Part shown: positions 1-31,487 of the stretch, piece after piece
How the letters are laid out: every line of letters begins with the position of its first letter
Numbering within the stretch: the first letter of the stretch is position 1
IMG/VR virus record: IMGVR_UViG_3300031565_000223
Coordinates: 1 to 31,487 of that record
Origin: a virus
Length of the DNA: 31,487 nucleotides
Reading direction: 5' to 3' (one strand)
Program-made: the position numbers and the translations under genes
Notes under the pieces: model-generated
What the model saw: only the letters and a program-made list of their open reading frames with translations
The model's database searches: none
What the model was told of the DNA's origin: nothing

Positions 1-1460
1 TGAATTTAAAACAACTTCAGAAAACGAACAAACGTGATCCGAATGAGGATGCACGTGCGTTTTATGAACGTCTACAGGAACAAGCTAAATCCGGACCGCT
101 ATTCAGTGCTAAAACGATTCAAATCATTGAAGAATATAAAATTAAGGAAAAGAATACGGCTAAATGGTTAGCAACCCATATTGAAAGTGGATTAAAACCA
201 CCATATGGAAGTGACTTGATCGGAATATTTGATTGGATCCGAGATCAAAAACCCGATTTGGATAAACTTGATTTTGAAGAAGCTAAAGAGTCATCTGATG
301 AATGGCACGAAGGATTTGTTGAATCAGATAAAACCGGTGAATATAAGACAAAGAATGTTGACTATGACTTTGGTGATGGTTACACTATGGTTCTCGTACC
401 AGTTGAGGACTTAGACGCTGAAGGCGATCTAATGGGACACTGCGTTGGATCGTACGAGGAACAGGTTGAATCGGGTACTAAAATTTACAGTCTTCGTGAT
501 CCTCAAAATAAACCACACGTAACTATTGAATTTAGTGGTGGGAAAATTCAACAAGTACAAGGAAAGGAAAATAAAGTACCAGTAAAGAAATATCATAAAT
601 ATATATGGAAGTGGGCTGAAGAACGAAATTTACACGAATCATACGCTTTATTTAGTTTTACACCTACGGATGTGTTGACTAGGTTATCTGATAGTTCTGA
701 TGAAGAACTTTTAATTCGAATAGCTGAAAATTTGAATACCTCTCCAGAGGTCTTGATCAAATTATCTGTTAATAATTATCGAGTTCGTTATAATGTAGCC
801 CATAATCCGAATACGCCTCCAGATATCTTGGCTAAACTAGCTAGTGATAGTTATATTGAGGTTCGTCAGCATGTGGCCTATAATCCTAGCACGCCTCCAG
901 AGTTCTTATCTAAGTTAGCTGATGACAAGGACTGGGCGACTCGTCAGAATGTGGCCCAGAACTACAGCACGCCTTCAGAGATCTTGGCTAAATTATCCGA
1001 TGATAGTGATGAGAGTGTTCGTGGTGGTGTGGCCATAAACCCTAACACGCCTTTAGAAGTCTTAGCCAGATTAGCTGATGATGATGGTGAATGGGTTCGT
1101 TATGGTGTGGCCGAGAACCCTAGTGCGCCTCCAGATATCTTGAATAAATTATCCGATGATGATAATGGGGATGTTCGTCAGAGCTTGGCCAAGAATCGGA
1201 ATACGCCTTCAGAAGTCTTAGCCAGATTATCCGGTGATGACGATAAATATGTTCGGAGGAATGTGGCCAATAATCGGAATACGCCTCCAGAGATCTTGGT
1301 CATGTTATCTGGTGATAAAGACGCGATGGTTCGTAAGGGTGTTGCCCGTAACCCTAATACGCCTTCAGGTGGTTTGGTAGTATCAACAAATCACCTGGCG
1401 TTTTCTGATCGGATTTCGTCCGTTATTAGCATGCTGGATAATATTCATCTTGCTAATTAA
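1..1460 (+). CDS. PcfJ-like domain protein with LRV/HEAT-like repeats (5' end cut by window)
   Basis: The reading frame is open from base 3. Bases 1-2 are TG, so an ATG straddling the window edge is possible; a TTG at 216 is a much weaker start. The middle, around bases 432-610, carries MGHCVGSY, then a SLRD-type segment and PHVTIE, then Q-x-Q-G-K-x-N-K-V-P. This is the signature of PcfJ-like proteins, which are common in phages and plasmids and whose biochemical role is unknown. From about base 660 to 1375 there are ten units of about 24 residues with the pattern N-T-P-P-E-I-L-A-K-L-S-D-D...V-R..V-A, which matches leucine-rich-repeat-variant (LRV) or HEAT-like solenoid units. The last unit is cut short by an unrelated tail. 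The solenoid suggests a protein-binding surface, but no partner can be named. The start is uncertain; domain recognition is fairly secure. Confidence 0.8.
   Translation, partial: NLKQLQKTNKRDPNEDARAFYERLQEQAKSGPLFSAKTIQIIEEYKIKEKNTAKWLATHIESGLKPPYGSDLIGIFDWIRDQKPDLDKLDFEEAKESSDEWHEGFVESDKTGEYKTKNVDYDFGDGYTMVLVPVEDLDAEGDLMGHCVGSYEEQVESGTKIYSLRDPQNKPHVTIEFSGGKIQQVQGKENKVPVKKYHKYIWKWAEERNLHESYALFSFTPTDVLTRLSDSSDEELLIRIAENLNTSPEVLIKLSVNNYRVRYNVAHNPNTPPDILAKLASDSYIEVRQHVAYNPSTPPEFLSKLADDKDWATRQNVAQNYSTPSEILAKLSDDSDESVRGGVAINPNTPLEVLARLADDDGEWVRYGVAENPSAPPDILNKLSDDDNGDVRQSLAKNRNTPSEVLARLSGDDDKYVRRNVANNRNTPPEILVMLSGDKDAMVRKGVARNPNTPSGGLVVSTNHLAFSDRISSVISMLDNIHLAN
661..1374 (+). repeat. about ten 72-bp coding repeats (LRV units)
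   Basis: Diverged tandem repeats of about 72 bases encode the solenoid units of the first gene. The best conserved block reads roughly acgcctccagagatcttg. The units differ at many third positions, so this is an old protein repeat rather than a recent DNA expansion. Confidence 0.7.
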
Positions 1461-1485
1461 TAACTTTGTGATGGAGACTGATCGT

Positions 1486-1863
1486 ATGGAAAAACGTCGG
1501 GCAACTAATATATCATTAGTATCAGATTTAACCCAAGACTTCATGAAGGAGTTTGGGAAGAAAGATCTGACGCGTCGCCATGTTATGTCGTTCCTCTCAA
1601 AATCTAACACGCCTCAATTTTTGGCGTCGGATATAATTCGATGTCTTAAGCTGCGTCATTCTGTTTATGTTAAGGACGTTCTTGACGAGTTTCCGATCGC
1701 CAAAACGGCATCTGATGGCAAGCTATCCTTAGCTGCCGTTCGGGCCAAGTTGGTTATGCTTGAATCCGGCTCCGCACCGAATGTGTCGCGCCAACTTAAG
1801 CAATGCTCCGCGCATATATCTTCGGTAATCAAAGACCTTGAAGATATTAAGTCTGAAATTTGA
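1486..1863 (+). CDS. small protein of unknown function
   Basis: The frame opens further upstream (TTG 1450, ATG 1471). ATG 1486 is preferred because GGAG lies 9 bases before it; this start gives 125 residues beginning MEKRRATN. The protein is soluble-looking, rich in Ser, Lys and Leu, with a probably helical C-terminus ending in an acidic and Lys-rich stretch. There is no signal peptide, membrane segment or motif I recognise. It starts just after the PcfJ/LRV gene and ends 38 bases before the next gene, so it is probably co-transcribed with both. The function is unknown. Confidence 0.6.
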   Translation: MEKRRATNISLVSDLTQDFMKEFGKKDLTRRHVMSFLSKSNTPQFLASDIIRCLKLRHSVYVKDVLDEFPIAKTASDGKLSLAAVRAKLVMLESGSAPNVSRQLKQCSAHISSVIKDLEDIKSEI

Positions 1864-1901
1864 CGGCTTAGATTAGCCTTCTCATATCGTATGGATAGTG
1901 T

Positions 1902-3851
1902 ATGGCGAAGACTCCAGATATCGACTCTGCTCGCGGCATAGGAGAAATCTCCTCAATACTCCATAACCAAGGTATAGCCGATCTATCTTGGCTGGCGGTT
2001 AATGAAGAGGAGTATAGGGCTGCTGAAGCCCTACCGAAACAAAATCTGGATTGCATTCCGGAGCTTCAAAGAGCTCTGACTGTTGACCCGAAGGAAGATG
2101 ACGTTCCTCATCTAATCCCATTACGTCCTCACGTGATAGTGAATAGGAACCCGCTTAGTAATGAACATATGCAAACGTCTGAGACTGATCAGACGGTTCC
2201 GATTCGTAATAGGGTCGCCAGATATATAATGGCGAACTTGACGTCTGCAGATATCGAACGTCGGATTCGCACCGAATTTGCTCCGGGTGACATTCGTATC
2301 GCTGCGGGTGTCATTCGTGAAATAATGAACGAACGTGGCGTCCTGGGGAATGTGTATATCGATGCTCGCCATTTCCCGAACGCCCACCGTGACCCGAAAG
2401 AGCGTAAGTACGCCACGACTTTTGGAAAAAACGCGATTTTTGTCATTGCCGGTTGTGGAAGTAAGAACGGTTGCAATTGCCACCAAACTGGCACTTGTTC
2501 GACTTTCGGAAGCAAGAGAGTAGTAAATGAAGTTCCTTGGAGTGCTAGCGTTGCGGCGCATTACGCTCCTCGTCTTGCGGCGGAAAAACGATCACTCTCG
2601 GAGTTGTCTGGAATATCCGCTCAAGAATGGAAAGAAAATATTCGTTCTTCTTTCTTAAAGACCCCTATAGTTAGTAGTGGCGATGGGGTTCGCACTATCC
2701 ACACTCAGTATGCTACAGTAAAACCAAAGATTACGAATCAGGATATATCGAATCTCGTTGCGAAAAATTCTTCAGGACCTAAAACTAATGGACCTTCATC
2801 GGTTTGGATAAAGTATGCTCGTCGTATGATGCATGGGGTTGATGACCGTCATGCGCTTGTAGCTTCAACTGATCCCGAAATACGTGCGCTTGCTAGTGAA
2901 TATGGTATTCTCGGTCATACGTACCTTGACATGGATGCCCTTGGAGGGTGTCGTAATACTCTCGCTTTCATGAATGAACGAGGTGGTATTCCTGATTTTG
3001 TTATTCGACGTTCTGCGTCGTGTTCTATGTGCAGCGGGGTTTCTGACGGTGCCTGCATGGCTATTTGCTCTAAGAGCAAAATCTCAATGTCTAAAGATGA
3101 TATTGGGTATGAAGCTTTCGCTTCTTCGCTCGATAGAGCTGTCCTTTGTGGACGGATTTCATCGACGCAGGCTGAGTCGGCTTTCTCCATGGCTGGAAAG
3201 GGTTCTGCTTGGGAGAAGCTCGTCTCTCAAATAAATCTTCATCAGCCAGCTAGTATTGATACTACTGAGTATAGTGGTATTCGTGCTTCGGTTCACAATG
3301 GTGACCCCGGTCGTAATGATGCGAATGTTACGACACCTATGAATCCAGAAGAGATTCGCAGAACCCTATCTCATCTAATGAATCTTGGATTTTCTGGTAA
3401 AGCTCTTCGAGAAACGCTTCTTAAGCGTTATTCAACTGAAGACCTGCGTCAGGTGCCTGGTATAGGTAGACGCGCATCTTTGGATGATGGTATTCAGGGT
3501 CAATACTTCATCGATCCGACCGCCTATGCTGATTACGGTAAGGGTTGTGCATCTGGTTCGAAACATTTCCGGAAGCGCGGAGCCCCTAATGTCATCGCAT
3601 CTGGGAGTTGTACTGGATGCACCCTTCAAACAGCCCCCGGATGGTGTTCTAAATACGCTAAAAGCCTGATCAGACAGGTACCTATCTATGTTCGAGAGCA
3701 GGTTGCTGCATCTCGAAAATTGCCTGTGATTCAGTCAGCACCTGTTGAAAACCCTGTTGAGAGGTATGAACTCTCCAGTGAACTCACTGTTGACTTTGGA
3801 GGGACCAGGTCGAAAGGTCCTGATTTACATATACCTGGAAATGTTATTTAA
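1902..3851 (+). CDS. large protein with triplicated Cys-rich module, possible virion protein
   Basis: This 649-residue protein contains three copies of one module. Each has a helical lead-in and then the motif G-[VI]-[LQ]-G-x-x-[YF]-[IL]-D, starting at residues 146, 335 and 530. Each motif is followed within 25-60 residues by a cluster of cysteines, for example CGSKNGCNCH, CSMCSG...CMAIC, and CTGC...WCSK. The spacing of 189 and 195 residues shows internal triplication. The Cys/His clusters look metal-binding, probably zinc, although an Fe-S role cannot be excluded. There is no signal peptide. I recall similar Cys-rich proteins near terminase genes of large phages as unassigned structural proteins, but I cannot verify that here. 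No Shine-Dalgarno is obvious before ATG 1902. It ends 36 bases before the terminase-region gene. Confidence 0.75.
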   Translation: MAKTPDIDSARGIGEISSILHNQGIADLSWLAVNEEEYRAAEALPKQNLDCIPELQRALTVDPKEDDVPHLIPLRPHVIVNRNPLSNEHMQTSETDQTVPIRNRVARYIMANLTSADIERRIRTEFAPGDIRIAAGVIREIMNERGVLGNVYIDARHFPNAHRDPKERKYATTFGKNAIFVIAGCGSKNGCNCHQTGTCSTFGSKRVVNEVPWSASVAAHYAPRLAAEKRSLSELSGISAQEWKENIRSSFLKTPIVSSGDGVRTIHTQYATVKPKITNQDISNLVAKNSSGPKTNGPSSVWIKYARRMMHGVDDRHALVASTDPEIRALASEYGILGHTYLDMDALGGCRNTLAFMNERGGIPDFVIRRSASCSMCSGVSDGACMAICSKSKISMSKDDIGYEAFASSLDRAVLCGRISSTQAESAFSMAGKGSAWEKLVSQINLHQPASIDTTEYSGIRASVHNGDPGRNDANVTTPMNPEEIRRTLSHLMNLGFSGKALRETLLKRYSTEDLRQVPGIGRRASLDDGIQGQYFIDPTAYADYGKGCASGSKHFRKRGAPNVIASGSCTGCTLQTAPGWCSKYAKSLIRQVPIYVREQVAASRKLPVIQSAPVENPVERYELSSELTVDFGGTRSKGPDLHIPGNVI

Positions 3852-3856
3852 CTCGC

Positions 3857-3886
3857 ACCCATTGACAACGGGTATTGTCAATGGGT
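3857..3886 (+). promoter_or_regulatory. perfect 12-bp hairpin ending one base before the next start codon
   Basis: ACCCATTGACAA (3857-3868) and TTGTCAATGGGT (3875-3886) form a perfect inverted repeat with a 6-base loop. The right arm ends one base before ATG 3888 and would occupy the ribosome binding region of that gene. It has no T-tract. It may be an attenuating hairpin, a translational operator, or a DNA dyad for a regulator. Confidence 0.6.
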
Positions 3887-3887
3887 A

Positions 3888-4472
3888 ATGAGCGATAACG
3901 ACGATAAAGATAAAGACACTGGCAAGGGTAAACTAATTTCTTTTCCGGGAGGGAAAGAAGTTGATGCCGGTGAGGTGGGTGCTGACTACGTTATTGGACA
4001 AGGAGGGGACCTGTCCACTGGCGAGCTCATTGATCCGAAGTCTATTGATCGTGAAATTCGTAAAAGGGATCAATTTGTTAAGTCTCAGGGACTATTCCAG
4101 GTTATTTCTGAGAAAGCCCCCGTTTCCGATATAATAGACTCTGTTCTTGTTGAAATAGCAGAAGAATTATCTCATCTTAAATATGAGCGTCGGAAAGCCA
4201 CTGAAGAAGGCAAAAATACCGCGAATTATACGATATCTAGAATAGCATCTCTTCGACAACTTGCTGACGTTCTTCAAAAGCGGCAAGATAATACGAGAGC
4301 TGAGAGGCTTGATTTGAAAAGCCCGAAGTTCAAACAGATACTTCATCTTTGGATGGAATTTGTGTACGAATCTATGTCAAAGTCTGATCTTTCGGAGTCA
4401 TCTATCGATGTTGTTTTTAAACAGATGGAAGCTGACATGACAGACTGGGAAAAGAAAGCCCTCGACCTTTAA
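3888..4472 (+). CDS. putative terminase small subunit (by position)
   Basis: This 194-residue protein has a very acidic, Lys/Asp-rich start (DNDDKDKDTGKG). Its middle is predicted to be helical (about residues 55-140), and the C-terminal helix ends in MEADMTDWEKKALDL. It is the only gene other than the endonuclease between the Cys-rich protein and the large terminase, which is the usual place of a small terminase subunit that recognises packaging DNA. I see no convincing helix-turn-helix motif, so the name rests on position. Its start codon is directly preceded by a perfect hairpin, so translation may be controlled. It could equally be an unrelated head-region protein. Confidence 0.5.
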   Translation: MSDNDDKDKDTGKGKLISFPGGKEVDAGEVGADYVIGQGGDLSTGELIDPKSIDREIRKRDQFVKSQGLFQVISEKAPVSDIIDSVLVEIAEELSHLKYERRKATEEGKNTANYTISRIASLRQLADVLQKRQDNTRAERLDLKSPKFKQILHLWMEFVYESMSKSDLSESSIDVVFKQMEADMTDWEKKALDL

Positions 4473-4487
4473 TGGATTGGGTTCAGC

Positions 4488-5390
4488 ATGAAACATTGGA
4501 CCATTTACTGTCATATACACGTTGAATCTGGACGTCGTTATATTGGTTTGACTCAATATACGATGTTGCATCGATGGAATCAACATATTGCTCAGGCAAA
4601 AAATCTTAAAAACGAGAAGAGGTCACATTTCGCCGCCGCGATTCGTAAATATGGAAAAGATGCTTTTTCTCATGAAATCTTGGCGATGAGTTGGGATCTT
4701 GAAGGCGCGAATGTAACCGAACGAATTATAATTGAACAATGGGATACGAGAAATCCTGAAATAGGGTTCAACTTAGCTAAGGGTGGAGGATCAAAACCGA
4801 GTCTAAATCCTAAGAATCCGTGGAATCGTTCTGAATATCGGGACAAGTTAATGAATATATTTTCCAGTTCAAATTTTAAAATCAAGGTGTCTTCGAACGT
4901 GAAAGGACGAATTTTAAGTTCAGAAGTTCGTTCTGCAATATCTTCTCGTATGATTGGACACACGAAATCTTTGGAAGTTCGATCAAAGTTGTCTTCTGCA
5001 TTAAAAGGACACATCATGTCTGAAGAGACATGTAAGAAGATTGCTGAAGCACGTAAATTTCAAATTTTTAAACCGGAAACGCGCAAAAAGCTTTCACAAA
5101 AATCGGCAGGTCGAAGACATACAGATGAATCAAAGATCAGAATGTCCATAATTCAGAAGCAGAAAGCTGATGAACGTGTGGCTGGAGAAAAAGTTAGGTA
5201 TCGTGCAGTACATAGACCAACTCAAACACAAACTCATAAATTATGTAAAAAACATGGACAAATTCCTTTAGAAGAATGCTTTTCTTTGATTCGTAACAAT
5301 ATTGTTTATTATGAATGTCGCCTATGCCGTCGTTTTTATACCAAAAATTTTAAAGAAAATGTACGCAAGACAATCGTTTTTGACCTTTGA
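4488..5390 (+). CDS. free-standing GIY-YIG homing endonuclease
   Basis: This 300-residue protein has the GIY-YIG catalytic core at the N-terminus: IYCHIH (6-11), RRYIG (16-20), the conserved Arg at R29 in the HRW context, and the conserved Glu at E78 before an N-P...GFN...GG segment. From about residue 100 to 220 there are repeated DNA-binding segments of the NUMOD3 kind (S-x-E-x-R-x-K-L-S, K-G-H-x-x-S-E-E-T). The C-terminus holds a probable zinc finger, C253-x-x-H256-G and C277-x-x-C280. Such enzymes nick or cut a conserved site in phages lacking them and spread by repair. It sits 15 bases after the putative small terminase and ends 9 bases before TerL, so it probably homes into the terminase region. 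The gene looks more AT-rich than its neighbours, in line with mobility. Confidence 0.92.
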   Translation: MKHWTIYCHIHVESGRRYIGLTQYTMLHRWNQHIAQAKNLKNEKRSHFAAAIRKYGKDAFSHEILAMSWDLEGANVTERIIIEQWDTRNPEIGFNLAKGGGSKPSLNPKNPWNRSEYRDKLMNIFSSSNFKIKVSSNVKGRILSSEVRSAISSRMIGHTKSLEVRSKLSSALKGHIMSEETCKKIAEARKFQIFKPETRKKLSQKSAGRRHTDESKIRMSIIQKQKADERVAGEKVRYRAVHRPTQTQTHKLCKKHGQIPLEECFSLIRNNIVYYECRLCRRFYTKNFKENVRKTIVFDL

Positions 5391-5399
5391 TCGAACAGG

Positions 5400-7349
5400 A
5401 TGCCGATTAAGGAGCCTAAATTTCAAAGTCACCTAACCGGGGAAGTCACAGATTTCCTTGATAGGAAGCGTCGTGAAAAACATGGTGAAGGCGGTGAAGG
5501 AGGAGAGGAAAATTTCCTTACTATCATTGAGTTTATCGAAAAATTTAAACTTTTCCCGCATGGGCTTTTCCCTGTACAAAAATTTATTGTTAAATTATAC
5601 TATAACGTTCCGCTTGATAATGTTAACAAAAATATCACAGTAAAAGATAAGTTCAGTGAACACACTCTTTACACATTTACTGAGACTGAATATCTTCAAT
5701 ACCTATACGACCAAGGTCGTTGCAACATTAAAGAGCAAGACGGAAAAGTTCGACGCGAACTTATTTTGATTCTTGGACGTCGTTCAGGTAAGAGTGCTAT
5801 GGCAGCCGTGTTCGCTGCCTATGAACTGTATAAATTATTAAGACGTGGATCTCCGCAAGTTCATTATGGACTACCGCCGGGATCTGAAATTCGCGTGTTG
5901 GATATCGCTAATGATAAAGAACAGGCTGCTATCGTTTATGGTGATATTCAAGCTCATATTCAATCTGTAGACTATTTTAAGAATAACGTTGCCCATGACA
6001 CTCAAACTTACGTTAAATTTCGTACTGATGGTGATAGAAAACGATTCGGGCCTAATGGCAAAGCAACTATAACGGCCACATTCAAGAGTTCTATCGCCAA
6101 AGGCCTTCGTGGACGAGGCGTAATTTGTGCCATTTTAGATGAGATAGCATTTTTTATTGACGATGGAAACTCTTCTGCCGAACAAGTTTATCGTGGCCTT
6201 TCACCATCGCTTAAACAATTCACTCCGAAAGATCCGGATAATAAACACAATCCAATAGGTCCGACCGATGGTCGCATGATTCTTATCTCTTCTCCTGATG
6301 CTAAAGAGGGGTTTTTTTACCGCTTGTCTCAACAAGCGATGTCTGGTGGTATTGAATCGTCAAATACTCTTATCCTTCAAGCTCCGACTTGGGAAGTTAA
6401 CCCAACTTTGTCTCCTGAAGATTATCGTGTAGAATACGCAAAGCACCCGAAGTCATTCATGACTGAATATGGTGCTGAGTTCTCAGATCGTGTCCGTGGT
6501 TTTATTGAAAACTGGGGTGATTTGCAAGACTGCATAGTACCGGCACTCCGTCCTGCTGTCCGTGGTTATCCTCGAGAAGCTCACTGGGCTGGTGTCGACT
6601 TCGGTATTTCGAATGACGGAACAGCCATATCTCTCACCCGGTTATCTGGTGGAAAAATAGAGCTCGCGTATCATGAAGTTTGGTATCCCCGTAAGAGTTG
6701 GAAAGAGTCGAATCCACACCTTGATGTCCCAAGCGTTCCGTACGCTGCCACTCTTCAAGATCGCACGCGTCTTGACCTTGATGAAATAGCCAATTGGTTC
6801 CATATACTATCTCGCAGATTTTATATTTTGAGTGGGGTTTTCGACCAATGGGCTGGACCGGTATTTGAACAAGTTCTACATAAGAAGAATTTGAATCAAT
6901 TCGAAATGCGGAATTTTTTCCAATCTGAGACATCTCAGATGTGGCAAACGTTTAAAATGACAATGTTCAATCGTCAGCTTGCTTTATATGACTGGCCGAT
7001 ACCGGCTCAAGCTTCTTCGGAAAGTGGTAGTGTGCGCCATTCTCCATTGATCTCAGAACTTCTCGAGTTACAGTCATCATCTAGTGGTAAAAATATTATT
7101 GTGGTGGAAGCTCCTAAAATTGCTGGAAAGCATGATGATATGTCTGATTCATTGGCTCGTTCCGTCATGCTTGCCATGGAGCATGTCCGTGATAATCCAG
7201 GTATTTTAGAATCTTCCGGTAGACAGATCGCTTCCCAACATGGTCCGAGAATTCAAAACGTTGGATATAATCAGTACCATCGTCAACGGGCTCGTTCTCA
7301 TGGTATTAATGCACTCCGTACGGCACCCAGGCATGCAAGAAAATACTAG
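5400..7349 (+). CDS. terL: terminase large subunit (TerL), ATPase and nuclease
   Basis: This 649-residue protein is the packaging motor that cuts concatemeric DNA and pumps it through the portal into the prohead. The ATPase domain shows Walker A GRRSGKS at residues 126-132 and Walker B ICAILDE with D247 and E248. The RNase H-like nuclease domain shows the first acidic residue in GVDFG (D400) and a C-terminal acidic cluster HDDMSDS (D579, D580, D583). An acidic-basic low-complexity stretch (RREKHGEGGEGGEE, about residues 24-37) precedes the conserved part. Length and motif order fit TerL of T4-like or large phages. It begins 9 bases after the GIY-YIG gene, with only AGG abutting the ATG. The last 17 bases overlap the next gene. 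Confidence 0.96.
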   Translation: MPIKEPKFQSHLTGEVTDFLDRKRREKHGEGGEGGEENFLTIIEFIEKFKLFPHGLFPVQKFIVKLYYNVPLDNVNKNITVKDKFSEHTLYTFTETEYLQYLYDQGRCNIKEQDGKVRRELILILGRRSGKSAMAAVFAAYELYKLLRRGSPQVHYGLPPGSEIRVLDIANDKEQAAIVYGDIQAHIQSVDYFKNNVAHDTQTYVKFRTDGDRKRFGPNGKATITATFKSSIAKGLRGRGVICAILDEIAFFIDDGNSSAEQVYRGLSPSLKQFTPKDPDNKHNPIGPTDGRMILISSPDAKEGFFYRLSQQAMSGGIESSNTLILQAPTWEVNPTLSPEDYRVEYAKHPKSFMTEYGAEFSDRVRGFIENWGDLQDCIVPALRPAVRGYPREAHWAGVDFGISNDGTAISLTRLSGGKIELAYHEVWYPRKSWKESNPHLDVPSVPYAATLQDRTRLDLDEIANWFHILSRRFYILSGVFDQWAGPVFEQVLHKKNLNQFEMRNFFQSETSQMWQTFKMTMFNRQLALYDWPIPAQASSESGSVRHSPLISELLELQSSSSGKNIIVVEAPKIAGKHDDMSDSLARSVMLAMEHVRDNPGILESSGRQIASQHGPRIQNVGYNQYHRQRARSHGINALRTAPRHARKY

Positions 7350-7665
7350 CCCTTTCGTTTCTTCTCTAACTGTGAAAATTTCTAATTCAGATTCAGGGGT
7401 TGATGTAAAGGATACAACTGCCTATAAAATCGCTCGTCAAATCATGGATCATATATATGGTGATGATGAAGATATGTCCAATGAAGACTTTGTCGGTTTG
7501 TACCATGATTTCCTTCGTCGTGGGGGTTCTTGGAAGTCCCTTATGGATGGTGATATGAGATCCGTCAAATTTATTGAGGATGCACTCGAGTCTCTGGTTA
7601 AATCTAGGGGTCTAGGGAAAATTGCTACTAGGATATCTACACGATCTGCACATTTGGTAGCGTAA
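7333..7665 (+). CDS. small protein of unknown function, overlaps terL
   Basis: ATG 7333 is chosen because upstream extension would run about 110 bases into TerL. The start gives 110 residues beginning MQENTSPF and a 17-base overlap with TerL, typical of translational coupling. The protein is acidic in the middle (YGDDEDMSNEDF) with a basic Arg/Ser tail (KIATRISTRS). No domain is recognised. Position between terminase and portal suggests a packaging or head-assembly role, which is inference. Confidence 0.65.
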   Translation: MQENTSPFVSSLTVKISNSDSGVDVKDTTAYKIARQIMDHIYGDDEDMSNEDFVGLYHDFLRRGGSWKSLMDGDMRSVKFIEDALESLVKSRGLGKIATRISTRSAHLVA

Positions 7666-7666
7666 T

Positions 7667-8029
7667 ATGGTCAGTATGGCAACAGATATACCAAACAGGA
7701 AACTCAGTGCAGCTGAGTCACATGCCCGTCAAGATGACTTGGATCAAGCCATAAAGTTGTTTAAATCTATTCATGACCGCCTTGAAACTGTTACCCCGAT
7801 AATCGAATCAATTATTTTAGACGCTGGTCGTCTTCGTCAAATGTGTGAAAGAAATTCTGTTCTTAGAGCAGCCATGGTTTCTCGCCGTCTTTCCATTCGA
7901 ATTGTAACTCAAGATATGATTGGCGTGCGAACCAAGATTTCATCCATTTCTAAGTTTGTTGGAAAAACTTTGCATGCAAAAGCTTCTGAACTTGAAGAAA
8001 CTGTTTTAGACCCGGAATTACTTCGGTGA
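7667..8029 (+). CDS. small helical protein of unknown function
   Basis: This 120-residue protein starts one base after the previous stop; a second in-frame ATG at 7676 is possible. It appears entirely helical (long amphipathic stretches from about residue 15 to 115), with no cysteine cluster, membrane segment or signal peptide. It lies 30 bases before the portal gene in the same operon. It could be a chaperone or accessory factor of head assembly, but nothing in the sequence proves this. Confidence 0.65.
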   Translation: MVSMATDIPNRKLSAAESHARQDDLDQAIKLFKSIHDRLETVTPIIESIILDAGRLRQMCERNSVLRAAMVSRRLSIRIVTQDMIGVRTKISSISKFVGKTLHAKASELEETVLDPELLR

Positions 8030-8059
8030 AACGTTTTTCGAATCAAGTGTTGGTATATC

Positions 8060-9853
8060 ATGGCTAAGAAACCTAAAGCTAGACTACCTGTTGTTGAAGT
8101 TAAAGAACAGGCTGCTACCAAATCTAAGCTTACTAAGCTTGAGAGAATGGCTAGGTTAGAGTCTTCTCAATCTATTCGTGTTGCTTCTTACGCAGGTGGC
8201 TTCGGTAATACTGGATCTGGAGCCATATCGAATGCTGATTCTGCATTCTATAGTCCACAGTTATCCACAGATTTCCTTGAACTTCCGCAGTCGGAAAGAG
8301 AAAAACGAGAACTCTTTCGGTTTTGGTACAATACTCATCCTATCGTTGGGTCAGCCATAGACTTCCACACGGATGTTCCGATGAGCAAGATTCGGCTATC
8401 TCTCCCGAAAGGGAAAGACCCGAAAATGAATAAAAACATTCTTCATTTTTATGAAAGAATGTGCAAGCGTGTTCGATTGTTTCAAACCTTATATGACGCG
8501 ACGCATGAATATTGGCTACATGGGAATTGTTTTATCTTCTGTGAAGATCAAGATCTATCATCTGATATGACCGATGATATGCTTCTTGAGCCATCAGTGA
8601 AGGGTGCTGATGATGAAGAAGTTCTTGAAGTTGACTACGCCGGTCGTGCGAAAACAAAAAAGGAACGTCGTCGTGCTCTGAAGCCTGAGAACGAACGAGA
8701 TAAAACGATTCGTGAGTATGTTGCCAAGAATTATCAAGGCTGGGAAAGATTACAAATTTTACCTCCTGAACAAGTTAAACTTGAGGTATTTCAGTATACT
8801 AACAAAACTAAAATAGAACTCATACCTTCTGAGAAGGATAAACTTCTCGTCATGAAGGCGACTGATCAGCGTGACGAAGAATCAATTCGTATTGCTGAAG
8901 ACATTCCTGAACAAATTCGAGAGAGTTTGTTGTCTGGCCAGCCGATTCCACTTAACTCGAGTCCATACGACGCATTTTTATGCTCGTCATTCTGTTATCA
9001 TCTTGCTCACAAAAAATCAGCTTATGACGACCGTGGAATATCCCTTCTAGAACGCTGTCTTCGAACTCTTCTTTATCAAGACAAACTTCGACAAGCCCAG
9101 ACCAGCATTGCTTCTCGGGCAATGACGCCAAAACGTATTATCTGGGCTGACAAAATGTCAGAGCCGGATGTTGACGCCCTGCGTGATCAGATTGATCAAG
9201 CTATCATAGATCCTGATTTCACCATTGTCACGAACTTTGAAGTTCATTGGGATGAAATCGGGTCTAGAGATCGCCTCCTTGATCTTGGTACTGAGTATGA
9301 TATAACGAACAAGCTTCTTTTTATCGGATTGCGCATCACCGAAACCATGCTTACCGGAGAATCAACGTATTCTGGAGAACGTATTCATCTAGATGTTATG
9401 AATACTATGTATCTCTTGTACCGGGAAAATATCGTTCAATTTGTGGAAGAGCAGTTATTCGAACCTGTGGCTGAAAAGAAGGGCTTTTTTGATACTGATG
9501 AATTTGGTAATAAGACGTATTTATACCCGAAGCTTCAGTTTACTCGTCTTGCGCTTCGTGATAATTCTGAACTTCAGGATTACATGTTTAACCTATACCA
9601 GAAGGGATCATTACCGATATCTTTCATACTGGAATTGTTGAATATTGATTCTGACGAAACCCTTGTTCAACTGAAAAAGGATATGTTTACGCCGAATGAT
9701 TCCACATTCAATGAGTTCCTAAAAGGTCTTCTCCAAAAAGCCGGGGATGCGGCTCTTGAACAAACGGATGCTCTTGAGAAACTCGCTGAAGGCGCTGGTC
9801 TTAAAATGACCAAGAAAAAAGGAGATAGATTCGGAGAAGATGAGGAAGCATAG
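8060..9853 (+). CDS. portal protein
   Basis: This 597-residue protein follows TerL, and its N-terminal third reads as a portal of large myoviruses: FYSPQLSTDFLELPQS, then F-W-Y-x-T-H-P-I-V-G-S-A-I-D-F-H. The portal forms the twelve-subunit ring at one head vertex through which DNA passes and to which the tail attaches. The C-terminal part contains the expected helical stem and crown regions and an acidic, Lys-rich end (KKKGDRFGEDEEA). A charged insertion around residues 190-225 is probably a loop. An IRVASYAGGFG segment near residue 40 resembles short R-[IV]-A-S segments in neighbouring head proteins. Shine-Dalgarno is weak. A 45-base gap without recognisable signals follows. Confidence 0.88.
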   Translation: MAKKPKARLPVVEVKEQAATKSKLTKLERMARLESSQSIRVASYAGGFGNTGSGAISNADSAFYSPQLSTDFLELPQSEREKRELFRFWYNTHPIVGSAIDFHTDVPMSKIRLSLPKGKDPKMNKNILHFYERMCKRVRLFQTLYDATHEYWLHGNCFIFCEDQDLSSDMTDDMLLEPSVKGADDEEVLEVDYAGRAKTKKERRRALKPENERDKTIREYVAKNYQGWERLQILPPEQVKLEVFQYTNKTKIELIPSEKDKLLVMKATDQRDEESIRIAEDIPEQIRESLLSGQPIPLNSSPYDAFLCSSFCYHLAHKKSAYDDRGISLLERCLRTLLYQDKLRQAQTSIASRAMTPKRIIWADKMSEPDVDALRDQIDQAIIDPDFTIVTNFEVHWDEIGSRDRLLDLGTEYDITNKLLFIGLRITETMLTGESTYSGERIHLDVMNTMYLLYRENIVQFVEEQLFEPVAEKKGFFDTDEFGNKTYLYPKLQFTRLALRDNSELQDYMFNLYQKGSLPISFILELLNIDSDETLVQLKKDMFTPNDSTFNEFLKGLLQKAGDAALEQTDALEKLAEGAGLKMTKKKGDRFGEDEEA

Positions 9854-9898
9854 TATATTTCAATACGCTTTTTTTACATATTAGTATGTGGTTGCATC

Positions 9899-12229
9899 AT
9901 GAAGCGTTTTGCCGATAGTTCTTTAGATTCCTCTGAAAAGGAGGAACATGAAGTAGAACGCCTGATTAATAAGTATACTCCCCCCTCTCGGAAAACCGAT
10001 AATAAGAAGGGTCCGAAACACGATAATAGGAGAGATAGAATCAAGACCGAAGATTCGGATCTCAGCGTGACGGATTCTGATTTGTCTCTCGCCACCATTG
10101 CTCATAATATCGTTGCTGGTAAATCCAATAAATCCGATAAATCCAATAAATCCGATAACAAGAAACTGGTTGATAAATTTGTTCGTGAGCTTGGGCGAGT
10201 TTCTGATTCATTAGGGGAAACTGCGCGTAAATTATTGCTTAAATCTGCTTCTCCTGAAGATTGGATTTCTGAACAACAGGAAGAAAAAAATGATAATAGT
10301 AATATTAAATTCCGAGGTGACGCAAATAGAATAATCAAAAAAATAGTTGACATATGGCCGTCCGGAAAGCCTGGTTCTGTTGGTAAAAGAGCAGGGATCA
10401 TACTCTCCGTTTTGAGAGAGATGGATGGTGTAGGTCTTCCTAAAAGTTTCACTAATACTTTTAAGCACGATCCTAAAAATGTATCACATAATCAAAAATT
10501 GGTTATGGAAATTATTGAAGATTCCGGAAATATAGTTTCGGAGGTTGATTTACATGATCACGATTTTGTCATATTTTCTACTCTTGCCGTCATATATGGT
10601 GCCATTCAGAGTAATCCGGATTCCATTGATAGCTCGAAATTATCATCCTCTGTCGATTCAGCGACTAAGGGTGTATATGAAAAAGCTTTACAGACAGTGT
10701 CAGTTGCTAAATGGATGAAAGAATGGGAAGATGTTATTAAGGATCAACATTTTTCTAAGACAGAGGAAATAAAGGAGTGGATCCCAGCCGACGAATTTTA
10801 TGACCATATGATGAGTGGCGCCAAAAGGCTTTTTGATCGTCCTGATCCAGTTTTTGACCATAAAACTATTGTTGATGCCATGGAGAAATCCATGGGGAAA
10901 CAGTTCGGGCATGCCCCGGAGGCAGCCATGAAAGTTGTTAAAGACTATCGACGGGGTGTCCGAGCAGCTTCTAGTGCAGCAACTTCTTATGAAACTGAGC
11001 TTATTGAAACTATGTCCAATAGGACTTCTTCATATCATGGTGTATTGCAACAGGGTCATCCATCTGGCCTGACCAATACTGTTTATGAATCTTACGATAA
11101 GAGATATTTCGGAAAAAAACATTTTGAGTCCATTGTAACAGCTGCCAAAGAACTTATGGAAGAGGACTGGCTGAAGTATGGCTGGACCAATGGCGCTATT
11201 GATGCGCCAACTAGGGCGGCTCTGGATTTGGCTATACATCTTGCTGACTCGAATCTTTATCAGTCCAAGATAGATGCCGAAACCTACGAAATGCTTTTGA
11301 ATCGAGTTGCAGGTTGGGATCACGATCAGTTTTCTGAAACCATCTTTCCTGGGAAAGATGGTTCGAATAGGAGCGCTTCAGACATGAATAAGTCCACCGT
11401 TCGAGAATTTTTGCGAATTGCTAGCGAACTCAAGAATACGAACCCGATAGCGGCGCTCGATATCATAAAAGTTGTTCGTTCAATTCGGGCTGCCGAGGAT
11501 CAGGGACAACAGGATCAGGGACAACGTGCACCTGCGCAAACCTCTCAATCTCAGCAGGGGCAATCCCAGGGTGATACAGATGAAGATGTAGATGATTCCG
11601 TTGCCGATAAACTTGATATCGAAGCTCTTCAGAAGCTGACAAAGACTATGCTTGATGATGATGATGTTATGTCATTTGCTGATGCTTTGAGAGACATATC
11701 TGGGCATATCAAGAAGGTTTCTTCATTTCGTACTGCCGGAGTCGGTGGTGCTGATTGGCCAAGTATTGTTGAAGCTCTTGAGGGTATGTCTGACGAAGAA
11801 GGCGAAGCGTTTTTAGAATCAATGAAGGGTACGATTGGCGAATTCAATGAAGCTGTTGCCGATGAAGATATTGAAGGCATCATGAGTGGTTTCGATGATA
11901 TCCTCAAAGGCGTAGAAGAGGCTGTTAAAACTACTAAAACCAGTTCAATTCGTGTGAGTACCGCTGTTCTGGCAAGATTAGCTCTTTATATTCCCGATAC
12001 CCGTTCTATCCTCTTACCGATTCTGGCCGCTAAGAAGAAGCAGCAGAAGAAGCAGAGTAAGAAGAAGAAGCAAAGTCAAGAAGAAGACGATAAGCCTAAG
12101 GGTAAGGGTAAGGGTAAGGGTAAGGGTAATCCCTTCGGTGGTAAGAAGGCCCCTCCGTTCGGCAGCAAAAAACCCGGCAAAAAGAAGAAAGCTTCAATTG
12201 CTGTTGAGTCCGATGATTCGGAGTGGTGA
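9899..12229 (+). CDS. large Lys-rich head-region protein, possible internal or prohead core protein
   Basis: This 776-residue protein has no recognised catalytic domain. It begins with a charged region including a duplicated KSNKSD segment (about residues 75-88). A long helical middle follows, then a Gln-rich linker (DQGQQDQGQ, about residues 535-560), an acidic part, and a C-terminus with a run of Lys and five Lys-Gly pairs before PFGGKKAPPFGSKK. Just before the Lys-rich tail, LARLALYIPDTR...LLPIL (about 690-710) matches the C-terminus of the protein at 13519-14109. A second shared segment, FLRIASELKNTNPIAALDI (about 504-522), matches that protein's N-terminus. The basic tail could contact packaged DNA. 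Position between portal and protease suits an internal head or prohead core component, which is inference. Confidence 0.6.
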   Translation: MKRFADSSLDSSEKEEHEVERLINKYTPPSRKTDNKKGPKHDNRRDRIKTEDSDLSVTDSDLSLATIAHNIVAGKSNKSDKSNKSDNKKLVDKFVRELGRVSDSLGETARKLLLKSASPEDWISEQQEEKNDNSNIKFRGDANRIIKKIVDIWPSGKPGSVGKRAGIILSVLREMDGVGLPKSFTNTFKHDPKNVSHNQKLVMEIIEDSGNIVSEVDLHDHDFVIFSTLAVIYGAIQSNPDSIDSSKLSSSVDSATKGVYEKALQTVSVAKWMKEWEDVIKDQHFSKTEEIKEWIPADEFYDHMMSGAKRLFDRPDPVFDHKTIVDAMEKSMGKQFGHAPEAAMKVVKDYRRGVRAASSAATSYETELIETMSNRTSSYHGVLQQGHPSGLTNTVYESYDKRYFGKKHFESIVTAAKELMEEDWLKYGWTNGAIDAPTRAALDLAIHLADSNLYQSKIDAETYEMLLNRVAGWDHDQFSETIFPGKDGSNRSASDMNKSTVREFLRIASELKNTNPIAALDIIKVVRSIRAAEDQGQQDQGQRAPAQTSQSQQGQSQGDTDEDVDDSVADKLDIEALQKLTKTMLDDDDVMSFADALRDISGHIKKVSSFRTAGVGGADWPSIVEALEGMSDEEGEAFLESMKGTIGEFNEAVADEDIEGIMSGFDDILKGVEEAVKTTKTSSIRVSTAVLARLALYIPDTRSILLPILAAKKKQQKKQSKKKKQSQEEDDKPKGKGKGKGKGNPFGGKKAPPFGSKKPGKKKKASIAVESDDSEW
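10121..10156 (+). repeat. two perfect 18-bp coding repeats
   Basis: The unit aaatccaataaatccgat occurs twice in tandem and encodes KSNKSD twice near the start of the Lys-rich head-region protein. The exact DNA identity indicates a recent duplication. Confidence 0.85.
12100..12126 (+). repeat. five GGG tracts in a GGGTAA tandem repeat (potential G-quadruplex)
   Basis: GGG occurs at 12100, 12106, 12112, 12118 and 12124, each separated by TAA. This meets the simple G3-N3 rule for an intramolecular quadruplex on the coding strand and mRNA. It encodes the Lys-Gly pairs of the tail, so protein composition may be the whole reason for it. Confidence 0.7.
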
Positions 12230-12272
12230 GCTTTTCATGTCTTCACTAAACAAGACCGGAGAGAGAATTTCA

Positions 12273-12791
12273 ATGATTAAGAAACAAACTGCCAATAAGG
12301 TTCTCGCGAATCTTGACGAGACAGCGAACAAAATTGATTTACTTGTTAAGTCAGGTAAAATCGACAAGCGTGTTGCGTCCACTCTTGTGAGGGATATCGA
12401 CGCTTTTGCTGACCGTTTCCAGGTCGCGGCCTTCGGTCCAGACGCTTTGAAGCGTCACGTTGCGAAGGTCTCGAAGGTTTCGAGAGTCCTTGAACAGGAT
12501 TCTGACGAACCCTATATGAAAACCTTCGACAACCCGAATAAGGTTATCCAGTCGGATTCCGACGAACCTTACATGCATAGGACTGACAAGTCTTTTAATG
12601 CCGATGCGATCGATAACTACGATCAGGATCGCACCACCACGGTTACTGACCGTAAAGAGTATGCGGTTCGTGACCTGTCGGAGTGGTCGGATAAGACCAA
12701 ACAGCAGCCTTCTTGGGCGAAAGGCCCTGCAGGCAAGAGCACTCATCAGGGTTCGACTCGTAAATCTTCAGTAAAGACCTGGGCACCCTGA
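12273..12791 (+). CDS. small basic head-region protein of unknown function
   Basis: ATG 12273 is preferred because GGAGAGAG lies 7 bases before it; the alternative ATG 12237 would add 12 residues and has only a distant GGAG. The product, 172 residues from MIKKQTANKV, has a helical N-terminal half. Its C-terminal half is Ser/Thr/Asp-rich and probably disordered. It holds two copies of DSDEPYM (about residues 76-82 and 95-101). There are no cysteines and no recognised domain. Codons use more G and C than in the preceding gene, as for the capsid genes, which may mean higher expression. It could be an abundant internal head or scaffold-associated protein, but this is unproven. Confidence 0.6.
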   Translation: MIKKQTANKVLANLDETANKIDLLVKSGKIDKRVASTLVRDIDAFADRFQVAAFGPDALKRHVAKVSKVSRVLEQDSDEPYMKTFDNPNKVIQSDSDEPYMHRTDKSFNADAIDNYDQDRTTTVTDRKEYAVRDLSEWSDKTKQQPSWAKGPAGKSTHQGSTRKSSVKTWAP

Positions 12792-12825
12792 AACAAGCTG
12801 CTTTAGCTGGACTTCATGGATTCCT

Positions 12826-13515
12826 ATGACTTTGCGATACTCGTTCGTTGATGACCAACTGGCTGCTAGGGACTTCAATACGGATGACGTTGTACGTAAA
12901 GTCTTCGTATTCGGTATTAGTCCTTACATCGGTCGAGTCCTCTATTCGAATGTAGATACCGGCAAAGTCCAGGTTCAGTGGTCATGGGGTGCTGAGATAG
13001 AATCAGCGTCGGAGTTGATCAAAGACAACTCCAATAGCTTTGCTCCTACTCAAGCTGACCAGAGCGATTCTACTTGGGAGGGATCTCGGAATATAAACTC
13101 AAAGCCTGTTCAAAAGGCTGATGAAAAATTCCGTAAATCCCTCGCTACTCGTGTTGTCAGTGCTTACGAAGACAAGACCTTTCCTTTATGGAAGGCGGCT
13201 TGTGAAGCGTGGCACTGTGGTATGAATGAATTTGAAACATACTTTCGTATGGCTTCTGTTTTTGGTCCTGAATATGGACAAGAAGCTGTTCGATTGACGG
13301 TATCGAATTTATATGAACACGGCCGTCAAATTGCGATATACTGGAAGAACAACAAGCGTCGTTATAAAGTTACTCAGCAAGAAAAATCATCCGGGAAAGT
13401 AGTTTGTCCCAGGTGTAAAGGTATGCTGAAACCTCGCGTTTATCGTCAGGGTAAACGTGTATTTCAATGTAATGGGTGTGGGTTCTCCATACACCCTCGT
13501 GATTTGGCGGAGTGA
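12826..13515 (+). CDS. protein with C-terminal zinc ribbon, function unknown
   Basis: This 229-residue protein has a predicted beta-rich N-terminus (residues 20-55, including GRVLYSNVDTGKVQVQWSWG, which resembles a small SH3/KOW-like barrel). A Ser/Asn-rich linker follows, then a helical middle. The C-terminus carries a zinc-ribbon pattern, C194-P-R-C197 and C215-N-G-C218-G, 17 residues apart. Zinc ribbons of this form bind DNA, RNA or protein. It lies in the head-assembly operon with its stop codon overlapping the ribosome binding region of the next gene. A role in head assembly is suggested only by position. Confidence 0.65.
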   Translation: MTLRYSFVDDQLAARDFNTDDVVRKVFVFGISPYIGRVLYSNVDTGKVQVQWSWGAEIESASELIKDNSNSFAPTQADQSDSTWEGSRNINSKPVQKADEKFRKSLATRVVSAYEDKTFPLWKAACEAWHCGMNEFETYFRMASVFGPEYGQEAVRLTVSNLYEHGRQIAIYWKNNKRRYKVTQQEKSSGKVVCPRCKGMLKPRVYRQGKRVFQCNGCGFSIHPRDLAE

Positions 13516-13518
13516 TTT

Positions 13519-14109
13519 ATGAATAAGCAACTCGAAGCGAATACCAAAAAGCTACTGAGCATCGCAGCCCGTATATCTAAAGAGAATCCTATTCTCGGGT
13601 ACGATCTCGAATGCGCCACTCGATCGTTTGTCGCGGGCAAAGACCTGAGGATGCAAAGTGAATGGGCTGATTATGCTCAAAACGTTGAGAAAATCAGAGA
13701 AGAACTTGACAAGATCTTGAAGAGCAAGCCTGGTGATGAAAAAATCATTGAGTTTCTTGATGGGATCGATGGTGAAGTTGAAAAAGTAAAAATTTCGTCT
13801 TCGCGAATCGCGTCAGATGATTCCCCAGAAGCGTTGTGGGCGGCTTGGGAAGTGCAGTGGAAAGAGTTGAAGAAAAAAGCAGATGATGCTAAATGGTTAA
13901 AGGAAAATGGCTCTGAAGCACTACTGGCAGAAATTGACGCGCTTCATAAAGGTCTTGACGACGTTATTGAGCTGGGTACTGAAGATATTGAGCAGATTCA
14001 GACCTCTTCCGTTAACAAGCGGAGATTATCTTCGTTGATCCGTTTCGCTAACGCGATTCCAAACTCTCGCCAGAAATTGCTTCCTATAATCAAGAAGATG
14101 CTCGGGTAG
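13519..14109 (+). CDS. helical head-region protein sharing two motifs with the 9899-12229 protein
   Basis: This 196-residue, almost wholly helical protein starts at ATG 13519 with GGAG 6 bases before it. Residues 10-37 (KLLSIAARISKENPILGYDL) resemble FLRIASELKNTNPIAALDI of the large Lys-rich protein. The C-terminal residues 164-196 (LSSLIRFANAIPNSRQKLLP) resemble LARLALYIPDTRSILLP of the same protein. A short SSSRIASD segment lies between. The shared ends suggest both are targeted to the same place or partner during head assembly. The gene ends four bases from the end of the convergent gene on the other strand. Confidence 0.6.
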   Translation: MNKQLEANTKKLLSIAARISKENPILGYDLECATRSFVAGKDLRMQSEWADYAQNVEKIREELDKILKSKPGDEKIIEFLDGIDGEVEKVKISSSRIASDDSPEALWAAWEVQWKELKKKADDAKWLKENGSEALLAEIDALHKGLDDVIELGTEDIEQIQTSSVNKRRLSSLIRFANAIPNSRQKLLPIIKKMLG

Positions 14110-14113
14110 TCGT

Positions 14114-14635
14114 TCAGCTCTCCATTATTTCTTGTGCTACCCTCATTTTTCTTACCTCATCCCATACTTCTCCGAAATCGGCTGGTTTTAGGTCTTCGTA
14201 CTGAAGTGCCTTTCCCTCATTCTCACAAAATCTCTTAAGCTTTTCTAAGAAAAGCGTTTTGCGGATTTTGCGTTGAGCGGCTTGCTGCCGTTTTGCGACA
14301 GTCCCTTTATTTGTGGCCTTTTTCATGGCCAGCTCAATACGTTTTCGAATATTTGCCGAAATCTTTGCCAAATCGTATCTATCTTGATACGCTAACTCAA
14401 TTCGCTTCGCTCCGGCAAACCTTATTACCTCTACTTGGATTTTGTAATCCTTGTTTGCCTTCGCATCCAAGTACCAAGTCATGGGGATAGTCTTAGATTT
14501 ACCTGATTTCTCGAGAGTAATTCTCGGCCATAGACCGGATTTCGGGACGCCCATTTTAACATGGTCCTTGGATAATTTGATCTGGACCTTTTTCAGTTTA
14601 ACGTCTTTGAGTATTTCGGTAATGATTTTGCTCAT
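14114..14635 (-). CDS. reverse-strand basic protein of unknown function
   Basis: This 173-residue protein is strongly basic. Its N-terminal half is mixed alpha/beta (KVQIKLSKDHVKMG...RITLEKSGKSKTIPMTWYLDA). A long basic helix (about residues 90-135, many Lys, Arg and Ala) and a final amphipathic segment follow. The charge suggests nucleic-acid contact, but no motif confirms it. It is the only reverse-strand gene within the head cluster, convergent with the preceding gene (4-base gap) and divergent from the protease gene (71 bases). A later insertion is plausible. No clear promoter was seen. Confidence 0.65.
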   Translation of the reverse strand: MSKIITEILKDVKLKKVQIKLSKDHVKMGVPKSGLWPRITLEKSGKSKTIPMTWYLDAKANKDYKIQVEVIRFAGAKRIELAYQDRYDLAKISANIRKRIELAMKKATNKGTVAKRQQAAQRKIRKTLFLEKLKRFCENEGKALQYEDLKPADFGEVWDEVRKMRVAQEIMES

Positions 14636-14706
14636 GTATATAGTACTCTGAATACCTCAAAATTTACGATCATACTATTAGAGTTATTTTTAGACGTTTT
14701 GGTGCA

Positions 14707-17454
14707 ATGGGATTTCGACGCACCGCTAATGCCATAGTCTCTCGACCTGGCGTTGAATTTGATGAGTGGATGGACACGCTTCGCGCTCAAAATGAGGGTG
14801 CGGTACCGCGTGACCATATAAATCGTGTAGCCAAGACTGTTTTACGCAAGTGTGATCCGAAGCAGTATCTTCTTTCACATGCCACCATTGTGGCTTCTGT
14901 TGATACATATGCTCCAAGAAATGTGAAAACTGGGCGCTCGATGAACCAGGGCATTCAGATTGATGTGCGCTGGCCGGATTTTCGCATCAAGCCTGAGTGT
15001 CATGAAATCATCAATAATAACGGCGACGCATGGGAGCGTTCGCTGTTGTTATCAACATATCGTACATTCATCGGTGCCCATAATTATCTTGAACACATTC
15101 AGCTTCCTGCCCTGTCGAAGGGATTTATTGTCGATGCGATCGCTCGTGATCTTGGTAAATCAGCTTACATCGATATCCTTGTTGCCACGGACCGAAAACA
15201 TGGTCAATTAGTTGCGGATATTTTAGCTGGTGAAATCCAAGCCATGTCGATGGGCTGCCATATTCCTGGAACGCAGGTGTATCTCTCCGACGGTAGTCCG
15301 ATCAGTATTGAAGATGTTCGTCCAAATATGGAGGTTCTGACTCAGAAGGGAAACTCCTGTCGGGTCGAAAATCTTCAAATTCGTGAAAATAGATGGAAAG
15401 TCCAGACCATTAAATCAGTCGGTCTTCCATCCATTACATCGACAGACAATCACAACTATTACATAATTCGTTGCGAGACTGTGGAAAAGACCCGAGGTCG
15501 TGGAGGAAAGAATTCTAAACTCCATGTCGTGGAGAAGGACTATCCATTTGATTATGCAGAAGCCCGGACCGTTCGGGAAGGTGACTTCCTCGCTTTCCCC
15601 ATTTCACAGGACGAAGTCCAGTCTGATGTGACTCTATCCGAGGCTCGTCTGCTTGGTCTTTGGATCGGAGATGGGTGGAAGTTCGAGAACAACCATGACT
15701 CCACGATTGGTGTTGGATTTTGCCTAGATGAATCTCACCCCGAAATCGTTCAGGAAGCGATTCAAGCGTTAGACCAAGTTGCTTGGGTGAATCGAGAGCT
15801 TCATGTTGCCATGGGAGGTAACGCTCCTCGGCCTCAGAGCACTTCCGTGTCCAACAGGCGCGGGGCGTCATACCTCATGAATACTTCTCGCTCCTTCCGG
15901 GCGATCGTGGATCGTCATACTTCTGGGAGGACATCATCCGATAAGCTCATCGGGAAATCGGTCATGTCTTGGCCGAAAGACCATCAAATGGCATTCCTTT
16001 CCGGTCTTATAGACTCGGACGGATGTGTTTCGACCAGTAAGCGTGGGACTAAGAATGTTTTTCTTAGCACTAGGAATTTAAAGCTCGCGCATCAATACAT
16101 GCAGATTGCAGCTCGATGTGGCATCATTCCCACTTTCTCAGTTGCAGAACGCAGTGGCACGAAAATGTTGCCTGAGGCAACCGGGACTGATTACCAAATC
16201 AAGCTCCGGAACTCAGATGTTGTTCGAGTTCCGTCCTTGAAGGTTCGTGCAGCTATCGATGGGATTCGGCCCACTAGGGCCGGACGCAATAGTCGATGGA
16301 TTACCGATAAATATATTTATTCTAAAGTTAAGAAAATTGATCGATCTGACTATGCAGGGTTTGTATATGACCTTCAGGTTGACCAAGATCATTCATATGT
16401 GGCGAATGGTGTTGGGGTTTCTAATTGCATCAGCCTTTTTACTGTTTGCAATCGTTGTGGCAACGTAGCCTCTGATGATTCCCAGCTCTGTCCGTGTGTT
16501 TTATACCTTGGTAAGGGTAGCAAATTTGCGGATGATCAGGGTAATGAGCATCCTTTAGCTGAGCTCATTGGTCACGTATCTGTTCCGAATTCGAATCAGT
16601 TCATTGAAGCATCGTGGGTTCGAAACCCGGCTTTCCGTGGCGCAGTTCGTCGGAATATTTTAAATCCTGATGAGTCTAAAATAGCTTCTCAACTTTCTGA
16701 GGCTCATCGGGCGAGAGCATCTCGCGTTATTCCTACGTCTGGAATGAAAAAAGCCGCATCTCGTCGTTTTGCTCAACAAGGCGATGATGAATCGAGTCAA
16801 GATATGGATCTTGATGAACTTCTCGGCCAAGACCAAGGCGGTGGCCAAGATCAGGGTGGCCAAGATCAGGGTGGCCAAGATCAGGGTGGCCAAGATCAGG
16901 GTGGCCAAGATCAGAGTGGCCAAGATGGTCCAGATGAGCCTAAAGCTGACAAAATTGATGAAATGCTCGAGAAGGTTCAAGAGCAACTGTTATCAATATT
17001 AGTTGATAAGCTTGGCGAAAAACTTGAACCGAAACCCGAAGATGTCGGGTCCGTAACCGCTCCCAATCTCATGAGTGGGAATGATAATCTGATACGCTCT
17101 TCAGATGACTTTGACCGGCGTGTACGCCGAATCTTCCCTGAAGCCCGCACTCTTCATAGATGGGCTTCAAGAACATATCGGATTGTCCATGAAGGTGGTC
17201 TGAGAGCTGTTAGAGCTTCTAAATTGACTTCTAAAGATTTGATAGTCCTTTCATGGATTGAAGATCGCGTACGGGGAAGAAACTATTCCTCTCGTTTATA
17301 TAAGACTGCGATGAGAGTAGGATCAATGACGAATTTTCCCAGCGAGACTTCATTTCTTGCCGCATGCAGAATGAAGACTGGCCGGGTTCTTTCCCCCAGT
17401 GAGGAACGGTTCTTCACGTGGAAGGGACGGATTGCTTCCGTCTCCGGACTTTAA
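14707..17454 (+). CDS. prohead maturation protease precursor containing an intein
   Basis: This 915-residue precursor splices to a mature protein of about 525 residues. The N-extein (1-183) contains the prohead-protease core: INNNGDAWERSLLL, then GAHNYLEH with candidate catalytic H130, then KSAYIDILVATDRKHG. It ends in AMSMG, where S181 is the candidate nucleophile. The C-extein resumes with C574 as CISLFTVCNRCGN...LCPC, a Cys-rich ribbon usual after this serine in proteases of large phages, then GHVSVPNSNQFIEASWVRNPAF. Such proteases cleave scaffold and head proteins before DNA packaging. The C-terminal part is a Gln/Gly/Asp tandem-repeat linker (about 712-742), an acidic helix and a basic helical tail ending in RIASVSGL. 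The start has only a weak upstream GGTG. Confidence 0.9.
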   Translation: MGFRRTANAIVSRPGVEFDEWMDTLRAQNEGAVPRDHINRVAKTVLRKCDPKQYLLSHATIVASVDTYAPRNVKTGRSMNQGIQIDVRWPDFRIKPECHEIINNNGDAWERSLLLSTYRTFIGAHNYLEHIQLPALSKGFIVDAIARDLGKSAYIDILVATDRKHGQLVADILAGEIQAMSMGCHIPGTQVYLSDGSPISIEDVRPNMEVLTQKGNSCRVENLQIRENRWKVQTIKSVGLPSITSTDNHNYYIIRCETVEKTRGRGGKNSKLHVVEKDYPFDYAEARTVREGDFLAFPISQDEVQSDVTLSEARLLGLWIGDGWKFENNHDSTIGVGFCLDESHPEIVQEAIQALDQVAWVNRELHVAMGGNAPRPQSTSVSNRRGASYLMNTSRSFRAIVDRHTSGRTSSDKLIGKSVMSWPKDHQMAFLSGLIDSDGCVSTSKRGTKNVFLSTRNLKLAHQYMQIAARCGIIPTFSVAERSGTKMLPEATGTDYQIKLRNSDVVRVPSLKVRAAIDGIRPTRAGRNSRWITDKYIYSKVKKIDRSDYAGFVYDLQVDQDHSYVANGVGVSNCISLFTVCNRCGNVASDDSQLCPCVLYLGKGSKFADDQGNEHPLAELIGHVSVPNSNQFIEASWVRNPAFRGAVRRNILNPDESKIASQLSEAHRARASRVIPTSGMKKAASRRFAQQGDDESSQDMDLDELLGQDQGGGQDQGGQDQGGQDQGGQDQGGQDQSGQDGPDEPKADKIDEMLEKVQEQLLSILVDKLGEKLEPKPEDVGSVTAPNLMSGNDNLIRSSDDFDRRVRRIFPEARTLHRWASRTYRIVHEGGLRAVRASKLTSKDLIVLSWIEDRVRGRNYSSRLYKTAMRVGSMTNFPSETSFLAACRMKTGRVLSPSEERFFTWKGRIASVSGL
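15256..16425 (+). mobile_element. LAGLIDADG-type intein inside the protease (residues 184-573)
   Basis: The intein starts at C184 (CHIPGTQVYLSDG, block A) and ends at N573 in HSYVANGVGVSN (blocks F and G), followed by Cys as the +1 extein residue. A TSTDNHNYY segment fits block B. The usual penultimate His is Ser here; the block F His is present at 562. Two DOD endonuclease motifs occur: LLGLWIGDG at 315-323 and LSGLIDSDG at 431-439. The intein is therefore full-length (390 residues), and both splicing and homing activities appear intact. It lies three residues after the presumed catalytic serine S181, a highly conserved site that suits a homing target. Confidence 0.93.
16840..16929 (+). repeat. 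15-bp tandem repeat encoding Gly-Gly-Gln-Asp-Gln
   Basis: Five perfect copies of ggtggccaagatcag (16840-16914) are followed by one diverged copy. They encode a flexible, acidic, Gln-rich linker after the protease core. Near-identical DNA units imply recent expansion and likely copy-number variation between relatives. Confidence 0.9.
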
Positions 17455-17494
17455 GGTTCTCATTAGGGTATTCTATTAGGAGGCGTTGTTAATT

Positions 17495-18685
17495 ATGCGA
17501 GCTCGATCCACCTGGCAGAAGAATAGCGATACACCGCGTCAGGCGGCGACTTCGCGTAAGGCTGACATCTATACCATGAACCAGGACCATCCGCAGCCGA
17601 CTCCGGTCGACTACGTGAATGGTGATCCTGACTCCTGGGCGGAGACTCCTGTCTCCGGGGATAAGATGTCCGTCAATGCTGAATATGACGGTGCACAGGT
17701 CAAGCGCAATGAACTCGGATTTGGCGAGTTTCGCGATGACACCTTTAAGCACAAAGACTCTGACCAGTGGAATGGTAAGGGTAAGTATGACAACACTAAG
17801 GTAGCTGCTGAGCGCAAGGCTAGTGCTTGCGAGCGGTTGGCTCGGGCGACACTTCGGACTGCCAATTCGCAGCTCATTGAGGGTGCCGCAATTGACTTTA
17901 TGGCGCTGCCAGACAGGTCGATCGTTGCCATGCTGAAGCGTCTTGACGCTGTTTCTCCTGATGCGCTACCGCAGCAGGCTAAGTTTAAACGCGCCTTAGC
18001 TTGTACCAAGCTTGCGGCTCGTTTACTCGGCTCTGCGGCCAACTCGGATAACGTTGAGAGGCTTGGATCAGTCATGATGACGATTGATGATCCTACTCTC
18101 AAGTCAATGGTCCGTACCATTGCTTCTGCTCGCGTGGCTGAAGGCCAGCAAGAAGAGCAGCAGGATGACGATGGACAGGTCGCTGGACAGGGCGACGACC
18201 AGCAGGATGATGATGATCAGCAGCAGCAAGAGTCCCATGGTCTCAATCCGAATGAGCAGGCCATGTTGAGTGATATGCTGTCGGAAGAAGGCGGCGGCGC
18301 TGGCGCTGCATGTCCTCCTTGCCCGCCCGGTGCGCCCGGTGCGCCCGGTGCGCCCGGTGCAGCACAGCCTATGGATGATCTCTCTGCATTATTCAGCGGC
18401 GCTCCTCAGGGTGCTCCTCCTGGCGAGATTTCGTTTGATGGTGACGACGATGTTGCTCCTACACAGACGAGCATGGCGTCTGATCTGGATGCTATCTTTG
18501 CTGATGACCCTGAAGTTCAGGCTCAACGTCAAATCGCTTCAGCTCGGTCTGAAGCTATGGGTCGAGATAGTTTCACTGGTCGAGTCGCTTCGGCTAATAA
18601 TGGTGCGAAAAAGCTCGGCACCGTTAAGAAGTCTGCGTCTACATCAGTGGACCAGGTTCTCGAGACTCTCTGGGAGAGACCATAA
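17495..18685 (+). CDS. putative scaffold or prohead core protein
   Basis: ATG 17495 is chosen because AGGAGG (17478-17483) lies 11 bases before it; a TTG 9 bases further upstream is unlikely. The 396-residue product has an N-terminal polar region and a helical middle rich in Ala/Arg/Leu. Then come an acidic Gln/Asp-rich stretch (about residues 210-245) and a short collagen-like GAPGAPGAPG run (about 275-287). An acidic region and a basic Ala/Ser-rich end follow. Position between the maturation protease and capsid genes, low complexity and lack of catalytic motifs suit a scaffold cleaved during maturation. Candidate processing segments include QRQIASARS and TGRVASANN. The function is inferred, not shown. 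Confidence 0.6.
   Translation: MRARSTWQKNSDTPRQAATSRKADIYTMNQDHPQPTPVDYVNGDPDSWAETPVSGDKMSVNAEYDGAQVKRNELGFGEFRDDTFKHKDSDQWNGKGKYDNTKVAAERKASACERLARATLRTANSQLIEGAAIDFMALPDRSIVAMLKRLDAVSPDALPQQAKFKRALACTKLAARLLGSAANSDNVERLGSVMMTIDDPTLKSMVRTIASARVAEGQQEEQQDDDGQVAGQGDDQQDDDDQQQQESHGLNPNEQAMLSDMLSEEGGGAGAACPPCPPGAPGAPGAPGAAQPMDDLSALFSGAPQGAPPGEISFDGDDDVAPTQTSMASDLDAIFADDPEVQAQRQIASARSEAMGRDSFTGRVASANNGAKKLGTVKKSASTSVDQVLETLWERP
18324..18359 (+). repeat. four perfect 9-bp repeats encoding collagen-like Gly-Ala-Pro
   Basis: The unit cgcccggtg occurs four times in tandem. It encodes the GAP triplets of the scaffold-like protein. The run is too short to form a stable collagen helix alone and is probably a linker. 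Confidence 0.85.
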
Positions 18686-18687
18686 TT

Positions 18688-18724
18688 TATTAAGTCTTGA
18701 TACCGAAAGGGTTAAGACTTAATA
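18688..18724 (+). terminator. 11-bp inverted repeat after the scaffold-like gene
   Basis: The arms at 18688-18698 and 18714-18724 (core ATTAAGTCTT / AAGACTTAAT) pair perfectly around a 15-base loop, three bases after the stop codon. It may act as a terminator, though it lacks a T-tract. It overlaps both boxes of a candidate promoter, so it could instead be an operator. Confidence 0.4.
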
Positions 18725-18725
18725 T
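18697..18725 (+). promoter_or_regulatory. candidate sigma70-like promoter for the capsid genes
   Basis: TTGATA (18697-18702) and TAATAT (18720-18725) are separated by 17 bases. Transcription from here would give a leader of about 160 bases before the first capsid-region gene. The boxes lie in the arms of an inverted repeat, which could be regulatory. Confidence 0.45.
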
Positions 18726-18894
18726 TGATACTAATAAAGATACGTAGACAGGCACCAACTCATGATTTTTCAGGTGATAGCGCTCTAAAAGAGAGAGGAA
18801 GTTGGATAACTTCGCAGGAAACTGGACTGAAGTTACGGCTTTAATCGAACTGATAGATACGTTGATCCTGTAATCAACAGAAGGAATTAGAAAA
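18726..18894 (+). promoter_or_regulatory. structured 5' leader of the capsid genes
   Basis: No reading frame is evident in this stretch. Potential stems are: CCAACT/AGTTGG (18755/18800) enclosing a CTCT-AAAA-GAGA hairpin; TAACTTC/GAAGTTA (18807/18829), whose inner CAG-GAAA-CTG (18815-18824) closes a GNRA tetraloop; and GTTGAT/ATCAAC (18861/18873). An AAGGA Shine-Dalgarno at 18881 lies directly after the last stem. CACC at 18753 could pair instead with GGTG at 18773, so alternative folds exist. This may stabilise or regulate the abundant capsid mRNA. No known RNA family is recognised. Confidence 0.5.
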
Positions 18895-19566
18895 ATGGGA
18901 ACTGTAGGCGGTCAGGCATCAGGCGATTTTCGTCTGAATACATCTGCCCTGCGCATCCTGTACTCGCTGATCAAGGATTCAATTCCTACGTTGGCGGCAG
19001 ACGGGTTTACGCAGAGCAATCCAAGCGTCCAAACGACGCCCTCGGCAAAGAGCACCACGATCCCCGTGAATGTCAAAAAGGGCATTCTTGGTGGTTCGGT
19101 TGCTTTCATTCGGCCCGATATCGGTCCGAACACGGTTGGTGGCGGGGCATTAGTCCTGGCTGCTTTTGTGAAGAACGTTCGTCCTCTCGGACTCTTCATT
19201 AACGACGCTGCTGGTAATGCATTTGAGAACACACCTGCTGTGGCTTCGGGCAAGGGTCCGTTCCTCCGTGGTGGCTCGGTGGGCGTCAAGCTCTATGAGA
19301 CTCAGGTTCAGTCGACCATCGGTGGTGGCGTGGTAGGCGCTGCTCTCGTTCCTTCTTATGAAGTTGGTCAACGGCTGTATGCCTCAGTGAATGGTCTGCT
19401 AACTAACCGTTGGCAGGACTCTTACGAGGCGGCTTGGATCAATCTGTTCACTCTTGGTAGTGGCGGTGCTGGCGTCTCCATTGAGCCGGACATCACTCAC
19501 ATGGGTACTATCCTTTCACCCCCTGACGCGACAAGCGCGGAAATGTTCCTCGAGCTCAATTTCTGA
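18895..19566 (+). CDS. putative capsid-associated (decoration or minor head) protein
   Basis: This 223-residue protein follows the structured leader and a good AAGGA site. It is Gly/Ser/Ala/Val-rich and predicted to be mostly beta (for example GGSVGVKLYETQVQSTIGGG), with no cysteine and no signal peptide. It ends 23 bases before the major capsid gene, and codon choice is G+C-rich like that gene, which suggests high expression. Position and composition suit a decoration or cement protein, or another abundant head component. The family is not recognised, so the role is inference. Confidence 0.6.
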   Translation: MGTVGGQASGDFRLNTSALRILYSLIKDSIPTLAADGFTQSNPSVQTTPSAKSTTIPVNVKKGILGGSVAFIRPDIGPNTVGGGALVLAAFVKNVRPLGLFINDAAGNAFENTPAVASGKGPFLRGGSVGVKLYETQVQSTIGGGVVGAALVPSYEVGQRLYASVNGLLTNRWQDSYEAAWINLFTLGSGGAGVSIEPDITHMGTILSPPDATSAEMFLELNF

Positions 19567-19589
19567 GCAGGAACAGGAAGGATAAGATC

Positions 19590-20483
19590 ATGACTAATCC
19601 ATTTGGTGTGAACGTTGTTGATAACGCCGTTAAAGAGAAGGTCGTCGACCAATATATTGGTTCGTCGGCAGGTCGTCGTCGTCTTGCTGCATCGATGATT
19701 CAATCGTTGCGTGAGCGTCGCGACTACTCGTCCGTTGGCCGTAAGACCTTCTTGGTCGAGCAGCTTCCGGACGGTGCGCTTCCCATTTACGACAAGGATC
19801 CCGATGTCGTCGCGTACGTCATTGGTGAAGAAGGCGAGTCGATTACTGCCGTGGCGAAGCCGCGTCGCGTGATTTTCCCGCTCTTCGAGATCGCGGCTCT
19901 GCCCAAGGCTCCGCTGACGCAGATTAAGGAACGTCGTTACGACCTCCTTAAGCGTATGCAGGATCTTGGTAAGGCGCAGATCCAGGCTGCCGAAGACGAC
20001 CGCGTCTTCAGCATCATGGATGCCATCGCGGTGAACGGCTTCGATTCGCTTCCGGGCGGAACGAACCCTGACATCCCGGTTGTTGCTCCGATTTCGCCTG
20101 CCGTCCTTGCGGACGCGTTTGCCGAAATTGAAGCGCACGACCTCCGTGTTGCTCGCGTCTACATGAACGCTACGGACTACGCGGACATCCGCAAGTTCGG
20201 TCGCGACGTGCTGGACATCGAGTCGCAGGCGACGCTTTGGAAGACCGGCATGATGAGCACGGGCTGGAATGCTCAGTTCATCGTCAGCCGTCTCGTTCCG
20301 AAGGGCGTTGTCTACATTTGCTGCGAGCCTGAGCACTTCGGTCGGATTCCGGTCCGTACGGAGCTCACGGTCCTCTCGGCGGACAACCCCGAGGAACGTA
20401 CTATCGGATTCTCTATGTTCGAAAACCTCGGCATTGGCGCGTACAACCCGCGCGGCCTGGTGCGTCTCATTGTGACACGCTGA
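19590..20483 (+). CDS. major capsid protein, HK97-like fold
   Basis: This 297-residue protein forms the shell of the head. It reads as a compact HK97-type capsid protein. An N-terminal helical arm (residues 1-45, ending in RERRDYSSVGRKTF) may or may not be trimmed. Next come the LPDGALPIYDKDPDVVAYVI strand region, the helix with LTQIKERRYDLLKRMQD, and the central P-domain/A-domain part (ARVYMNATDYADIRKFGRD). A typical C-terminal strand set follows (PVRTELTVLSADNP...FSMFENLGIGAYNPRGL). It has a strong AAGGA site 7 bases before the ATG. Codons are much more G+C-ending than the genome around it, as expected for the most highly made protein. A strong hairpin follows the stop. Confidence 0.88.
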   Translation: MTNPFGVNVVDNAVKEKVVDQYIGSSAGRRRLAASMIQSLRERRDYSSVGRKTFLVEQLPDGALPIYDKDPDVVAYVIGEEGESITAVAKPRRVIFPLFEIAALPKAPLTQIKERRYDLLKRMQDLGKAQIQAAEDDRVFSIMDAIAVNGFDSLPGGTNPDIPVVAPISPAVLADAFAEIEAHDLRVARVYMNATDYADIRKFGRDVLDIESQATLWKTGMMSTGWNAQFIVSRLVPKGVVYICCEPEHFGRIPVRTELTVLSADNPEERTIGFSMFENLGIGAYNPRGLVRLIVTR

Positions 20484-20520
20484 ACATTCTGAAGCCCCTT
20501 TGAGGCTTTCCTGAGCCTCC

Positions 20521-20560
20521 CATCGACCCTCGTCGGATTAATTTCTGACGAGGGTCGATG
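20521..20560 (+). terminator. perfect 14-bp hairpin after the capsid gene
   Basis: CATCGACCCTCGTC (20521-20534) pairs exactly with 20547-20560 around a 12-base loop, 37 bases after the capsid stop. An AT-rich stretch (agtatttatat) follows but no pure T-tract. It is a likely transcript end or 3' stabilising structure. A weaker AAGCC/GGCTT stem precedes it at 20492-20508. Confidence 0.65.
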
Positions 20561-20591
20561 AGTATTTATATCTTGGAGTTGTGTGGAGTTC

Positions 20592-20620
20592 TTGCATGTT
20601 TGAGTTCATCATGTTAGAAT
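20592..20620 (+). promoter_or_regulatory. sigma70-like promoter giving a leaderless HNH-methyltransferase mRNA
   Basis: TTGCAT (20592-20597) and TAGAAT (20615-20620) are spaced by 17 bases. The ATG at 20627 is the seventh base after the -10 box, exactly where transcription should begin. There is no Shine-Dalgarno before the ATG. Confidence 0.55.
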
Positions 20621-20626
20621 GGCCTA

Positions 20627-22249
20627 ATGCCACAATGCCGTATTCATGGTGAACTACCCGAAACGTCCTTCTCGAAACGAGCTACAGGATATATTCCTCC
20701 GGTTTGTAAACAATGTGAGCGAGATAGCGCTCGTGAAAATCGAAAAGCGAGATATCAAGATCCTACAACTCGGGGTCTGATCCGATCTCAGAATAAATCG
20801 TGGCAACAAAATAATTCGGGTTATCTCTCTGATAAGTTCAAGAAAAAATATTCCTCCGATGAAGTATTTCGGAATCGGATTTTGGATAGAGTATCCTTAT
20901 ATAAAACCGACCCACAAGCTCACAGGTTAAAACGGGAACGAGCCGCGACATACTTCCAACAAAACAAAAGTAAAATTTATGAACGAATACAAGCCAAACA
21001 AGCCAAATATCCGGAACTGAAATTGCGCGGCGTTATTCGTTCTCGTGTTTGGGGTGCATTGAAACAATCGAAAGGTGGAGATTCTGTACTGAATCACCTT
21101 CCATATTCACTTCAAGATTTGAAGCATTACATCGAGTCAAAATTCGAATCATGGATGACTTGGGATAACTGGGGGCCAGCGTCAAATCAGCGACAGACTT
21201 GGCAAATTGACCACATTATCCCTCAGTCAATGTTTCCGTATGAATCCATGGGCTCGGATAATTTTCTTCTTTGTTGGTCCTTGAATAATCTTCGCCCTCT
21301 GGAATCGAAAAGAAATTTCACCGAAGGGAATCGTTCTGACTCATTTAATGGGTGTGAGACATTTTCTCAATTTTTGAGTTATGTTCGTAATACTGGGTAT
21401 GTGTCTGGAGTTATCGATCCGTCATATGAACGATTGAGTTTAATGAATGTTGATGATACGCTTCCTCAGCCGTTTGACGGTCTTTCATATCTTGACTCAC
21501 TTTTCCCACATAGATTCAATTCTCGTTCCGGTCAAAATCGTTCATTTATTGATTTTTGGAATGATGATCTTGAAATTCTTCGTGTTGTTGCTTATGTTGT
21601 GGCTGATGGACGTATTCCCACTCCAAAAATTATATCTACGAATGTCAAATTTAATTCATCACTCCCCGCCCATTTCTATCCGTCCGCAGCTTCGGCTCTC
21701 GTACGGAAGTATGCTTCTGGTGGAGATGTAATTGATCCATTTCTTGGGTGGGGTGGTCGAACGCTCGGAGCTCTTTGTGGCGGAGCGAAATCGATTTGTG
21801 GAACGGACTTGCAGTCCGAGTCGGTCGATGGCTGTCGTCGTTTGGTGGATGACTACGCAAAAATCCGTCTGGTGGACTCGGAATTTACCTGTCAAGATTT
21901 CGCGACATACTTACAAAACACCGAACGTCGTTTCGATTTGTTGATGACGAGTCCACCCTTCATGGCGACTGAAGACTACGGAGTGAAAGGGCACTCTGAC
22001 GTTCGTTCCTGGTCAGAACAGATCGTCCAGCCATTGGTGCGCGGCGCGTTGCGTGTCGTCAAATCCGGTGGTCATATAGCCATTCATGGGCAAGATCGTC
22101 GCAATATGCCGGTTTTGACAACTCTTTTGACAGCTTTCACGGCTGCTGGAATGGAGAAAGTTGCGGAATACCGATACGGGAAGACCGCAGGGCAGTCCGT
22201 TGTTGTATTCCTGAGGACTGGGAAGAACATAAGTACCTATTCAGTATAA
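20627..22249 (+). CDS. HNH endonuclease fused to a DNA methyltransferase
   Basis: This 540-residue fusion has three parts. Residues 4-30 hold a probable zinc finger (C4-x-x-H7-G...C27-x-x-C30). Residues 125-240 hold an HNH nuclease: IDHIIPQ with D195 and H196, then SLNNLRPLESKRN. Residues 285-535 form a class I amino-methyltransferase: AdoMet motif I as DPFLGWGGRTLGA (370-382) and catalytic motif IV TSPPF (441-445), which is typical of N4-cytosine or N6-adenine enzymes. It lies directly after the major capsid gene, has its own apparent promoter and is probably a mobile element. The methyltransferase may protect the cut site, making a one-polypeptide restriction-modification-like homing enzyme. 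Free-standing HNH enzymes are usual in phages; the fusion is the unusual part. Specificity cannot be read from sequence. Confidence 0.88.
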   Translation: MPQCRIHGELPETSFSKRATGYIPPVCKQCERDSARENRKARYQDPTTRGLIRSQNKSWQQNNSGYLSDKFKKKYSSDEVFRNRILDRVSLYKTDPQAHRLKRERAATYFQQNKSKIYERIQAKQAKYPELKLRGVIRSRVWGALKQSKGGDSVLNHLPYSLQDLKHYIESKFESWMTWDNWGPASNQRQTWQIDHIIPQSMFPYESMGSDNFLLCWSLNNLRPLESKRNFTEGNRSDSFNGCETFSQFLSYVRNTGYVSGVIDPSYERLSLMNVDDTLPQPFDGLSYLDSLFPHRFNSRSGQNRSFIDFWNDDLEILRVVAYVVADGRIPTPKIISTNVKFNSSLPAHFYPSAASALVRKYASGGDVIDPFLGWGGRTLGALCGGAKSICGTDLQSESVDGCRRLVDDYAKIRLVDSEFTCQDFATYLQNTERRFDLLMTSPPFMATEDYGVKGHSDVRSWSEQIVQPLVRGALRVVKSGGHIAIHGQDRRNMPVLTTLLTAFTAAGMEKVAEYRYGKTAGQSVVVFLRTGKNISTYSV

Positions 22250-22272
22250 TACCTATATAATATAGGTGATTG

Positions 22273-22294
22273 TTGGCTACGTTTTGGCTACGTT
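22273..22294 (+). repeat. two tandem 11-bp repeats upstream of the operators
   Basis: TTGGCTACGTT occurs at 22273-22283 and again at 22284-22294. The spacing is one helical turn and lies about 10 bases before the first operator palindrome, so a regulator binding site is possible. Confidence 0.5.
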
Positions 22295-22304
22295 TAAAAA
22301 CCTA

Positions 22305-22343
22305 CTTGACATACTGTCAAGAGAATCTTGACATGCTGTCAAG
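22305..22343 (+). promoter_or_regulatory. two tandem palindromic operators
   Basis: The palindrome CTTGACA-N3-TGTCAAG occurs at 22305-22321 and 22327-22343, both followed by AGAAT, with a 22-base period (about two helical turns). The second palindrome contains the -35 box of the promoter. A dimeric repressor bound here would block RNA polymerase and could bind both sites on one face of the DNA. Confidence 0.75.
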
Positions 22344-22356
22344 AGAATGCTATAAT
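22328..22356 (+). promoter_or_regulatory. perfect-consensus sigma70 promoter
   Basis: TTGACA (22328-22333), a 17-base spacer and TATAAT (22351-22356) match the bacterial housekeeping consensus exactly. A start near 22363 would give a leader of about 68 bases before ATG 22431. It is the strongest promoter in the window. Confidence 0.85.
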
Positions 22357-22430
22357 ACCTGTTAATCGGGAAGGGTTAGGTCCTTGACTTAACGCTCTAA
22401 CCGAAGACGCAAACCCATCTGGAGAGTAAA

Positions 22431-22880
22431 ATGTCTGAAAAACGTAAACCCGAACAGCAGCACTTGCCTCTGAATTCTAATCCTGGTCTCCTTTCAGAAG
22501 ATAAGCGCAAATGGTGCGCGAGCTCATGGAATAAGCGTGCTCTAAAACAGCCTCGAATTGCCGTATTTCATTATGCGATGAATTCAACGCCCCGGCCTAC
22601 GGCTCCTGATGAGACTATTGCTTACGGTTTTATGACCTTGAATAAATTTCATGATCGAGAACCAGAGGCCATTAGGAAAACGATTGAGGCACTCGACCCT
22701 GAATGGTTTGACTCCTACCCTAAAAAAGAAGGAACAGATTTTGATGATAGTTTTAAGAAAGCTGTTATCGGTGAGCTCGCTCGAGCCTTTTACCGACATG
22801 GTTTGGCTGCGTATGGAAAACCTGGTTTGCGTAAATCGGAAAGTGATGAGGTAACTAACTCACCGCTCGCAGCCCTTTAA
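22431..22880 (+). CDS. unknown protein expressed from the operator-controlled promoter
   Basis: This 149-residue protein has a good GGAG site 6 bases before ATG 22431. The N-terminus is basic and polar (MSEKRKPEQQ). The middle holds aromatic-rich segments (RIAVFHYAMN, TIAYGFMTLNKF), and the C-terminal half looks helical (KKAVIGELARAFYRHGLAAYG). There is no cysteine cluster, signal peptide or recognisable helix-turn-helix. It is the single gene between a perfect repressible promoter and a 16-bp hairpin, so it is a self-contained, tightly regulated unit. An early or host-takeover role is plausible but unproven. Confidence 0.7.
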   Translation: MSEKRKPEQQHLPLNSNPGLLSEDKRKWCASSWNKRALKQPRIAVFHYAMNSTPRPTAPDETIAYGFMTLNKFHDREPEAIRKTIEALDPEWFDSYPKKEGTDFDDSFKKAVIGELARAFYRHGLAAYGKPGLRKSESDEVTNSPLAAL

Positions 22881-22894
22881 GTATAGTATTCCGG

Positions 22895-22938
22895 TATTTT
22901 CCGACCCTAGTTTTTGTTATGTCTAGGGTCGGAAAATA
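22895..22938 (+). terminator. perfect 16-bp hairpin
   Basis: The arms at 22895-22910 and 22923-22938 (core CCGACCCTAG / CTAGGGTCGG with flanking A/T pairs) pair without mismatch around a 12-base loop. It begins 14 bases after the stop of the preceding gene. The lower stem is TATTTT/AAAATA, so it could act on either strand. It is a probable terminator of the operator-controlled unit. Confidence 0.7.
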
Positions 22939-22961
22939 TACGTTTAACTGTAAGGTAAATT

Positions 22962-23186
22962 ATGTTGGAACGAGGTCGATGGGGTCGTGGTAAGCCACAC
23001 ACGGCAGATGAACAGCTGCTAGTTCCTGCCAAAATTCTTGGACTCAAGGGCGACAACCCGACGCTCTACATGAAAGGCAAGCTCAAGCACGTTGAGCATG
23101 CAACTCTCGATTTCCCCAACTGGGTGAAAGTGATTCGTAATGCCGAAGTGGGCGGAGCTACTGCAGGAGCAACCTGGGTCGATTGA
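22962..23186 (+). CDS. small protein of unknown function
   Basis: This 74-residue protein starts at ATG 22962 after an AAGG at 8-9 bases. It is compact and probably beta-rich in its centre (TLYMKGKLKHVEHATLDFP), with a Gly/Ala/Thr-rich end. There is no cysteine and no membrane segment. It stands between a strong hairpin and a convergent reverse-strand gene, with three bases to the latter. No family is recognised. Confidence 0.6.
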   Translation: MLERGRWGRGKPHTADEQLLVPAKILGLKGDNPTLYMKGKLKHVEHATLDFPNWVKVIRNAEVGGATAGATWVD

Positions 23187-23189
23187 TAC

Positions 23190-23573
23190 TTATATAAGGG
23201 GCAAATTCCCCGTAATAGGCTGAAGCTTTTCTGTAGTATCCGGTCCGAAAGCGGCACAGGTGAGTGTCTGCACGCCATGAAATTCGGTTAGTCCCGCGTC
23301 ATATACGGGATGAACTGTCACATCGTGTCGTCCGGCTCTCTCAATCAGTTCCAATAGTGCATCTTCAGATGTCACTGATACGACGATTTTCTTGAACGTA
23401 CCTTGTAACCAAATTTTTTGCTCTTGCGTGATTTTTCGGGTGAAGGTTCCCGACTCGCTGATTTCGGCACTCTTTACAAGAAACATCATGGAGGCATGTG
23501 CGGCTTGAGCCGCAATTTTGCCTTTACGCATGTTGAGGTCTTTCCTCACCACTATGACTTGTTTTAAATCCAT
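23190..23573 (-). CDS. pth2: peptidyl-tRNA hydrolase, Pth2 family
   Basis: ATG 23573 is chosen because it lies 13 bases after the preceding gene's stop; a TTG at 23612 would overlap that gene. The 127-residue product begins MDLKQVIVVRKDLNMRKGKI and continues AAQAAHAS, the signature of Pth2 enzymes, which release tRNA from stalled peptidyl-tRNA. The C-terminal part, YDAGLTEFHG...TLTCAAFGP and PITGNLPLI, fits the family's second half, and length is near the usual 115-125 residues. Pth2 is the archaeal and eukaryotic type; most bacteria rely on the unrelated Pth1, so a phage copy is notable. It would act in the cytoplasm, perhaps recycling tRNA during heavy late translation or under host tRNA-directed defence. 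Confidence 0.88.
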   Translation of the reverse strand: MDLKQVIVVRKDLNMRKGKIAAQAAHASMMFLVKSAEISESGTFTRKITQEQKIWLQGTFKKIVVSVTSEDALLELIERAGRHDVTVHPVYDAGLTEFHGVQTLTCAAFGPDTTEKLQPITGNLPLI

Positions 23574-23586
23574 GTAGTTCGATGTA

Positions 23587-23847
23587 TTAACGTCGTTTAC
23601 ATTTTGCGTCAAAAGACAGTTTAAGCTTCCGAATCGCTAAATCAGCGAAATATGCGTCATCGCCTATTTCGTATGGCTCTATTCTTAGTGTTCCGAGTTC
23701 GTCCGAAGTGAGTTTAGATAGGGCATCCCTAGTCTCATCGCCTGCGGATTGAACTACGGCTCCCGGTAGCCTTCCGGGACCATGTTTGAAACGGTTGGCG
23801 ATAAAGGATAACCCTATGGTATGCTGTAATGCTTCTAGTGGTTTCAT
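23587..23847 (-). CDS. small protein of unknown function upstream of pth2
   Basis: This 86-residue protein starts with MKPLEALQHTIG at 23847 and is read toward pth2 in the same transcript, with 13 bases between its stop and the pth2 start. It contains an acidic middle (SAGDETRDALSKLTSDELG) and a basic end (KCKRR). No domain is recognised. The pairing with pth2 suggests a joint function or simple co-expression. Confidence 0.6.
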   Translation of the reverse strand: MKPLEALQHTIGLSFIANRFKHGPGRLPGAVVQSAGDETRDALSKLTSDELGTLRIEPYEIGDDAYFADLAIRKLKLSFDAKCKRR

Positions 23848-23899
23848 AACTTGTATGTAACTTTACACTTACCGTAGGTTATACTGAAGTTATGGACTC

Positions 23900-23927
23900 T
23901 TGACCTACATTGTAATATATGTATGGA
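23900..23927 (+). promoter_or_regulatory. weak candidate promoter for the lipoprotein gene
   Basis: TTGACC (23900-23905) and TATGGA (23922-23927) are spaced by 16 bases in the divergent region. The -35 box is good and the -10 box is poor, so this is tentative. Confidence 0.3.
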
Positions 23928-23990
23928 ATATTCTTCGTAAATGTTTCGGGGCTTCGTGTATATCCTTTTGTCTTTAACCTGGAGTTCTTT

Positions 23991-25370
23991 ATGGGAAAAA
24001 TTTCAAATATTCTGTTTATCTTTGGTCTGACTTTCGTATTTGCGTGTGGTGAAAATAAGACTCAACCCGAGTCAAACGTAGCGGTTGTTAACCCGCCTGA
24101 TGACTCAACTGCTGATCCCGGCCTACCTGAAGATGCCGGTTCTGGCACAGCCGGTTCTGGCACAGCCGGTTCTGGCACAGCCGGTACGGATGGCGGTGAA
24201 GCTGGTACTGGCGGTGAAGCTGGTACTGGCGGAACCGGCATGGAACCCGCCTCTGTTTGTGCTTGTAGTGGCACCAACTGCGCGATGTGTGGAAACGTTT
24301 GTGTTGACCTCGATACGGATCCGAAGAATTGCGGAGCATGTGGCTATGCGGTGGTGAACGGAAGAATGTGTTCGGATGGCGCTCCGAGCCCTGCTTGGCA
24401 GCCCATTTCCACTAATGGTGGCGCTCCTCTGCCTCGAACTGGACATGCTGCAGCTTACCTTGACGGACTTACTTCTCCGTCCGTAGATGGTGCTTTTGTT
24501 GTATCTGGTGGTTCAGATACTGTTGGTGGTCTGGCAACTAATATGATCGGTATTTATTATCCGACGTGGGATAGGTGGTCAATCGGCAGGCCCTGGCTTG
24601 GTACTGCACGCTGTCATCACGGGTCTGTTGCTTCTCGTGATAATGTTTATATTTTCGGTGGCCTTTCTGACTGTTCTAAGGATTCAAGCGTCGTCTCTAC
24701 TGATCTAGAAGTTCAAGATCGTGCAACGCTCATTTCCATGTTTCCAAAGTGGAGCTCTATTTCGGGTGTTGGTGTTGGTGTTCCCGGGCCTCGTTATAAC
24801 TTTGCACATATTTGGACGGGGATGGGTATTTTCGTTTACGGCGGGTCTGATTCTAATTCGTTGCCGCTGTCAACTGGTGCGATGTTTGATCCAGTTAGTT
24901 CAACTTGGGTTGATGCAGACTGCGCTCTTCCTGATTGCGCTCGGTCCGGTAATATGAGTGCGTTCATGAACCATGCTACCAGATCTGTAAATTTGTTTGG
25001 TGGAAGTAAGATTAACGGTCTTGATTATGTACCTATTGTTAATAATGGGTCAATTCCTCTTTCTCCAATCGGTTGGTACACACTTCCGGTTCCTAACGGC
25101 ACTCCCGATCCGTTACCGAAGCGTCATGCTGATTCTATCCACAGAGTCTTCTACCTCACGTCTGAAGATTGTTCAAGCCCTTCCGTGTTGATTTATGATA
25201 AGAAAAATGAGATGTGGTCTTCTGACACGTCTCCGACTCCTCCAGGCCTTGTTGCTGAAGCAGTGGTTGCATGGACCGGAGCTGAAATGCTTGCCTGGTC
25301 AGGTGCTTGTGGAAATTCTGCTCCGGTTTCCATCGGAGGTCGTTATCAGCCTCCCGCTTATATCCCTTGA
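23991..25370 (+). CDS. lipoprotein with Myxococcota-type Cys-rich motif and kelch-like propeller
   Basis: ATG 23991 is chosen because GGAG lies 6 bases before it and a lipoprotein signal follows at once: MGKISN, a hydrophobic stretch, then VFAC with lipidated Cys at 19. A Gly/Ser/Thr/Ala repeat linker follows (about residues 45-80). Next is a Cys-rich segment from C90 to about residue 130, including CGNVCVDLDTDPKNCGACG, a pattern I know from secreted and surface proteins of Myxococcota. The rest contains recurrent blade-like motifs (RTGHAAAY, VYIFGG, IFVYGG, VNLFGG) typical of kelch-like beta-propellers. It should be anchored in a host membrane facing outward. Likely host-derived, it could alter the surface and block superinfection, or act during release; no direct evidence favours either. 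Confidence 0.8.
   Translation: MGKISNILFIFGLTFVFACGENKTQPESNVAVVNPPDDSTADPGLPEDAGSGTAGSGTAGSGTAGTDGGEAGTGGEAGTGGTGMEPASVCACSGTNCAMCGNVCVDLDTDPKNCGACGYAVVNGRMCSDGAPSPAWQPISTNGGAPLPRTGHAAAYLDGLTSPSVDGAFVVSGGSDTVGGLATNMIGIYYPTWDRWSIGRPWLGTARCHHGSVASRDNVYIFGGLSDCSKDSSVVSTDLEVQDRATLISMFPKWSSISGVGVGVPGPRYNFAHIWTGMGIFVYGGSDSNSLPLSTGAMFDPVSSTWVDADCALPDCARSGNMSAFMNHATRSVNLFGGSKINGLDYVPIVNNGSIPLSPIGWYTLPVPNGTPDPLPKRHADSIHRVFYLTSEDCSSPSVLIYDKKNEMWSSDTSPTPPGLVAEAVVAWTGAEMLAWSGACGNSAPVSIGGRYQPPAYIP
24136..24180 (+). repeat. three perfect 15-bp coding repeats in the lipoprotein linker
   Basis: The unit ccggttctggcacag occurs three times in tandem and encodes the Gly-Ser-Gly-Thr-Ala linker. Exact identity suggests recent expansion. 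Confidence 0.9.
24192..24227 (+). repeat. two perfect 18-bp coding repeats in the lipoprotein linker
   Basis: The unit ggcggtgaagctggtact occurs twice in tandem and encodes Gly-Gly-Glu-Ala-Gly-Thr. It directly follows the 15-bp repeat array and extends the flexible linker between the lipid anchor and the Cys-rich segment. Confidence 0.85.
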
Positions 25371-25379
25371 TTATTGAAG

Positions 25380-25694
25380 ATGGATTTTTCGTATAAATGC
25401 GACACCAACAGTGGCCTTATGGTCGGCGTGAGGAAACTCAACTATGGTTTATATAGTATTTTAGTTGGTTTCCGAAACGGTAAACGTAAGCCGCCGAATT
25501 ATTATAGGATTGGACTTGTACGTAGTGGTGTCATAGATATGAAATCCATTAAAGAAATTGATGATAGTTGGAGCTTATTTGGTACGGGATATGAGTACTC
25601 ACAGATCATCGATTTGCTTCATTCTGAGTCATTCCTACTTATTCTGAATGATATCAGAAATCACGCAATAATTGATTCAGTGATGATGGAGTAA
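25380..25694 (+). CDS. small protein of unknown function
   Basis: ATG 25380 is preferred over a TTG six bases upstream. The 104-residue product begins MDFSYKCD and alternates short beta-like and charged segments (YGLYSILVGFRNGKRKPPNYYRIG). There is no signal peptide or motif. It starts 9 bases after the lipoprotein stop, so it is probably co-expressed with it, and ends three bases from the convergent gene. Confidence 0.6.
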   Translation: MDFSYKCDTNSGLMVGVRKLNYGLYSILVGFRNGKRKPPNYYRIGLVRSGVIDMKSIKEIDDSWSLFGTGYEYSQIIDLLHSESFLLILNDIRNHAIIDSVMME

Positions 25695-25697
25695 ATT

Positions 25698-26732
25698 TCA
25701 GTGCGGACGTACGGGAGGCTCATCGTCGTAGTATCCGCGTTCGTCATAGTCTCCGAGCATCTCGTTTTCTTGCAGCTCGCGGATATGTTCCGCGTCGTCA
25801 GCTTCGTCGTCTTCCGGACTAGTTCGTGGGTCGTTCATGGAGGCTATTATGCCTCGAATTTCAGCAGCTATCTTGGATCTTGATGGCTGTGTTGATGAAT
25901 CGATTCTAAGGGCAACAAGACGAATCTCGTTTGCAATATCGGAAGGTTTAGAAGATATTGTCATTTTATTTGGGTTGTAAACCAAACCAGCTTCACGTAG
26001 TTTTTCTTGTAGCGCGTTCTTGCTTTGTTTTATCTTTTGTGTCATATTCAAAATTTCATTAAGCCTATTTAGGTCACGAGGGCCAAACACCCCATCATTC
26101 TCTTCTGTTATATATTTAACGAAGTGATCAATAGTTCCGTGCGTATCAATGCCCTCGTCTCTCTCTCCTCTTCTTCTCTCCTCTTCTTTGAGATTCATTT
26201 CATCTAATTGTTTTTGTTTATTTACTCGTTTGGTGACCACTTTTGAAGTGGATAGAGCATTATCTGGAGGCTTCGATACTATATCATCTATTATGGACTG
26301 TGTGACGTTGTTTATGCTTGCTGTGTCCTGTCCTTCGGTAAATGAAGGCTTTCCGTTTTGATCAAACTCTATTTCAAACGTTCCTATGTTTTGATGCCTG
26401 GATAATTCTCCTCCTCCATGTTTGTTTTTGTTGTAGTATGCTCCTGTTAGGTTGGCAGTTACGGAAGTTCCAGGCATCGGTTCGCCCGAAAGTTCACCTT
26501 CTATGTGGATACCTCCGAGAATCCCTTTAGCATCGAAAACTCCAGGTTTTCCTGGAAATGAAAATGTGCGTCCACGAAACCCGAAACTTGGAAGTTCATC
26601 TGTATTACGTACATCCCATGTCCAGTTTATGCCAGCGCTCATGGCTTTTTGAATAATTCCTGCCAGTTCAAGGGCAGTTTTTTGTTCCATTGCAATAATA
26701 CGAGCTGCGACTCTTGATGCGATTATACTCAT
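25698..26732 (-). CDS. protein of unknown function downstream of the 2H phosphoesterase
   Basis: This 344-residue protein starts at ATG 26732 with a GGAAGG site lying inside the end of the preceding gene, so the two are translationally linked. The N-terminus (MSIIASRVAARII) is short, basic and hydrophobic but not a clear signal peptide. Residues 25-140 look beta-rich with Gly and Pro (FSFPGKPGVFDAKGILGG...). Residues 170-200 are highly charged (KEEERRRGERDEG) and probably form a coiled coil or linker, followed by helices. The C-terminal 35 residues are very acidic and Tyr-rich. No family is recognised. Confidence 0.65.
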   Translation of the reverse strand: MSIIASRVAARIIAMEQKTALELAGIIQKAMSAGINWTWDVRNTDELPSFGFRGRTFSFPGKPGVFDAKGILGGIHIEGELSGEPMPGTSVTANLTGAYYNKNKHGGGELSRHQNIGTFEIEFDQNGKPSFTEGQDTASINNVTQSIIDDIVSKPPDNALSTSKVVTKRVNKQKQLDEMNLKEEERRRGERDEGIDTHGTIDHFVKYITEENDGVFGPRDLNRLNEILNMTQKIKQSKNALQEKLREAGLVYNPNKMTISSKPSDIANEIRLVALRIDSSTQPSRSKIAAEIRGIIASMNDPRTSPEDDEADDAEHIRELQENEMLGDYDERGYYDDEPPVRPH

Positions 26733-26734
26733 TT

Positions 26735-27235
26735 TTAACCTTCCAACTCTATCATTGTTACGATTCTATCGGTCATCTCTTCACCACCCCATATCGCTAC
26801 CGACCCGACTTTCCATATGACTGGATCGAATTCTAAATCATCGCATGGATCTTCTGAGTAAGATAGAGTTATGTGTGGTTCAAACTTTGGATACTTTTCG
26901 GAGTATCCAACGTCTGCTTCTTTCATTTGTTTCGTAATCTCGGTTCTAAACTTAGCAATCGTCGGGGACTGAACCCGAGCTATAACCGGGACCCCGCTGT
27001 CCGGGTTCGCTGAGAAACAAGTTCTTGTTGCACATCCGACTAGAAACGGCTTTGTTTTTTGTGCTAAGGCCGCGACTACTGCACCTGCTCTAATCACTTG
27101 CGCTAACGGAGCCATTTTGCCGAGGTATACGAGAGTTATATGCATTTCTTCAGGCTCAGACCGTTCACCGGGAGCCTCTATCATATATAACTCTTGTGCT
27201 ATCTTCTTAGGTACTTTGATGCCTATGAACGCCAC
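26735..27235 (-). CDS. 2H phosphoesterase (LigT / 2'-5' RNA ligase-like)
   Basis: This 166-residue protein starts at GTG 27235. It carries the two signature motifs of 2H phosphoesterases, H32-I-T34-L and H121-I-T123-L-S, placed 89 residues apart as expected, within the usual length range. Members cleave or form 2',3'-cyclic or 2'-5' phosphodiester bonds in RNA or nucleotides. Phage members include enzymes that destroy cyclic nucleotide alarm signals of CBASS defence (Acb1) and possible RNA-repair enzymes. Substrate choice cannot be read from these motifs. It is the first gene of a two-gene reverse-strand unit, divergent from the gene at 27357. Confidence 0.82.
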   Translation of the reverse strand: MAFIGIKVPKKIAQELYMIEAPGERSEPEEMHITLVYLGKMAPLAQVIRAGAVVAALAQKTKPFLVGCATRTCFSANPDSGVPVIARVQSPTIAKFRTEITKQMKEADVGYSEKYPKFEPHITLSYSEDPCDDLEFDPVIWKVGSVAIWGGEEMTDRIVTMIELEG

Positions 27236-27264
27236 ACCCTAGTTATATATCAAAGGGTTACGAC

Positions 27265-27293
27265 TTGATTTTCTATGACTAACATGATTTAAT
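27265..27293 (+). promoter_or_regulatory. weak candidate promoter upstream of the minigenes
   Basis: TTGATT (27265-27270) and TTTAAT (27288-27293) are spaced by 17 bases. It would drive the strong ribosome binding site and the minigenes that follow. The boxes are only moderate matches. Confidence 0.35.
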
Positions 27294-27319
27294 ATGCGTC
27301 GTGCTTCACATTCACCAAA

Positions 27320-27353
27320 GGAGGATCAAATGAGGACTATATAAATGAGGTGA
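27320..27353 (+). other. strong ribosome binding site followed by two minigenes (MRTI and MR)
   Basis: AAAGGAGG ends at 27324, and ATG 27330 follows after 5 bases, an ideal layout. The frame is only ATG AGG ACT ATA TAA (27330-27344). A second ATG begins at once and reads ATG AGG TGA (27345-27353). The real gene starts at GTG 27357, with GAGGTGA just before it. The best ribosome binding site in the region therefore serves a four-codon frame. It may be a leader peptide that couples translation, or a bar-like minigene that traps peptidyl-tRNA. Confidence 0.55.
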
Positions 27354-27356
27354 CTT

Positions 27357-27743
27357 GTGCCTGTAAAAAGAAAACCCGCGCTAACTCGAAGAGTCGAACG
27401 TAGGTATAGGGAAATTCTTGATGGGTGGACCGGGAAAAATTACCAGTGGACACTTTGGGATGGTGAGTATCTTTGTTGGGCAGCATTCCATTTTGCTGAA
27501 CAATGGCATGGTAGAGATATAGATACTTCTCGCCTTGCAAATATTGTTCTTCGGTCAAATGATGCCGAGTGTTGTTATAGATATGCTCGTGAAATTCCCG
27601 GTGCTTCTATTCGAAAATTTCAATATCAAGTTATAAGATATGGGACCGCTGAGTTAATGCGCAGGTTCGCTCGTGAGATACCTGGTGCTGATTGCGCACA
27701 CCTTGAGTGTATGGCAGATATTGCCGATATCATGTATTCGTGA
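27357..27743 (+). CDS. small helical-repeat protein with AREIPGA repeats
   Basis: This 128-residue protein starts at GTG 27357; an in-frame TGA at 27351 excludes any earlier start. AREIPGA occurs at residues 77-83 and 105-111, with a related FAEQWHG segment at 46-52. That is a repeat of about 28 residues, probably helical pairs forming a short solenoid. The N-terminus is basic (PVKRKPALTRRVERRYRE). No catalytic motif is seen. It probably binds protein or RNA. Expression may be governed by the two minigenes in front of it. Confidence 0.65.
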   Translation: MPVKRKPALTRRVERRYREILDGWTGKNYQWTLWDGEYLCWAAFHFAEQWHGRDIDTSRLANIVLRSNDAECCYRYAREIPGASIRKFQYQVIRYGTAELMRRFAREIPGADCAHLECMADIADIMYS

Positions 27744-27802
27744 AAAGTATTATTCGAAAATATAACTGCGACGAGTGTAAATTATGGTGTGGGTAACACT
27801 AT

Positions 27803-28030
27803 ATGATTATCGGTGCCAAGTTTGACGAGGATTTAGCTTTCGTAGTTGAAGCCTGCGGTTTCACTTGGTCTGTGCATCGTTTCCGTAAAGATGGTAAACG
27901 TGGAATGATTGCATTCACGAAAAATGAACTAGTAGGTACGTGGATTATCGGGATGATTAAGCCGGGTGAACTCACGCCAGAACAAGTAATCGCAGAACTG
28001 ACTGAAGGTCACCGGAAAGAATCTAACTAA
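27803..28030 (+). CDS. small protein of unknown function
   Basis: This 75-residue protein starts at ATG 27803 with only a weak GGGTAA before it. It looks like a small alpha/beta fold (MIIGAKFDEDLAFVVEACG, then a basic RFRKDGKRG loop, then ELTPEQVIAELTEGHRKE as a final helix). It has one Cys and no membrane segment. It lies between the repeat protein and the 454-residue gene on the same strand. No family is recognised. Confidence 0.55.
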   Translation: MIIGAKFDEDLAFVVEACGFTWSVHRFRKDGKRGMIAFTKNELVGTWIIGMIKPGELTPEQVIAELTEGHRKESN

Positions 28031-28051
28031 TCAGATCACATATATATATTT

Positions 28052-29416
28052 ATGAGTACACCAGATTCTGTCGCTAATTATCTCTCTGTGATGCAAAGTT
28101 TGTATCATACCGCTAATGCATCTCGAAACAATTCGAAAGTTTCTAGAAAGGCTGAAATAGCTAATCTGCGAAATATGATTCAAAAGCAGATCTCGGAGCT
28201 AGGGTTAATTTCCTCTCCATCTGAGGCTAAAAAGCTTAACTTGATTGAAAAACCTCAAGAAATCTTTACTTCCGATATTCCGAATCTCTTAGAAACTATC
28301 GGTGTCAAGACGCAGACAGTTGATCAAAATTTTCTTCATGCTAGATCCAAAATTTTGGACACACTTGATGGACATAGTAATAAAGAAAAGGCATCGATAC
28401 TCAATGATGTCAACTCACGATATGATAAACTGCAGCAACTAGAAGAGTCACTTGTCGGATTGAACGAAGCTGAATCTCGTATTGACGATGTATCTGAAAA
28501 ACTTACCGTTGCAGAAGCTGAATACAATGATGTGATATCTGAGGTATATCGTCGTGGTTGGGCTCATTTTCGAAATGCTCGAATCATTGACATCCCTAAA
28601 TCTGAGTTTGCGTACGTTCAACGTGCTTTCGAACGCTATGGAAGCAGCACTCCTAGTAAACCTGTTGATGGCGTACCGTACCCTGAACGCGTTCCGTTTT
28701 CTGACATCTATTTTTCTTTCGGCACAGGTATTCCATATGATATTGAAGGAGACAATGCCTTATTGTACGGAATTCTTGTAACCCCTTCTTTGGCTGCCGG
28801 TGTCTTTCGTATAGAAAGGAAAGACAGACCGATCAATCACATACTTCTTGATTGTTGGTATAATGATGGGTTCTGGAGATCTGATTTTTGGATCCCACAT
28901 GCTCAGGCAATGGTTATTTCGCTTGTTGATTTAGTTAACAATTACAGAACATTTGTTCTGGAAGAGGAACCGACTGAATCAACTCGTATTAAATATCGCA
29001 AACTATCAAAGAGTTTCATCGTTAAAAGACCGATTCCGCAACCATATTATACGATTAAGCTTAAATCAAAAACGATTCACTCATCCATGTATCGAACTAT
29101 TCGTAGACTTGCACAGTATTCAATCGAGTATAGCTATCGTTTTGATGTGCGTGGTCACGAACGTTGCAAAGTTCAACGTGGAAAGCTACCGATTGACCCT
29201 AAAAAGTTAAAAACCTTAACTAAACGCGGTTATACTATTTTCGACACTTGCCAACCATCTGAGGAAGTTCAAAAACTTTTGCATTCACGACACATCCCAT
29301 TGCGTAGGTCAGATGAATGGTTGGCTGTTAAAATTTTTTGGGTTTCAGAACATATGAAGGGGCCTGATGGTAAGCCATATGTGCCTGCTGTTCGCATTAT
29401 GGGAGGTGAAAATTAA
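28052..29416 (+). CDS. 454-residue protein of unknown function with coiled-coil N-terminal half
   Basis: ATG 28052 follows an AT-rich stretch without a clear Shine-Dalgarno. Residues 1-170 are helical and charged and probably form coiled coils (notably 115-170, LEESLVGLNEAESRIDDVSE). The C-terminal 280 residues look globular, with aromatic-rich strands (YFSFGTGIPYDIEGDNALLYG, CWYNDGFWRSDFW) and a basic region (residues 310-360). No signal peptide or catalytic motif is seen. The next gene starts two bases after its stop, indicating an operon. A structural or DNA-related role is possible, but I do not recognise the family. Confidence 0.65.
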   Translation: MSTPDSVANYLSVMQSLYHTANASRNNSKVSRKAEIANLRNMIQKQISELGLISSPSEAKKLNLIEKPQEIFTSDIPNLLETIGVKTQTVDQNFLHARSKILDTLDGHSNKEKASILNDVNSRYDKLQQLEESLVGLNEAESRIDDVSEKLTVAEAEYNDVISEVYRRGWAHFRNARIIDIPKSEFAYVQRAFERYGSSTPSKPVDGVPYPERVPFSDIYFSFGTGIPYDIEGDNALLYGILVTPSLAAGVFRIERKDRPINHILLDCWYNDGFWRSDFWIPHAQAMVISLVDLVNNYRTFVLEEEPTESTRIKYRKLSKSFIVKRPIPQPYYTIKLKSKTIHSSMYRTIRRLAQYSIEYSYRFDVRGHERCKVQRGKLPIDPKKLKTLTKRGYTIFDTCQPSEEVQKLLHSRHIPLRRSDEWLAVKIFWVSEHMKGPDGKPYVPAVRIMGGEN

Positions 29417-29417
29417 C

Positions 29418-29606
29418 ATGGACCGTTGTAACGTGGAACTTACTGAAGGCGAACTCATTGTGATGAAGATGCTGGTGCGTGGGGATCAAATCCCGATCAA
29501 TCGCAACCGTGTTCTTAACTCGTTACGACGCAAAATCAATGCGATTACGATCAATAGAGTCAAAAGTAAAGAAGTCAAAACTGATGACTCTCTTGTCTCT
29601 CATTAG
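29418..29606 (+). CDS. small protein of unknown function
   Basis: ATG 29418 is chosen because GGGAGG lies in the end of the preceding gene, 12 bases before it; longer starts would overlap that gene. The 62-residue product begins MDRCNVELTEGELIVMKMLV and is basic in its second half (NRVLNSLRRKINAITINRVKSKE). Two helices with a basic second one could bind nucleic acid, but no helix-turn-helix can be claimed. It is translationally coupled to the 454-residue gene. Confidence 0.55.
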   Translation: MDRCNVELTEGELIVMKMLVRGDQIPINRNRVLNSLRRKINAITINRVKSKEVKTDDSLVSH

Positions 29607-29609
29607 AGA

Positions 29610-29891
29610 GTGTTACGAAAGTTACTGACTCGATTTCGTTCTAAAGAATCTAATTTAGAACATTTTGACCCTCCTACCGACGCGGACTTTGAGTACTTCA
29701 AATCTCTGTGTTCCGTATGGCCAGGCGGGTATCATACACGTTTATACATGGAAACGAATGATCCGAAATATATCGGACCTGCGTCAGATGAAATACGACA
29801 ATCTGTTATGTCCTCTTACACTATAGATACTCCTTTAGGTATTGATCATATTGAAATACTTAACAAAATTTCCTACGCGTCTAAACGATAA
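29610..29891 (+). CDS. small protein of unknown function
   Basis: This 93-residue frame starts at GTG 29610, three bases after the previous stop, with a GAG-rich region just before it. The N-terminus is basic (LRKLLTRFRSKES); the remainder is acidic and polar with several Tyr. No domain is seen. Gene spacing suggests it is the third member of the unit beginning at 28052. Confidence 0.5.
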   Translation: MLRKLLTRFRSKESNLEHFDPPTDADFEYFKSLCSVWPGGYHTRLYMETNDPKYIGPASDEIRQSVMSSYTIDTPLGIDHIEILNKISYASKR

Positions 29892-29932
29892 TAATTAATC
29901 TTTTTATAACGATGCGCTCCACTCTTTGGTAT

Positions 29933-29947
29933 TGGTTAATTTAACCA
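29933..29947 (+). promoter_or_regulatory. 15-base palindrome abutting a ribosome binding site
   Basis: TGGTTAA-T-TTAACCA is a perfect palindrome whose right arm runs into the CCAGGAG ribosome binding site of the next gene. It may be an operator or a small hairpin affecting translation; chance is not excluded. Confidence 0.35.
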
Positions 29948-29960
29948 GGAGTTCGACCGC

Positions 29961-30998
29961 ATGAATGATATTGCAACAATTAAATGGCAGCGTGGTAGTT
30001 ACAAAAAGTTTTACGCTCTGATGAAAATTAGGGTCGGTGCGGCTGATCCGAAGTCAATTCCGATTGACATACAAGAGGGTGATGAGTTTGAGTATGACGG
30101 GCAACTACTGAAGTATGCCGGATCGGAAATCCATACTCCCCAACTTCGCGGCGCAATTAGGAATGGGTGGGTTACCACAGATCAGGATAATGTCGGCTCT
30201 GAGCATGTTTCTACAGTTCAGCTTAATAGAAATATTGCTAAGGCCCAAACTGTTAATAAGGACATGTCTCGAGTTCAACGTAGCGGACCCACTCAGTTAG
30301 ACACCGACTCTTTGGATGAAGAAACAGTTCTTAACGTTTCTGATCGTCGAGATTCTTCCAAGAACTCGAGAGCTACTCCTCAGGTTATAAAGTCGGAGAA
30401 TAACCGTCGTGCCGGAATGCGGGTTGAAGGTGGCATTCAAGAAAATCAAGATGCCGTCACTATCGGGAGAGTTCGTTCTCCAGCCAAAATTAAAGTTGAT
30501 ATAGATAAGTCTAGCGGCATGACCCATGATATAGAAAACCGTGGTCTCGGTCAACCTGAGCTATTTGAAAACAAGGTGATTGAACGTGAAGGCGTTCGAG
30601 TTACGACCAATGTCGGCAACCTTAATAGGAATGTTCAGGCCGCTCAAGAAGAAGATGGTGAAGTTGTAGGACAGGTTCGTACTACGAGAACGTCTTCTTC
30701 TGATGGCATTGAAGTTAAAGATACTAGTAGTATCAGGAATAAAACTTCAGGCGCTCCAGTTAACAAATCTCAGCCAGTTAAGATTGATACCACGCTCTCT
30801 CCTAAGATTCGTATGGCTCGTCGCATCGACCCTGGCTTCCCTTCTAACTGGATGTTTAGTGGCCGTTTGGCTGATCGACTTGAGGCTGTGAAACAACACG
30901 GGGATACCCCTGAGTTTTTGGAAGCCTTGTATGCTGCTGAGGGTGACCAAATGCGCAAGGCGCTTGAAAAAGCCTACCCTGGTCAGTTCGGCGGCTAA
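29961..30998 (+). CDS. probable structural protein of unknown family
   Basis: This 345-residue protein starts at ATG 29961 with AGGAG 9 bases before it. The N-terminal 75 residues look like a small beta-domain (VQ/EGDEFEYDGQLLKYAG...IRNGWV). A long, polar, probably disordered middle rich in Asn, Arg, Ser, Asp and Val follows (about 80-275). A compact C-terminus (RRIDPGFPSNWMFSGRLADR...EKAYPGQFGG) ends the protein. An ordered N-terminus, flexible centre and conserved C-terminus suit a virion or assembly protein, but there is no decisive motif. A 20-bp hairpin 19 bases after the stop closes the unit. Confidence 0.6.
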   Translation: MNDIATIKWQRGSYKKFYALMKIRVGAADPKSIPIDIQEGDEFEYDGQLLKYAGSEIHTPQLRGAIRNGWVTTDQDNVGSEHVSTVQLNRNIAKAQTVNKDMSRVQRSGPTQLDTDSLDEETVLNVSDRRDSSKNSRATPQVIKSENNRRAGMRVEGGIQENQDAVTIGRVRSPAKIKVDIDKSSGMTHDIENRGLGQPELFENKVIEREGVRVTTNVGNLNRNVQAAQEEDGEVVGQVRTTRTSSSDGIEVKDTSSIRNKTSGAPVNKSQPVKIDTTLSPKIRMARRIDPGFPSNWMFSGRLADRLEAVKQHGDTPEFLEALYAAEGDQMRKALEKAYPGQFGG

Positions 30999-31017
30999 TA
31001 ACACTGCGTCAATTTTT

Positions 31018-31068
31018 TGTAGGGCCATACTGTTAGATGATGTCTAACAGTATGGCCCTACACTTTTT
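31018..31068 (+). terminator. perfect 20-bp hairpin with T-tract
   Basis: Arms at 31018-31037 and 31043-31062 pair without mismatch around a 5-base loop (tgatg), followed by CTTTTT. This is the strongest intrinsic terminator in the window and separates the 29961 unit from the next gene. Confidence 0.88.
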
Positions 31069-31104
31069 GCGCACACCAGACTTGCGTCAAGCTCGAGGAT
31101 CAAA

Positions 31105-31464
31105 ATGAACACACCTCGTGTAGCCAGTCCAACTATATATATTCAAGAAGAGTTATCTGACGCTCGTTTGCGTTGCGATGAACTTAAAAGTTATATAGTT
31201 AGAGTTCTTGATCTGATTAATGCATCTCCTCAAAAAGATCATTTTTACGCTGTCGCTGGCGATATTATTTTTTCTGTTCCCGAGTCTCTCTTAAAACTAG
31301 AAAGAGCTCTCGGTGCAGTATCGATGGCTGTTAATAAAGTCGATTATGAAGAACAACGCCAAATTCTTCGTCCTGAGAAGGTTGACGAACTAGAACGAGT
31401 TTTGGAAGACGTACGTGTGCGTCTTCCGCGCAGGGTTAGTAATATCCATGATGATAACAAGTGA
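31105..31464 (+). CDS. small helical protein of unknown function
   Basis: This 119-residue protein starts at ATG 31105 after GAGGATCAAA, nearly the same ribosome binding box as before the minigene at 27330. It is mostly helical (residues 12-110) and ends in a basic, polar tail (VRLPRRVSNIHDDNK). There is no cysteine motif or membrane segment. It begins a new unit directly after the strong terminator and may be translationally coupled to the gene that overlaps its stop. Confidence 0.65.
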   Translation: MNTPRVASPTIYIQEELSDARLRCDELKSYIVRVLDLINASPQKDHFYAVAGDIIFSVPESLLKLERALGAVSMAVNKVDYEEQRQILRPEKVDELERVLEDVRVRLPRRVSNIHDDNK

Positions 31465-31487
31465 CCGAGAAAACTAGATTTATCATG
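31461..31487 (+). CDS. possible start of the next gene, cut by the window edge
   Basis: A GTG at 31461 overlaps the preceding stop as GTGA and opens a frame (VTEKTRFIM) that runs off the window. Only nine codons are visible and no Shine-Dalgarno is clear. The ATG at 31485 could be the true start instead. Confidence 0.3.

Follow-up and report, generated by a model that had tools for sequence, protein, structure and literature searches.

Homing-type elements in the head-gene module of a huge-phage clade, with a putatively self-protecting nuclease behind the capsid gene

Three unrelated homing-type elements lie in the head-gene module of a viral DNA stretch of 31,487 nucleotides (IMG/VR record IMGVR_UViG_3300031565_000223; hereafter the window), which raises the questions of whether they are mobile, whether they arrived separately, and why one of them is joined to a predicted methyltransferase. 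A preliminary description made from the sequence had reported a GIY-YIG ORF before the terminase gene terL, a LAGLIDADG intein splitting the prohead protease, and an HNH-methyltransferase ORF behind the major capsid protein (MCP) gene, and all three were found at these places, with the intein intact. The module is laid out as follows.

3888..4472, + strand: ORF bordering the GIY-YIG insertion place on the left; only weak sub-threshold matches, kept beside terL in relatives
4488..5390, + strand: free-standing GIY-YIG endonuclease; NUMOD3 repeats, and at the C-terminus a zinc-ribbon-like CxxH...CxxC end
5400..7349, + strand: terminase large subunit (terL), without intein (phrog_2, 5e-24)
8060..9853, + strand: portal protein, without intein (phrog_16240, 6e-30)
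14707..15255, + strand: prohead protease N-extein (phrog_18299 head maturation protease, 4e-4)
15256..16425, + strand: bifunctional LAGLIDADG intein of 390 aa, before an invariant Cys (MSMG/C)
16426..17454, + strand: prohead protease C-extein
19590..20483, + strand: MCP, HK97 fold (NF042927, 136.7 bits, cut-off 80; phrog_2522, 6e-47)
20521..20560, + strand: terminator-like 17-pair hairpin, located between MCP stop and slot
20627..21436, + strand: slot ORF, N-terminal part with a CxxH...CxxC end, a helical array and an HNH nuclease (about aa 1-270)
21437..22249, + strand: slot ORF, C-terminal part with a linker and a class-I methyltransferase (about aa 271-540)

The protease ORF including its intein spans 14707-17454, and the slot ORF (20627-22249) begins 143 nt past the MCP stop. 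Six terminator-like sites were counted within 20400-22500, against 1.8 expected from shuffles. Rfam identified no RNA families and ARAGORN no tRNA in the window, and an intron model was therefore dropped. The earlier statement that the elements target three core head genes applies directly to the intein, which interrupts the protease, whereas the other two elements are intergenic; because only one head gene is interrupted, targeting of all three is an interpretation.

We consider it probable that three independent mobile homing-type elements entered the head module of this huge-phage clade at different times, and that the slot nuclease is putatively self-protecting. The predicted LAGLIDADG nuclease of the intein would cut empty protease genes, repair would copy the intein into the cut gene, and protein splicing would restore the protease. 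The GIY-YIG gene would be a free-standing homing gene at the junction before terL, older in the window's lineage. The slot behind the capsid gene is repeatedly filled, changed and emptied, its present occupant being the HNH-methyltransferase, of which the nuclease may cut the DNA of a competitor or sibling near the capsid gene while the methyltransferase may protect the phage's own copy.

Pfam matches of the slot ORF were all below their cut-offs, including HNH_4 (17.4 bits, E 0.0044, cut-off 22) and N6_N4_Mtase (E 0.0018). The HNH motif DHxxP...N...N was conserved in all eight aligned sequences (the window and seven relatives), and a structure search with the HNH part was led by HNH domains, albeit weakly (Z at most 3.9; model pTM 0.36). 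The whole-model structure search informs only the methyltransferase part, which was modeled with pLDDT mostly above 90 and a confident class-I fold and carries the motifs DPFLGWGG and TSPPF. Its nearest structures were RNA methyltransferases (Trm11/TrmN/Trm14 group, Z 17-18.6); RNA enzymes were also its best NCBIfam matches, far under cut-off, and protection of DNA by this domain is therefore not assured. Matches to PADLOC Type II methyltransferase models were weak (best 2.9e-5), and the related domain of relative L071 scored 28.1, above the Pfam DNA methylase cut-off of 26.7. No Mom match was found for the window's slot ORF in Pfam or PHROGs, and it is not a Mom-nuclease fusion.

The window's slot protein is a recombinant. 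Its methyltransferase core (aa 341-505) is common with that of L012, at 87% identity and with 52 of 78 four-fold sites identical (25.4 by chance), whereas the nuclease parts of the two are 38% identical, with 15 of 39 such sites identical (14.6 by chance). Between L012 and L167, nuclease part and core were 65% and 64% identical, respectively. Among whole-protein INPHARED matches, none of the 61 records covered 80% of the window's protein and none of 19 covered 80% of the slot protein of L045; the genome_contigs collection yielded only three weak relatives of the methyltransferase (28-30%).

The slot was surveyed by hand labeling in 55 clusters of relatives defined at 97% MCP DNA identity, one of which was too short to judge. 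A nuclease or its remnant was located behind the capsid gene in 37 of 54 clusters, and belonged to three unrelated kinds, namely HNH, EDxHD/Vsr-like and LAGLIDADG. Twenty clusters contained a methyltransferase or Mom domain in the slot, and EDxHD-Mom and LAGLIDADG-methyltransferase fusions were present besides the HNH form. The slot ORF of L018, for example, harbored a Mom domain (PF25680, 4.6e-24) with DUF559, as in fusions of Mom with a REase-fold nuclease. Alleles lacking a nuclease, of the sort that the preliminary description had proposed to look for, were found in the remaining 17 clusters, where "no nuclease" means no similarity to known slot nucleases and none by Pfam on the ten downstream ORFs; this count includes L026 and L016, whose short downstream ORFs fall in a broad nuclease similarity cluster. 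The same Pfam search assigned the slot of L043 to HNH. Other slots were decayed or differently filled. The nuclease is truncated in L009 and L008, and its catalytic DH is changed to DY in L062. The nuclease was lost and the modification half kept in L019, L067 and the second ORF of L052, and in L022 the EDxHD part is broken with the Mom frame open (the slot DNA of L221 is identical, and the cluster was counted as broken EDxHD plus Mom). Around the slot, L079 and L077 are 99.9-100% identical over 1030 and 1620 nt, but 1350 bp of the nuclease gene present in L079 are missing from L077; L074 (93.4% in MCP) has no slot element and an unchanged next gene. The slot has thus undergone turnover, fusion and recombination.

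If the slot nuclease is a self-protecting one, used for homing or competition, alleles in which the modification half alone survives would be expected, and the combination of a nuclease with a modification enzyme looks like a putative cutter carrying its own shield. Such a shield is not obligatory, since slot nucleases without a modification domain exist (L048, L043, and LAGLIDADG_2 alone in five clusters). The carrier of a homing nuclease is normally spared, as the insertion destroys or changes the target. Only tentatively can the slot ORFs be regarded as convergent self-immunising homing nucleases, in which HNH, EDxHD and LAGLIDADG folds were each joined to a predicted DNA-modifying enzyme. 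If this is true, such an element could attack sequence around the capsid gene, a highly conserved target at which divergence alone would leave the carrier unprotected; derivatives with a dead nuclease and a retained modification enzyme would be free-riders with immunity, and immunity would spread as nuclease lineages exchanged methyltransferase cores. A homing-type gene with its own modification enzyme would also join selfish homing and restriction-modification, which are now kept apart, and a single polypeptide would then suffice for a direct test of whether phages exclude each other at a conserved capsid locus. Intact, nuclease-less, decayed and element-free alleles all occur naturally in the clade, in part among nearly identical phages.

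Single-chain Type II restriction-modification enzymes likewise carry nuclease and methyltransferase on one polypeptide, as in the window's ORF, but those act on behalf of cells and possess a recognised specificity domain. The slot protein could be a one-chain restriction-modification weapon against host or superinfecting phage DNA, with no homing role, and the slot simply a well-expressed cargo site. We judge this unlikely, even though Iyer et al. (2021; PMC7824862), in the passages drawn on here, propose a restriction rather than a homing role for the Mom-nuclease fusions of jumbo phages, which likewise combine nuclease and DNA-modification enzyme in one chain and for which self-protection is proposed. 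The EDxHD-Mom slot proteins of the relatives are of the kind described there; the window combines HNH with a methyltransferase, and those passages contain neither methyltransferase fusions nor a post-capsid slot. Mom-nuclease fusions are multicopy and dispersed, with up to eight Mom matches in one 362-kb contig, and the methyltransferase parts match PADLOC Type II models, with L045 also matching a MADS2 model (1.9e-12), all of which would suit a weapon. On the other hand, the N-terminal parts of relatives' slot proteins match homing-endonuclease models (L018, 1.1e-6; L045, 1.6e-12), and unrelated nucleases replace each other and decay at one fixed place. Furthermore, all 11 methyltransferase-fusion matches of at least 30% identity were located behind a capsid gene, with a query alignment built from slot proteins. 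A homing-type nuclease acting as a weapon between co-infecting huge phages, as proposed here, has been described for gp210 of PhiPA3 against PhiKZ (Birkholz et al., 2024; PMC11620839); gp210 is intron-encoded, and the text of that paper used here mentions no modification domain and lacks the string "methyl". No report of HNH- or LAGLIDADG-methyltransferase fusions was found in the open-access literature, whereas Mom-nuclease fusions (PMC7824862) and nuclease clustering near terminase and capsid genes (PMC10448857) are already known, as the parts of these papers drawn on here indicate.

Among the separate mobile elements of the preferred reading, the protease intein matched LAGLIDADG_3 (52.3 bits, cut-off 22.5) and the C-terminal splicing region TIGR01443 (26.7 bits, cut-off 15.6), and contains all splicing motifs (Cys1, TxxH, block F, and a terminal Asn before Cys) and two LAGLIDADG motifs, LLGLWIGDG and LSGLIDSDG. 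A His before the last intein Asn is usual, not obligatory; here this residue is Ser, as in all eight site-184 inteins compared. Precise empty sites, anticipated in the preliminary description, were present in 36 of 47 cases. The site reads AMSMGCIS without interruption in L010, L014, L003, L025, L031 and L060, and AMSMGCVS in L028. Between the window and L012 the inteins are 95.4% identical in DNA (1116 of 1170 bases), whereas the adjoining exteins are 71-76% identical (418 of 549 and 213 of 300 bases); identical four-fold sites numbered 166 of 190 in the intein and 34 of 80 and 50 of 119 in the exteins. The protease intein was therefore transferred recently. Homing often co-converts flanks, and the high-identity stretch ends sharply at the intein edges with almost no common flank, which is a point against the homing account.

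The GIY-YIG ORF scored above the Pfam cut-offs for GIY-YIG (22.8-23.3 bits, cut-off 22.6) and NUMOD3 (23.3 bits, cut-off 20.4), matched the homing endonuclease family phrog_314 (3e-23), and reached E 2.9e-10, under cut-off, with the NCBIfam model grpIintron_endo. L007 and L146 carry the gene at this position too, and L005, L003, L004 and L006 lack it there; in L005, of which terL is 83% identical, the upstream ORF and terL abut. Empty alleles predicted for this junction were common, since it is too short for an endonuclease ORF in 28 of 34 contigs (tallied by hand after removal of duplicate loci and of L001 and L002, which represent the window's own phage). The L007 copy is as diverged from the window's as its flanks, and judging by this joint divergence the gene was probably inherited between the two. 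A zinc ribbon common to the GIY-YIG C-terminus and the HNH N-terminus is suggestive only, a profile comparison giving 60% probability over 31 columns.

Such joint divergence, and the many decayed slot remnants, would also fit vertical inheritance with frequent loss and no present-day homing. We consider this improbable, because the intein of one pair is far more similar than its exteins and because the methyltransferase core and nuclease of a single gene have different nearest relatives. For each of the three elements (protease intein, slot nuclease, GIY-YIG gene), the number of Fitch changes on the phage trees did not differ from that of shuffled labels; element presence does not follow phage phylogeny, being no more clustered than the shuffled labels. 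Possession of the three genes by all close relatives through descent, with no empty alleles, was proposed at the outset as the pattern that speaks against a homing hot spot, and this pattern was not observed.

Across the relatives' head modules, 11 intein sites were identified in terL (near aa 128, 221 and 254), portal (near aa 92, 107, 150 and 330) and protease (four sites), each filled in some contigs and empty in most. At least one intein was present in 20 of the 33 contigs in which at least nine sites were seen, giving 40 inteins in total and up to four per module as a lower bound. All 72 large inserts listed, overlapping loci included, were in frame and free of stops. In 19 relatives' contigs, 22 of 36 intein-type LAGLIDADG (LAGLIDADG_3) domains were located in the head module, defined by us as running from terL to 3 kb past MCP (tolerance 1 kb), nearby matches being merged into elements, against 2.4 expected; the binomial P of 2e-17 takes related contigs to be independent observations and should be read only as approximate. 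Enrichment was weaker for LAGLIDADG_2 (5 of 13, three of the five in one genome), and none was found in these contigs for GIY-YIG (1 of 36), HNH PF01844 (2 of 32) or Mom (2 of 32). The suggestion that the module is a hot spot thus holds for intein-type LAGLIDADG and less so for LAGLIDADG_2, and a hot spot common to every class was rejected, GIY-YIG and HNH being at or below expectation and Mom not enriched.

In the portions of the literature drawn on here, Barth, Dunham and Seed (2023; PMC10448857) reported that such genes cluster near terminase and capsid genes, with a terminase gene in 35% and a capsid gene in 31% of T5orf172 neighbourhoods. As here, several nuclease classes lie side by side and turn over at one place; the text used contains neither the word methyltransferase nor the word hotspot, whereas the present slot nucleases carry fused modification domains and inteins are the dominant elements of the module. 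Kelley et al. (2016; PMC5050341), in the part drawn on here, described mobile inteins at multiple positions of the terL ATPase domain near P-loop and Walker B, and in portal, as in the present clade, which differs in that a module holds up to four inteins as a lower bound, in its four protease sites, and in being another phage group. A working role of the nucleases in head assembly or packaging, like that of HNH proteins beside some terminases, would suit their place inside the head module and the HNH protein acting with an HK97 terminase discussed in the excerpt of PMC10448857, but is highly improbable given the truncated and catalytically altered slot nucleases (L009, L008 and L062) and the absence of a nuclease from 17 of 54 slots and 28 of 34 terL junctions.

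Conversion of the MCP gene by slot homing was also considered, and the following identities are not taken as proof of it. Identity at MCP four-fold sites among the window, L005/L009 and L007/L012 was 66-70%, against 39-41% by chance, and in terL and portal it was down close to the chance level; a highly expressed gene under codon constraint would give the same picture. In the majority of distant pairs, MCP was also somewhat above chance at these sites, and the MCP tree mostly recovered the close groups of the terL, portal and protease trees.

The three elements occur in the window at the positions given in the preliminary description, as was confirmed by their ORFs and domain matches:

4488-5390, GIY-YIG ORF, before terL (5400-7349)
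15256-16425, intein in the prohead protease gene
20627-22249, HNH-methyltransferase ORF, behind the major capsid protein (MCP) gene (19590-20483)

The intein, with splicing and LAGLIDADG motifs, is located at MSMG/C of the protease; the third ORF encodes an HNH-type part fused to a methyltransferase (MTase), and a terminator-like hairpin precedes its start. Core head genes had been regarded as the targets, which holds for the protease, interrupted by the intein, whereas the other two elements interrupt no head gene. The window, a virus record of 31,487 bases, was identified as a huge-phage head module because its capsid protein resembles those of huge-phage record LR745208 (76% identity), Tunturiibacter phage Tunturi_5 (45%), and Bacillus phage G (36%). 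Relatives from IMG/VR (L-numbers, loci or contigs) comprised 6 loci obtained via terL, the best 80 of 437 via the MCP, and 25 via a terL alignment; terL was found in 37 of 40 relatives' contigs.

Fusion of nucleases with modifiers, a fixed place directly behind the MCP gene (the slot), turnover, and recombination were all shown. Among 54 clusters of relatives judged (55 formed, one too short), 37 contained a nuclease or its remnant in the slot and in 17 none was found there. The class counts follow, and a modification-type domain was therefore present in 20 clusters.

Slot classes, with number of clusters
HNH + methyltransferase: 5
Zinc finger + methyltransferase, HNH lost: 2
EDxHD + Mom: 8
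Broken EDxHD + Mom: 1
EDxHD-Mom, then zinc finger-methyltransferase: 1
LAGLIDADG_2 + methyltransferase: 3
HNH alone: 2
HNH remnant: 3
LAGLIDADG_2 alone: 5
LAGLIDADG_2 remnant: 3
Nuclease cut by contig end: 4

The Vsr-like slot nuclease, which we take to be the one named EDxHD, matched DUF559 and a PADLOC homing-endonuclease model. In LR745208, a LAGLIDADG-methyltransferase match (25.5% over 79%) follows the MCP at a distance of about 1.1 kb. An IMG/VR search with an MTase-rich alignment recovered 24 loci, including 11 of 11 behind the MCP at an identity of at least 30% and 13 weaker loci located elsewhere; the same alignment gave three weak matches in bacterial and archaeal genomes. Mom-domain genes were multicopy in several contigs (G003, G022, G033, G042, and others), with up to eight in one 362-kb contig, and in some of them one or two stop codons (TAG, TGA, TAA) interrupt the matched frame, reflecting either decay or recoding.

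L079 and L077 were 99.9-100% identical in the surroundings of the slot (1030 and 1620 nt), yet a 1350-bp part of the nuclease gene was missing from L077; L074 (MCP 93.4% identical) had an element-free slot followed by the same next gene. A truncated HNH part was retained in L009 and L008, DY replaced DH in L062, and the modifier was kept and the cutter lost in L019, L067, the second ORF of L052, and L022. Judged from sequence, the window's slot protein is a recombinant relative to that of L012: the nucleases were 38% identical and agreed at silent sites no more than by chance, whereas the MTase cores were 87% identical and shared 52 of 78 silent sites (chance, 25.4). L012 and L167 were 65% (nuclease part) and 64% (MTase core) identical. 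On trees of 22 phages, slot nuclease presence required 5-6 changes, compared with 6.7 for shuffled labels.

The slot nuclease probably cuts DNA near the capsid gene of an element-free co-infecting phage, while the methyltransferase would mark the carrier's own site; repair would then copy the slot element, or the rival would simply be excluded. Forms that lost the cutter and kept the modifier fit this cut-and-shield mechanism, and the modifier is not obligatory because solitary nucleases occupy the slot. A main doubt is whether the methyltransferase marks DNA: its closest structures in a structure search were RNA methyltransferases, although there were matches to Type II MTase models and, for one relative, to a DNA methylase family. 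Published accounts already describe homing genes in the neighbourhood of terminase and capsid genes (PMC10448857), inteins in terL and portal proteins (PMC5050341), huge phages that use homing nucleases as weapons against one another (PMC11620839), and Mom-nuclease fusions with a self-protection proposal (PMC7824862). In the open-access literature searched, neither fusions of HNH or LAGLIDADG nucleases with methyltransferases nor the post-capsid slot were found to be reported.

The proposal of a homing hot spot held only for inteins. In 19 relatives' contigs (5.87 Mb), the head module (353 kb, 6%) contained 22 of 36 intein-type LAGLIDADG_3 elements (2.4 expected), but GIY-YIG (1/36), Mom (2/32), and HNH PF01844 (2/32) were not concentrated there; thus, the module is hot for inteins and not for every homing class. 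LAGLIDADG_2 reached 5 of 13 (0.9 expected), three of the five in one genome. Eleven intein sites were found in terL, portal, and protease, each filled 1 to 11 times, and among the 33 contigs in which 9 or more of these sites could be seen, 20 had at least one intein. Three contigs had four per head module, a lower bound, as in the 72-kb contig 3300032365_000024 the site count missed the second intein of terL. All 72 listed large inserts (overlapping loci included) were in frame without stops. The relatives' head proteins were very intein-rich, with terL ORFs reaching 1704 aa.

Empty alleles, proposed earlier as a check, were present among relatives as element-free terL junctions and uninterrupted protease sites (AMSMGCISLFT); the protease site was filled in 11 of 47. 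Recent transfer of this intein was shown by DNA comparison with L012: the inteins were 95.4% identical (1116/1170), whereas identity was 76.1% (418/549) in the N-extein and 71.0% (213/300) over the initial 300 nt of the C-extein, the shift coinciding with the intein edges to within a few bases. Four-fold sites were identical at 166/190 in the intein and, near chance, at 34/80 and 50/119 in the exteins. The same-site intein of L009 had only 52% protein identity to that of the window. Presence of the protease intein required 6 changes on the trees of 22 phages, compared with 6.6-6.7 for shuffled labels.

The GIY-YIG gene occupies the junction upstream of terL. Among 34 contigs with a legible junction, assessed by hand, three carried GIY-YIG (window, L007, and L146/L112), three a spacer of 376-438 nt in which no endonuclease was recognised, and 28 a gap of at most 198 nt; in L005 (terL 83% identical), the two junction genes abut. 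The L007 gene has diverged as much as its flanks, and either inheritance from a common ancestor or an ancient move may explain the window/L007 gene. Short spacers (99-438 nt) without a recognised endonuclease occurred in L105/L144, L091/L115, L104/L139, and L152, and those of L139 and L152 encode small proteins similar by eye. A similar CxxHG...CxxC segment, perhaps a common DNA-binding ribbon, was observed at the GIY-YIG C-terminus (about aa 250-285) and the HNH-methyltransferase N-terminus (aa 1-32; hhalign probability 60%).

Other features of the window were as follows:

3-1460, PcfJ-like domain, then leucine-rich-repeat-variant repeats (171.6 bits)
22305-22356, perfect sigma-70 consensus promoter (TTGACA, 17 nt, TATAAT; 12/12)
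23190-23612, minus, peptidyl-tRNA hydrolase PTH2 (104.6 bits, cut-off 23)
23919-25370, Kelch beta-propeller protein (50.4 bits, cut-off 50)
26735-27235, minus, 2'-5' RNA ligase/2H phosphoesterase (33.9 bits, cut-off 27)

The promoter precedes ORF 22431-22880, overlaps two TTGACA..TGTCAAG palindromes, and looks like a regulated promoter directly behind the slot. The phosphoesterase nearly meets the anti-CBASS Acb1 model (26.2 bits, cut-off 27) and is possibly an anti-defence protein. PTH2 is unusual cargo for a phage head region, and the L007/L012 contig holds a relative of the 3-1460 protein.

Follow-up and report, generated by a model that had tools for sequence, protein, structure and literature searches.

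A homing intein beside the probable catalytic serine of a phage prohead protease

The window, the whole stretch of 31,487 nt of viral DNA analysed here, carries at 14707–17454 (+) an open reading frame of 915 residues for a prohead (head maturation) protease precursor that contains an intein. The intein occupies residues C184 to N573 (15256–16425, +; 390 residues), with C574 as the +1 residue. It is preceded by an N-extein of residues 1–183 (14707–15255, +), which holds His130 and the presumed nucleophile Ser181 (codon TCG, 15247–15249, +); M182 and G183 follow, and then the intein, three residues past the serine. The C-extein part of the protease domain (16426–16662, +) comprises C574, a zinc-ribbon-like element (C581/C584/C595/C597) and the presumed catalytic E634 in the motif FIEASWV. 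Removal of the intein leaves, by calculation, 525 residues, and the spliced protein includes a Q/D/G-rich linker and a C-terminal domain. The linker contains GGQDQ repeats (about 16826–16932, +), whose copy number differs between the otherwise near-identical relatives L003 and L004. The earlier note had read the intein position, its distance from Ser181, the 525-residue product and a penultimate Ser from the letters; all four agree with our analysis, the position exactly, with Pfam, NCBIfam and fold comparison concordant.

This class 1 intein has an ordinary fold and includes a predicted LAGLIDADG homing endonuclease. Block A (CHIPGT) opens with Cys1 (C184, 15256–15258, +), and block B contains Thr-x-x-His as TDNH (T246–H249, 15442–15453, +), whose T, N and H are invariant across inteins of the window type. 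Block F (YDLQVDQDHS, 16366–16395, +) provides D555 and H562, also invariant in this type, and the intein ends in Ser572-Asn573 (16420–16425, +) before the +1 Cys. The penultimate residue is thus Ser572 and not the His usual in class 1, a tolerated variant that does not exclude this class. Two LAGLIDADG motifs, LLGLWIGDG (15649–15675, +) and LSGLIDSDG (15997–16023, +), keep their acidic residues, D322 and D438. Inside the intein, profile searches returned Pfam LAGLIDADG_3 (PF14528, residues 426–489, E 7e-14, at the second motif), Hom_end (3.5e-5) and Intein_splicing (9e-8; 32.5 bits, below its cut-off of 35.8), and NCBIfam intein_Cterm (TIGR01443) matched residues 552–574 with 26.7 bits against a cut-off of 15.6. 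In the predicted precursor model, residues 182–573 match solved endonuclease-bearing inteins (TliVMA, Z 29.3; PI-PkoII, Z 29.2), and the Hint fold was recovered against solved inteins with Z 17–29 over residues 182–575. Class 2 and class 3 were ruled out by the presence of Cys1 and of Asp555 at F:4, class 3 inteins being marked by no position-1 nucleophile and by the Cys of WCT at F:4. An inactive endonuclease relic was ruled out by the two acidic motifs and by purifying selection, described below. We infer that the intein is competent to splice and that its endonuclease is active.

Known inteins place the element further. The class 1 LAGLIDADG inteins TliVMA, PI-PkoII and PI-SceI share its Hint and two-motif architecture over the whole insert (Z 24–29), with Cys1, TxxH, the block F Asp/His, Asn and Cys+1 in common; the window intein differs from them in its penultimate Ser and in its host gene, a phage prohead protease. 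The Mja KlbA intein (MJ0781, 2jmz), a weak profile match, also has Ser naturally at the penultimate position (PMC4031507), but it belongs to class 2, whereas the window intein retains Cys1 and the endonuclease.

The gene interrupted by the intein encodes a prohead protease, and an intein-free relative of it models with the fold of T4 gp21 and the herpesvirus assemblins. A scan of viral contigs found 364 relatives of the protease, most of the 80 listed being without an intein, and phrog_18299 (head maturation protease) matches all 39 aligned relatives. A PDB sequence search with the protease profile gave chance matches only, and no Pfam protease model was found among 39 family members, apart from one chance match; fold comparison was used in place of both. 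The model of an intein-free relative, L010 (pLDDT 81.6), found herpesvirus assemblins or T4 gp21 as its 34 best structural matches, with Z 9.4 to T4 gp21 (5jbl; rmsd 2.6 over 128 residues) and Z 9.5 to the VZV assemblin. These matches were put on top by VIA-align; with Foldseek alone, the E-values of the protease were weak, 0.034 at best. In the window, the protease gene shares its gene block with those for the terminase, the portal and the major head protein. Together, the phrog_18299 matches, the fold, the conserved residues and the head gene block bear out the earlier assignment of the reading frame. T4 gp21, HK97 gp4 and the assemblins have the fold of the intein-free relative and its pattern of His/Ser plus an acidic residue in common with this family; the window protease differs from them in having no Pfam protease match and in a Cys4 zinc-ribbon-like insert directly after the serine motif.

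Several residues stand out among the relatives. H130, S181, M182, G183 and C574 (C184 of the intein-free protein) are invariant among 38–39 aligned relatives, as are three cysteines of the zinc-ribbon-like element, and E634 (E244 in intein-free numbering) is present in more than 90%. The protease fold is therefore accompanied by a conserved Ser, a conserved His and a conserved third residue. In an hhalign register, which is weak, S181 falls on HK97 S114 (P 0.026) and T4 S140 (P 0.14). Because of its invariance, the L010 fold, this register and the neighbouring head genes, S181 is very probably the nucleophile, as the earlier note had presumed; an H130/S181/E634 triad is suggested by conservation, fold and the weak register. 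The Ser181 codon is of both the TCN and AGY kinds among relatives, even close ones (TCG in the window, AGC in L003), and the choice between them does not track the presence of the intein.

Does the insertion disable the enzyme? Intein-free relatives, such as L010 (87% identical), run uninterrupted through SMG-CISLFT, and the Cys at the G183/C184 site is invariant in them. Because the intein breaks the strand carrying S181 and parts S181 and H130 from E634, the unspliced precursor is probably inactive. The AF2 precursor model has mean pLDDT of 45–49 (residues 121–140), 52 (171–180) and 36–51 (631–650), against 85–92 for the same three catalytic elements in the intein-free model; this drop in confidence at H130, S181 and E634 is suggestive only and is not a measurement. 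The earlier claim that the precursor cannot form its active site is supported as probable.

The distribution of the intein bears on its history. Window-type inteins occupy G183/C184 in the window and in 12 other contigs (10 distinct sequences), with empty alleles interspersed, and intein-free alleles occur among near relatives. A scan with the intein profile located it in no protein but this protease, and at G183/C184 in 12 of 12 loci. On the protease tree, its sporadic presence needs at least five changes, four of them forced by strong branches (nine intein-bearing rows tested). The intein tree groups the window with L003 and L038, the protease tree groups it with L003 and L034, and the conflict is significant in both directions (AU p 1e-55 and 4.5e-10). 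Between the window and L003, the inteins are 95.5% identical in nucleotides (pS 0.14), whereas the exteins are saturated (pS 0.70–0.79), with a sharp break at both insertion edges. In the same pair, pN/pS is 0.12 overall and 0.09 in the endonuclease region; by this measure the endonuclease is under purifying selection. A single ancient vertical insertion was rejected by the tree conflict and the synonymous divergence.

A further trace is seen in L005 (with intein) and L028 (without), which are otherwise near-identical, with 17 SNPs over 6.8 kb. Eleven of the 17 lie 39–114 nt 3' of the intein, followed by none for 2.2 kb, and 0 of 20000 shuffles were as clustered. This is the pattern expected from co-conversion and would fit either gain by L005 or loss by L028; no donor of the L005 conversion tract was identified. 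Horizontal movement into one site is indicated by (i) the co-conversion pattern; (ii) the tree conflict; and (iii) the single site, and on these comparisons the intein is of the mobile, homing kind and has moved recently between phages. Elsewhere, L038 and L011 are 88–97% identical in N-extein DNA near the site and only 75–82% in C-extein DNA, possibly through recombination or a long conversion 3' of the intein.

The protease family as a whole has six insertion sites, after residues 58, 105, 154, 183, 185 and 204. A DNA pattern scan for MSMGCxxxGT revealed a second intein lineage at G183/C184, in a divergent protease clade (L112, L117, L125, L134); its members have a penultimate His and are 50–72% identical to one another and about 21% to the window type. 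The S181 site has been invaded by two unrelated intein lineages. The other sites are filled in L112 (58), L043 and L097 (105), L134 (154), the Eggerthella phage LE2-3 (185) and L102 (204), and two inteins each are present in L097, L102, L112 and L134. The penultimate residue is His at sites 58, 105, 185 and 204 and Lys at site 154. In LE2-3 (L006, 4854–7967), the gene LE23_71, annotated as 'tRNA synthetase', is a head-protease relative with its intein at SMGLN^C, two residues farther downstream; besides its insertion point, that intein differs from the window intein in its penultimate His and is about 24–30% identical to it. Additional intein-like genes are present in the records behind L004, L097, L102 and L040 (sister phages), with as many as about four open frames in one record. 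The family also occurs in about 218 cultured-phage records, most of them mycobacteriophages, and in those listed that span the site, the match continues straight through it with no intein there.

How did the intein come to lie beside the catalytic serine? We consider it highly likely that it is a homing parasite of the prohead protease gene in a clade of large phages, that its active-site position reflects a constrained homing target and that splicing is most likely constitutive. In an intein-free copy of the gene, the endonuclease would recognize the conserved DNA at and near the catalytic-serine motif M-S-M-G^C and cut it when the two kinds of phage infect the same cell; repair templated by the intein-bearing copy would then install the intein along with a short length of adjoining DNA. 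Once the precursor is translated, splicing by C184, C574 and N573 would restore S-M-G-C-I-S-L-F in an active protease and would most likely be fast enough not to limit head maturation. A homing target under functional constraint would explain the position, and the double invasion of G183/C184 by unrelated inteins fits such a target. As a general rule inteins are found in conserved, functional positions (PMC2814812; PMC5050341), because both the target sequence and precise loss are constrained in such places (PMC2814812); the position therefore needs no regulatory meaning. Not every insertion site has surroundings more conserved than the family average (percentiles 0.27–0.95), and we therefore limit the claim to a location next to functional motifs.

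The earlier note proposed instead that slow or conditional splicing acts as a timer, withholding protease activity until prohead assembly is complete. The separation of S181 and H130 from E634, the low precursor confidence at the three catalytic elements and the non-canonical penultimate residue speak for such a timer. Against it, most relatives do without the intein, which is horizontally mobile and keeps a conserved endonuclease; because of this sporadic, mobile distribution no host function is needed, and we regard a timer as improbable. The note had also suggested that the penultimate Ser may slow splicing. This Ser is fixed in 10 of 10 distinct window-type inteins, even at identities as low as about 44%. 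Among functional inteins, about 5% are without a penultimate His, KlbA has Ser there by nature, and putting His back impairs some inteins (PMC4031507). The RDF intein of phage Bethlehem, with a native Gly, splices completely, and its His version takes more than 5 h to half-splice (PMC5050341). The proposed effect of Ser is thus not supported; given the missing His in the sequence, slow splicing of the window intein is possible. Splicing would appear to have no regulatory role.

The same penultimate Ser could instead mark a decaying parasite that lost its His, splices inefficiently and merely burdens the phage. This we hold to be less probable again, as the Ser is invariant across the 10 distinct inteins, no nucleophile or assisting residue has been lost, and the overall pN/pS between the window and L003 indicates purifying selection. 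The Cys4 cluster C581/C584/C595/C597 starts 7 residues past the splicing nucleophile C574; a conditional switch that gates splicing and protease activity inside the prohead, for instance through zinc or redox chemistry of this cluster, earns slightly less credence still. That the insert stays in, with the 915-residue protein used unspliced or the gene dead, is scarcely credible, since the splicing motifs are complete, removal restores the invariant motif exactly and the frame is open in every relative.

Terminases, polymerases and nucleotide enzymes are familiar hosts of phage inteins. No previously described intein in a prohead protease came up in a search of open-licence papers; the host gene and the multi-site hotspot are new, and the element itself is of a known kind. 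Mycobacteriophage inteins (TerL, RDF and others) likewise lie at active-site motifs, are mobile and often have Gly, Lys or Ser at the penultimate position, and the protein groups in the available part of that survey include no capsid protease, unlike the window host (PMC5050341). The L005/L028 pair records allelic conversion around the intein in near-identical wild phages. Intein-bearing head proteases are misannotated, as in LE2-3, so that head proteases are missed in large phages. An enzyme expected to be inactive when unspliced is also a clean system for asking if splicing rate matters to a phage.

Other features of the window deserve mention. A gene for a free-standing GIY-YIG/NUMOD3 homing endonuclease (4488–5390, +) immediately precedes that of the terminase large subunit, and an open reading frame just past the major head protein gene (20627–22249, +), with weak HNH-like and DNA-methylase-like matches, is possibly another free-standing homing element, the second one within the head module. 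A 2H phosphoesterase (2'-5' RNA ligase superfamily; 26735–27235, −) scores 26.2 bits with Pfam Acb1 anti-CBASS, just below the cut-off of 27. A peptidyl-tRNA hydrolase, PTH2 (E 5e-30), is encoded in this phage at 23190–23612 (−), and an LRV leucine-rich-repeat-variant array with a PcfJ-like part at 216–1460 (+). Finally, a Kelch-repeat protein (23919–25370, +) begins like a lipoprotein and contains GTGG repeats and a Cys-rich stretch resembling STIG1, a style of protein common in myxobacteria and a possible hint to the host.

Follow-up and report, generated by a model that had tools for sequence, protein, structure and literature searches.

The gene at 20627–22249 (+) of the window, as the whole stretch of 31,487 nucleotides of viral DNA analysed here is called (IMG/VR record IMGVR_UViG_3300031565_000223), encodes a zinc ribbon, an HNH nuclease and an amino-methyltransferase (MTase) fused in one polypeptide of 540 aa. 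Judged from sequence comparison, it is probably a free-standing homing endonuclease gene that resides at a hotspot behind the capsid gene and is equipped with its own antidote. The window itself is a 31-kb fragment from a huge-phage lineage, which includes contigs of up to 619 kb with capsid proteins 75–97% identical; named relatives, by identity of the capsid protein, are LR745208.1 (76%), Tunturi_5 (45%) and Bacillus phage G (36%).

Reading of the open frame demonstrated that all 540 residues are encoded without interruption, and the whole chain was modelled by AlphaFold2 with a mean pLDDT of 91.1. The zinc ribbon (residues 3–30, 20633–20716, +) is built from C4-x2-H7 and C27-x2-C30, and is followed by the HNH catalytic region with D195, H196, N221 and N230 (21209–21316, +). 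An alignment of six HNH relatives shows no substitution at C4, C27, C30 or any of the four HNH residues, so that the catalytic residues of the homing-type nuclease are intact. The MTase motifs come in the order I then IV, both placed by motif search and alignment: motif I, DPFLGWGG, for SAM binding at residues 370–377 (21734–21757, +), and motif IV, TSPPF, of the exocyclic amino-methyltransferase type at residues 441–445 (21947–21961, +). Residues D370, G374, G376, R378 and S442-P443-P444 are invariant in six MTase relatives. The joining of a zinc finger, an HNH core and an MTase, as described in the earlier note from the motifs alone, is thus borne out by a single frame and by conservation of the motifs in relatives.

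Pfam matches to both halves are weak and under the cut-off (N6_N4_Mtase, E 0.0018; HNH_4, E 0.0044), and PHROGs likewise names them weakly; the homology of the halves therefore rests on relatives, motifs and fold. The same domain order, a check for which had been proposed, was found in contigs L018, L019 and L020, where a 547-residue version is located directly 3' of the same capsid gene, and in more distant versions encoded by L120 and L123. Since these independent contigs encode the same fusion, chance, an assembly error or a frameshift artefact is ruled out as its origin, as is a lone recent fusion confined to one phage, given the further nuclease-MTase fusions in related viruses. The fusion in the window is genuine and, as far as the sequences tell, old. 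A scan of the genome contigs with the whole protein gave no confirmed relative, and a search of plasmids gave matches to the HNH half only.

The MTase half has the features of an amino-MTase of the N4-cytosine or N6-adenine type, namely an FxGxG-like motif I, a motif IV of the form [S/D/N]-P-P-[Y/F] and a Rossmann MTase fold, as concluded from the alignment, the AlphaFold2 model and fold comparison. Comparison of the model with the PDB revealed the RNA MTases RlmI, TrmN and Trm11 as the nearest solved folds, while among viral models the half matches pithovirus proteins annotated as cytosine-N4-specific DNA MTases. Because the closest folds are RNA MTases, the assignment of DNA as substrate rests on motif IV, on the DNA-MTase annotations of the viral relatives and on the nuclease partner; from these, DNA rather than RNA is presumably the substrate. 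In the AlphaFold2 model, about 95 residues follow motif IV and continue the MTase fold, with no recognisable target-recognition domain; for this reason a site common to nuclease and MTase can only be inferred.

The conserved neighbour and presumed homing target is the gene of the major capsid protein (MCP; 19590–20483, +; PHROG major head protein, E 6e-47), for which 80 related viral loci were available. The fusion gene begins 144 bases downstream of the MCP stop codon, just behind a perfect inverted repeat resembling a terminator hairpin 3' of the MCP gene (20521–20560, +), and in the other loci whose junctions were read the insert likewise starts just past the corresponding hairpin. The next phage gene lies at 22431–22880 (+). 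In L138 its homologue (64% aa identity) follows about 370 bases after the MCP gene with no nuclease between, and this locus represents the unoccupied site. Among the closest carriers and non-carriers the MCP is about 90–97% identical in amino acids.

The census of this position drew on 62 non-redundant MCP loci, nearly all of them from metagenome contigs, in which the sequence continues for 1 kb or more past the gene; classes were assigned with small custom HMMs and with Pfam on representatives. A homing-type nuclease or its remnant, of the HNH, LAGLIDADG, Vsr-like or PD-(D/E)XK kind, was found in 39 of the 62 loci, a D12-type MTase alone in one, and neither in 22. The most frequent occupant is a Vsr-like nuclease fused to a Mom domain (9 loci, and one more in which it is split into two frames), followed by HNH alone (8 loci, several truncated), LAGLIDADG alone (7), HNH or HNH-deleted forms with the MTase (6), LAGLIDADG-MTase (3), other HNH (2), LAGLIDADG remnants (2) and a zinc/PD-(D/E)XK protein (1). 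The same models, applied to 316 kb of sequence on the 5' side of the MCP gene, detected no such nuclease (0 of 77 loci). The post-MCP position is hence an intergenic insertion hotspot with occupied and empty alleles, a pattern that is the mark of free-standing homing endonucleases beside a conserved gene (PMC2988022, PMC12724721). The capsid-adjacent location noticed earlier is accordingly correct, although it is the rule for the family and not unusual as had been supposed. Because unfused nucleases (the HNH and LAGLIDADG genes, several truncated) occupy the same spot, a modification domain is not obligatory for residence there. A 619-kb contig carries three tandem LAGLIDADG genes behind the capsid gene (L179, 6000–9111), and in the viral contig L002 (1106–4460) three coding segments for a zinc/HNH nuclease of the type seen in the window are packed into about 3.4 kb.

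Searches with the MTase alone, which are blind to capsids, yielded 12 nuclease fusions, with LAGLIDADG, Vsr/PD-(D/E)XK-like, zinc/PD-(D/E)XK and AP2/HNH-like partners. Overall, the same MTase family is fused to HNH, LAGLIDADG_2 (Pfam E down to 2e-38), Vsr/PD-(D/E)XK-like and zinc-PD-(D/E)XK nucleases. Nine of the 12 fusions lie directly behind an MCP gene, as against none of 70 standalone MTases (Fisher p 7.5e-10); after rough thinning the figures are 7 of 10 and 0 of 40 (p 1e-6). When 63 MTase domains were placed in a tree, the fusions did not group according to their nuclease, the LAGLIDADG fusions needing five changes, of which at least two are forced by well-supported branches, and the HNH fusions two; therefore, the nucleases have been exchanged or acquired repeatedly. 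Across 16 large records (72–619 kb), strong matches to the MTase family (E < 1e-40) all fall within long ORFs of 394–1230 aa, and each positive genome has a single one. Seven of the 16 have no strong match, and none of these seven has an MTase fusion behind the MCP gene. The sole off-site copy, in G009, is a zinc/Vsr-like nuclease-MTase fusion adjoining a tail gene, and the same arrangement recurs in L027 next to a close homologue of that tail gene.

A second modification chemistry is found at the same site. In every Vsr-like protein behind the capsid gene that was scanned with Pfam, an EDxHD-like nuclease core is followed by a Mom domain at the C-terminus (PF25680, E 1e-18 to 1e-24). Mom domains are also frequent elsewhere in these genomes, with up to 8 hits per genome, and in all 20 further Mom ORFs that were read the chain also bears a nuclease. 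In most of them it is recognised by the Vsr-like nuclease model, and in the others by pairs of HNH-like or PD-(D/E)XK-like motifs, found on inspection or with Pfam. It is difficult to account for the pairing of two independent chemistries with several nuclease folds unless the modification serves the nuclease. No description of this large nuclease-Mom family of huge phages was found in the open-access literature. Many of the Mom ORFs read (among L197, L205 and others in G002, G004, G007 and G013) possess DPEYR-type repeats ahead of the nuclease.

Comparison of the window with L020, its closest relative, illustrates how such a gene changes. DNA similarity ends at the capsid stop codon (20485) and returns within the fusion gene at 21671. 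The exchanged half, comprising the nuclease and the N-terminal part of the MTase (residues 1–348, 20627–21670, +), is saturated at synonymous sites, with 37% amino acid identity over residues 1–340; the MTase catalytic core (about residues 349–533, 21671–22225, +) is 86% identical in DNA. For residues 349–520 of the core, dN is 0.064 and dS 0.57, a dS matched by the capsid gene (0.56) and by a downstream gene (0.52). Because the dS of the core equals that of the MCP gene, the core has descended with the phage, and its recent transfer, suspected from the 86% DNA identity, is ruled out. In this one pair, then, the MTase core is vertical, and the nuclease with the N-terminal MTase part has been exchanged for a distant allele, a pattern that would be expected if the swapped half carried a specificity common to nuclease and MTase. 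The Vsr-Mom pair L140/L145 likewise shows turnover of the cassette horizontal relative to its neighbours, with a dS of 0.32 in the MCP gene as against 2.15 in the cassette, and both halves, Vsr and Mom, are under purifying selection. L163 and L115 have both lost the HNH core, and the MTase is kept under purifying selection (dN 0.063, dS 0.878 between the two). In L163 (5989–7712) the deletion is in frame, and a separate small HNH gene overlaps the MTase stop codon, giving a split, operon-like version; the reading of this locus as an antidote only is weakened by that neighbour.

The mechanism proposed for the window protein comprises cutting, methylation, a common site specificity and homing, all predicted activities. 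The zinc-ribbon/HNH half would recognise and cleave an extended target within or close to the conserved 3' end of the capsid gene in co-infecting relatives without the cassette, and repair from the carrier DNA would copy the cassette and its flanks into the cut relative. Outside an intron, a homing endonuclease leaves its target intact on arrival, so the carrier has to be spared by its own enzyme. For ordinary free-standing homing genes, sequence differences at the site are assumed to provide this escape, and in one published account carrier immunity is ascribed to a differing cut-site sequence (PMC12724721). In the window protein the MTase half would instead place a methyl group on an exocyclic amine (N4 of cytosine or N6 of adenine) within the nuclease's own target in the carrier DNA, and the target could then stay intact within an essential gene without suicide.

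The T4-like free-standing homing endonucleases, to our knowledge, include none with a DNA-modification domain. With SegF, MobE and F-TevI (PMC2988022) the window gene shares a stand-alone nuclease gene in a gap by a conserved essential gene, mosaic presence and nuclease families of the homing type. An HNH homing nuclease is likewise associated with a phage DNA methylase in the ShiLan element (PMC11855218), where the HNH gene is inserted in another frame into an actinophage methylase gene, the host of the insertion; by contrast, in the window HNH and MTase share one frame, the HNH domain is N-terminal and the conserved neighbour is a capsid gene. Frame and domain order thus rule out an HNH gene inserted into an MTase gene in the ShiLan manner. 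The Vsr-like proteins behind the capsid gene end in a domain of the family to which Mom of phage Mu belongs (PF25680). Mu Mom stands alone, whereas in all members read here the domain follows a homing-type nuclease on the same chain. N4-type MTases of the window's MTase family also occur as standalone proteins in large phages; two of these, the 'N-4 cytosine-specific DNA methylase' of Vibrio phage 2.058.O and DAC16_114 of a Bacteroides phage, show 22–23% identity over the domain; they are without a nuclease half and do not adjoin an MCP gene.

Of the two functions that the earlier note had offered, a self-protecting homing enzyme or a compact restriction-modification system, the former is better supported, by the hotspot, the several nuclease folds and the two chemistries, and the latter stands as its main rival, although an unlikely one. 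According to that rival, the protein would be a single-chain restriction-modification enzyme of the phage, type IIG-like in function, serving superinfection exclusion: it would methylate many sites in its own genome and cut unmodified competitor or host DNA there. The logic of an antidote is common to this rival and to the homing reading. The presence of nuclease and MTase in one chain is in keeping with it, as are the weak resemblance to type II MTases in PADLOC (E 3e-5) and the L163 locus, in which the MTase remains under purifying selection without the HNH core and the adjoining HNH gene recalls a restriction-modification operon. However, a constant location directly after the MCP gene, or next to a tail gene, with occupied and empty alleles, fits homing genes and not restriction-modification genes, and nuclease families such as LAGLIDADG_2 and Vsr-like would be expected of homing genes instead. 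Type IIG/IIC enzymes possess a PD-(D/E)XK nuclease and a target-recognition domain. Eco57I and TspGWI (PMC2700111, PMC3384240) resemble the window protein in combining an amino-MTase and an N-terminal nuclease in one polypeptide, but the latter differs in its HNH/homing-type nuclease, the lack of a recognisable target-recognition domain and its hotspot behind a capsid gene. No restriction-modification nuclease was matched, and neither Pfam nor NCBIfam gave a type IIG nuclease-MTase family above the cut-off for the window protein.

Still less probable is a modular coincidence, in which a general anti-restriction MTase hitchhikes on a homing endonuclease as cargo offsetting its cost, the two having unrelated site specificities. 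An anti-restriction role is known for the modification made by Mu Mom, which lends this idea some plausibility. Moraphages, furthermore, pair homing endonucleases with antitoxin genes, a pairing interpreted either as regulation or as compensation for the cost (PMC12619734). Cargo could, however, be carried as separate genes, yet in the large genomes surveyed all strong matches to the MTase family fall in long fused ORFs, and none of the further Mom ORFs that were read stands alone; moreover, the N-terminal MTase part moved together with the nuclease between the window and L020, as expected for a common specificity. A nuclease-dead or repair/recombination protein unrelated to mobility, such as an endonuclease VII-like resolvase with an MTase, is very improbable. 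It is suggested by a weak match to PHROG 1035 'endonuclease VII' (E 0.0012) and by relatives so annotated. In the endonuclease VII/DHHRN family (F-CphI, Hpy99I), a DHDH-like catalytic motif is nested between two zinc CxxC pairs (PMC6083498), but the window protein lacks this nesting, its zinc cysteines being at 4–30 and its catalytic motif at 195–230, so that the cysteines are about 165 residues from the HNH core. Presence or absence at one site and replacement of the nuclease fold do not suit a housekeeping resolvase either.

Returning to the homing endonuclease with its own antidote, it is about an even question whether the window gene represents a whole new selfish class, the 'self-immunising' homing endonucleases. 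In this class, unrelated nucleases (HNH, LAGLIDADG, Vsr/EDxHD-like, PD-(D/E)XK) would have been joined repeatedly to unrelated modifiers (amino-MTase, Mom), one chain cutting the unmodified allele and marking its own, and the modification would be limited to a single site or a few in each genome. Such genes, if real, could live beside essential genes of unchangeable sequence; if the fused modifier protects the carrier, the most constrained genes, capsid and tail, are open to homing genes, and homing endonucleases and restriction-modification systems form a testable continuum. On the same condition, natural fusions to LAGLIDADG or HNH DNA binders are predicted to methylate DNA, or to modify it in the manner of Mom, at targeted sites, and these would be useful enzymes. 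Among open-access papers, no earlier description of homing-nuclease fusions with an MTase or Mom was found.

Several other features of the window deserve mention. Right after the fusion gene, at 22306–22356, are two tandem palindromes of the form TTGACA-N3-TGTCAA (0 expected by chance), the second of which shares bases with a consensus sigma-70 promoter (TTGACA, 17 bases, TATAAT) in front of the gene at 22431; the segment looks like a strong promoter under the control of a repressor. Upstream, at 14707–17454, a gene resembling a head maturation protease is interrupted by an intein (Pfam Intein_splicing, E 9e-8) that includes a homing domain of the LAGLIDADG kind (LAGLIDADG_3, E 7e-14), a second homing element in the head-gene cluster, and an intein-like segment is also present at the start of L020. 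The gene at 216–1460 encodes a leucine-rich-repeat-variant/HEAT-like repeat protein with an N-terminal PcfJ-like region. At 26735–27235 (−) a 2H phosphoesterase/2'-5' RNA-ligase-like protein is encoded, with a weak match to the anti-CBASS protein Acb1 (E 7.5e-6, just under the cut-off). Finally, the gene at 23919–25370 encodes a phage Kelch-repeat beta-propeller protein, the domain being mostly known from eukaryotes.

Follow-up and report, generated by a model that had tools for sequence, protein, structure and literature searches.

A Cys-rich kelch lipoprotein gene of Myxococcota affinity in the genome of a probable huge phage

Introduction

Phage lipoproteins serving superinfection exclusion exist, and Llp of phage T5 is an example. 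Kelch propellers are encoded by phiKZ-like jumbo phages such as Noxifer, PhiPA3 and PS119XW, and a family of MXAN_6577-like cysteine-rich proteins is described by the model NF041328. In huge phages, surface proteins have been predicted that may influence the infection of a cell by further phages (PMC7162821). The 31,487-base virus record IMGVR_UViG_3300031565_000223, the whole of which is called the window here, carries a gene which brings elements of these systems together in one protein. We class it, from its sequence, as a putative host-derived envelope lipoprotein of huge phages. Titles and opening lines of abstracts retrieved for kelch with phages, for Myxococcota lipoproteins or for kinase with TPR contained nothing on such proteins, nor did those for jumbo or huge phages with a Myxococcota lipoprotein or host prediction, and the word kelch is absent from the text of PMC7824862.

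Results

The window encodes a large terminase (phrog_2, E 5e-24), a portal (phrog_16240, E 6e-30) and a major capsid protein (phrog_2522, E 6e-47), besides a head protease (Table 1). The capsid protein shares 76% identity with that of a 485-kb uncultured phage and 93-97% with those of contigs of up to 436 kb. Because its capsid relatives sit in genomes and contigs of this size, the window is very probably a part of a huge phage. The nearest named phages by the same protein are Tunturi_5 (45%), whose host phylum we take to be Acidobacteriota, and Bacillus phage G (36%). The kelch lipoprotein gene lies among the phage head genes and follows the major capsid gene at a distance of 3.5 kb. In the window and 17 contigs in which both genes were found, the capsid gene is separated from the conserved gene at 29961 by as little as 187 bases (L068) and as much as 9,477 bases (the window), and the stretch is regarded as a cargo stretch for this reason. 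The window also encodes a PcfJ-like domain followed by leucine-rich-variant repeats (216-1460, with 78-bp DNA repeats), one protein with weak matches to an HNH nuclease and a DNA/RNA methyltransferase (20627-22249) and a 2H phosphoesterase close to the models of LigT and of the anti-CBASS protein Acb1, the latter just below the cut-off (26735-27235).

Table 1 Features of the kelch lipoprotein locus in the window
Feature	Position	Strand	Basis or remark
Head protease region	14707-17454		split by an intein that carries a LAGLIDADG domain
Stretch between the capsid gene and the conserved gene at 29961	20484-29960		
PTH2-type peptidyl-tRNA hydrolase	23190-23612	other strand	upstream of the kelch gene
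GGAG, possible ribosome-binding site	23981-23984	+	six bases before the start; read from sequence
Cys-rich kelch lipoprotein gene	23991-25370	+	459 aa, stop-free frame
Signal peptide and lipobox	23991-24047	+	predicted lipidation at Cys19 (24045-24047); rule test
Gly/Ala/Thr-rich linker	24048-24251	+	residues 20-87; 18 Gly, 9 Ala and 9 Thr of 68; composition
15-bp tandem repeat	24135-24185	+	3.4 copies, 100% match
18-bp tandem repeat	24191-24232	+	2.3 copies, 100% match
Cysteine module with CVDLDTDPKNCGACGYAVV..C	24258-24410	+	residues 90-140
Kelch beta-propeller	24393-25367	+	residues about 135-459; GGRYQPPA tail common to the phage copies

A longer in-frame alternative of the gene begins with ATG at 23919; the start at 23991 has the GGAG motif and yields a signal peptide. 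The lipobox, MGKISNILFIFGLTFVFA followed by C19, fits the rule applied, which is of the PROSITE type, and among all ORF starts of the window (at least 60 aa) that of the kelch gene is the only one passing both this rule and a charge filter. The protein has the charged start, the hydrophobic stretch and the lipobox cysteine by which bacterial lipoproteins are recognized in sequences. A promoter search found five sites compared with 4.7 in shuffled sequences, which is no excess. The earlier note had read a lipobox, a linker, a cysteine motif and kelch repeats from this DNA, and all four are present in the gene. It had also called the 15- and 18-bp repeat expansions recent. The repeats are indeed perfect and the linker differs among the phage copies (about 70 residues in two of them and about 15 in one); that the expansion is recent is suggested solely by the perfect identity of the repeats.

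The window protein contains one CG-x-CG cysteine module, in which CVDLDTDPKNCGACG occupies residues 104-118. When all six frames of the window were scanned, NCGACG appeared a single time; the other strings of the form CG-x-C were few and unrelated. NF041328 matches the module with E 1.3e-6 and 28.3 bits, which does not reach the cut-off of 100 bits, whereas a Myxococcota protein (L189) scores 111.5 bits. The propeller matches PF24681 just over the cut-off (E 1.7e-13, 50.8 bits vs 50) and also exceeds the cut-offs of Kelch_1 and Kelch_3; the kelch protein of the phage contig L003 scores 80.7 bits. The AlphaFold model of residues 84-459, based on seven aligned sequences, is a beta-propeller (pLDDT 75.9, pTM 0.79), in which the cysteine module is not confidently modelled because residues 84-120 are mostly below pLDDT 50. 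A first run with four full-length sequences was poor (pLDDT 42.8) and was set aside. Foldseek against the PDB gave 533 matches at E<=0.001 with kelch domains on top, and VIA-align superposed the model on the plant specifier protein 5gqt (Z 29.5, rmsd 2.8 over 293 residues) and on LZTR1 (Z 28.8). Among the best 50 Foldseek matches in BFVD were models annotated as virion structural protein (Noxifer, Phabio, PhiPA3) and as kelch-like (CBB), which are fold-level matches with 14-18% identity to the window protein.

The kelch gene was found in two of 80 loci around relatives of the capsid gene (32 of which extend at least 6.5 kb behind it), namely L003 and L037. A profile search of 26 whole capsid-sharing records, some of which are fragments, found it in the same two, as did a profile scan of IMG/VR (two of 100 stretches confirmed). 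When the C-terminal half was used in IMG/VR, four of 15 stretches were confirmed (L003, L037, L198 and L199), and a scan of viral contigs with a cysteine-module profile confirmed one of 41 (L003). A single-sequence scan of viral contigs with the window protein was too narrow (none of three confirmed), tblastn of 50,697 phage records gave one weak match (E 0.7) and a search of 72,556 plasmids gave no match. L198 was rejected as a phage relative: it contains an alanyl-tRNA-synthetase-like gene (by eye) and no window genes except kelch, and the contig is bacterial-looking. L199 lies in a 394-kb phage record, and the capsid proteins of this record and of the window are 35% identical. A stretch at about 9920-10120 of L199 combines a signal-peptide-like start with a last blade in a different frame, which ends in GGRYQPPAP; it is a broken remnant of a kelch lipoprotein gene. 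In L006, whose capsid protein is 95% identical and which has matching genes on the right, no kelch gene lies between these and the capsid gene.

The L003 copy (569 aa, 84.6-kb contig, part of whose locus recurs in a second contig at 99.9%) and the L037 copy (401 aa from the first start, 196.7-kb contig) occupy the corresponding variable stretch that follows the major capsid gene. The two are divergent, with 36% and 31% identity to the window protein. The reading frame is open in all three copies, and each has retained the lipobox, the propeller and the GGRYQPPA tail; the L003 start is devoid of Lys/Arg near the N-terminus. In L003, a gene for a 212-aa TPR protein with a signal peptide and a membrane segment (read by eye) overlaps the kelch gene by four bases, and no TPR gene adjoins the kelch gene in the window or L037. 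The L037 gene is flanked by genes for an amidohydrolase (12706-13716, dihydroorotase-like by eye) and a NADAR protein (15704-16312). Other lipoprotein-like genes were noticed in phage contigs: L016 (93% capsid identity) encodes, behind the capsid gene, a short Gly/Ser-rich lipoprotein (from 5184-5444 onward) and a 327-aa lipoprotein-like thaumatin-family protein (6167-7150, PF00314, E 4e-15), and L055 encodes a lipoprotein-like tyrosine phosphatase (11651-12181, Y_phosphatase2, E 3.4e-9).

When genomes of all phyla were scanned with the phage profile, 120 pattern matches were obtained, of which a single one was confirmed as a relative, in a Myxococcales MAG (L088). Its gene encodes a lipobox, a linker, two modules and ...CVDLQTDVDNCGACGYRVV...CVAGKPSPAWVPVS, followed by kelch-like sequence cut by the contig end. 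Genome counts with the phage profile were taken within Myxococcota, where matches were present in at least 17 of 377 genomes (E<=1e-14) and in at least 40 of 144 genomes of one order (E<=1e-10, best 3.5e-30). These counts are lower bounds since few candidates were scored per genome (4 in the 377-genome search, 11 in the 144-genome search and 18 in another profile search). NF041328 matched at E<=1e-6 in 140 of 282 Myxococcota genomes (81 over the cut-off) and in none of 14 controls, and many Myxococcota lipoproteins share the domain order lipobox, linker, cysteine module and kelch. These results support the Myxococcota affinity proposed in the earlier note, and the Myxococcota link of the gene is well founded. 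The note would have been contradicted by closest relatives among phage tail proteins or in another phylum; by sequence, the phage records gave just the one weak match and the plasmids none, and the closest known bacterial relatives are in Myxococcota. At the fold level, jumbo-phage kelch proteins annotated as virion structural are among the matches. The kelch part alone is not diagnostic of Myxococcota, because this propeller type also occurs in L198, whose phylum is unassigned. The exact pattern of the phage tail, GGRYQPPA, was found in none of the 377 Myxococcota genomes. Phage and bacterial proteins are only 24-34% identical over longer alignments, and their relation is therefore old.

Eleven bacterial loci were read, ten chosen from the better matches (L186-L195) and L088. 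A Ser/Thr kinase gene adjoins the kelch gene or lies one gene away in eight of them; no kinase was seen at L193, L194 and L195. A TPR or PEGA protein is encoded between or beside the kinase and kelch genes at L088, L189, L190, L191 and L192, with weak Pfam support (E 0.014 to 6e-6; the cut-off was passed only by PEGA in L189 and L191), and that of L187 is a motif match only. In L088, the kinase, TPR/PEGA and kelch genes stand in succession. A Pfam scan of the window locus, which left the small ORF 23587-23847 outside, found no adjoining kinase or TPR/PEGA gene, and the protein encoded downstream of the kelch gene had no Pfam match. PADLOC gave no match for the kelch or TPR proteins; it matched the kinase at L189 to PD-T4-6, which may be generic Ser/Thr-kinase similarity.

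A tree built from 41 proteins places the three phage copies on one side of a branch with support 80/90, and they were grouped in 84% of 200 bootstrap trees. This grouping favours one phage kelch family with losses, and repeated capture from similar donors is a possible alternative. L088 is nearest to the phage copies with weak support (57/94) owing to long branches (L184, L185, L088, L133). Between the window and L003, the cysteine module is 64% identical (27/42, residues 99-140) and the last blade 62%, whereas the rest of the propeller is 35% identical and the proteins of neighbouring genes are 60-97% identical; the propeller outside the last blade is therefore a fast-evolving and plausibly exposed face. 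The order of parts in the protein is not due to chance, because it recurs in two other phages and in Myxococcota. The GC content of the window gene (0.497, GC3 0.370) is phage-like compared with 0.57-0.75 in the bacterial loci, so the transfer was not recent or the donor differs.

Discussion

We consider it fairly likely that this gene of a probable huge phage has its origin in the Cys-rich kelch lipoprotein family of Myxococcota and acts in the host envelope. It was probably taken from a host, and its product may alter the surface of the infected cell. The protein would be produced while the phage infects the cell; after export and cleavage it would receive a lipid at Cys19 and be held in the outer membrane, where the linker would lift the disulphide-bonded cysteine module and the propeller off the membrane. 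The propeller may cover or occupy a receptor or stand in for a host paralogue. The most likely effect, which we propose tentatively, is that the changed cell surface makes other phages adsorb less or disturbs the envelope sensing of the host. The envelope role is preferred because the gene is not universal in the lineage, does not resemble known virion parts in its sequence and has the construction of a surface lipoprotein of the host.

The location near head genes and the jumbo-phage models among the best BFVD matches could also indicate a kelch protein of the virion or tail which binds the host surface, as the phiKZ-like virion structural kelch-fold proteins might. We regard this as improbable, since these proteins match at the fold level only and none of them was found by tblastn in the phage records, the lipobox, the linker and the cysteine module speak for an envelope lipoprotein, and the search of the 26 capsid-sharing records (some of them fragments) did not find the gene in 24, which would be unusual for a needed virion part. 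Its patchy presence, its absence from the close relative L006 and the broken remnant in L199 would all suit a passenger gene of little effect, which came from the host and drifts in the variable cargo stretch. However, the intact features in three copies as divergent as 31-36% suggest selection over a long divergence, and this explanation seems rather unlikely to us. Somewhat less likely still, huge phages may have captured the TPR and kelch half of a widespread Myxococcota kinase-TPR-kelch sensor as a decoy or dominant-negative form, with the propeller diversifying in an arms race; a Myxococcota surface sensor would then be silenced or rewired during infection. A kinase-TPR-kelch envelope locus recurs in Myxococcota and no paper on it was found among the titles and abstract openings, and if phages carry parts of the locus, one can test what it does in phage entry or defence.

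We hold with some confidence that the host of the phage is a member of Myxococcota, as the earlier note had gathered from the gene. The affinity of the gene stood up, and the host remains a suggestion: when 20 kb of the window, behind its first 11,487 bases, were compared with the 377 Myxococcota genomes, no spacer was found. The strongest matches fell in tandem repeats (window 18324-18360 and the kelch linker) or low-complexity coding DNA, and a few in the cysteine-motif DNA (24299-24350). It is doubtful that the host lies outside Myxococcota and the gene arrived by a different route or was taken from another phylum, although the similar kelch repeats in L198 and the hosts of the nearest named capsid relatives (presumably Acidobacteriota for Tunturi_5 and Bacillus for phage G) would fit this. 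The only confirmed genome match is the Myxococcales MAG, the TPR-kelch pairing is common to the L003 phage and Myxococcota, and NF041328 was missing from all controls. Through this concrete gene, a lineage of huge phages that had no assigned host is linked to Myxococcota.

Among known systems, the kelch-fold proteins of phiKZ-like jumbo phages resemble the window protein in their propeller and in belonging to jumbo phages, but several of them are annotated as virion structural and tblastn gave no sequence match between them and the window protein. T5 Llp is a lipoprotein which a phage makes and which acts in the envelope of its host, as the window protein would; the latter is far larger and bears a propeller, and exclusion is only putative for it. 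The cysteine module is shared with the NF041328 family, although the window protein has one module only and scores below the cut-off. The Myxococcota kelch lipoproteins (L113-L116, L172-L176, L189, L088) are mostly larger, often have several Cys modules and have a kinase neighbour which is missing in the window. In common with the phage protein, they have a lipobox and a low-complexity linker, a CG-x-CG module leading directly into the kelch propeller and a last blade of the form W-T-G-x-E...GxRYxP.
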